NCBI GenBank assembly: GCA_020629005.1
Contig: JAHDEE010000009.1
Location: 24,698 to 68,708, forward strand
From: Chitinophagales bacterium
Lineage (GTDB): Bacteria; Bacteroidota; Bacteroidia; Chitinophagales; UBA2359
Reading direction: 5' to 3'
Length of the DNA: 44,011 nucleotides
Position numbers and translations under genes: made by a program. This document shows positions 1 to 44,011 of the stretch, one piece after another (position 1 is the stretch's first letter; each line of letters begins with the position of its first letter). The notes beneath the pieces were generated by a model that saw only the letters and a program-made list of their open reading frames with translations, was not told the DNA's origin and made no database searches.

Positions 1-3000
1 AAGCAACCGGAACGACATTGATGATGGCAGGATCCTGATCGTCTTCATCCGTTTCTGGTGTTAGAGAGCCTGGAGTGCCTGTTGCATCTCCATCAATCAC
101 ATCGTCAGAAGCGGTGCCTGCAAGACCTCCGGCATCATTAGAAGGATTGGTATCGGGCGTGCTATCCAGATCGAAGGGATGTTCTCCTTCGTCATCTTGT
201 GCGTCTGTGATTTCCGCAACATTTGTTAGCAGTCCGTTTTCGGTTGCTGTGACAGTTGTTGTAATCTCGACCATAGTGTCTGATCCTGGTTGCAGTGGTC
301 CTTCAATTGTATAAACTGCATTTGCACCTGAAGCAGACCAGTCTGAATCATTAAGTTCAAGACCAGCCGGCAGGTAGTCGATTAGTTCAATATTGTAGGC
401 TGCAACGGTTCCCTGATTGTAAACACTGATTTCAAAAGTAATCTCATCTCCAGGTCGTACATTGGTGCTTTGTCCATTTGGCAACTTTTTCACCAGGGCT
501 AAATCAAACGCTACTGGCTCTACGACTACACTGGCAAAATCATGATCGTCTTCATCACCATTTGCATTTGCTGTGTTGTTATCAACTGCTTCTCCATCGT
601 TTTGATTATTGTCATCAGGCGTACTGTCTGCATCAAAAGGCTGCACTCCATTTTCATCCTGAAAAGCACTCACTTCTGCAAAATTGACCAATTCACCTTC
701 GGGAGTAACTGCTTCAAGCATCAGCTCGACTGACTGCATGCCTAGTGGCTCAAGCGGTCCTTCAATGAGAAATACTGCATCACTGCCTTGTTGTGTCCAG
801 TTCGGATCGTTTAGTATGAAGCCAGCTGGAATATAGTCTACGATTTCGATGTTGTAGAGGTCACGATTTCCTTGATTGTATACTGTAATTGTAAACAGCA
901 CCTCATCATTTGGATTCACAATTTCTGGCTGTCCTGAGGACAGTTCTTTGGTCAGGGCCACATCGTATATCGGTGTAGGTTCGGTAGTGATTACTGCACC
1001 ATCATGGTCGTCTTCGTCATCATTGGTATTATCAATGCTGTCATCCACGGATTCACCGTCATTTGCCTGGTTAGTATCAGCAACGGAATCTTCATCATTT
1101 GGATGTTGGGCAGCTTCGTTTTCTGCGTCTGCGATTTCTGCAAAATTCCACAGCTCCCCAAAGTTGGAGTCACTTACTTCCAAAACGATTTCCGCCTGGT
1201 AAGAACCTCCAGGAATGATCGGTCCGGCAACCGTCATCTCAGCCAGTTGTGCATTTTGGGTCCAATTTGGATCAGCCAGCTGCAGACCTGCCGGGATATA
1301 ATCAACCAGGTCAATATTGTAAGCCGAAACATTACCTTGATTATAGATGCTGATGGTGTACGCAACCTGATCTCCAGGATAAAAGGGGCTACTAATACCT
1401 GTGGCAAGCTTCTTTGTCAGTGCTAAATCAAATTGCTCCCTGATTGAGACAACTGCAGTGTCGTTATCATCTTCCTCCGCATCGTTGGAAGGATTAGCGT
1501 CAAAGGAGCTATCAATGTCAATTTCCAGATCTCCATTGCCATCGCTGGCCGCGGATATCTCTGCCTGATTCGTTTGCGGACCAAATCCATCCAAGACAGT
1601 GAGCGTGATGTCTACTTGCATGGTATTACCTGCTTCCAGCACTTCAGTACTAGTATACTGGGCATAGGAATCGCTTAGATTCCAATCGGGATCGTTGAGT
1701 TCCATATTGGCAGGTAGATAATCTACGATGGTGATTTGCTGAGCATCAACATTCCCCTGGTTCTCTACTTCCATGGTAAAGGTTACTTCGTCACCGATAG
1801 AGACGCTAGGCTCTTGCTGATCCGCGAGCCTTTTGGTCAAAGCAAGATCGAATAACTCGATAACTTCAACCAGGGCAACGTCGTGGTCATCTTCATCTGT
1901 GTTCGCATTAGGCGATTGCGGTTGACCAGTTCCATTGCCATCCAGAAAATCATCTGAAGGGCTGTTCACTAGAGCTCCTGCATCGTTGTCCTTGTTGGTA
2001 TCAGGCTGGCTATCCAAATCGACAGGTGAAGTTGAATCAGGACCTTTAGCCGAGAATATTTCAGCATAATTCTCATGAAGTCCAATTGCCGCATCTCCGC
2101 TAGCAGTACATTTGATATGTACCGTTGATGCCCCACCACCAGCTGGTATTGGTCCTTGTATTGTGGTCACAGCATTGCCAGCCGACATGCTCCATTGTGG
2201 ATCATTAAGTGTAAATCCGGCTGGCAGATAATCCACCACTTTCACGTTATAAGCATCGATCTGTCCCTGATTAACAAGCCTGATGGTAAAGCTTACGTCT
2301 TCTCCCGGAGTAACCGTGGGTGATTGTCCGGACATAAGGGTCTTCGTCAAAGCCAAATCAAACTTATCGATGCTAATCCTTGCTGGATCATGATCATCTT
2401 CGTCGGTATACTCATTTGGATCTCCTACGTTTCCGGTACCATCTCCGTCGAGAGCATCATCTGCAGCTGTCTCAACTGCTCCACCTGCATCATTGTCGGC
2501 GATGCTGTCGGGGCTACTGTCTACGTCCATCGGTGTGGCACCTGATTCGTCTTGTGCAGATGCTATTTCAGCATAGTTCACAATCTCATCTCCGGTGAAA
2601 GCGGGATCAACGGTAAAGGTGATATCAACAGTTGCTTGCGCTCCAGCAGGAATGACACTTGTGTAGATCATTTCTGCATCCACTCCATTCATTGTCCAGT
2701 TATTGTCATTTAAGGTGAGACCGAATGGTATGTAATCTACTATTTTAATATTTTTTGCTGCAATACTTCCCTGATTAGAAATTTCAATATTGAAAGTTAC
2801 ATCAGATCCCACTGCGACATTGGTAGAATAGCCAGGTGCAAGTTTTTTGGTCAATGCCAAATCAAATACTGCCACTTCTATTTCGGCAATGTCGTGGTCA
2901 TCTTCATCTCCATTGGATCCATCTATCGCGTCGTCGCTGTAAGGTCCATCATTGTCCGGATTGGAATCCGGGGTAGAATCGAGGTCGCTTCCAAAACTTC

Positions 3001-6000
3001 CATTGTCTTCTTCTGCATAGGTAATTTCGGCAAAGTTTGCATGAATACCAGCAGTAACCGAGGAAGTAGCCTGCAATCTTATGTTGACGGTTTCACTGGA
3101 AAAGCCTGCAATAGAGGGAATACTACGGCTGGCCGTATTTCCAGATCCCACAGTCCAATTAGGATCATCCAGAACGAAACCCGCAGGAATATAATCGATG
3201 ATGGATACAGACTGTGCATCTAAGTCTGCCTGATTATGCACTTCAATTGTAAACTCAACATAGTCACCGGGATAGATGGTACTGCTCTGACCTGCAGCCA
3301 GGCTTTTAGTTAGTGCCAGATCAAACTCACAGGCAGCTACTTGTATATCCACCGTTTGAGAAACGGCGTAACAGCTATCGGGACTCATCACCTCAACGAA
3401 GTACTCACCTGGTGTGCTTGTTGTATATTCCGGGATAAACCCTGCCTGCACCAGGGTGCCATCTCTGTACCAATCAATAGTATAGATCGGTTCTCCTTCG
3501 ATGTCTAAGGTAAGGGCTTGGCCCTCACAAATCTTGTCGCCAAAAGGGAAAACAATTTCTACTTCAGGAATGACTGCAAAAAGCAGATCTACTTCCAAAG
3601 AGGATGAAACACATCCATCATCAGTAGTCATTTGTACCGAGTAGGCACCTGTGTGGTCAGCTTCCAGTATAGGAGCAGTTTCACCGGGAATCTCCTCACC
3701 ATTTTCCAACCACTGTAGCGTTTGATAATCTCCTGTAGCACTCAAGGCTACAATCTGGTCTCCACACACAGTCGGGTCTGTAAGTAAAACAATGCCCGGT
3801 AGTTCCCAGGGAAGTAGATCTATCTCTACAAAACCTGAGGCACTGGAACAGTTATTCTCATCGGAAACAATGACATAATAGTCGCCCGCCTCAGTGGCCA
3901 GATAGACGTCATCTGTTGCACCAGAAACCGGACTGAAATTGAAATACCATTGATAGCTTTCAAAGCCCGGCGTTGCATAAAGCTGAATGTCTCCTTCGGG
4001 GCAAATTTGCAAAGGACCATCAGCATTGACCTGGACCTCTGGTAATGGATAAAAACTAACTGCTATCGGATCAGTTAATTTGGAGCAATCAGCCATGGTG
4101 GTGATTAGGCAGGTGTAGACTCCTGCTTCAGTGGCCAGAAACTGATTGGTGGTGCCATCCTGAACGATGGTTCCGCTCTCGTCAAAAAAAGTATAGGCGT
4201 CTGCCCCGGCTGCTGCCACGATTGCGATGCTTTGACCATCGCAGGCAATATCCTCCAATGAGATGATGGATGTAGCAGGATCAGGCAAGACTCTAATTTC
4301 AAAATGACGTTGCGATTTGCAGCCATCATCGCTTGTTACTTCTATTGTATAGCGTGTTGTTTCTGTTGGAGTGGCCAGGGTTTCCTGGCAATTGGGACAA
4401 CTCAAAGAGCCATCATCCGGTGTCCATTCGTAACTGACTCCGCCTGATGCGTTTAGCTCAATCGATTCACCTGGACAAACCTGTAAATCTGAGAAGTCCA
4501 GGTCGATGAAGGGAAGCGGGTAAATTTCTACCAGCAGGGTTTCTCCACTGCCTTCACAACCCAGGCTGTTTTTTGGAATGGCTGTATAGGTACCTGATGC
4601 AGTTGCAAGGTAGCTGCTGTTGCTGCCTGTTTGAACCAAAAGGGCATTGTCTTTATACCAATCATATTGGGGGAGTCCTGGAGTGGCTTCCAATAGGATA
4701 CCGTCTTCATTGACACAGGCAGTGAGACCATTGGGCGCTTCGAGTTCAAGTGAAGGCAAGGCCTCGACAGTGACTGTGGTTGGCTCTGAAGTTCCTTCGC
4801 AGCCGTTGAAGTCATTGACATAAACGGTATAATCACCTGGGGTGTCGGCGTATACCAACATACCATTACCGCCGGGTGAGATTGCCACTCCATCAAGATA
4901 CCATTGATAAGAACTGTAGGTACCAGCGACTGTCAACAGCACTTCATCACCTTCACAAAAATCTACTTCAGACTGTGCGTAGATCGACGGCGCTGGCTCC
5001 GGATTGACGGAGACTTCGATTTCCAGACTTTCGCCTGTGCATCCGTTGGCTGTTGTCACGATTACTTTTACTATAGCGTCAGATGTTACTTCGTAAGTGG
5101 AAGCGGCTCCGTTTTCTACTGTATTGCCGTCCACTATCCACTCATAGTTGGACCAGATATCCTGCACCAACAAGGTGACGGTGCCCCCTTCGCAAAAGGT
5201 GTCTGGCCCGTCTAGTTCGAAGAGTGGTTCTGGTAGTTCCCAGGTGTTGACCACCAGGTTGCTGGTTGTATCCTTGCAGCCGAATTCATTAGTTATCACT
5301 ACACTATAGTTTCCAGCATCCGATACCGAAAGACTGTTGCTAGCGCCTGATTGTATGAGCGTGAAGTCATTCCATAGGAAGTCATATTGAGCTGCTCCGG
5401 TAGGTGCTGCAACGATTTCTGTAGACTCGCCCAAGCAGAATTCGTCGGGTCCACTGAAATTGATCTGCGCCTCCGGCACTGGATGTATGGTTACTTCCCT
5501 TAGCGGTGAAAGCAAGGGACAGTTTAGCCCCTGTACTTCTGCATAGTATACCCCAGTGCTCAGCGGACTGAAACATTGTGCTTGTTCGCCTGAAAGTAAT
5601 AAGTCAGAACCTGGGTCAGGATTTGCCGGATCAACTGCCTGGTACCATTGATATGAGGACCAGGCTTCGGTGATACAGATTTCCAATGCCTCTCCGGAAC
5701 AGACTATAGGGAAGTCACTGGTGATACCCGGAGCCCCAACTTCGTCGAATCCTACATTGATATTTAGGTTGCATTCGTCAGGCATCAGGAAGATATCTGC
5801 AGTTTGGCCATTTCCTCCCGCATCACTATTGTCCGGGTCATTGAGACTTCCTGACTGAAGTGTATAGACATATCCTGAAGGACCAGAAAATATGATGTAA
5901 TATCCGGTAGAGGGGTCTAAATCATCGAATTCGTAGTTTCCCTCTGGGTCGGTTATTGTTGCAGTTTGGTATTCACCGGCATCGGTATACAATGCCACTT

Positions 6001-6355
6001 GTACTCCTGCAAGACCGGATTCGCCATCTTCGTATACACCATTGGCATTGCAATCAACCCATGCTTTGCTGCCAATGCAAGCTAGTCCTTCTACCAGGCC
6101 TGGTTGTTCGTCTTCCGCTTCAGTTTCTATTCGGAAGTCAGCTAAAGATGCACTTAGTAAGGCTTCTTTGTTTGTTGAATTTTCTATCTGATGATTAGCT
6201 GCGCTGTGCATCAGCATGTCGAATTGAACAGAAGCGACCTGCTTCTGATCGAACTGCATGAGTTCCTGATAGCTGAAAGCTAATACACCACTGGGGCATA
6301 GGTATTGTAGCAAGAGGAGGATGAGCAGCCATCCCCTCAGTTGAGGTAACATCAT
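1..6355 (-). CDS. Giant secreted SdrD B-like / Ig-like / DUF11 repeat protein (3' end outside window)
   Basis: The reading frame is open from the ATG at 6355 to the left edge (2118 codons, one base left over), so the C-terminus is missing. The start is ATG-ATG (6355 and 6352) followed by an N-terminus MMLPQLRGWLLILLLLQYLC and ending ...SGVLA, a clear Sec signal peptide of about 26 residues. No lipobox is seen. Domains: SdrD B-like around residues 90-205 (WVDCNANG...EDGE, then GVQVALY); ten Ig-like domains to about residue 1010, each with a Cys near the start and usually one near the end; then at least seven DUF11 units beginning FDLAL(T/V)KxL, separated by Asp-rich linkers ending DEDDHD or similar. 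This order matches the second half of the two neighbouring genes. By analogy the missing end should carry a T9SS sorting domain (inference). Probable role: surface adhesin or structural fibre; ligand unknown. Confidence 0.93.
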   Translation of the reverse strand, partial: MMLPQLRGWLLILLLLQYLCPSGVLAFSYQELMQFDQKQVASVQFDMLMHSAANHQIENSTNKEALLSASLADFRIETEAEDEQPGLVEGLACIGSKAWVDCNANGVYEDGESGLAGVQVALYTDAGEYQTATITDPEGNYEFDDLDPSTGYYIIFSGPSGYVYTLQSGSLNDPDNSDAGGNGQTADIFLMPDECNLNINVGFDEVGAPGITSDFPIVCSGEALEICITEAWSSYQWYQAVDPANPDPGSDLLLSGEQAQCFSPLSTGVYYAEVQGLNCPLLSPLREVTIHPVPEAQINFSGPDEFCLGESTEIVAAPTGAAQYDFLWNDFTLIQSGASNSLSVSDAGNYSVVITNEFGCKDTTSNLVVNTWELPEPLFELDGPDTFCEGGTVTLLVQDIWSNYEWIVDGNTVENGAASTYEVTSDAIVKVIVTTANGCTGESLEIEVSVNPEPAPSIYAQSEVDFCEGDEVLLTVAGTYSSYQWYLDGVAISPGGNGMLVYADTPGDYTVYVNDFNGCEGTSEPTTVTVEALPSLELEAPNGLTACVNEDGILLEATPGLPQYDWYKDNALLVQTGSNSSYLATASGTYTAIPKNSLGCEGSGETLLVEIYPLPFIDLDFSDLQVCPGESIELNASGGVSYEWTPDDGSLSCPNCQETLATPTETTRYTIEVTSDDGCKSQRHFEIRVLPDPATSIISLEDIACDGQSIAIVAAAGADAYTFFDESGTIVQDGTTNQFLATEAGVYTCLITTMADCSKLTDPIAVSFYPLPEVQVNADGPLQICPEGDIQLYATPGFESYQWYFNFSPVSGATDDVYLATEAGDYYVIVSDENNCSSASGFVEIDLLPWELPGIVLLTDPTVCGDQIVALSATGDYQTLQWLENGEEIPGETAPILEADHTGAYSVQMTTDDGCVSSSLEVDLLFAVIPEVEIVFPFGDKICEGQALTLDIEGEPIYTIDWYRDGTLVQAGFIPEYTTSTPGEYFVEVMSPDSCYAVSQTVDIQVAACEFDLALTKSLAAGQSSTIYPGDYVEFTIEVHNQADLDAQSVSIIDYIPAGFVLDDPNWTVGSGNTASRSIPSIAGFSSETVNIRLQATSSVTAGIHANFAEITYAEEDNGSFGSDLDSTPDSNPDNDGPYSDDAIDGSNGDEDDHDIAEIEVAVFDLALTKKLAPGYSTNVAVGSDVTFNIEISNQGSIAAKNIKIVDYIPFGLTLNDNNWTMNGVDAEMIYTSVIPAGAQATVDITFTVDPAFTGDEIVNYAEIASAQDESGATPMDVDSSPDSIADNDAGGAVETAADDALDGDGTGNVGDPNEYTDEDDHDPARISIDKFDLALTKTLMSGQSPTVTPGEDVSFTIRLVNQGQIDAYNVKVVDYLPAGFTLNDPQWSMSAGNAVTTIQGPIPAGGGASTVHIKCTASGDAAIGLHENYAEIFSAKGPDSTSPVDLDSQPDTNKDNDAGALVNSPSDDFLDGNGTGQPQSPNANTDEDDHDVALVEVIELFDLALTKRLADQQEPSVSIGDEVTFTMEVENQGNVDAQQITIVDYLPANMELNDPDWNLSDSYAQYTSTEVLEAGNTMQVDITLTVLDGFGPQTNQAEISAASDGNGDLEIDIDSSFDANPSNDAEEDDNDTAVVSIREQFDLALTKKLATGISSPFYPGDQVAYTISIYNQGNVSAYNIDLVDYIPAGLQLADPNWTQNAQLAEMTVAGPIIPGGSYQAEIVLEVSDSNFGELWNFAEIADAENEAAQHPNDEDSVADTNQANDGESVDDSIDNTNDDEDDHDGAVITTEPTPIYDVALTKELSSGQPEIVNPNDEVLFTITVYNQGNRDLYNIEIVDYIPAGFILNDPNWTQQGSDAVFLIEGPLEPLGMQSVELMLEAVTPEGELVNFAEVSAFQDENGVQPFDADSTPDDNNQNDGEAVDNNTANANGDEDDHDFASVVVEPVAFDLALVKKLPNGQSTNVRPGDEITFEISVYNQGTVAAYNIELIDYLPAGLELNDSDWSASGANAVYTIEGPLQPGSDTMVEITTTVTATENGLLTNVAEITDAQDDEGEHPFDLDSTPDTNPSNDAGGLAGTASDDVIDGDATGTPGSLTPETDEDDQDPAIINVVPVA
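2..3325 (-). repeat. DUF11 array of left gene, seven units visible
   Basis: Units begin (5' end on the minus strand) near 3325, 2866, 2362, 1852, 1432, 967 and 508, a spacing of 420-510 nt. Each unit has FDLALxKxL (YDVALTKEL in the sixth), a NQG turn, DY(I/L)P and an N(Y/F/V)AEI strand, then an acidic linker. The fourth unit has a shortened linker (EEDDNDT instead of the usual long Asp/Gly stretch), which accounts for the 420-nt spacing. The array continues beyond the window. Confidence 0.85.
3330..5725 (-). repeat. Ten Ig-like domains of left gene
   Basis: There are ten units of about 80 residues. Each starts near a C-(E/P/S/L)-G type motif and a hydrophobic strand, continues with a (Y/F)xWY-type strand, and often ends DxxGC. 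The sixth unit differs: it reads YEWTPDDG followed by LSCPNC, placing a CxxC pair in the middle of the domain (about 4388-4415). Length and order match the Ig blocks of both neighbours, including the odd sixth unit. Confidence 0.82.
5745..6085 (-). other. SdrD B-like domain of left gene
   Basis: The translation reads ACIGSKAWVDCNANG, then YEDGESGLAGVQVALY, then a GNYEFDDL stretch. This is the typical pattern of the SdrD B-like (prealbumin/Cna-B-like) domain, a small beta-sandwich used as a rigid spacer in surface proteins. It is the first mature domain of this protein. In both neighbours the same domain is internal, placed between the first DUF11 block and the Ig-like block. Confidence 0.8.
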
Positions 6356-6834
6356 GATTTTGTATTATTGTGATAACTGTCTAAGATGCACGACCTCGTG
6401 ACTGATGCGCATCTCAAAAACCTTAGTGTTGATTGTTCTCCGTGAAATTTTCTTACTCCTCAAAAAATCGCTCTCCTCAATTCAGTCTGTCTGCTTCCAC
6501 ATTGTGAGATGGAAGCTTTGTTCCTGGCAAAGCTTGAGTTGGTAGGCTGTATCGCTTTGCTATCTCCTATAGTTCAAGTATTGCTCCAAGGCTGTGATTC
6601 CTTTGTAGTGAAGGACAATCTGGGCATATCCCACTGACTTTCAAGGCTTTAATTTTCAAATTTCTTTAATTTGTAGGAAAATAAAGCGCGTCTAAACTGT
6701 GTGTTTACAGGGCTGATTGTCGAGTATAGACTAGTGTTTTTTGCGGCAAAGCCGTTTCCAATCAGTTGTGCCCTGTTAGGCTTTGTATTGTATTTTTTTG
6801 GGATTAATGCGGAATTGATGACAGGAAGGGAGTA
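6356..6834. other. Upstream region of left gene, no gene seen
   Basis: This gene-free stretch lies upstream of the left gene. It is moderately AT-rich with several short palindromes: GATGCGCATC at 6404-6413, CACGA/TCGTG at 6389-6400, and the overlapping hairpins at 6493-6535. I looked for the Bacteroidota promoter pattern (TTTG, then TAnnTTTG) and found no convincing match. The open frames here have no recognisable protein features. Confidence 0.6.
6493..6535 (-). promoter_or_regulatory. Two overlapping, mutually exclusive inverted repeats upstream of left gene
   Basis: GCTTCCA (6493-6499) pairs with TGGAAGC (6510-6516). AAGCTTTG (6513-6520) pairs with CAAAGCTT (6528-6535). The arms share 6513-6516, so both stems cannot form at once. 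The pair lies 138-180 nt upstream of the left gene start. It could be a leader switch or simply an operator-like palindrome; the sequence alone does not decide. Confidence 0.35.
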
Positions 6835-6836
6835 TT

Positions 6837-6879
6837 GGGATTTGGGATTGGGGACTTGGGATTTGGGTTTGGGATTGGG
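6837..6879 (+). repeat. G-rich GGGATT/GGGATTT array, potential G-quadruplex
   Basis: Seven runs of three or four G (6837, 6844, 6850, 6858, 6865, 6871, 6877) are separated by loops of 3-4 bases such as ATT, ATTT, ACTT and TTT. This meets the usual G3+N1-7 G-quadruplex pattern on the plus strand. It lies about 480 nt upstream of the left gene, where the C-rich strand is the coding strand. Short frames through it (Asn/Pro/Lys-rich on one strand, Trp/Asp/Leu/Gly on the other) are low-complexity artefacts. Confidence 0.7.
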
Positions 6880-6934
6880 ATTCGAGGTGGCTATTGAGCT
6901 AGACATAATAGTTGCGCGATGGTGAGTGTGTCAG

Positions 6935-7112
6935 AATAGCCCCGGGCGAAACGGAAATGCAGGTGGCAGCAGCCGTGGTGAGTGCTGGCCAATGCTGGCT
7001 CCGACCTTAGGAGGAGACGGCAGTGGCCTTGCACGAACAGGCTGATGCTGCCTGCATTGGAGAGAAGCACGGGGAGCGCGATTCATACGTACGAAACAGG
7101 TTTCGCTCCAAA
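6935..7112 (-). repeat. GC-rich intergenic repeat element, copy A
   Basis: Read on the minus strand, it begins TTTGGAGCGAAAC (complement of 7100-7112), then CGTAC, and ends with GGCTATT (complement of 6935-6941) after about 178 nt. The second intergenic region has a stretch of nearly the same length with the same two ends in opposite orientation (27382-27554). The interiors are both GC-rich with hairpin potential but diverged. It abuts the strong terminator of the middle gene. No coding potential is seen. Calling it a dispersed repeat family is inference from two copies. Confidence 0.45.
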
Positions 7113-7113
7113 T

Positions 7114-7155
7114 AAAAAAAGGCTCCTGAAGCAGAAGCTTCAAGAGCCTAAAAAA
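7114..7155 (-). terminator. Strong rho-independent terminator after middle gene (bidirectional form)
   Basis: The stem GGCTCCTGAAGC (7121-7132) / GCTTCAAGAGCC (7137-7148) has a four-base loop and one mismatch that is a G.U or A.C pair depending on strand. It is flanked by A7 on one side (7114-7120) and TA6 on the other (7149-7155). On the minus strand the stem is followed by a T7 tract, a textbook intrinsic terminator, about 110 nt after the middle gene stop codon. Confidence 0.85.
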
Positions 7156-7191
7156 GGTGAAAAGGCCTGTGGCCAGTGTAAGATTTTAGAG

Positions 7192-7219
7192 GGGCCTCCG
7201 CTATGATGAGCGGAGACCC
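7192..7219 (-). terminator. Second hairpin directly after middle gene
   Basis: An 11-bp stem (GGGTCTCCGCT / AGCGGAGGCCC on the minus strand, one G.U pair) with a six-base loop lies about 45 nt past the stop codon. It closely resembles the stem of the right-gene terminator (GGGTCCTCATT...), but no real T-tract follows, only CTCTAAAATC. It may be a decayed terminator or a 3'-end stabilising hairpin, with the strong terminator downstream as backup. Confidence 0.5.
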
Positions 7220-7264
7220 TTTGACAAACAATTACAAGCTATGGGAACTTACAATCTATTGATA

Positions 7265-10200
7265 TTACTGCTTGATGACTTTCTCGATTATTGCTTGATC
7301 GCCATCGCCAAGCATCAAGAAATATACTCCCTGACTGAAGTGAGACATATCTATTCGGAAACTGTTGGTGCCTACTATTGCCTCGCAGGATTTAAAGAAG
7401 ATCAGTTTACCTGATGCATCATACAGTTTCACATTGATTAGTTCTTCGATGTCGTAATTGAATGCTACATCCATCCAATCGTTTGCAGGTTGTGGGCTTA
7501 AGGTGATTAAGTCTCTGCTTTCAGCTTCTCTAGATAAGCTGATGATGCCCAGGTGCTGCGTCGTGCCATCCAGATCTGTTTCACTCAAGCTGTAGTACAC
7601 GGTACCGGCGAGGGTGTAGGGATCATGGAATTCGTATCGTAATTCGCTATTGCTGTTTCCTTGAGCTTGCTTCTGATGAATAGGAGTGAAGTTGACTCCA
7701 TCCTGTGAGCGACTCAATGTGTAATATGCGCTGTTTACTTCTGAGGCTGTGATCCAGCTCAGCAAGTTTCCTTGCGCCATGATCTGTCCTTCGAATGTGA
7801 TCAGGTCCACTGCGAGCTTTATGCATTCTGCTGGCGTTTCGGACACGGTATGTGTGCAACCATCGGCAGCAATGACAGTGAAGTTGAATGGCGTTCCGCT
7901 TGGATTTGGTCCTAAGACAAATCCTTCACTATTCGTTGCGGTATAGTCGCCCGAAACATCAGCCATTTCACTGAGTGCTACGATGACCGTGTAGAATTCG
8001 CCTTCTGTATCGCAGAGCACTTCATAGTTTACGGCAAGTGGACAATCCGATAGGGAAATGATTGCTATGTCTTCATCATCTTCGCGATTCTCGGGGGCGT
8101 CGGTCGGTGATCCGTTGTCTGGAGTTGAGTCTATGTCTTCCTGATCGGTATCTATGACTTGTGCATGATTGATGATATTGCCTTCGGATGCTTGTACTTC
8201 TACTAGGATGTCGAGTGTAACTGATTCTCCGGCTGGCAATTCGCCGATGTACCAATCGCCGGTGGACGGATCGTAATTGCTATTGCTGGCACCAGCATAT
8301 TCCAGTCCTGCTGGTAGCGGATCTGAGGCTATGACACCTGTGGCTGTTGCGGTGCCTTCGTTAGTCACTGTAATGCTGTATATGATCAGATCTTCCGGAC
8401 TCGGTGTAGTATTGCTGACCAGTTTAGTCAGCGTTAGATCCACGTAAGGGATTTCGTCTTCCTGAACCGTAAATGGCACGCTGTCTTCATCATCTTCTGT
8501 GTCCGGGAATTCCGGATCGGGATGCATGTTATCCGGCGTTGAATCAGGATCGATTTGATCTGTTTCCGTCACTTCTGCCTGATTGTAAATGGTGCCTGTA
8601 TAGGCGGTAACGAGGGCTGTAATGTCCAATGATGCGGATTGTCCATCTTGTAGCAGTCCAACTCTCCAATCTCCGGTTTCCCGATCATAATCTGCGGAAC
8701 TTGCAGTTAGGAATTGTACGCCTTGAGGTAGTAGATCGTTTACAACTATCCCTGAGGCGGCAGATGGGCCATGATTGTTTACAGTGATGGTGTACACAAT
8801 CTGCTCACCGTTTGCCGGCTGCTGATTGTTGACCGTTTTAGTCAATGAAACGTCTGCAATTTCTTTAACCACTTCTACGGTTTCGCTATCGTGATCATCC
8901 TCGTCATTGTCAGAGCCATCGATGGTGTCGTCTTTGACATCGCCATCGTTGCCAATATCGTCATCGGGTGTGGAGTCGATATCAGGTTGTGGATTTCCGT
9001 CTACATCTGTGGCATTGGTGATTTCGGCGATGTTTCTCAGGTTGCCTTGTATGGCGATCTCGTTTACCAGTAGCGTTATCGGTACCATTGCTGCACCTCC
9101 AGGTTGAATTGGACCGGGAATGATGGTGACAGCATTGCCTTCTACCAATGCCCAGTCTGAGTCGATCATATCAAATGCCAGTGGCAGATAATCAATAACC
9201 TGTACGTTGTAGGCAGGCATGGTTCCCTGGTTGTAGACCGTAATCGTATAGGTGATTTCCTCACCTGGCGCAACAAGTGCTGATTGTCCATCTTCCAGAC
9301 CTTTTATCAGGGCCAGGTCGAAGACATCTTCGTCGGTAACTGTAAATTCTTCATGATCGCTATCGTCTTCATCGGTAGCTGGATCGTCGCCTCCAGGGGT
9401 ACCAGTGCCGTCGCCATCCACTACATCATCGGTATCGGGAGAACCTCCGGCGTCGTTGTCTGGATTGCTATCTGGTGTGCTGTCTTCATCGGTTGGGTGG
9501 TCACCGTTTTCATCTTGCGCATCGCTGATCTCTGCCAGGTTGAGTCTTGTTCCTGTGCTACCTGGCATCACTATGAAAGTGATGTTCAGTTCAGCGCTTG
9601 AGCCAGCGACAATCGGACCTTCAATGCTTGTGACAGCGTTTCCATTAGCCATGCTCCAATCAGTATCTGCCAGCATGAGTCCTTCGGGAATGTAGTCGAT
9701 GATTTCTACGTTGTAGGCATCGGTACTACCCTGATTGAAGACCTGAATGCTGAAGGTAATTTGATCGCCTGGCTGCACTACTGGAGCCTGGTTGGCTGCC
9801 AGCTTCTTTATTAGAGCAAGATCAAAGTTGTCTTCGTTCGGCTCCTCTTCAACTGTAAAGGTCTCGTGATCGCTATCGTCCTCATCTGTAGCTGGATCGT
9901 CGCCTCCTGGAGTACCTGTGCCATCACCGTCAACCGTGTCATTGGTTTCTGGTGAGCCACCTGCATCATTGTCAGGATTTGAATCCGGAGTACTGTCTTC
10001 GTCAGATGGATTTTGTCCATCTTCATCTTCTGCGTCGGTGATTTCGGCAGTGTTGACAATGGTTCCCGATGCCTCTTCCATGACGAGGAAGGTGATATCG
10101 ATAGAGGTGCTGGCACCGGCCGGGAGAGGACCTGGGATGCTTGTTATAGCTTGTCCATTCTCCATACTCCAGTCTGTGTCTGCAAGCATTAATCCTTGTG

Positions 10201-13200
10201 GGATATAATCGACTACTTGAATGTTGTAGGCGTCGATGCTTCCCTGATTCAATACGGTAATGCTAAATGTAATCGCATCTCCTGCAGCAACAGTCGCCTG
10301 CTGATTTGGTGCAAGCTGCTTGATCAGTGCAAGGTCAAATGATTCGTCTATGACTGTGATCGTTTCCGGGTCACTGTCATCTTCATCAGTAGCTGAATCT
10401 TCCGCCCCTGGAGTGCCGGTTCCATCGCCATCTATTTCATCGTTTGAGTCTGCGTCAGGGTTTCCGCCGGCATCATTGTCGGGAATATTGTCCGGACTAC
10501 TGTCAAGATCCGTGTGCGGATTTCCGTCTTGATCTTCTGCATTCGTAATTTCAGCCAGGTTGGTGATAACTCCCTCTGTAGCGGTAACTGTGAAAGTCAC
10601 CGGAATTGCAGCAGAGTCACCAGCTGCCAATGGTCCTGGAATCGTTGTAACTGCATGACCAGTTATCAGTGCCTCCCAGTCATTGTCAGTTAGTGTGAGT
10701 CCCTCCGGTACATAATCGATCAGGTCAATATTGTAAGCCGATACTGTTCCCTGATTGTAAACTGTGATCAAATAGGTTACTTGATCGCCCGTTTGTACGC
10801 TTGCCGCCTGTCCATTTGCAAGGGTTTTGGTCAGGGCCAAATCAAAGCGCTCCACTTCAATAGAGGCTGGATCACTGTCGTCCTCATCGGTTTCAGGGTT
10901 GGTATCGTCTGGATTCCCGGTTCCATCGCCATCTACACTATCGTCACTTTCGGAGTCTGCAGTTCCACCAGCGTCATTGTCCGGTTTAGTGTCCGGACTG
11001 CTGTCTGCATCTGTAGCAGGGTTTCCTTGCGGGTCTTCTGCTGAACTGATTTCTGCAAAATTGACAATGGTTGAGCCAAGGAAGTCATCATCGATTCTCA
11101 TGGTCACGTCCATTGTGGTCTGTGAACCTGCGATGATGGGTCCTGGAATCGTTTTGACAGCCAGGTCGCCTTCGAGCGTCCAATCAGGATCGGCAAGGCT
11201 CATTCCCATTGGGATGTAATCACTTATTTCAATGTTGTATGCATCGATTGAGCCTTGATTGTAAACAGTAATGGTGTAGGTGACCAGGTCGCCAGGCGCA
11301 GCTGATGGATTCTGGGCTCCATGCAGTTGCTTGATCATTGCCAGGTCAAATTGATCATCGGAAATCACAATCGTCTCTGGATCACTGTCATCTTCGTCAT
11401 CATTGCTTCCATCTATCACCCCATCTGTTTGTGGAGCGTCGTTGTTTGGATCTGTATCAGCATCCGAATCAAGATCTTCCGGATGGTTTCCATTCTCGTC
11501 CTGTGCATCAGCAATTTCTGCCTGATTTGTGATGGAACCTGAAGTCCCAGTTACCAGGAATGTAATGGGTACAATTCCACTTCCTCCTGCTGGGATAGGG
11601 CCTGTCAAGGTATAGTTGGCCATACCATTGGCTTCTGTCCAGTCGGGATCGATCAAACTAAGTCCGGCAGGAATATAATCGACAATTTCAACATTAGTTG
11701 CGATTACTGTTCCTTGATTGTAAACAGTAATCACAAAGGTTACCTCATCGCCAGTCTTTACATTGGCTGATTGTTCGGCTGCCAGGCTCTTGAGCAGTGC
11801 GAGATCAAAATCCTCCTGGATAAAGATTTGCTCAGGGTCACTGTCATCTTCATCTCCTGCTGGGTGGCCATCATCTGGCAAGCCAGTGCCATCACCATCT
11901 ATAGCATCGTTGGTTTCATCATCCGGATTGCCTCCTGCGTCGTTCGAAGGATCACTGTCGGCAGTACTATCTTTGTCATCTGGATGTGATCCAAATTCGT
12001 CTTGAGCATCAGCGATTTCCGCTACATTGCTAAGTCCACCCTGACCACTTACAACCAGCATCGTTACACTGATGGTGTGGCTTTGTCCTGCAGCAACTGG
12101 TCCGGCAATAGTTGCCGTAGCAGTACTTCCATCAGCAGAGAACCAGTTTGAATCCTGTAGCTGTAAGCCAGTAGGAATGTAGTCGATAATTTCAATTTCA
12201 TAGGCTGCAACTGTTCCTTGATTGTAGACCGTAATGTCGTACTCAACCAGGTCACCGACCATCACAGTTGTACTCTGTCCTGCTGCCAGTGTTTTAGTCA
12301 AAGCCAGGTCAAAATTATCCAGTTGTACAATTGCCGGATCACTGTCGTCTTCATCGGTAAGCGGATCATCTCCACCCGGCTGTCCTCCTCCGTTGCCATC
12401 AATGGCGTCATCTGAGTTTCCGTTGGGATCTCCTCCTGCATCATTATTCATATCCGTGTCTGGAGTGCTATCGACATCCAGGGGCTGTGCTCCGTTTTGG
12501 TCTTCGGCAGAGGCAATTTCTGCTACGTTCAGCATATTGTCGCTTGTACCAGTAACTGTCATGTTTATGAAAATCGTTTCTGATCCTCCAGCTGTAATGG
12601 GGCCTGGAATGTTGTAGGTCGCTGTAGTACCTAAAACTGACCATGCTGGATCATCGACTTGCAATCCTTGCGGGATGTAATCCACAATTTCCACATTGTA
12701 GGCATCCACCGTACCTTGATTGTATATAGTAATGGCAAATTCTACTTGCTCTCCTGTGGCAACTGTTGGGTCCTGTGCGGCAGCCAGGGTTTTAATCAGT
12801 GCCAGGTCGAAGACTTCCTGTTCGCTGATGGTGACAGTAGCAGGATCGTGGTCATCTTCATCGTTGTTGGAAGAATCTGTCACATCATCTGAGACCGGTC
12901 CATCATCCTGCGGATTCGCATTAGGATTTGAATCCTGATCTGGAGGATGATTTCCAAACTCGTCTTCGAAATCCATTATCTCGGCAATGTTGGTTAATGT
13001 CCCAGCCTCCCCTGAAACCACGACCGTGATATCTACGTTAGCAGAGGTATCTGGTGCGATCGGACCCGGGATGGTAATCGTTGCTGTATTACCCTGTGCA
13101 TTCCAATCCTGATCATTCAAGCTCATTCCGGTTGGCAAATAGTCAATCAGTTCGACATTTTGCACTTGCTCTGTCCCTTGATTGTAAATCGTGATCGTAA

Positions 13201-16200
13201 AGGTAACTTCATCTCCGGCTGCAACAATTGGTGTTTGCCCATCTGCTAACTGCTTGATCAATGCAAGATCAAAACCTTGCAAGGTGAGTGTTTCAGGATC
13301 ACTGTCATCTTCATCCGTCATTGGATTGTCCTCATTTGGCGAGCCTTGACCATTTCCATTCACTTCATCATCGGTGGTCCCATCTGGTTGCCCACCTGCA
13401 TCGTTGTCGGGAATGTTATCTGCATTGCTATCTACGTCCTGAATGTCATTTCCGTTTTCGTCTTTGGCGTCAGCGATCTCGGCGATATTGACCATATGCT
13501 CACTGCTTCCCGTGATAATAAATGTAATTTCAACTGTAGTAGATAAGCCGGCCATTAGCGGGCCCGGAATCACAGTGTAAGCGTTGTCACCTGTAAGGGT
13601 CCAATCCCCATCAGCAAGCTGTAGTCCTTCTGGAATATAATCTACAATCTGAACGTCATATGCATCTATGCTTCCCTGATTGTAAACCGTGATACTGAAG
13701 CTAACTTCATCTCCAGCCTGTAGATCAGCGCTTTGTTCGGGAGCAAGTGTTTTTATCAAGGCAAGGTCGAACACTTCATTCGAGTTAATAGTTACCGAAG
13801 CTGGGTCGCTATCGTCTTCGTCTCCCACGGGATCATCAGATCCAGGTGCGCCAGTTCCGTCACCTCCAGTTGCATCATCGGCTGTAGTATCTACGGCACC
13901 ACCTGCATCGTTGTTTGGATCAGTATCCGGCGTACTATCTTCATCTATCGGGTTGCCTCCCTGATCATCTTCGGCTGAAACGATTTCGGCCACATTTACC
14001 GCAGTACCTGCTTCAGCTCCGGCAGTTAATGTAATTTCAACATTGGCAGTGGCTCCCGCCGCTATTGGTCCAGGAATCGTGATCATCGCATGCTCTCCAG
14101 CAATCGTCCAATCACTGTCATTGAGTGAGAAACCTTCTGGGATATAATCGATAATCACAACATTGTGTGCATCAATATTTCCTTGATTCTGGATGCTGAT
14201 CACAAAATCGACATCATCACCCGGATTGACAGTGGCCGACTGCCCAGACGCTAATTGTTTAATCAAAGCTAAATCAAATACTTCTGAGACTATTACAATC
14301 TCCGGGTCATGATCGTCCTCGTCCGTTAATGGATCGGAACCTCCGGGTTCGCCTGTTCCATTTCCATTCGTCTCGTCATTCGTGGATGTAGTAGGATCTC
14401 CGCCGGCATCATTGCCATCGATTGCATCAGGTGTGCTGTCTATGTCTTCAGGATGGTCTCCATTAGCATTTTCGGCATCCGTAATCTCTGCATAATTGAC
14501 TAGTGTGCCGGAGGTTGCAATGACCGTAACGGTGATATCTACCGAAGCAGATGATCCTGCTGCAATCGGACCTGCAAGCACAGTAGTTGCTACCTGTCCG
14601 GTTGATGTCCAATTGGAATCACTCAGTACTAATCCTTGAGGTAAGTAGTCGATTAGTTCAATATTGTATGCATCAACATTACCCTGGTTGTAAACTGTGA
14701 TTGTGTAAGTAACCTGGTCTCCTAAATTCACACTTTGCGCTTGTCCCTCTGCGAGTGTCTTGCTTAAGGCAAGATCAAATTGCTCACCTACAGTCACCAT
14801 TGCCGGATCACTGTCATCTTCATCTGTGGTTGGGGAAGTATCGCCCGGCGCACCTGTGGCATTACCATCAAGGGAGTTATCTGAAGGTGAACCCACGGAA
14901 CCACCTCCGTCATTGCTGCTATCGGAGTCAGCAGTACTATCTATGTCTGTTGCTTGATTACCTTCTTCATCCTGCGCTGCGCTTATCTCAGCTACATTTA
15001 CAAGTTCTCCTACCGATAATGCAGTCAGACTAATGTCTACGGAAAGTGTTTCTCCTGGCATGATTGGTCCTGGTAGCAGTATGCTGGCATTAGAACCAAC
15101 AGCAGTCCAGTCAGGATCGTTGAGTTGCATTCCTGATGGAATATAATCCGTGACTTCAACATTCATCGCTGTGATATTGCCTTGGTTGGTCACCGAAATA
15201 CTAAAGGTCACCTCGTCACCTGAAGAGACGATGCTTGGCTGACCTGTTGCCAATCGTTTTACCAGTGCGAGATCGAAAACAGGATCCAGTGTAACTAATT
15301 CCGGATCATGATCATCTTCATCTCCCGCATCATCGGCACCGGCGATTTCTCCAGTTCCATTTCCTTCCGTTTCATTATCGGCTGGGGAATCTGGCGCACC
15401 TCCGGCGTCATTATCGGGATTTGAATCAGGAGTAGAATCTTTGTCTATTGCCGTGTTACCTTCATCATCCTGAGCATTTGCAATTTCAGCAAAGTTGACC
15501 AGGTCACCAGCTGTCACACCTTCGTCAATACGTACAGAAATATCAACTGCCGCGTAGCCACCGAACGGAGCGATTGGTCCAGGAATCACGGTACTTGCCG
15601 TGTTTCCCTGCTCTGTCCAGTCAGCATCAGCCAGTGACATGCCCGCTGGTAGGTAGTCAATGATTTCCACATTTGTGGCGGGCACTGATCCCTGATTGAT
15701 GATCTGAATGGTATAAGTTACAATTTGCCCAGGAAGCACATTGGCCGATTGTCCTGAAGCCAGGGTCTTCGCCAAAGCAAGGTCAAAGACCTTTACATTG
15801 ATTAGAGCAGGATCATGGTCATCTTCATCTCCAACATCACCTGTATCTCCAGGGGTACCGCTTCCATCACCGTCTATCGAATCGTCTGCGGCACTGTCCG
15901 GAGCTCCACCAGCATCATTGGTATCATTGCTATCCATATCGCTATCAACATCGCTTACTATGTTGCCCTCAGAATCTCTTGCGTCCGCGATTTCCGCGAA
16001 GTTGACTATCGTTCCTCCGGCGAAATCTGGATCAATCGAAAATGTGATATCGACCGTTTCTGTATCACCTGATGCCAGTGGCCCTGGTATCGTTGTGGTG
16101 GCATAATTGCCGGACATATTCCAGTTGGTGTCATTGAGGATTAATCCAGTCGGTATATAATCGACTATAGAAATATTACTAGCTGCTACATTTCCCTGAT

Positions 16201-19200
16201 TGAAAATCTCTATTGTGAATGTCACAGCTTCTGAGCCTGAGACTGTAGACTGCTGGCCAAGTGCAAGAGTTTTGACCAATGCCAGATCGAAGATTTCAAC
16301 ATTTACCTCTGCTGGGTCATGGTCATCCTCGTCACCCGTACCGGAACTATCTCCAGAAATTCCCGTTCCATCACCACTTATAGAATCATCCGAGCCAGTG
16401 CCAGGATTTCCTCCTGCATCATTGCTGTCGTCTTGATCCGGAGTCGAATCGATATCATTGCCAATGGTCCCATCTTCTGCTGCTGCTGAGGAAATCTCTG
16501 CAAAATTTATCAGTGCACCTGCTTCTGAAGCAGTAGTTACCGTCAAGGTAATTTCTATAGTCGAAGAAGAGCCTGCAGCAAGGAAAGGCAACTGATAGGT
16601 AGCGTTGCCTCCAATTGATTGCCAATCGCTATCTGTCAGGACAAAACCAGTTGGAATGTAGTCCACAATCTCAATATCATAGGCATCTATGTCCCCTTGA
16701 TTGATCAATGTGATCGCAAAGTCTACTGCTTCTCCTGTTGCCACATTTTCGGATTGGGTCGGAGCCAAGGTCTTTTGTAAAGCCAAATCAAAGTCGCAAG
16801 ATTTGGTTTCCAATTCAATACTAGCTGTATTGGCAGTGCAACCACTGTTGTCTTCCACTACTGCCCAATAATTTCCAGGCACAGCAGTTTCCAAATTTGC
16901 TTGAAAGCCGGATTGAACTTCGATACCATCCAGATACCAGGTAACTTGATAATAATCTGTTCCATTGAGTGAGAGATTGACTGTCTCTCCCTCACAAACC
17001 GGATTCTCACCGTCGATAAGCACTTGAGGAATGACTGTTTGCTCATTGGTGACGTTTACCATTTCGCTAAGCCCTGCACAGCCATCAGCAGAGACAACTT
17101 CGGCTGTGTAATCTCCCGGCACAGTCGCAAGCAATACTGGAGAATTTTCACCGATCAACATATTGCCATCAAGGTACCACTGAATGCTAAGGAATCCACC
17201 GGACACGTTAAGCACGACCTCCTCGCCTGGACAGACACTGGAGGAGCCTTGCACAAGAATCTGAGGTTCCGGCTTCTCATTGACTTCTACCTCAATTGTA
17301 TTTGAGGTGGCAGCACAGCTTTCGGTATCCAATACAGACACCGTGTAAATCCCTGCTTTCTCAGCCTCCAATTGGTTGCTGGTTTCAAGTGGAATCAATT
17401 CTCCATCTACAAACCATTGGTAGCTCTCATAACCTGCGGTCACTTCTAAGTGCACAGAAGATCCAACACAAACAGGATTTGCAGAAGCAGCACCGAGTAC
17501 TGGATTTGGCAAGGGGTTAATAGTCAGAGAAACAATGTCACTCAGACCTTCACAATCTTCTTCACTAGATACAAGCACTGAGTAATCACCAGCTTGTGTT
17601 GCAGTAAGTTCATTCAATGCTCCACTTTGTACAATGATCCCATCTAGATAGAATTCATAGGAAACAAATCCTGGTGTCGCTTCAATCAAAGTACTTTCGC
17701 CTTCACATATTTCTGCTGCTTCAATTGCGATACCAGGCTTCGGAGCTGGATACACGGTAATCAGCTTCTGTGCAAGGTTCACACATCCATTTACATCGAC
17801 CACCTCAACAGTGTAGTAAGTTGTGGTCAGTGGATTGGCAACCGGATTCGCACAATTGGCGCAAGAAAGCGTTCCGTCGTTTGGTATCCAATTATAGGTT
17901 CCACCTCCAGCGGCAAGAAGCTGTGTACTTTCTCCTTCACAAATGGCACTTTCAGTTACATCAATATCGACTACTGGTAGTGGATCAATTTGCACTTGCA
18001 CGGCAGTACTTGTACCCGAGCAGCCATTGGCATCCAGTACTTCAACTGTGTACACACCAGCAAGATTAGCTTCATAGACATTAGATGCAGCGCTTTGCAC
18101 AAGCAGAACACCATTGTAGTACCATTTATAATCATCAAATCCGGCATTCGCTTCCAGAAATAGTGGAACACTGTCCTCACATACCTGGAGTCCCAAGGGA
18201 GCTGTGATCATTGGCGAAGGACCAGCATTTACAGTGATCGGAAATGGAGCGGTTGTTCCACTACATCCATTTAGATCATCAACAAATACAGTGTAATTTC
18301 CTGCCTCGCTTGCTGTGTAGATACTAGCTATTGCACCTGGAATAGCAACACCATCCAGATACCACTGATACATAGAGTATGCGCCAATGATCGATAACAG
18401 CACTTCCTCTCCTTCACAGAAAGTCGAGGGGCCATTCGGATAAATGAATGGCTCTGGTTGAGGCAGTACGTTTACTTCGATCTCTTCCATGAATCCGATA
18501 CATCCCAATCCATCAGTGACCTCCACTGTTACTAGTGCTGTTGCACTTATATCATAGAAGTCTGTTGTACCGCTTTGCACCAGAACGCCATCCAGGTACC
18601 AATCGTAATTATCGTATCCAGGATCAACAGTCACCCGGATGTCTCCCGGCTCACAGAAGGTGCTTGGTCCATCCAGTGTAAAACCAGGCTCTGGGTTTGC
18701 ATTCACAGTGATAGCGACTTCAGGAGAATTAGCCGAACATCCGTTGGCATCTGTGACGATCACGGAGTAGTCTCCCGCTTCAGTAGCTACATAGGAGTCA
18801 TTGACACCTGTCTGCACAAGCGTTGAACCATTCAAAAGAAAATCATAATTGTCGGCGCCTCCCGGCGAAGCTTGTAGTGTTACAAAATCACTTTCACAAA
18901 ACTCCGCTGCTCCTACCAAATTGATACTGGCCTCTGGTAATGGATTGACAATAACATCAACTGTTGGCGTAATCACATCGCAGAACGCACTACCTGTCAT
19001 TGCGTAATAGGAACCGGTCTCGGTAGGTTCATAACATCTCATCGTCTCTCCAGCCATCAGTTGATCATTCACCGGATCTGGTGATAAGGGGTCGACGGCC
19101 TGGTACCATTGGTAAGAAGGCCAGTTTTCTGTAACGCAGAGTTCGAGCTGGTCCCCTTCACAAATAACCGGGAAGTTGCTTTCATCTATGCCAGGCAATT

Positions 19201-22200
19201 CACCAGGATAAAATCCAGCGTCCACATCGTAGTTGCATTCATTATCAGACAGACTAATTAGGGCAGTTTGCCCATTGGCATCTGCATCGTTATTATCGGC
19301 ATCACCTAGTAGTCCTGCCGATGTACTAATCGTCAATCCTGTCGGTGCTGAAAAGATCAGGTAATAGGAATCGTTTGGCAGAATATCATCGAAGAGATAA
19401 TAACCGGAGGCATTAGTAATTTCGGAGCCTATGAAGTCGCCTGTTGCATTGTAAAGGGAGACTTGCACCCCTCCCAGCATGGTCTCGCCATCTTCCAAAA
19501 GACCGTTACTATTACAGTCTATCCAGGTGTTGTCACCCAGGCAAGCATAGCACGGATCTTCAGTTACAGTCCAGGCAGTAGAAGTGCCGGGACAAGCCCC
19601 ACCATCATCGACCACTACATAGTAATTTCCTTGAGCTGTTACACTGTAAACTTCGCTGTTGCCTGTTTGTAGCAAGGGATCATCGCCATTTGGATTCTCG
19701 AGGAACCACTGGTAATTCTGATATCCAGCAGTGGCTGTGATCGTAATGGGAGAGCCTGACGCACATACGCTGGTTTCACCAGAAATACTTACTGGAGGAG
19801 TTGACAATACTTCCAACTCTATGGAAGAACTGGCTGAGCATCCGTTGCTCAGTGTTACGCTAACTGTATAAGTAGCATTTTCCAAACCACAATAGATCGC
19901 ATTTGCTGGATCCGATAGATCCAGATTCGTTTCTGGCAGCCAGATAATCTCAGCCGAGCTAAGATCAGCATCCGCAATGTCAATCGGCAGGCTGATGCAA
20001 TCACCGGAACAAAGTTGCAAGGGCGCAGTTCCGAAGTCAAAACTACAGTCAAAGATTTCGATCAATTCCGGATCGGCATCATCCTCATCAGTGATCCCAA
20101 CAGAGCCACCCGGAATCCCTGTCCCATCTCCGTCGACTTCATTATCCGAGTCAGCCAAAGGGTCTCCGCCGGCATCATTTCCATTTGTAGCGTCTGGTAC
20201 TGAATCCTTGTCTGATTTACCAAGTGCATTTTCTGCAGCACTTATTTCAGCCACATTTACCATCGAACCATTAGGTGCTGTGGCATCGATGATATACGAT
20301 ATAGAAACAGTCGTGCTGCCACCAACAGGAATTGAGCTTATCGGCTCATTGAGCATCGCGATGCCAGCTACAGAACTCCATGCTGCATCATTTAGAGTCA
20401 GACTTGTCGGAGTGTAATCGCTCACCTGCACCATAGTAGCATCCAGACTACCCTGATTGTACACGGTAATTAAAAAAGTAACAGCATCGCCCGGAGAGAA
20501 AGGTCCAGGAGTGCTTGCCGTATCCAGCACCTTTGTCAATGCAAGGTCAAACTCCTGCTGTACGTTTACTAGCGCAGGATCTGCGTCGTCTTCATCGCTT
20601 AATGGTTCATTATCATTTGGGACACCTGTTCCATCACCAACAGTAACATTATCCGAAGCTCCCTCTGGACTTCCACCAGCATCATTGTTAGGATTTGCAT
20701 CCGCTTGAGAATCTATGTCCGGAAGACCCGCCTCGTTGCTTGCTTCACTGATTTCAGCAGTGTTTACCAAAGTGCTACCCTGATAGTTGCTGTCTATGGT
20801 GAATGTAATGGATACTTGTGTGCTTGCTCCAGCAGCGAGGCTGGCAATTGGGGTATTGAGGGTAGCTATGCCTGCCGTTGCAGACCACTGCGAATCATTA
20901 AGGATCAATCCTGCCGGTATATAGTCACTGATTTGGATATCTGTTGCATTAAGTGTTCCTTGATTTGTGATATCTATCAGAAAGCTAAGGCTTGAGCCAG
21001 GCAAATAGGGTCCCGGACTTAGGCTTGTATCGATCTGCTTGATCAATGCTAAATCAAAGGTTTGCAATACCGGTATTTCAACGGGATCTGCATCATCCTC
21101 ATCAGTAGCCGCATTAGTATCTTCTGGGGTTCCAGTCCCGTTTCCATTGATCGAATTGTCACTTAGCGTTCCAACAGCGCCTCCTGCATCATTGCTCATG
21201 TCCGTGTCTGGAGCAGAATCCACATCATCGAGCCCTAGCACATTTTCCCCCGATGAGATTTCGGCCACATTTACAATTGAACTTCCAGTAAATCCGGAAT
21301 CGATGGTAAAGCTGACGGAAAGCTTTATACTTGCCCCAGGAGCCAATGATGCGATCGGGCTATTAAGGCTCGCCACTGACCCTACTGCCGACCAGGCAGA
21401 ATCGTTTAATATTAGCCCCGAAGGAATGTAGTCACTGATCGTAATATTGCTGGCGGCAAGGCTACCTTGGTTGTAAACTTCGATCTCAAAGGTTACGGCA
21501 GTACCAGGAGCAAAAGGTCCTGGAGTGGCAGTGACATCCAGCACCTTTGTCAGAGCAAGATCGAAAACCTGAGAAACCTGCACAAGTGCAGGATCTGCGT
21601 CATCTTCATCTGTTGCTGCAATGCTATCGTCGGCAACTCCAGTACCGTCCCCATCAACAGAATTATCTGAAGGCGATTCGGGATTACCCCCTGCATCATT
21701 TCCTGAGTTCGCATCTGCTGTGCTATCGATGTCCGGCAAGCCAAAATCATTGCTGGCAGCAGAAATCTCGGCCTCATTTACCAAATTTGTACCACTGAAA
21801 TTTGAGTCGATGATAAATGAGATAGCCACCGTCGTACTGCCACCTGCTGCCAATGAAGTTATAGGAGTATTCAATGTCGCCACGCCTGAACTTGCCGTCC
21901 AATTGGCATCGTTCAAGCCCAAACCGGATGGAATGTAGTCGCTGATTTGTATTTCTGTGGCGTCTACCGTTCCCTGATTTAGAACTTCGATCTCAAAAGT
22001 AACCAGCGAGCCTGGCGCAAAAGGCCCCGGAGTTGCATCCAGATCAATTACTTTTGATAGGGCCAGATCAAAAATGTGTTCCGGCTCACAGTCTGGAGGA
22101 GCATTAAAGAAATCAGAATCGCCACAAGTTCCGCCGGTAAATTCGGCCGAAATTGGATTTGCGACTGAAGCATCCGCGCTCACGAGAAACTGAACATTTG

Positions 22201-25200
22201 CTGGGGAACTCGTGGTAGTTGGATCAATGGTGACAACGGAGCTTCCGATGCTCACTTCCAGTGTTTCCCCTTCAGGCGCTTCTGCCCAAATGACCTCTAC
22301 ATCCACCAGCGATTCGCTGTTTGGATCATTGTAGTTACATGTGCCTACGGTCACATTAGTGATCACAACGCTGCAGGGTTGGCAAAGCTCAACCTGTACC
22401 TCTGCAACTGCAGAAGTCGAGCAACCTGTTTCAAGGTCTGTGACTAAAAGTTCATAGCTTTTTGTTCCTATGCCAGTTAAATAGATCGTTGGGTTAGATG
22501 AATAGATGTCGCTTAGCGTTCCGTCATTCGGACCCCAAACAAAACTGTAATTGCCTGTAGGTGTGATTTGCGGATCAAGTGTCAACCCGGTATCCCCAAG
22601 GCAAGCTTCCAACATAGGTACGGTCACTTCCGGAGCAGGTACGGGATTTACACCGACTGTCACCTCCCTGCTTGCTATGCAACCATTCGCCCCCACAGCT
22701 GTCAGGGTGTAAGTGGTCGTCTCGCTTACGCAAGCTGTTACTATTGAGGCATTTGCATCGTTAAGCCCAGTGGTTGGAGACCAAAAATACTCAACACCAA
22801 ATTGCGCCTCTGTTCCAATTTGCACACAGGATCCTTCACAAACCGTTGTAGAGCTGAGCGCTGGAAGGGAGAGTTCATTTACCGTTACGTTGATCGAAGC
22901 AGTGCTTGTACAACCATCCTCAGTTTTGGAAAGTGTAAAAGTGTATGCTCCGGTCTCGGTTGGCTCAAAGTTCGGATTCGGACTGATAGGATTATCAAGA
23001 CCAGTAGCTGGGGACCAGGAGTAGGAAATGCCAGCACCAGTAGGATTAGCCGAGCTTCCCAATGCTGCTACTTCGCCTAAACACATGACAACATTAGTTC
23101 CTGGTTCTGGAGCTTCATTAGCAGGCACAATCGTTTGTGTCACAATCGAAGCACATCCCGCTGCATTATTGACATTTAAGATAAATGTAGTTGGAGTGCT
23201 AGGTGGGTTCAATACTTGAGGACTTCTTGCTGTCGCATCATCCAACAGACTTGCTGGAACCCAGTTGTAAGTAAGACCTTGTGGTACTTCCTCACCAATG
23301 GTCAGCGGTCCGGAAGAAGGACAATAGTTCAGTTCTGGCAGTTCGAAAGCCGGGACCGGATCGGCCACGACAACCTCGACGGTATCTTGAGTTGCACAGC
23401 CAAGAATGTCATCGGTTGCGGTAAGTATGAATGTAGTAGAGATGGCTACTAGAGCCTCAGGCTCTGCATCGAATTCATTGCTGCCATTTTGCCAGTTTGC
23501 ATTCGATGGAGTCCAGGAATAACTCGTATTCGGTGCTGCCGGAGATCCACCCAATTGAATAATGCCGTTATCACAGACCAAATGATCTTCTCCAGCATCC
23601 GCCTGTGTATTGAGGATTTCCACAATGGTGGTGTCTCTTACCGTACAACCAGAAAGTATGTCGGTGACCAATACGGTATATTCTGTTGTGGAAGTTGCTG
23701 TGGCTATTGGATTCGAAACGGTATTGTTAGAAAGGACTTGTCCAGACCATTCGTAGGAGTATCCTGCAACAGGTGCGTCTCCAATTTGGACAGGCTCTCC
23801 CGAGCAAGTAGATTGATCCTCCGAGGTAAACACTGGCAATGACCATGCAGGTGGATTTACTTCAATTGAAGAAGAACAGTTGAAGCTTGAATTGTGGGGG
23901 CTGGACATCGTTACGGTATAAGTGCGCTCTACATCATCAGTGAGATACACAGTCTGACCCGTAGTGGCACTCAGTCCTTCTGCCGGGGACCAGGTGAAAT
24001 TCAACTGTGAAGCATCTGGCACAGAGTTGTCAGCTGGAGTCGCCGTCAGCGCTACCTGCCCATTATTCAAGCCGAAATCCGGACATCCGAATGGAGCAGT
24101 AAACTCTATGCCGACGCTACAACCACAAGGGGGTACAATCACTTCATCAACACAAGAATGACCATTATAGCTCACAGTTAATTGATACACGGACGGTTCT
24201 GAGTCTGAGCCAGAGACCGGCACCTGCGGCTGATTAGTCACGCCGGTAAAATTACCTGGACCAGACAGTAAAACCCAGGTATAGGTCTCGTCAATATCAG
24301 GTGTCCGATCTGGCTCTCCAATGATTCTCGGTCCGCATCCGTCTTCCCCTGCTCTTGCCTCTATGACAGCAGCCTCCATCTGGTCCACGTAAGTACAGCT
24401 TTCGTTTCTTGCAGTTAAAAAATAGGTAATCGGATTGGGACTTGGCATTTCAAGACTTCCTGGAGTAAAAGTCGCCACAGCCTGAGTATTCGCTGGCAGA
24501 TAGTTTCCCGGGGCCCAGGTATAGGTAAATCCAGGATCTGCTCCTGTGCCGATTGGTGCAGTGTCACCAAGACAAATCACTACATCCGGACCCGCAAATT
24601 CTGTTGTAGAAGGCGCCGGTATCGGATTTACCTCTACAGTATCAGTCGTCTGGCAAGTACCACCACCAGTCACCGGTATTGTCAGCGTCAATGTATAAGT
24701 CGTTGAAGATCCAGGATTGGCCATTGGCTGAGCACAGTCACTGCAACTCAAACCTGTGACAGGTGACCAGGAGTACTGCACGCCACTGACCCCCGGAATG
24801 GGACTAGCTCCAATTTGTACAGGATCTCCAGCACAATTGTTGGAAGCCACCCCGGCGTCGGCAATGTAAGTATTTACCAATGCCTGGTCTATCTGTTGAC
24901 AACCGTTCGCATCTGTCACGGTCACGGTATAGATTGTATTCTCGGTTGGAGTTACAGTTGGATTTGCAACATTAGCTGCGCCGTAATCCCATTCATAGGT
25001 ATAGGGAGCTGTTCCGCCAATAGCCGTGGAAACTCCGCCCAATGTTACAGCTGTGCCCGGACAAGTATTGAATACTCCTCCAGCATCAGCTTCAGGAGCA
25101 ATGTCCTCTGTAACCAAAACTGCTGTAACCTCACTAGTGGCCACAATACCTCCACCGCAACACTTGCTGTTAGTGGCAACTCTTCTGTAGTAAGCGTCAG

Positions 25201-27082
25201 TTGATGAAGGCGGCGGAGAAAAGCTTGATAACACCGCACCCGCCACATCAGCCCAAGGTCCAGTAGGAGAGGGTGCCTCCTGCCACTGGTAACTGGCTTC
25301 TACAGGTACCTGACTTGTGGCTACCCCATTTACAAAAAGTTGAGGTAGGGCGTCAGAAGAGGCTGTCACTTCATCTGCTTCCACGATTCCCACCAGTCCT
25401 AATTGACAAACGGTTTGACTAGCTGGACTTACCAAACCAGTGCCTAGATCATAATTGTTGCCACAGAGTTCCAAAGAAGTATAGATAATATCCGTTGTAT
25501 TGCCGCTAGCAGCATTATAGCTGGTTGAGTTTGTTACTGGAAAAGCAAATGAGCGGGTTGAACCAGCAACAAGAGCATTTCCGTTTTCTACCAATAGCGT
25601 ATTAGCCTGTTCAGCTCCTTCACCGCCAAGATATGTCGAGTATTCGATGTTTCCCATCGGATCCATCTTTGTATATACCATGTCAATACTTCCACTCTGA
25701 TAACTTCCGTTGGTTACCAGGTAATCTGATGCAGAGGATGTTCCCAGAATGTGAACCACTCCTGAATCCACCTGAATGCCATGCGCATTTTCGCTTGCTG
25801 AGCCTCCAAGATAAGTTGCAAACACTATGTTGGCATTAGAATTCATATGCACATATAGCATATCCTCATCTCCAGATATTGTCGAACCATTTGTTACGGG
25901 AGCGTCGGAAGATTCTGTAGTAATCAATATATAAGCTTCGCCATCCACTATATCCATCGGCTGCTTGCCCGCATCGTCCTCCGCTCCAGGAGTGTGAATG
26001 CTTCCGGAAGCAGCGATGCTACCCGCAGCATCAAGCTGTACATATACGTAGTCACTATCACCATCAACGAGAGTACCATTGGTAATCGGAAAATCTGTTG
26101 AACTGGTCAACACCAAAAGGTGAGCAATTCCATTTTCTACTTCTAAAGCAATGTTGCTATCTTCTCCTCCTGTACCACCCAAATAGCTAAGGAAATTAAT
26201 ATTTGTATTGGCATCCAAACTCATGACAAAGCTGTCACTGGCGCCTGAAAATGAACTAGCGCCTGTAGTAGGTAGATCAGAGGAATTAGTCGTACCGGAG
26301 ATGTATAGCAACCCCGAATCTAGCACTAGTTGATCGGCACGATCAGTGCCTGAACCTCCCAGATATCCAGCATGCTGAAGTGTGGCACCTGTAGAATAGT
26401 TCAAATAGAGCAGATCTGATGCTCCTGACAATGCCGAACCATCTGTGACCAAGGCATCAGACGAAGAAGTGTTGACAATGATGTGTGCATCCGAGCCATC
26501 CGACTCCACAAATACTTTACTTTCGTCACCGGTTCCACCAATTAAAGTGGAATACAAAACATTTCCGGCCAAATCTGTTTGAACGTAAAAAGCGTCACGC
26601 GCTCCTGAAAAACTAGTACCGTCCGTGGTGGGAAAATCCGGCGAACTTGTCGTTCCCACCAAGTGTACTATCCCATTCGTAATGCTCATGTCTCTGATAA
26701 TTTCTTGACCAGAGCCGCCAATCAAGGTCGACGAAACGATATTTCCGTCAGCATCAAAACGAACAAGAAAACCATCCGAATCTCCAGCGTAGATGGCCGA
26801 AGTCGTTACCGGAAAGTCCGCCGACCCTGTCGATCCAAACATATAGGTTTCGCCATTGTAACTTGCCATACAATTTGGACCTTCATATGATTCCCCTCCC
26901 TGAATGACCGAGGTCTCAATATAAGTCTGTGCCTGTGTGGCAATAGATAGAACGAATAAGCAGAATACTAAAAAGAGAAGTTTATTGGTACTCCCAAAAC
27001 CAGTCCTGCGCCACGTGTGAGGTATAGGCACAGCGCTTCCGAAGTACGCCTGCAGCGTTCTCATAACATTGTGTGATTTCAT
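7265..27082 (-). CDS. Giant T9SS-secreted SBBP / PKD / DUF11 / SdrD B-like / Ig-like surface protein
   Basis: This is the only complete gene in the window, about 6605 residues from the ATG at 27082. In-frame alternatives are a GTG at 27118 and an ATG at 27064. A signal peptide follows a long basic n-region: NKLLFLVFCLFVLSIATQA|Q. In residues counted from 27118: eight SBBP-type propeller repeats (65-560); PKD/Ig-like domains (565-1680); four DUF11 units (1684-2355); SdrD B-like domain (2520-2640); ten Ig-like domains (2650-3440); eighteen DUF11 units (3441-6350); a C-terminal beta-domain (WITASEVNSAYYTL); and a type A T9SS sorting domain ending GVYFLML...IEKVIKQ. Family knowledge: such proteins cross the outer membrane through T9SS and are usually anchored at the cell surface. 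Strong terminators on both sides suggest its own transcript. An adhesin or fibre role is inferred; the ligand is unknown. Confidence 0.96.
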   Translation of the reverse strand: MKSHNVMRTLQAYFGSAVPIPHTWRRTGFGSTNKLLFLVFCLFVLSIATQAQTYIETSVIQGGESYEGPNCMASYNGETYMFGSTGSADFPVTTSAIYAGDSDGFLVRFDADGNIVSSTLIGGSGQEIIRDMSITNGIVHLVGTTSSPDFPTTDGTSFSGARDAFYVQTDLAGNVLYSTLIGGTGDESKVFVESDGSDAHIIVNTSSSDALVTDGSALSGASDLLYLNYSTGATLQHAGYLGGSGTDRADQLVLDSGLLYISGTTNSSDLPTTGASSFSGASDSFVMSLDANTNINFLSYLGGTGGEDSNIALEVENGIAHLLVLTSSTDFPITNGTLVDGDSDYVYVQLDAAGSIAASGSIHTPGAEDDAGKQPMDIVDGEAYILITTESSDAPVTNGSTISGDEDMLYVHMNSNANIVFATYLGGSASENAHGIQVDSGVVHILGTSSASDYLVTNGSYQSGSIDMVYTKMDPMGNIEYSTYLGGEGAEQANTLLVENGNALVAGSTRSFAFPVTNSTSYNAASGNTTDIIYTSLELCGNNYDLGTGLVSPASQTVCQLGLVGIVEADEVTASSDALPQLFVNGVATSQVPVEASYQWQEAPSPTGPWADVAGAVLSSFSPPPSSTDAYYRRVATNSKCCGGGIVATSEVTAVLVTEDIAPEADAGGVFNTCPGTAVTLGGVSTAIGGTAPYTYEWDYGAANVANPTVTPTENTIYTVTVTDANGCQQIDQALVNTYIADAGVASNNCAGDPVQIGASPIPGVSGVQYSWSPVTGLSCSDCAQPMANPGSSTTYTLTLTIPVTGGGTCQTTDTVEVNPIPAPSTTEFAGPDVVICLGDTAPIGTGADPGFTYTWAPGNYLPANTQAVATFTPGSLEMPSPNPITYFLTARNESCTYVDQMEAAVIEARAGEDGCGPRIIGEPDRTPDIDETYTWVLLSGPGNFTGVTNQPQVPVSGSDSEPSVYQLTVSYNGHSCVDEVIVPPCGCSVGIEFTAPFGCPDFGLNNGQVALTATPADNSVPDASQLNFTWSPAEGLSATTGQTVYLTDDVERTYTVTMSSPHNSSFNCSSSIEVNPPAWSLPVFTSEDQSTCSGEPVQIGDAPVAGYSYEWSGQVLSNNTVSNPIATATSTTEYTVLVTDILSGCTVRDTTIVEILNTQADAGEDHLVCDNGIIQLGGSPAAPNTSYSWTPSNANWQNGSNEFDAEPEALVAISTTFILTATDDILGCATQDTVEVVVADPVPAFELPELNYCPSSGPLTIGEEVPQGLTYNWVPASLLDDATARSPQVLNPPSTPTTFILNVNNAAGCASIVTQTIVPANEAPEPGTNVVMCLGEVAALGSSANPTGAGISYSWSPATGLDNPISPNPNFEPTETGAYTFTLSKTEDGCTSTASINVTVNELSLPALSSTTVCEGSCVQIGTEAQFGVEYFWSPTTGLNDANASIVTACVSETTTYTLTAVGANGCIASREVTVGVNPVPAPEVTVPMLEACLGDTGLTLDPQITPTGNYSFVWGPNDGTLSDIYSSNPTIYLTGIGTKSYELLVTDLETGCSTSAVAEVQVELCQPCSVVITNVTVGTCNYNDPNSESLVDVEVIWAEAPEGETLEVSIGSSVVTIDPTTTSSPANVQFLVSADASVANPISAEFTGGTCGDSDFFNAPPDCEPEHIFDLALSKVIDLDATPGPFAPGSLVTFEIEVLNQGTVDATEIQISDYIPSGLGLNDANWTASSGVATLNTPITSLAAGGSTTVAISFIIDSNFSGTNLVNEAEISAASNDFGLPDIDSTADANSGNDAGGNPESPSDNSVDGDGTGVADDSIAATDEDDADPALVQVSQVFDLALTKVLDVTATPGPFAPGTAVTFEIEVYNQGSLAASNITISDYIPSGLILNDSAWSAVGSVASLNSPIASLAPGASIKLSVSFTIDSGFTGSSIVNVAEISSGENVLGLDDVDSAPDTDMSNDAGGAVGTLSDNSINGNGTGTPEDTNAATDEDDADPVEIPVLQTFDLALIKQIDTSLSPGPYLPGSSLSFLIDITNQGTLNATDIQISDYIPAGLILNDSQWSATAGIATLNTPIASLAAGASTQVSITFTIDSNYQGSTLVNTAEISEASNEAGLPDIDSQADANPNNDAGGSPEGASDNVTVGDGTGVPNDNEPLSDEDDADPALVNVQQEFDLALTKVLDTASTPGPFSPGDAVTFLITVYNQGSLDATMVQVSDYTPTSLTLNDAAWSSVAGIAMLNEPISSIPVGGSTTVSISYIIDATAPNGSMVNVAEISAAENALGKSDKDSVPDATNGNDAGGDPLADSDNEVDGDGTGIPGGSVGITDEDDADPELIEIFDCSFDFGTAPLQLCSGDCISLPIDIADADLSSAEIIWLPETNLDLSDPANAIYCGLENATYTVSVTLSNGCSASSSIELEVLSTPPVSISGETSVCASGSPITITATAGYQNYQWFLENPNGDDPLLQTGNSEVYSVTAQGNYYVVVDDGGACPGTSTAWTVTEDPCYACLGDNTWIDCNSNGLLEDGETMLGGVQVSLYNATGDFIGSEITNASGYYLFDDILPNDSYYLIFSAPTGLTISTSAGLLGDADNNDADANGQTALISLSDNECNYDVDAGFYPGELPGIDESNFPVICEGDQLELCVTENWPSYQWYQAVDPLSPDPVNDQLMAGETMRCYEPTETGSYYAMTGSAFCDVITPTVDVIVNPLPEASINLVGAAEFCESDFVTLQASPGGADNYDFLLNGSTLVQTGVNDSYVATEAGDYSVIVTDANGCSANSPEVAITVNANPEPGFTLDGPSTFCEPGDIRVTVDPGYDNYDWYLDGVLVQSGTTDFYDISATALVTVEVTDGLGCIGFMEEIEVNVLPQPEPFIYPNGPSTFCEGEEVLLSIIGAYSMYQWYLDGVAIPGAIASIYTASEAGNYTVFVDDLNGCSGTTAPFPITVNAGPSPMITAPLGLQVCEDSVPLFLEANAGFDDYKWYYNGVLLVQSAASNVYEANLAGVYTVEVLDANGCSGTSTAVQVQIDPLPVVDIDVTESAICEGESTQLLAAGGGTYNWIPNDGTLSCANCANPVANPLTTTYYTVEVVDVNGCVNLAQKLITVYPAPKPGIAIEAAEICEGESTLIEATPGFVSYEFYLDGIIVQSGALNELTATQAGDYSVLVSSEEDCEGLSDIVSLTINPLPNPVLGAASANPVCVGSSVHLEVTAGYESYQWFVDGELIPLETSNQLEAEKAGIYTVSVLDTESCAATSNTIEVEVNEKPEPQILVQGSSSVCPGEEVVLNVSGGFLSIQWYLDGNMLIGENSPVLLATVPGDYTAEVVSADGCAGLSEMVNVTNEQTVIPQVLIDGENPVCEGETVNLSLNGTDYYQVTWYLDGIEVQSGFQANLETAVPGNYWAVVEDNSGCTANTASIELETKSCDFDLALQKTLAPTQSENVATGEAVDFAITLINQGDIDAYDIEIVDYIPTGFVLTDSDWQSIGGNATYQLPFLAAGSSSTIEITLTVTTASEAGALINFAEISSAAAEDGTIGNDIDSTPDQDDSNDAGGNPGTGSDDSISGDGTGISGDSSGTGDEDDHDPAEVNVEIFDLALVKTLALGQQSTVSGSEAVTFTIEIFNQGNVAASNISIVDYIPTGLILNDTNWNMSGNYATTTIPGPLASGDTETVDITFSIDPDFAGGTIVNFAEIADARDSEGNIVSDVDSDMDSNDTNDAGGAPDSAADDSIDGDGSGTPGDTGDVGDEDDHDPALINVKVFDLALAKTLASGQSANVLPGQIVTYTIQIINQGSVPATNVEIIDYLPAGMSLADADWTEQGNTASTVIPGPIAPFGGYAAVDISVRIDEGVTAGDLVNFAEIANAQDDEGNTAIDKDSTPDSNPDNDAGGAPDSPADNETEGNGTGEIAGADDAGDEDDHDPELVTLDPVFDLALVKRLATGQPSIVSSGDEVTFSISVTNQGNITAMNVEVTDYIPSGMQLNDPDWTAVGSNASILLPGPIMPGETLSVDISLTALSVGELVNVAEISAAQDEEGNQATDIDSTADSDSSNDGGGSVGSPSDNSLDGNATGAPGDTSPTTDEDDSDPAMVTVGEQFDLALSKTLAEGQAQSVNLGDQVTYTITVYNQGNVDAYNIELIDYLPQGLVLSDSNWTSTGQVATTVLAGPIAAGSSASVDITVTVIATSGTLVNYAEITDAENANGDHPEDIDSTPDAIDGNDAGGDPTTSTNDETNGNGTGEPGGSDPLTDEDDHDPEIVIVSEVFDLALIKQLASGQSATVNPGDDVDFVISIQNQGNIDAHNVVIIDYIPEGFSLNDSDWTIAGEHAMITIPGPIAAGATANVEITLTAGAEAGTAVNVAEIVSAEDDQGGNPIDEDSTPDTDPNNDAGGAVDTTADDATGGDGTGAPGSDDPVGDEDDSDPASVTINSNEVFDLALIKTLAPEQSADLQAGDEVSFSITVYNQGSIDAYDVQIVDYIPEGLQLADGDWTLTGDNAYTVIPGPLMAGLSTTVEITFIITGSSEHMVNIAEIADAKDENGNDIQDVDSNADNIPDNDAGGQPDGTTDDEVNGNGQGSPNEDNPMTDEDDSDPETLTLQGFDLALIKQLADGQTPIVAAGDEVTFTITIYNQGTEQVQNVELIDYLPTGMSLNDQDWNAQGNTATITIPGPIAPDTSANVDITVVVSGEAGTLTNIAEIMDFEDEFGNHPPDQDSNPNANPQDDGPVSDDVTDSSNNDEDDHDPATVTISEQEVFDLALIKTLAAAQDPTVATGEQVEFAITIYNQGTVDAYNVEIVDYIPQGLQVDDPAWSVLGTTATYNIPGPITAGGSETIFINMTVTGTSDNMLNVAEIASAEDQNGAQPLDVDSTPDTDMNNDAGGDPNGNSDDAIDGNGGGQPGGDDPLTDEDDSDPAIVQLDNFDLALTKTLAAGQSTTVMVGDLVEYDITVYNQGTVAAYEIEIIDYIPTGLQLQDSNWFSADGSTATATIAGPVAAGQSHTISVTMLVVSGQGGLSNVAEIADAQDEFGSHPDDKDSTADSDPSNDAGGNPDDETNDAIDGDGTGLPDDGHPAGDEDDSDPEQIFIQEDFDLALLKSLAAEQSANVKTGDEVTFVITVYNQGTVIATNVEIVDYIPAGLSLIDPDWTEANGMANYTLTGPIPAGGSGIVPITFLVTGTSGSITNQAEIADAQDENGNHPEDLDSDADTDPNNDAPQTDGVIDGSNDDEDDSDPETIVISDDQFDLAMIKQLHGAQNPSAAPGDLVTYTITVYNQGSIDAYNIEISDYIPMGMSLADPDWTLEGDLAVKTIPGPIIAGSQTTMDVTMRIDDDFLGSTIVNFAEISSAEDPQGNPATDADSSPDTKPDNDAGGTADSESDDSVDGDGTGNPDDTNPETDEDDSDPASIEVERFDLALTKTLANGQAASVQTGDQVTYLITVYNQGTVSAYNIDLIDYVPEGLTLTDNDWEALITGHAVTTIPGPLAAGDSAAIPVTFTVTATEGVITNLAEITNAEDQDGNPHTDLDSSPDNIPDNDAGGNPDADSNDEIDGDGTGTPGAEDSATDEDDSDPETITVIDESFDLALIKQLAPNQQATVAAGDAITFSITVLNQGSIDAYNIQVVDYIPQGLMLADTDWSMENGQAITSIPGPLPAGASTSIDITFLVMEEASGTIVNTAEITDAEDEDGQNPSDEDSTPDSNPDNDAGGSPETNDTVDGDGTGTPGGDDPATDEDDSDHETFTVEEEPNEDNFDLALIKKLAANQAPVVQPGDQITFSIQVFNQGSTDAYNVEIIDYIPEGLMLADTDWSMANGNAVTSIEGPIVAGSSAELNITFIVMPGSTGTRLNLAEISDAQDENGDHPTDEDSTPDSNPDNDAGGSPDTDDVVDGDGTGTPGGDDPATDEDDSDHEEFTVTDEDVFDLALIKGLEDGQSALVAPGEEITYTITVYNQGTMPAYNVQVIDYLPLAFDMIDSDWALVEGNAVTIIPGPIQPGGAAMVPITLLVNEIAIQGNLRNIAEITNATDVDGNPQPDIDSTPDDDIGNDGDVKDDTIDGSDNDEDDHDSETVEVVKEIADVSLTKTVNNQQPANGEQIVYTITVNNHGPSAASGIVVNDLLPQGVQFLTASSADYDRETGDWRVGLLQDGQSASLDITALVTAYTGTIYNQAEVTETDQIDPDSTPDNMHPDPEFPDTEDDEDSVPFTVQEDEIPYVDLTLTKLVSNTTPSPEDLIIYSITVTNEGTATATGVIASDPLPAGLEYAGASNSNYDPSTGDWYIGELPAGESVTLDILVEVQASEGNIINHAQVIDTDQEDIDSTPDNGSPTDAPENREDDEDIAIISLSDCPLAVNYEVLCDTEGEFYTVIVALSEMADVSGDYTATNSEGFVLGPNPSGTPFNFTVIAADGCTHTVSETPAECIKLAVDLITFEGQIMAQGNLLSWITASEVNSAYYTLSRSQDGVNFTPIHQKQAQGNSNSELRYEFHDPYTLAGTVYYSLSETDLDGTTQHLGIISLSREAESRDLITLSPQPANDWMDVAFNYDIEELINVKLYDASGKLIFFKSCEAIVGTNSFRIDMSHFSQGVYFLMLGDGDQAIIEKVIKQ
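7268..7520 (-). other. T9SS type A sorting domain of middle gene
   Basis: The last 80 or so residues read ITLSPQPANDWMDV, then KLYDASGKLIF, IDMSHFSQGVYFLML and IEKVIKQ. This is the standard Por-secretion-tail pattern (SPxPA...D, LYD..G..., GVYF) that directs export through T9SS and, in studied species, cleavage and attachment to surface lipopolysaccharide. The right gene ends with a close copy. Confidence 0.92.
8060..16792 (-). repeat. DUF11 array B of middle gene, eighteen units
   Basis: Units begin near 16792, 16291, 15787, 15277, 14779, 14278, 13771, 13273, 12811, 12313, 11809, 11350, 10846, 10339, 9826, 9322, 8857 and 8443. Sixteen are of the FDLALxKxLAxGQ type, about 150-170 residues including an Asp-rich linker. 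The last two (DVSLTKTV, VDLTLTKLV) are a different, shorter DUF11 class with GVVVND/GVIASD and YD..TGDW motifs and seem to cap the array. Units starting at 10339 and 9826 are close relatives of each other. Confidence 0.9.
16800..19176 (-). repeat. Ten Ig-like domains of middle gene
   Basis: Ten domains of about 80 residues begin with motifs such as VICEGD, EFCESD, TFCEPGD, TFCEGEE, QVCEDS, AICEGES, EICEGES, PVCVGSS, SVCPGEE and PVCEGET, with a WY strand in most and DxxGC near the end. The paired Cys suggest disulfide-stabilised Ig/PKD-like folds. The sixth carries LSCANC, a CxxC inside the domain. Order and length equal those in the other two genes. Confidence 0.85.
19205..19550 (-). other. 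SdrD B-like domain of middle gene
   Basis: ACLGDNTWIDCNSNG, LEDGETMLGGVQVSLY and GYYLFDDIL are diagnostic of the SdrD B-like domain. It separates the first DUF11 block and a short Ig-like stretch from the ten-domain Ig block. Confidence 0.85.
20060..22072 (-). repeat. DUF11 array A of middle gene, four units
   Basis: Units begin near 22072, 21565, 21058 and 20551, an exact 507-nt period. They form a distinct subclass with a TPGPF/SPGPY insertion after the first strand, ending with linkers that always read DEDDADP. The subclass is absent from array B. Confidence 0.9.
22080..25440 (-). repeat. PKD/Ig-like domain block of middle gene
   Basis: About eleven domains have C-x-G starts and YxWSP or YxWxP strands (for example NTCPGTAV, NNCAGDPVQIG, STCSGEPVQIG, VMCLGEVAALG), typical of PKD-like repeats in Bacteroidota adhesins. 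One carries LSCSDC. The block ends with a Cys-rich element, CQPCSVVITNV...GTC, which the right gene shares. Confidence 0.78.
25480..26926 (-). repeat. Eight SBBP-type beta-propeller repeats of middle gene
   Basis: Eight repeats of about 62 residues have the core YLGG or LIGG, then a VENG/VDSG turn, a GTT/S.SDFPVTNG strand, and SG..D..YV..D..GNI. This is the SBBP (beta-propeller) pattern that is frequent at the N-terminus of secreted Bacteroidota proteins. It is the first mature domain and the likely binding head (inference). Whether the right gene has one cannot be seen. Confidence 0.82.
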
Positions 27083-27381
27083 GATTAGATGGCCTGCCCA
27101 ATGCAAACTCCCTGCCACACATTGTTACGCAGTTAAACAATTCTTAACTTGTTATTCCTTTCGCTATATTTCAGTGGGTTCGTATGTAATATTGCTGCTT
27201 GGCATAATGCCTAAACGCTGCAAATATCCCGACTCAGAGCTCCACCGCCAAGACTGATTTCGCAAGCAAACAATTCGTCCAAAAACTAGTACAAATGGAC
27301 TTCGAAAATTTGACTTCTTATCTAAGGCATCAATAGTCCTATAATGTATATGGATGAGTCTTCAATTTAGATAGTAATTAT
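27083..27381. other. Upstream region of middle gene, no gene seen
   Basis: This AT-leaning stretch lies immediately upstream of the middle gene. Bacteroidota often lack Shine-Dalgarno sequences, and none is visible before the ATG at 27082. No clear TAnnTTTG promoter element was found; a near-match (TAGTTTTTG on the minus strand, around 27280) has one extra base. Short open frames here have no support. Confidence 0.5.
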
Positions 27382-27554
27382 TTTGGAGCGAAACTTAGTC
27401 GTACGCTCGGGCGGGCTACGCGTGCTCCGCTTTATTCACCACCCTGTCAGCTGCTTCTGCTCGCTTGCAGTAGTCTCGGCTTGAGGCCGAGCCTCCTGCA
27501 AGCGGCATCCGCCACGCTTCCAGGGCGGCTCATATCGCTGCGCCCCCGGCTATT
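27382..27554 (+). repeat. GC-rich intergenic repeat element, copy B
   Basis: The 173-nt stretch begins TTTGGAGCGAAAC, then CGTAC, and ends CCCCCGGCTATT. The same ends at nearly the same spacing occur inverted at 6935-7112. Its middle is a two-part hairpin at 27462-27504: CGCTTGCAG / CTGCAAGCG outside and CTCGGC / GCCGAG inside, with symmetrical internal loops. Its GC content is much higher than the flanks. It may be a structured non-coding repeat; no protein is evident. Confidence 0.45.
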
Positions 27555-27982
27555 TGGCAAGTGCAGTGGCACGCTCACAAAAAAAGATGCACAATATTTA
27601 TGGAATTTGCCTCATAGAGTACTCTTATTTGTAGCCACTCCAAATTAGGTGTGTGCAGATCCTAGTGCTTATCTAAGAGCTGTACGCGCAAGTAATGGTC
27701 CATTGGGGTCCTCTGTTGGCACTCGAGAGTGAGTGAAAACCCGCATAGGAGTCTTCAATTGTCGCTGGTCAAAGTGCCCGTTGAAGGCGAACCACGAAGT
27801 GAGGCACACTCAATACTCAAGTCACTGACTATCAACCGTTTTGAATATCAGCAATGGGCTCTTCCGACTGCGCTCGGAAGTGAGTAAAAGCCAATGGGAC
27901 TTTTCGGCCAGGCCTGCAATTTGTATGCCCTCGCACTGGAGTATTATTCCTGGTTCTGCGGTGGTGTGTTGTATCTAAATAG
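27555..27982. other. Intergenic stretch, no gene seen
   Basis: No convincing coding sequence. The only structure noted is a 7-bp-arm palindrome, CTTCCGA (27861-27867) and TCGGAAG (27874-27880) with a six-base loop. It is bracketed by the direct repeat CAATGGG at 27852-27858 and 27892-27898. The stretch may be remnants of mobile or repeat sequence. Confidence 0.5.
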
Positions 27983-28117
27983 CCCTGATTGCAGAGGAAA
28001 TAGTGGTGCTGCAAAGGTACTGAGCGCCACGCTGCCATGGGCTGCTCCTCAAGAGCAGCCCATGGCAGCGCGGCAGCGAAGACCTGCGCAGTGCCACTAT
28101 TGGAACGGAAAGCAGGG
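27983..28117. repeat. Long imperfect inverted repeat with perfect 18-bp core
   Basis: The core CGCTGCCATGGGCTGCTC (28030-28047) is perfectly complementary to 28053-28070 with a five-base loop CTCAA. Outward, similarity continues imperfectly to about 65 nt per arm (CCCTG at 27983 against CAGGG ending 28117, and AATAGTGG on the left matching its complement on the right). It resembles a miniature inverted-repeat or REP-like element. It sits just downstream of the right-gene terminator, which makes it non-coding. Confidence 0.65.
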
Positions 28118-28158
28118 AGCCCCATTACGCGCTGGAGCAGCGCTGCGCTACAAATCAC

Positions 28159-28192
28159 AAAAAGGGCCCTCATTCCAATTAATGAGGACCCT
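28159..28192 (-). terminator. Rho-independent terminator of right gene
   Basis: On the minus strand the 12-bp stem AGGGTCCTCATT / AATGAGGGCCCT, with one G.U pair and a six-base loop, is followed by TTTTT. It begins 25 nt after the stop codon at 28217-28219. This is a standard intrinsic terminator and separates the transcripts of the right and middle genes. Confidence 0.85.
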
Positions 28193-28216
28193 TGTAATTT
28201 CAGTTCATGCCTTGAT

Positions 28217-31200
28217 TTACTGCTTCACAATCTTTTCAATGTGTCGTTGACCATTGAGATCAAGTACGATGAAGTAGACTCCAGGACTGTAAATGCTCAT
28301 ATCTATCGTGCTGCGGTTTCGCCCTGCTTGAGCTTCTTCCTTGAAGTCGAAGATTAGACGTGCGCTGCTGTCGTATAATTGCAAATCCACCGATTGATTG
28401 CGATCAGAATCGAAGAGTACATCGAGGAACTCGTGCGCAGGTAGTGGACTGATTGAAATCAACTCACTAGCCGATGTGCTTCGTTCCAGGCTAATCAGAC
28501 CGAGGTGCTCTGTGTGGCCATCAAAGTCGGTCTCCGTCAGGCTGTAGTATACAACACCTGCTTCGAGGTAGTTGTCCAGATGATCATAGCTCATCGCTGT
28601 GCTGTTGTTTCCTACTGCCCGCTGCTCCAGTATTGGGGTGAAGTTTATTCCATCAACGGAGCGATATAGGGTGTAATAGTCACTGTTTTGTTCAGAGGCT
28701 ACTCGCCAGCTCAATAGATTACCATTGTCCTGACTGGAACCAAAGAAGTTGATCAATTCAACCGCCAGTTTAATGCATTCAGCGGGGGTCTCTTCTATAG
28801 TAATGACACAACCGTCTTCAGAAGTGGCACTGAAAGCGAATGGGGTTCCATTAGCGTTCGGCCCCAGGATAAATCCGGAATCTGTCTGTCCCTGGTAGTC
28901 TCCCGAGATGGTAGCGGGCTGAGAAAGCGAAACAATCACAGTGTAGAATTCACCACTCTCATCACATAGTACTTCATAGCTTGACTGGAATCCAGGACAA
29001 TCACTCAAAATAATGATCGCGATGTCTTCATCATCTTCCTGCTCCGAAGGATCGCCGTTGGGGTCTCCGTTGTCAGGTGTTGAATCAACATCTTCCTGAT
29101 CCATCTCCTTTACCTCTGCAAAGTTGGTGATTGTTCCTGATCCGGCTATCACTTCAGCCATAATGTCAAGTGATCTGCTTTCACCGATCATCAGATCACC
29201 AACATACCAGTCACCACTTACTGGATCATAACTGCTTTCGCTCGCTCCTGCATAGGATACCCCTTCAGGTAACTGGTCATTGACTACCAAACCGGTGATA
29301 TCCAGGTTGCCCTGGTTGGTCACCACTATGCTGTAGATGATCAGATCACCAGTAGCAGGAGTGGTATCGCTAACCACTTTGGTCAAGGCTACGTCTGCTG
29401 CCAATTCTTCAATAATTAGGATGGCGATGTCTTCATCATCTTCCTTATCCGTTGCATCAGGATCTGGATTCATATTATCCGGTTCTGAGTCAACATCCGG
29501 CTGGTCTTGCTCACTAACCTGAGCCAAGTTGTAAATCGTCCCAGAAGTGGCAGTGACCGCTACTGTTAGATAAAGCGTTTCTGATTGTCCTGCTGCGAGC
29601 GTACCTACCGTCCAGGCACCAGTACCTGTATTATAGTCTAAAGAACTTGCAGTCAAGAAACTTACACCAGCTGGTAGCAGGTCCTCCACTACTACGCCTG
29701 TCGCCGTGTCAGGTCCCGCATTTGATACAGTAAGTTCGTAGATAACTTCATCACCATTCTGTGCTTGACCACTGTTTACCGTTTTGAGCAATGACAAATC
29801 TACTACTTCCTTGCTCACTTCAATCACTTCTGTATCATGATCATCCTCATCATCGTCTGAACTATCTGTGGCGTCATCTTTCACATCGCCATCGTTGTCC
29901 GGATCAGTATCGGGTGTGGAGTCAACGTCTTCTATCGGATCGCCGGACTCATCGGTTGCCGATGTCACTTCTGCAACATTCAATAACTCTCCTTCTGAGG
30001 CCGCTGTAGTTAATTGCAAACTGATCTCTATATCCATGCTTTGTCCTGGTGATAGTGGACCAGCAATGGTATGCACTGCATTATTGCCTTCCATTTGCCA
30101 GTCATCATCTACCAGTATAAAGGCTTCGTTGATATAGTCTACCACCTCGATATTGTAGACAGGTTGATTACCCTGATTGAATACCATGATAGTGTAGCTA
30201 ACGATATCTCCTAGACTCACATTTGGAGATTGACCTGGTGACAATCTCTTGATGAGCGCAAGGTCATAGATGATCTCATCCGTTACTGTGATGACTTCTG
30301 GATCGCTATCATCTTCATCGGTTGATGGATCACTACCTAAAGGAGAGCCAGTTCCATCTCCATCGACCGAATCGTTAGATCCTCCCGTTGGATCACCACC
30401 AGCATCATTGTCTGGTGTGCTATCAGGATTACTATCCTGATCTTCTGGGTGATTGCCATCAGGATCTTGTGCGTCTGTAATTTCTGCATAGTTAATCAAT
30501 GTGCCTTCGGTTCCTTCCAGAATAATGAAGCTTATACCTACAGTTGCACTTGCTCCTGGAGGAATCGGTCCAGTGATCGTTTTTACGGCATCCGAACCTT
30601 GCATTTCCCAGCTGGAATCTGCCAATTGCAGTCCTTCTGGTATGTAGTCCACCAGCTCGACGTTATAAGCACTGATGTCTCCCTGGTTAAATACAGTTAT
30701 CTCGTAATTGACCAGGTCACCTTCTGATAGTACTGCCGACTGATCGGCTTCCAGTTGTTTGAGCAGTGCCAAATCGAATACAGGTTCTTCCACAGAGATT
30801 GTATGTGGGTCACTGTCATCTTCATCCCCAGATGGATTTTCGCCACCTGGGGTATCGCTACCGTCACCGTCAACCTCATCATCACTCGGACTGTCTGGCT
30901 TTCCTCCACCGTCATTATCCGGGTTATCATCTGGCTGGCTATCCCCATCAGTTTGTGGGTCGCCATTTTCATCTTCGGCACTACTGATTTCAGCAACGTT
31001 GGTAATATCACCTGCCTCGGTAATGGTACATGTGATTTCCAGAGCCATGCTGGAACCAGCGACTATTGGACCTGCCATGGTATAGCTCGCCTGCTGACCA
31101 TCGTAAGACCAGTCGGAATCGTTTAGCACCAAACCGCTTGGCAGGTAGTCATTGATCGTTACATTGTAGGCATCGATGGACCCCTGGTTGAATACTGTGA

Positions 31201-34200
31201 TCATGTAGGTGATGTCATCTCCCACCATGACGCTCTCTGGTTGGCCAGATGCCAATTGCTTGATCAGTGCCAAATCGAAGTGATCTTCTACTACGGTAAT
31301 TACTTCAGGATCGCTGTCGTCTTCATCACCAGTTGGGCTTTCTCCACCAGGTGTATCGCTGCCATCGCCATCAACCTCATCATCGCTCGGACTGTCTGGC
31401 TTACCTCCACCATCATTATCTGGGTTATCATCTGGCTGACTATCTACATCCTCTTGTGGATCACCATTTTCATCTTCCGCACCGCTAATTTCTGCAACAT
31501 TTACCAAGTCTCCTGACTCGCTAATGGTACAGGTGATTTCTATGGCTATGCTGGCTCCTGCTGCTATTGGACCCGCAATTGAATAGCTGGCCTGCTGACC
31601 ATCGTAATTCCAATCAGAGTCATTTAGTACCAGGCCAGCTGGCAAGTAGTCGTTGATCAATACATTGTAAGCATCGATTGATCCTTGATTAAACACTGTG
31701 ATCATGTAGGTGATATCGTCACCAACCATGAAGTGCTCGGGTTGCCCGGATGCCAATTGCTTGATCAGTGCCAAATCGAAGTGTGCTTCTTCAACAGTAA
31801 TTACCTCTGGATCACTGTCATCTTCGTCTGTAGATGGGTCACTGCTCTGTGGTGTACCTGTTCCATCTCCTCCAGTTTCATCATTGGAATCTCCTTCTGG
31901 ATTTCCACCAGCATCGTTATCTGGTTGCTTGTCTGGAGTGGAATCCGGATCTTCTATGACATCCCCGTTTTCGTCTTCTGCACCACTGATTTCCGCGAGG
32001 TTTACAATGTCGCCAGAACTAGCCGTAACAGTAAATGTTATTGGAATCGCAATGGAGTTGCTTGCAGCAAGTGGTCCTGCGATGTTTGTGATGGCATTAC
32101 CATTCGAAACCAACCAATTATTGTCGCTCAAAATTAAACCATCCGGAATGTAGTCCACAACTTCGATATTGTAGGCATCGATGGATCCCTGGTTGTAAAC
32201 CGTGATTATGAAGGTCACTTGATCGCCCTGTTGCAAAGTAGCATCCTGGCCAAAAGCCAGAGTTTTGGTCAAAGCCAAATCGAATACATCCACAACAACA
32301 GTGGCTGGGTCGCTATCATCTTCATCAGTAGCAGGGTTTTCAGAACCAGGAGCGCCGGTTCCATCACCATCAACTACGTCGTCAGAGTCTCCATCCGGAT
32401 TACCTCCCGCATCATTGTCTGGGTTCTGGTCAGGATTACTATCCCAATCCTCAGGATGATCTCCTGACTCATCTTCGGCATCTGCAATTTCTGCCACGTT
32501 GACAAGCTCACCGCCTGCAAAGTCTGCATCCACCTGGAGTGTAATGTCCACGCTGGTTTGACTTCCTGGAGGAACAGGACCTGCGATAGTGGTCGTAGCC
32601 TGATTTCCAGAAGCAGTCCAATCGGCATCTGCCAGACTCATGCCACCTGGGATGTAGTCTACTACGTCAATATTATAAGCAGCTACTGTACCCTGATTGA
32701 ATACGGTAATAGTATAGGTCACCAAATCTCCGGCAGAGACTACAGCGGGCTGGGCCTCGTGCAACTGCTTCACAAGCGCAAGGTCAAATAGATCATTTTC
32801 AACAACTATGGTTTCAGGATCACTGTCGTCCTCATCATTGTTCTCATTGTCTGTTTCATCATCTGTTGCCGGGCCGTCGTTGTCCGGGTTGCTGTCTGGA
32901 TCAGAGTCATCATCTGGTGGATGATTTCCGTCTTCATCCTCTGCATCTGTAATCTCAGCCAGATTGGTGATGAATCCTGAAGCAGCTACAACTTCAAAAG
33001 TAATAGGTATGACAGCACTTCCACCAGCCGGTACCGGACCTGGCAGCATGTACTCAGCCAAGCTTCCATTGAGCGTCCAGTCGCTATCGGCCAACAGTAA
33101 TCCATCAGGTACATAATCTACTATGTCAATATTGTAAGCCGAGACCGTTCCTTGGTTGTAAATCGTGATTATAAAGGTGACCAGATCGCCAGTAGATACC
33201 GTGGAACTTTGGCCGGAGGCCAAGGTCTTGGTCAATGCCAGGTCAAATCCTTGTTCGATAAAGATCTCCTCTGGATCACTGTCATCTTCATCCGTAGCTG
33301 GATTATCACCTCCAGGGGTACCGGTTCCGTCACCACCTGTCTCGTCGTTGGTCTCATCATCTGGATTACCTCCAGCATCATTGTCTGGATTATCATCTGG
33401 CGTACTATCCCAGTCATCAGGATGATTGCCTTCAGAATCTTCTGCATCGGTAATCTCAGCCATGTTGACCAAGCTTCCTGAGCCATTCACAACCAGCATC
33501 GTGATATTCACCGTGTAGCTGAAACCCGCAGTAATCGGTCCGGCAATGGTGGTAGTGGCGGCGCTTCCATCAGCGGAACTCCAGTCACTATCGGCCAGTT
33601 GCAAACCAGTAGGGATATAGTCGATCACATCCACATTATAGGCATCAACTGTTCCCTGGTTGAATACAGTAATGGAGTATTCTACCAAATCACCAATGCT
33701 CACTGTAGCTGGCTGACCAGGAGCGAGGGTCTTAATCAATGCCAGGTCAAAGATGTCCTCAGCTGTAAAGACAATTACTTCTTCCGGATCGTGGTCATCT
33801 TCATCTCCGTTCTCACCATCAGTTGTATTATCTGTTACCGGTCCATCATCATCCGGATTTGTATTTGGCTCTGAATCGCTGTCTTCAGGGTGTCCGCCGT
33901 CTTCATCTTCAAAGTCCGCGATTTCAGCTACATTCTCTAAGGTACCAGAGATTGCAGCGATCTCTACTGTAATTTCAACTTCTGTACTTGCACCGGCAGC
34001 CAGAGGTCCTGGGATCATGGTAGAAACCATAGAACCTTGTCCAGACCAATTCTCGTCTGCCAACAACATTCCATCAGGCAAATAGTCTACTACTTCTACA
34101 TTGTAAACCGGCTCTGTACCCTGATTGAAAACCGTGATGACAAAGGTCACATATTCGCCATTGGCTACAACACCATCTTCAAATGGTGCTAGTGTCTTGA

Positions 34201-37200
34201 TCAGCGCGAGGTCGTATCCAATCAAGTTTACACTTGCCGGATCACTATCATCTTCATCTGTAGCAGGATTGTCATCACCTGGACTTCCTGAACCGTCACC
34301 GCCCGTTTCATCATCTGCTGGTGAATCAGGCTGTCCTCCTGCATCGTTATCCGGGTTGTTATCTGGAGTACTATCAACATCTGGCATATCGTTGCCATTC
34401 TCATCAAAGGCATCGGCAATTTCAGCCACATTGGTCAGTTCGGTGCTTTCTCCGTTTACTTGCAATGTGATTTGTACAGTAGTACTGCTAGCTGCTACAA
34501 TTGGACCTGCAATGGTCGTATAAGCTGTAGCTCCAAGCTGGGACCAGCTGTTGTCTGCCAGGTCAAAACCTGCCGGGATATAGTCAGCAATTTCAACATT
34601 GTAGGCATCAATGGTTCCCTGGTTGTAAACAGTGATATCGAAGGTCACAAGATCGCCAGCACTTACCTCAACTGTCTGTCCTTGGATCAGTGATTTTGTC
34701 AAAGCAAGATCAAAGTACTCTTGCACCTGAATCACAGCAGGGTCACTATCATCTTCATCTGTGATCGGATTGTCATCTCCAGGTGTTCCTGAGCCATCAC
34801 CATCGATTGCATCATCAGCTGGCGATTCTGGATTTCCACCTGCATCATTATTCTCATTGGTATCTGGTGTACTGTCTTCGTCGCTAGGATTGTTGCCATC
34901 TTCGTCTTCTGCAGATGCAATCTCTGCAACGTTAACGATGTCTCCGGATCCTGCCGTTACCGTAAAGGTAATATCCACTGATTCAGAGGTCCCTGAGAAG
35001 ATTGGACCTGCTAGTGTAGTCAAAGCATTGCCACCACTCAGCGCCCAGTCAGGATCATCCAGTTGCAAGCCTGTAGGAATGTAGTCTACGACGCTCACAT
35101 TATAAGCATCTACATTCCCTTGATTATAGACAGTGATCGTAAAGGTCACTTGGTCTCCTGGGGAGACAAGACCGGATTGTCCACCTGCCAATTGCTTATC
35201 AAGCGCAAGGTCGAAGCTTTCTGAGATGATTACGGTCTCCGGATCGTGATCGTCTTCATCTGTCAACGGATTATCGTCACCAGGGTCTCCAGTTCCATCT
35301 CCATCAGTAGCATTGTCTGCTGGGCTGTCAGGATCACCACCGGCATCGTTGTCGCTTTGTGCGTCAGGACTAGAGTCCACATCATCAGGATGGTTTCCAT
35401 CTACATCTTCAGCATCAGTGATTTCGGCGAAGTTGGTCAAAGTACCAGAAGTCGCAATGACTGTCACAGAGATATCTACTGTAGCTGATTCACCAGCTAG
35501 GATCGGCCCTGAGTAAACTGTAGTTGCAACATTGCCTGTCGCCACCCAATCAGGATCATTGAGTACCAGACCTGCTGGCAGATAGTCGATCAATTCGACA
35601 TTGTATGCATCAACATCTCCTTGGTTGAAGACCGTGATTCTGTAAGTCACAATATCGCCTAGTGATACGTATTCACTTTGCCCTGGAGCAAGCGTTTTCA
35701 TCAGGGCCAAATCAAAGTTGGCTTCTACTTCGATCACTGCTGGATCGCTATCGTCCTCATCTGTTGTTGGTGAGGTATCGCCAGGAGTTCCACTACCGTC
35801 TCCACCTGTGGCATCATCTGATGGGGAGTCTGGTTCTCCTCCAGCATCATTATCGCTGTCGGTATCAGGAGTGCTATCTACATCCTGCGGATGGTTCCCA
35901 TCAGGGTCTTGTGCATCAGCGATCTCAGCAACATTCACAATGCTACCTCCTGATGTCACCACAAAGGTAATATCCACTTGCTCACTAGCTCCCGCAGCAA
36001 GAGGCCCGGCAATCGTAGTAGTCGCATTAGGACCGCCTAGAGTCCAATCCACATCGTCAAGTTGCAGGCCGGCAGGAATATAGTCTACGACTTCAATGTT
36101 GTTGGCTGTAATGTTACCCTGATTGTAAACAGTAATGGTAAAGGTAACCTGATCACCAATGGCTACGGAAGCACTTTGGCCCACAGCCAGCGTCTTAGTA
36201 AGAGCGAGGTCAAATACTGGATCAAGTGTAATTAGTTCCGGATCATGATCGTCCTCGTCTCCAAGGTCATTTCCATCTCCAATACCACCGGTACCATCTC
36301 CGTCCGTTTCATTGTCTGCAGGTGAATCTGGTTGACCTCCTGCATCGTTTGTATTGTCATCGTCAGCCGTGGAATCTATATCGTCAGGATGATTGCCTTC
36401 TGTATCCTGAGCATCACTAATTTCAGCGTAGTTTACCAGGTCTCCAGCAGCGGCATTTGGATCGACCGTGAAGCTGATATCTACTGTTGTAAATCCACCT
36501 GATGGGATCGGACCTGCAATCATCGTAGTCGCAGTGCTTCCGTTATCCACCCAATCAGAATCGCTTAGGATTAGTCCGGCTGGAATGTAATCCGTTACTT
36601 CGACATTGGTCGCTGCAACTGATCCCTGGTTAAGGATTTGAATAGTAAATGTTACCTGCTGGCCTGGAAGCACATTAGCGCTTTGTCCAGATGCGAGCAT
36701 TTTGATTAGGGCCAGGTCAAAGACCTCTACATCAATACTTGCAGGGTCGTGATCGTCTTCATCTTCTGCTGGATTCTCCGAACCAGGAGTACCGCTTCCA
36801 TCTCCATCTGTTGCGTCATCTGAAGGGCTATCCGGAGCACCTCCAGCATCATTGGTTCCGTTTCCATCCGGAGTGCTATCGACATCCATTGGCGTGCCTC
36901 CATCTGTATCTTCAGCAGCGGCGATCTCAGCATAGTTCACCAGCGTACCTCCTGCGAAATCAGCATCTATGGTCAGTGTAATATCAACTGTAGTGCTCTG
37001 TCCTGCTGGAATCGGACCGTCGATAATTGTCGTGGCATCAGATCCACTAGCAGTCCAATCGCTATCGTTCAGACTCATACCAGCTGGGATATAGTCTATC
37101 ACTGTTACATTTGCTGCGTCAACGTTTCCTTGGTTATAAACAGTAATCGTAAAGGTTACGTCATCGCCAGCCGAGACAGGAGTGATTTGACTACTTGACA

Positions 37201-40200
37201 GCTCCTTTGTCAATGCAAGGTCGAAGAGTTGCACGTTGACAGACTCAGGGTCATGATCATCTTCGTCTGTTGCAGGATTTCCATCTCCCGGAACTCCTGA
37301 ACCATCTCCATCGACATGATCATCGGCAGCAGAATCAGGTTGTCCTCCGGCATCATTTGTACTGTCATTATCCGGAGTTGAATCTACATCAGTAGCTGGT
37401 CCTTCAGAATCTTCAGCAGATGCAATCTCTGCAAAGTTTGTAAGGGTTCCGGCGTCGGCATCCGGTGAAACGGTTAGTGTAATTTGAATCGTTGTACTCT
37501 CACCTGCAGGAAGTGAGGAAAGGAGATATGTTGCCTGATTTCCAGAACCAGTCCAGTCACTATCTGTCAATACGAAGCCAGCAGGGATATAGTCTACAAT
37601 CTCTATATTGAATGCATCCAAATCTCCTTGATTCGTAACAGTAATATCAAAATCTACTGCCTCTCCTGTGGACACGCTTGCATCTTGTCCAGCAGACAGA
37701 GTCTTGGACAAAGCAAGGTCAAAAGTACATGGAACTGTTTGCAATTGCAGGGCGGCGCTTGTAGTGATACAGTCAAAGCTGTCTCTTGCAATGGCCTGAT
37801 AGAATCCCGATTCCGTAGCTTCCAATGTAGCTATTGTTCCAGACTGTACTTCAATGCCATCGAGGTACCAGGTGATGAGTTCATAGTCGCCGGGACTCAA
37901 GAAAAGGGTAACGCTCTCTCCCTGACAGAATGGATTATCTCCATCCATAAGCAATTCCGGCTGAATTACTTCATTATGTTCCACCAAGATTGGTGCGCTC
38001 AGTCCTACACATCCCTCGGCTGTTGCGACCTCGACTGTATAGAGTCCTGCATCAGCTGCATTCAAAACGATCGACGTTTCACCAGGCATAAGAGCATCTT
38101 CATAGTACCATTGTACACTGGAATAGCCGCCCACGACGTTAAGTACCACATCCTCTCCGGGACAAGCGGAAGTAAGACCTTGTATGATGATCTCAGGTTG
38201 CGGTATTGGGTGTAGCTCGACATCAATCGATTGCAGCAGACTGGTACAGCCATTTGCATCTGTCACCTCAACGGCGTATGTGCCCGAAGTCATTGCTGCC
38301 AATTGATTCGTAGTTTCCGCTGGAAGTACTTCCTGTCCTAAATACCAGGTGTAACTATCAAATCCTGCACTTGCCTCCAGTTGTACAGATTCTCCTTCAC
38401 ATGCTTGTGAAGGACCGACAACTGTTAGCATAGACTCCGGCAAAGGATTAACCGTCAGGCTGACCTCTCCACTCCAGCCTTCGCAGGCATCACTTGATAC
38501 GACTTGAACGGAGTAGAGTCCAGGCTCTGTTGCTGTCATTGTATTTATCGTTCCTGACTGCCAGATAACTCCGTTGTTGTAAAACTTGTATTGAGCATAT
38601 CCAGGGCTGGCCTCTATAGTTGTGCTGGCGCCGAAGCAGATTTCTGCATCTTCGATCGCAATACCTGGCCGAGCGGCATCCAAAACAGTAATAAGAATCT
38701 CATCGCTCTCCTCACATCCGTTAAAGTCTCTAATAGTAATGGTATATGTAGTTGATTCAGTAGGACTAGCAATTGGGTTCGCACAATTTGTACATGATAG
38801 ACTGCCATCATCAGGAGTCCAGGTGTAAGAGCCACCTCCAGAAGCGATCAATTGTGTTGTTTCCCCTTCGCAAATAATTGTTTCCGTTACATCCACATCT
38901 ATTGAAGGCAGAGGATTCACAGTCACTACCACAGCATTGCTGGTGCCTTCACAATCGTTGGCATCAAATACCACAACCGTGTAAACCCCTGGCAAAGTGG
39001 CCAGGTAGGTATTTGAAGGCATGCTCTGTACTAGCAAAATACCATTTAGGTACCAGTCATAATCCGTAAACCCTGCATCTGCTTCCAGTAGTACAGGAAG
39101 ATTCTCTTCGCAAGCGGAAGGTCCAGTAGGTGCAATCAATGTAGGCTCCGGCAGTGGATTCTCAGTTACCGTAATCGGCGCCGTGATGCCGCTGCATCCG
39201 TTTAAGTCATCTACAAATACTGTGTAGTCTCCAGACTCAGTTGCCGTATAAACTGAAGCATTGGCCCCGATAATGGGCTGGCCATCTTGATACCACTGAT
39301 ACATGCCATATGTACCAATGATACTTAGCAATACATCCCCATCGTCGCAGAAAGTAGTTGGACCTTCAGGATAGATGAATGGCTCAGGCTGAGGTAATAC
39401 CACTACTTCAATTTCCTGCATAAAACCTGTACAGCCATTTGCGTCAGTAACCTCAACAGTTACCAGCGCTGAGGCTGATACATCATAAAAATCAACAGCA
39501 CCACTTTGTACTAGTAAACCATCCAGGTACCAGTCGTAGTTGCCGTACCCTGATTCAACAATTACACGAATATCACCTGGTTCGCAGAAGGTCGTTGGAC
39601 CATTCAAAGTGAAGGTAGGCTCAGGCGTTGGATTCACAGTAATAGCAATCGGTGCAGATTCTGAAATGCAGCCATTGTCATCAGTAAGCACAACGGTGTA
39701 TTGACCTGTTTGATCCGCAATGTAGCTATTGTTGGTTCCAGTTTGAACCAGAGTCTGTCCATCCAGGATAAAGTCATAGTTATCTCCTCCGGCTGGACTA
39801 GCTATTAGTTCAACCGTCTCTCCTTCGCAGAAGATCACAGGTCCATTTGCAGTCAGCTCCGAAAGAGGAAGAGGATTAATTGTCACGTCAATAGCTGTTG
39901 TCGGAATTGGGCAATATAGACCCTCCACAAGCGCATAATAGGTCCCACTTACCGTGGGATCAAAACATCTGTCAGTTGCGTCCGTCACCGGCATATCCAC
40001 TGTCGGATCAGGATTGGCAGGATCAGTAGCCATATACCACTGATACCCCAACCATTCTTCTGTTACGCAAATTTCGAGATTGTCTCCCTCACAAATTACG
40101 GGGAAATTGCTTTCATCAATTCCAGGAATCTCACTAGGAACATAACCAGCGTCAACATCGTAGTTGCATTCATTATCTCCCAGAGTAATCATAGCCGTAA

Positions 40201-43200
40201 CTCCGGTGATCGGCGCTGCATCGCTGTTATCGGCATCAGTAATCACTCCGGTCGTAGGACCAATTTGCAGACCCGCTGGTTCAGAGAAAATCAGGTAATA
40301 GGTTCCTGGCACCACATCATCAAAGAGATAGGCACCGTCAATGTTTGTGATTTCAGAACCGACAAAATCGCCAGTTTCTGTATACAGAGAAACCTGAGCT
40401 CCTGGAAGCATTGCCTCTCCTTCATTCAGTATTCCATCATTATTGCAATCTATCCATGTATTGTCACCCAGGCAAGCATAGCAGGGATCCTCGGTTACTG
40501 TCCAGAGTTCAGAATAACCAAAGCATGGTCCGCTATCATCTACTCTCACATAGTAGTCTCCTGGTTCTGTCACAGATAAGGTGGATGAAGGACCAGACTG
40601 TATAGCAGGATCAAAAAATGCAGGGCTGTCCATGTACCAGGTATAATCGTCGAAACCTGGTGTGGCCTCAAGTACTACTGGTGAGCCAGATGCACAAACA
40701 GTAGTTGCTCCAGAAATAGTTACCTCGGGAGCTTCCAGCATGAAGACATCTTGAGATGTCTGGTAGGTACAACCGTTCTCAAGGGTCACAGTAAAAGTAT
40801 AGGTAGCGTCTACCACCGGGCAAATCGTTATAAAACCACCTTCTTGGTATACTCCTATGTCTGGCTCAACTACAATTGTAGCCGTACTCATATCGACATC
40901 GGGAATAGAAATAGTGAAAGGGGTGCAGCTGCCCGGACATACATAGCTTGGGCCCCTAACGTTCAGGGTAAAATAGCAATTAAATACCTCGATGAGGGCA
41001 GGGTCTGCATCGTCCTCATCTGTAGTTGGGTCTGTTCCCCCTGGCTCGCCGGAACCATCACCATCTACAACATTGTCTGAAGTAGTTTCAGGTTCACCTC
41101 CAGCATCATTTCCATTGGTACTATCCGGAGTCGAATCTATATCAGGCAAACCAAGATCATTCTCTGCAGAGGATATCTCAGCTACATTAACCAGTGGGCC
41201 GGTGCCAGTCCAATCTTCGACTATAAAGGAAATATCGACAGTCGTAGAATCTCCAGCAGCCAGAAAAGGAATTGCGTTATTAAGCTCGACAATGTCGAAA
41301 CCTACAAATGTCCAGTCTGGATCATTCAAGTTTAAGTTCGGAGGGAAATAGTCGATGATCTGAATATTGGAAGCATCAAGTGTCCCCTGATTGTAAACAG
41401 TAATTGTAAAGGTAACCAGGTCTCCCCAAAGGAATATCGGACCCGGAGTCAAGGTAGTATTCAATTCCTTCTTCAGAGCGAGGTCAAAAGATTGCACCAA
41501 ATCGATCCTTGCTGGATCTGCATCATCTTCATCTGTTGCCGCAACCGTATCACCCGGAATACCTGAACCATCTCCATCCACAACATTATCCGAAGTGCTG
41601 CCTTCACTACCACCAGCGTCATTACTGATAATACTGTCAGGAGTTGAGTCTTTATCATTCAGTCCTGCCTCGTTAGTAGCGGAGCTAATTTCAGCTACAT
41701 TGAGCAGACTGGCTTCTTGTGTGTTTGGATCAATCGTGAAAGTTATGGGTACTTGGACGTTGCCTCCTGCTGGAATAGACAGTATGGGGGTATTGCGTGT
41801 TGCTATGCTGCCTGAGGCAGTCCAGTTGATGTCGTTGAGAATAAGACCACTCGGAATGTAGTCCGTGATCTGTACATTACTTGCTGCCAAAGTCCCTTGA
41901 TTATACACAGTGATCAAGAAGGTAACCGTGCCACCTGGCGCATAAGGACCAGGTGTCGCAACTGTATCTACTACCTTCGTAAGGGCAAGGTCGAACTCCT
42001 GATTGATCGAGATCTGAGCGGGATCGGCATCATCTTCATCCGTTGCCGGATTGGTATCACCTGGAACGCCCTCGCCGTTTCCACCAGTCACATTATCTGA
42101 AGCGGTTTCGGGGCTACCACCGGCATCATTACCATCAATGGCATCTGGTGTAGAGTCGATATCCGGCAAAGCAGAAGCATTGGTAGCAGAACTAATCTCC
42201 GCCGTGTTTACCAATGTCGAACCAGTGAAATCTGAATCAATCGTAAAGGTGATGTATAGCTTTGTACTGGAACCAGCCGTTAGGCTAGCGATGTTTGTAT
42301 TCAAAGTAGCGATACCTCCTGAAGCCGTCCACAGCGGATCGTTCAAAGTCAGGCCCACCGGAATGTAATCACTGATGGCAATATTTGTTGCATCAACTGT
42401 TCCCTGATTGAATACCTCAATTTCAAAGGAAACGGTAGAGCCTGGTGTGAAAGGCCCAGGAGTGCTTGCAGTGTCTAAAACCTTTGTCAGCGCGAGATCA
42501 AAATATTGGGTAACAGTGACTTGAGCCGGATCTGCATCGTCTTCGTCTGTTGCTGCTATCGAGTCATCTGGAATACCGGTTCCATCTCCATCGACTGAAT
42601 TATCGCTAGCTGTCTCCGGATTACCACCTGCATCATTGGTGGCAATGCCGTCAGGTGTACTGTCAATATCGGAAACACCGCCACTGTTTGTTGCTGAGGA
42701 AATTTCCGCCTCATTCACCAGACTAGTTCCACTGAAGTTACTATCAATAGTGAAGGTAATATCTCTGGTTGTGCCGGTACCAGCGGCTAGTGCTGCAATT
42801 GGAGTATTCAGGGTTGCAATACCGCCAGGTGCAGTCCAGTTTGTATCGTTTAGCGTCAGACCTGTTGGGATGTAATCACTGATTTGCACTGCTGTAGCAT
42901 CCAGCGTTCCCTGGTTTATTACCGTGATCGTAAAGGTTACTGTAGATCCAGGATAATAGGGTCCCGGAGTGGCAGTTGTGTTTACTACTTTGCTGAGTGC
43001 CAGGTCAAAGAAATCTGGAGGAGTACAATCCGCAGGCGCATTGTACTGATCTGTATCACCACAGGAACCACTAGCAAAGGTTGCTGTGATCGGGTTTGCC
43101 AGCGAAGCATCTGCAGCGACAGTAAACGTTAGGTAAGCTGGTGATGCTGTGGTAGCCGGATCTATACTCTGTGTAGTCGTACCAATAGTTACATTGAGCA

Positions 43201-44011
43201 TTTCCCCAACAGGCTCATTTGCCCAAATCACTTCGACAGTGACATCGGCTGTACTAGTCGAATTCGCATAAACACATGGACCAACGCTAACATTGGTAAT
43301 GATTATACTACATGGCTGACAAAGTGTAACATCCAGATCCGCCGATGCGAAGGTAGAACAGCCAGTATCTACATCTGTTACGACCAGGTCATAGGTCTTG
43401 CTGCCCGTCCCTGTAAGGTAGACCTCGGGATTCGCGGCATAAATGTCTGACAGAGTACCATCGTTCGGTCCCCATGTATAATTATAGTTTCCGGATGGTG
43501 AAATGACAGGCTGAAAAGTCACACCGGTTTGTCCGAGACAGGCCCCCACAGTCGGAACAGTGACTTCCGGAGCCGGTGTTGGGTTTACACCCACAGTTAG
43601 CTCGGCAGTAGCTACACAACCGTTTGCCGCGACTGCGGTTAGCGTATAGGTGGTTGTTTCGCTAAGACAGGCCATAGGATTTGCAATGTTCGGATCAGAT
43701 AGGCCAGTAACCGGTGACCAGTAATATTGAGTACCGAATTGTGGTTCGGTTCCAATCTGTACGCAGGCGTTTTGGCAGATTGTTGTGGAAGCCAATACCG
43801 GAAGCGCAAGATCATTTACAGTCACATTAACTTCATCTACACTACTGCAACCATTATCTGTTTTGGTCAAAGTGAATGTATAAAGCCCGGCAGCAGACGG
43901 ATTAAAGGTCGGATTTGGCGACGAAGCACTGCTAAGATCCGTAGCAGGAGACCATTCGTAGCTTATACCTGCTCCGGTCGGATTTGAGGCACTACCTATT
44001 GTACCAGTCTC
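28217..44011 (-). CDS. Giant T9SS-secreted PKD / DUF11 / SdrD B-like / Ig-like surface protein (5' end outside window)
   Basis: At least 5264 residues are present. The frame stays open to the right edge: codons from 44011 read ETGTIGSASNPTGAG, which aligns with the middle protein, so the TTG at 43868-43870 is not the start. Visible order: end of the PKD/Ig-like block; CQPCS element; four DUF11 units of the TPGPx class; an Ig-like spacer; SdrD B-like domain; ten Ig-like domains; eighteen DUF11 units; beta-domain (WRVASEQNSDYYTL); type A T9SS sorting domain (ISPLPAHEFLDV, SPGVYFIVL, IEKIVKQ). The architecture is the same as the middle gene and the DUF11 count is the same (4 + 18), so these are tandem paralogs. 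The missing N-terminus probably carries a signal peptide and perhaps an SBBP propeller (inference). Likely a surface-anchored adhesin or fibre; ligand unknown. Confidence 0.95.
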   Translation of the reverse strand, partial: ETGTIGSASNPTGAGISYEWSPATDLSSASSPNPTFNPSAAGLYTFTLTKTDNGCSSVDEVNVTVNDLALPVLASTTICQNACVQIGTEPQFGTQYYWSPVTGLSDPNIANPMACLSETTTYTLTAVAANGCVATAELTVGVNPTPAPEVTVPTVGACLGQTGVTFQPVISPSGNYNYTWGPNDGTLSDIYAANPEVYLTGTGSKTYDLVVTDVDTGCSTFASADLDVTLCQPCSIIITNVSVGPCVYANSTSTADVTVEVIWANEPVGEMLNVTIGTTTQSIDPATTASPAYLTFTVAADASLANPITATFASGSCGDTDQYNAPADCTPPDFFDLALSKVVNTTATPGPYYPGSTVTFTITVINQGTLDATAVQISDYIPTGLTLNDTNWTAPGGIATLNTPIAALAAGTGTTRDITFTIDSNFSGTSLVNEAEISSATNSGGVSDIDSTPDGIATNDAGGNPETASDNSVDGDGTGIPDDSIAATDEDDADPAQVTVTQYFDLALTKVLDTASTPGPFTPGSTVSFEIEVFNQGTVDATNIAISDYIPVGLTLNDPLWTASGGIATLNTNIASLTAGSSTKLYITFTIDSDFTGSTLVNTAEISSATNASALPDIDSTPDAIDGNDAGGSPETASDNVTGGNGEGVPGDTNPATDEDDADPAQISINQEFDLALTKVVDTVATPGPYAPGGTVTFLITVYNQGTLAASNVQITDYIPSGLILNDINWTASGSIATRNTPILSIPAGGNVQVPITFTIDPNTQEASLLNVAEISSATNEAGLNDKDSTPDSIISNDAGGSEGSTSDNVVDGDGSGIPGDTVAATDEDDADPARIDLVQSFDLALKKELNTTLTPGPIFLWGDLVTFTITVYNQGTLDASNIQIIDYFPPNLNLNDPDWTFVGFDIVELNNAIPFLAAGDSTTVDISFIVEDWTGTGPLVNVAEISSAENDLGLPDIDSTPDSTNGNDAGGEPETTSDNVVDGDGSGEPGGTDPTTDEDDADPALIEVFNCYFTLNVRGPSYVCPGSCTPFTISIPDVDMSTATIVVEPDIGVYQEGGFITICPVVDATYTFTVTLENGCTYQTSQDVFMLEAPEVTISGATTVCASGSPVVLEATPGFDDYTWYMDSPAFFDPAIQSGPSSTLSVTEPGDYYVRVDDSGPCFGYSELWTVTEDPCYACLGDNTWIDCNNDGILNEGEAMLPGAQVSLYTETGDFVGSEITNIDGAYLFDDVVPGTYYLIFSEPAGLQIGPTTGVITDADNSDAAPITGVTAMITLGDNECNYDVDAGYVPSEIPGIDESNFPVICEGDNLEICVTEEWLGYQWYMATDPANPDPTVDMPVTDATDRCFDPTVSGTYYALVEGLYCPIPTTAIDVTINPLPLSELTANGPVIFCEGETVELIASPAGGDNYDFILDGQTLVQTGTNNSYIADQTGQYTVVLTDDNGCISESAPIAITVNPTPEPTFTLNGPTTFCEPGDIRVIVESGYGNYDWYLDGLLVQSGAVDFYDVSASALVTVEVTDANGCTGFMQEIEVVVLPQPEPFIYPEGPTTFCDDGDVLLSIIGTYGMYQWYQDGQPIIGANASVYTATESGDYTVFVDDLNGCSGITAPITVTENPLPEPTLIAPTGPSACEENLPVLLEADAGFTDYDWYLNGILLVQSMPSNTYLATLPGVYTVVVFDANDCEGTSNAVVVTVNPLPSIDVDVTETIICEGETTQLIASGGGSYTWTPDDGSLSCTNCANPIASPTESTTYTITIRDFNGCEESDEILITVLDAARPGIAIEDAEICFGASTTIEASPGYAQYKFYNNGVIWQSGTINTMTATEPGLYSVQVVSSDACEGWSGEVSLTVNPLPESMLTVVGPSQACEGESVQLEASAGFDSYTWYLGQEVLPAETTNQLAAMTSGTYAVEVTDANGCTSLLQSIDVELHPIPQPEIIIQGLTSACPGEDVVLNVVGGYSSVQWYYEDALMPGETSIVLNAADAGLYTVEVATAEGCVGLSAPILVEHNEVIQPELLMDGDNPFCQGESVTLFLSPGDYELITWYLDGIEVQSGTIATLEATESGFYQAIARDSFDCITTSAALQLQTVPCTFDLALSKTLSAGQDASVSTGEAVDFDITVTNQGDLDAFNIEIVDYIPAGFVLTDSDWTGSGNQATYLLSSLPAGESTTIQITLTVSPDADAGTLTNFAEIASAEDSEGPATDVDSTPDNDSTNDAGGQPDSAADDHVDGDGSGVPGDGNPATDEDDHDPESVNVQLFDLALTKELSSSQITPVSAGDDVTFTITVYNQGNVDAANVTVIDYIPAGMSLNDSDWTASGSDATTIIDGPIPAGQSTTVDITLTIDADFAGGTLVNYAEIAAAEDTDGGTPMDVDSTPDGNGTNDAGGAPDSPSDDATDGDGSGTPGSENPAEDEDDHDPASIDVEVFDLALIKMLASGQSANVLPGQQVTFTIQILNQGSVAATNVEVTDYIPAGLILSDSDWVDNGSTATTMIAGPIPSGGFTTVDISFTVDPNAAAGDLVNYAEISDAQDTEGNHPDDIDSTADDDNTNDAGGQPDSPADNETDGDGTGGIGDGNDLGDEDDHDPELITLDPVFDLALTKTLAVGQSASVAIGDQVTFTITVYNQGNITANNIEVVDYIPAGLQLDDVDWTLGGPNATTTIAGPLAAGASEQVDITFVVTSGGSIVNVAEIADAQDPDGNHPQDVDSTPDTDSDNDAGGEPDSPSDDATGGDGSGTPGDTSPTTDEDDSDPAVIEVEANFDLALMKTLAPGQSEYVSLGDIVTYRITVFNQGDVDAYNVELIDYLPAGLVLNDPDWVATGNVATTVYSGPILAGESATVDISVTVIATSGTLTNFAEITDAEDVDGNHPDDVDSSPDAQSDNDAGGDPDSPADNATDGDGTGDPGDDNPLTDEDDHDPETVIISESFDLALDKQLAGGQSGLVSPGDQVTFTITVYNQGNVDAYNVSVVDYIPTGLQLDDPDWALSGGNALTTLAGPIFSGTSESVDITFTVTAGSGDIVNVAEIASAEDEDGNNPSDEDSTPDTNENNDAGGNPESPADDAIDGDGSGTPGDDNPITDEDDSDPAVIQVQEYFDLALTKSLIQGQTVEVSAGDLVTFDITVYNQGTIDAYNVEIADYIPAGFDLADNSWSQLGATAYTTIAGPIVAASSTTVQITLQVNGESTELTNVAEIADAFDENGNDMPDVDSTPDNNPDNDAGGQPDSPADDETGGDGSGSPGDDNPATDEDDSDPASVNLIGYDLALIKTLAPFEDGVVANGEYVTFVITVFNQGTEPVYNVEVVDYLPDGMLLADENWSGQGSMVSTMIPGPLAAGASTEVEITVEIAAISGTLENVAEIADFEDEDGGHPEDSDSEPNTNPDDDGPVTDNTTDGENGDEDDHDPEEVIVFTAEDIFDLALIKTLAPGQPATVSIGDLVEYSITVFNQGTVDAYNVDVIDYIPTGLQLADSDWSSADGSAATTTIAGPITAGFSYTVNITMLVVNGSGSLVNMAEITDAEDSEGNHPDDWDSTPDDNPDNDAGGNPDDETNDETGGDGTGTPGGDNPATDEDDSDPEEIFIEQGFDLALTKTLASGQSSTVSTGDLVTFIITIYNQGTVSAYNIDIVDYVPDGLLLADSDWTLNGSLAEYMLPGPVPAGGSAVIPITFEVVAASGFITNLAEITDAEDEDGNHPPDDDSDPDSNPDNDGPATDDETDNENNDEDDSDPETIVVENDLFDLALVKQLHEAQPAVVSAGDLVTYTITVFNQGTVAAYNIDVVDYIPGGMSLADADWTASGNQATTTIAGPVPPGSQTSVDITLQVDADFAGGELVNVAEIADAEDESGDHPEDWDSNPDQNPDNDAGGNPDGDSDDVVDGDGTGAPGSENPATDEDDSDPATVVVDVFDLALTKTLAFGQDATLQQGDQVTFIITVYNQGSIDAYNIEVVDYIPDGLILSDNNWLVSNGNAITNIAGPLAASNSIAIPITFTVTASSGDIVNLAEISGAEDENGDVIEDPDSTPDKQPDNDAGGNPEGDSNDETGGDGTGTPQSSDPSTDEDDSDPEVITVEEAHFDLALIKQLASGQPEHFMVGDDITYMITVFNQGSIDAYNVLINDYLPAGLVLNDSDWNYDGQQASYSIAGPIAAGASIAIEITCTISESGDLVNVAEISGAEDENGDPQEDVDSQPDDNPDNDGGGKPDSPSDDEVDGDGSDTPGGESPTGDEDDSDPEVITVVEDHFDLALIKQLASGQPESVMVGDDITYMITVFNQGSIDAYNVTINDYLPSGLVLNDSDWSYDGQQASYTMAGPIVAGSSMALEITCTITEAGDITNVAEISSAEDENGDPQTDGDSQPDDNPDNDGGGKPDSPSDDEVDGDGSDTPGGENPSGDEDDSDPHTISVEEPVFDLALLKQLEADQSAVLSEGDLVNYEITVFNQGDISAYNVELVDYIPEGLQLADSSWEMQGSDAVKTITGPIPPGASATVGISFIILEGTEGTLINYAEITDAQDPDGNHPEDQDSNPDSTPDNDAGGDPTGGSNDSVDGDGTGSPLGSDPSTDEDDSDPEVITVTDEIIYDLALIKRLSPGQSPNVSLGDIVSYTIMVFNQGNQPVYNIEVVDYINEAFILVDDDWQMEGNNAVHTIAGPLSPGQSMDIEISLQLTTAASEGELLNVAEVTSATDESGDPIEDVDSTPDTDPDNDGDVKDDATDSSDDDEDDHDTEVIEVSKEVVDLSLLKTVNSGQAQNGDEVIYELTVSNAGPDTATGVVVEDLLPAGVSFLTASSLDYNTGTGAWTVGTLAAGQSETLYLTVAVTATSGTIYNLAQVSEQDQPDVDSEPDNMNPDPDATDKEDDEDIAILIIEELAADVALTKVVSDTTPATGDLIIYSIVVTNQGNLDITGLVVNDQLPEGVSYAGASESSYDPVSGDWYVGDLMIGESRSLDIMAEVIAGSGTITNFAEVKEMDQEDVDSTPDNGDPNGDPSEQEDDEDIAIIILSDCPGFQSSYEVLCDESGEFYTVIVSLSQPATISGDYQGQTDSGFILGPNANGTPFAFSATSEDGCVITIEETPAECIKLAVELINFFGSSQDNGNLLSWRVASEQNSDYYTLYRSVDGINFTPILEQRAVGNNSTAMSYDHLDNYLEAGVVYYSLTETDFDGHTEHLGLISLERSTSASELISISPLPAHEFLDVLFDSDRNQSVDLQLYDSSARLIFDFKEEAQAGRNRSTIDMSIYSPGVYFIVLDLNGQRHIEKIVKQ
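28220..28480 (-). other. T9SS type A sorting domain of right gene
   Basis: The C-terminus reads ISISPLPAHEFLDVLF, LQLYDSSARLIF, IDMSIYSPGVYFIVL and IEKIVKQ. It matches the middle-gene tail almost motif for motif, so both proteins should use the same export and anchoring route. Confidence 0.92.
29010..37723 (-). repeat. DUF11 array B of right gene, eighteen units
   Basis: Units begin near 37723, 37225, 36721, 36214, 35716, 35215, 34714, 34216, 33751, 33247, 32788, 32284, 31780, 31279, 30778, 30268, 29802 and 29398. As in the middle gene, the last two are a separate capping class (VDLSLLKTV, DVALTKVV). Linkers are Asp/Gly-rich (DxDSxPD, NDAGG, DGDGTG, DEDDxDP). Confidence 0.9.
30779..31780 (-). 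repeat. Recent 501-nt tandem duplication of a DUF11 unit
   Basis: The units 31280-31780 and 30779-31279 are each exactly 501 nt (167 codons). Their proteins start identically (HFDLALIKQLASGQPE) and share MVGDDITYMITVFNQG, EITCTI and a linker with the unusual NDGGGKPDSPSDDEVDGDG stretch. DNA identity is much higher than between other units. Both contain a Cys absent from most DUF11 units here. Confidence 0.9.
37730..40105 (-). repeat. Ten Ig-like domains of right gene
   Basis: Ten domains start with VICEGD, IFCEGE, TFCEPGD, TFCDDGD, SACEEN, IICEGE, EICFGA, QACEGE, SACPGE and PFCQGE. The sixth has LSCTNC and a WTPDDG strand. Correspondence with the middle gene is one for one; for instance, the third domain in both carries the TFCEPGDIRV start and the fourth LLSIIG. 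Confidence 0.85.
40135..40490 (-). other. SdrD B-like domain of right gene
   Basis: The signature is ACLGDNTWIDCNNDG, LNEGEAMLPGAQVSLY and GAYLFDDVV. Position and neighbours are the same as in the middle gene. Confidence 0.85.
40990..43012 (-). repeat. DUF11 array A of right gene, four units
   Basis: Units begin near 43012, 42502, 41995 and 41488 (period 507-510 nt). They belong to the TPGPx subclass, with linkers ending DEDDADP. The last unit is divergent (TPGPIFLWGD, FPPNLNL). Confidence 0.9.

Follow-up and report, generated by a model that had tools for sequence, protein, structure and literature searches.

Three adjacent giant genes of a Chitinophagales bacterium probably encode fibrillar adhesins exported by the type IX secretion system

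What kind of locus carries three giant repeat-protein genes side by side, and do such genes vary the cell coat, build a single fibre or encode separate surface proteins? The question was raised by a stretch of DNA of 44,011 nucleotides (hereafter the window) from a Chitinophagales bacterium, corresponding to bases 24,698–68,708 of the 68,708-bp contig C23 in a MAG of 6.9 Mb and 456 contigs that is 96.7% complete. Three minus-strand ORFs occupy ca. 42.0 of the 44.0 kb (ca. 95%) and are transcribed in the order g3, g2, g1. ORF coordinates and alignments bore out the preliminary description of this DNA in so far as it reported three adjacent, co-directional giant paralogs filling nearly the whole window. 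The genes, and the hairpins that follow two of them, are:

1..6355, minus strand: g1, 5' half (ORF 2–6355, open at the window start, 2,118 codons)
7120..7149, minus strand: terminator-like hairpin after g2 (consensus match only)
7265..27118, minus strand: g2, complete (6,617 codons from a GTG, 6,605 from the ATG at 27082)
28162..28193, minus strand: terminator-like hairpin after g3 (consensus match only)
28217..44011, minus strand: g3, 5' end missing (open at the window end, at least 5,264 codons)

The hairpins, together with spacers of 0.9–1.1 kb between the giant genes, suggest that g1, g2 and g3 may be transcribed separately. The right end of the window is the end of contig C23; when the missing 5' end of g3 was sought with the terminal 65-mer and 55-mer, the sole match in the bin was C23 itself. 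Directly left of the window lies a 100-N scaffold gap (C23:24598-24697). Gene g1 runs across this gap to a stop at C23:18406, with a T9SS C-terminal domain (CTD) of its own at the end; its two halves are in different frames because the length written for a scaffold gap is arbitrary. In a second genome of the same genus (G001), the g1 orthologue on contig C14 is an uninterrupted ORF of 4,517 aa followed by the same acetyltransferase gene that follows g1, and g1 is therefore one gene. By comparison with this orthologue, ca. 0.6–1.1 kb were lost in the gap, so that full-length g1 would have about 4,400–4,500 codons. The idea that g1 is a fragment of a gene broken by assembly, held open in the preliminary description, was rejected in view of the stop and sorting domain beyond the gap and of the intact orthologue.

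Past the acetyltransferase gene, the downstream flank carries a thioesterase-like gene and further genes that have no obvious connection with the giants. Flanking T9SS or glycosylation genes had been envisaged, but none directly adjoins the assembled, downstream side of the cluster, and the nearest glycosylation candidate is a family-2 glycosyltransferase ca. 10 kb away. No recombinase was found among ten flanking proteins scanned. A 250-aa protein encoded at L006:11028-11777 matched both the CHU_C and the Por_Secre_tail sorting domains.

The domains assigned to the three products are, in window coordinates:

14-3325, minus strand: g1, first seven DUF11 units
about 3326-5746, minus strand: g1, Ig_7/PKD-like array
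5747-6079, minus strand: g1, SdrD_B domain
7268..7495, minus strand: g2, T9SS type A sorting domain (TIGR04183)
8078..16792, minus strand: g2, stalk block 2, sixteen standard and two divergent DUF11 units
16793..19144, minus strand: g2, second Ig_7/PKD-like array, Cys-rich
19145..19546, minus strand: g2, SdrD_B domain, where the homology to g1 starts
20054..22072, minus strand: g2, stalk block 1, four DUF11 units
22073..25444, minus strand: g2, Cys-rich PKD/Ig-like array
25445..26947, minus strand: g2, N-terminal tip of ca. eight 60-aa repeats, beta-propeller-like by eye only
28220..28447, minus strand: g3, T9SS type A sorting domain (TIGR04183)
29030..37723, minus strand: g3, stalk block 2, sixteen standard and two divergent DUF11 units
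40082..40477, minus strand: g3, SdrD_B region, placed by colinearity with g2
40985..43009, minus strand: g3, stalk block 1, four DUF11 units

Judged by eye, the N-termini of g1 and g2 are hydrophobic and resemble signal peptides. The g2 tip matched no Pfam or NCBIfam model; an assignment to the Pfam SBBP propeller was discarded, since no match appeared even at an E of 1, and a single-sequence AF2 model of the tip was unusable (pLDDT 37.7). Between stalk block 1 and the SdrD_B domain, g2 has a further Ig region. As assembled, g3 corresponds to residues 1351–6619 of g2 and has the identical unit count (4+16+2). By contrast, g1 lacks the tip of g2, its first PKD array and its first four-unit DUF11 block, and is colinear with g2 and g3 solely from the SdrD_B domain onward, at 40–43% identity. 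The claim of a shared domain order and sequence therefore holds for g2 with g3 and for g1 from SdrD_B onward, and fails for the part of g1 that precedes it. Weak Pfam and NCBIfam matches to cold-shock, TRAP_beta, bMG10 and retron effector families were discounted as overlaps on DUF11 repeats.

The stalks, along which DUF11 matches recur throughout, are built from a unit of 167 aa, the DUF11 or CLIPPER domain. In the family, a putative isopeptide triad (K7, D44 and N96 as HMM columns; N94 in the modelled unit) is invariant: lysine was present in 139/139 units, aspartate in 143/143, asparagine in 143/143, and all three in each of the 138 scorable units. It recurs in every unit of stalk block 2 of g2, most of which also bear an Asp-rich tail. 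As a control, DUF11 units of three other giants of the same genome were inspected and 73 of the 74 had the triad, which is therefore a trait of the domain type in this organism and not of the cluster. Lysine accounts for ca. 1% of the stalk, and the net charge of g3 and g2 is near −900 to −975. Long DUF11 proteins elsewhere in the genome include an 8,322-aa ORF (G000:C3) and an 8,201-aa ORF (C48), at loci L033-L035 and with dozens of DUF11-type units; ORFs of 5,300–6,000 aa lie on contigs C265, C341 and C180.

An AF2 model of two units gave a pLDDT of about 90 in the beta-sandwiches and of about 45–55 in the Asp-rich linkers. The model matched the CnaA-like fold of 9IFR (Z 11.6, rmsd 2.8, 114/123 residues), the solved CLIPPER domain of B9T28_05395, whose isopeptide residues are K715, D748 and N806 (PMC12617251). 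The spacing of the 9IFR triad is like that in the units of the giant genes. Neither the unit sequence nor its profile retrieved a relative from the PDB, 9IFR being found by structure alone; the top of a plain Foldseek list consisted mostly of integrin legs, read as a common Ig-type arrangement only. Triad and fold thus predict an intramolecular isopeptide bond in each DUF11 unit, a bond reported to confer heat stability and protease resistance on the domain of 9IFR (PMC12617251). The Asp-rich linkers possibly bind calcium. The stalk blocks of g2 contain no cysteine and its PKD/Ig arrays contain 36 and 28, as if disulphide and isopeptide stabilisation were confined to separate segments.

All three products end in a type A CTD that scored above the TIGR04183 cut-off of 23 (g1, 44.8; g2, 41.2; g3, 30.9 bits), in agreement with their description as giant T9SS surface proteins. 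The same genome encodes SprA (2,250 bits) and a PorU-type sortase (1,326 bits). No match to a type B CTD model was reported for the C-termini of g1, g2 and g3, and no gene of the PorP/SprF family (TIGR03519) was found on C23, where the region upstream of g3 is unassembled; the PorP/SprF genes of the genome lie on other contigs. Porphyromonas links its type A cargo to anionic LPS (PMC9143113). At least 150 type A sorting domains were counted in the 6.9-Mb genome.

Sequence comparisons dated the duplications. Genes g2 and g3 are colinear over 5,264 aa without loss of repeat register, at 57.5% identity against 39% in the next-best register; g1 and g2 share 43% over 2,099 aa of the N half and 40% over 2,201 aa of the C half. 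The longest exact DNA common to any of the three genes is 24 bp, and synonymous sites are saturated in the paralog comparisons. Between g2 and g3 dN was 0.36, and across species it was ca. 0.30 (g1/C14 and C79/C353), indicating that the duplications either roughly coincide with the split of the two species or precede it. In a tree of the core region, g1 paired with C14 of G001, and C79, a family member from another contig of the source genome, with C353 of G001, both with strong support. The giant genes are under purifying selection. For most g2 units, the g3 unit that matches best has the same ordinal number or an adjacent one, so the duplication copied an array that was already complete; local unit duplications came later: g3 units 17 and 18 are 85% identical, and g2 units 18 and 19 are 72% identical.

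At least two further family members lie elsewhere in the genome, on other contigs and with other neighbours, answering the call for a count of paralogs. One is C79, of 5,793 aa; the other is a gene split between C15 and C43, whose ends overlap by exactly 55 bp, making a joint fourth giant of ca. 6,600–6,700 aa. Within C43, a 100-N gap (1220-1319) has the same 55 bp on both sides, as though an overlap had been recorded as a gap. The giant of C15 also contains a 139-bp exact repeat (L053:1064-1202 and L053:1565-1703), whose copies are 501 bp apart, i.e. 167 codons or one DUF11 unit; it reflects the recent copying of one stalk unit. A short palindromic repeat, TTAGACGCATGCGATGCGTCTCTA, occurs in several copies at the end of C15 (approximately L053:15440-15569), upstream of the fourth giant. 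The N-terminal regions differ among subfamilies, and those of C15 and C79 (1,930 aa) have no similarity to the g2 tip over most of their length. The contigs of G001 end short of where a g2 orthologue adjoining g1 would show. Where adjacent large ORFs turned up in the other genomes scanned, most had weak homology or none, or were a single gene interrupted by a scaffold gap.

Four explanations compete with that of separate, anciently duplicated adhesins. An assembly artefact, whether a chimera or a wrong joining of what are really fewer genes, might be suspected in a MAG of 456 contigs in which a 100-N gap and a contig end both fall inside giant genes. Yet the exact DNA shared between genes, at most 24 bp, is well below the 55-bp overlap joining contigs of the same assembly, so that the collapse of two genes into one, another concern of the preliminary description, is not plausible; the ORFs of 6,605 and at least 5,264 codons are uninterrupted, g1 is intact and followed by the same gene in another genome, and an artefact can hardly be credited. 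A locus for surface variation, where tandem paralogs would swap sequence or switch on and off to change the coat, had been suggested earlier, and repeat arrays in tandem paralogs could provide the material for it, local unit duplications being present. The deep divergence (dN about 0.3–0.36), the saturated synonymous sites and the lack of exact shared DNA beyond 24 bp speak against recent exchange or gene conversion between the genes, however; most stalk units resemble the unit at the same or a neighbouring position of the paralog more than units of their own gene, g1 and C79 each have a one-to-one counterpart in another species, and the ten flanking proteins scanned include no recombinase. 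Old paralogs under purifying selection argue against a rapid surface-variation cassette, which we regard as very unlikely.

Gliding-motility adhesins of the SprB type, which move along the cell surface, have a similar giant repetitive design, and a T9SS is present here. SprB has a type B CTD and is held by, and needs, SprF, whose gene is adjacent (PMC9143113); the CTDs of g1, g2 and g3 are type A, their downstream neighbour encodes an acetyltransferase and C23 has no PorP/SprF-family gene. The resemblance to SprB consequently did not extend beyond size and repetitiveness, and a motility adhesin of this type was rejected as highly improbable. A composite in which the three proteins build one multi-component fibre or layer, each paralog being a distinct subunit, would fit genes that are adjacent and on one strand and whose products have stalk and anchor in common but differ at the N-terminus. 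Against it, a single operon is not indicated, given the terminator-like hairpins after g2 and g3 and the 0.9–1.1 kb gaps, and two more members reside on other contigs among other neighbours; we consider such a composite unlikely.

Combined, these results make it probable that g1, g2 and g3 encode tandem fibrillar adhesins of T9SS type A with covalently locked stalks and divergent tips that arose by old duplications, the term adhesin being suggested by their architecture. Each protein would be exported by Sec and then by the type IX secretion system, and anchored to the outer face of the cell by its type A CTD, via the PorU pathway. A very long stalk of DUF11/CLIPPER units would project from the cell, each unit self-locked by an intramolecular Lys-Asn isopeptide bond (K7-D44-N94) and joined to the next by Asp-rich linkers that may bind calcium, with Cys-rich, disulphide-capable Ig/PKD modules breaking up the stalk. 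The varied N-terminal modules would form the tip and probably bind a surface, a polysaccharide or another cell. The cluster would have originated in old whole-gene duplications, followed by tip divergence and by gain or loss of stalk units. A single bacterium may thus display several fibres, each with ca. 20 predicted isopeptide locks, which would offer a useful natural setting in which to test the mechanics of CLIPPER stalks and the export by the T9SS of a 6,600-residue cargo with predicted internal covalent cross-links. Still more tentatively, and with considerable doubt on our part, a co-inherited set of covalently locked fibres that are alike in stalk and anchor and differ in their tips could serve as a receptor panel or a composite fibre, as an independently evolved T9SS counterpart of Gram-positive giant-gene clusters.

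Parts of this design are known from other systems. SdrC and SdrD are MSCRAMM adhesins of Gram-positive cocci; the giant genes share with them a match to the SdrD_B domain, but carry it once in a far larger protein, and matches to full-length Sdr models scored far under their cut-offs. SprB of Flavobacterium johnsoniae, of 6,497 aa (PMC9870892), is likewise a giant, repetitive surface protein exported by the T9SS, and differs in being surface-mobile and in the CTD type and sprF linkage described above. CLIPPER (DUF11, PF01345) adhesins (9IFR, PMC12617251) are alike in the tandem DUF11 stalk, the K-D-N triad, the fold and the C-terminal sorting domain, co-occurrence of DUF11/CLIPPER with Por_Secre_tail having been reported (PMC12617251); distinctive here are three tandem paralogs, about 20–22 units in each, and Asp-rich inter-unit tails of ca. 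60 aa. The size and clustering of the genes are unusual, as first proposed, but not unprecedented: Giant1-5 of Apilactobacillus kunkeei are five consecutive genes for extracellular proteins of 3,000–8,000 aa (PMC12863079), and g1, g2 and g3 likewise form a run of three consecutive giant genes for predicted extracellular proteins. Both sets comprise consecutive diverged giants with an N-terminal signal (signal-like by eye in g1 and g2), long repeats and a conserved C-terminus; those of A. kunkeei belong to a Gram-positive organism, have predicted beta-solenoid N-termini and no T9SS, and differ in domain make-up, as compared by description. The literature thus already contains CLIPPER stalks combined with Por_Secre_tail (PMC12617251) as well as the concept of a giant-gene cluster (PMC12863079); within open-access papers, the cluster of three T9SS giants is a new example of such a cluster, and an unusual find in Chitinophagales-type bacteria. 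Clusters of giant extracellular-protein genes, seen in a Gram-positive bee symbiont, would therefore occur also in Bacteroidota, with another export route and another repeat chemistry.
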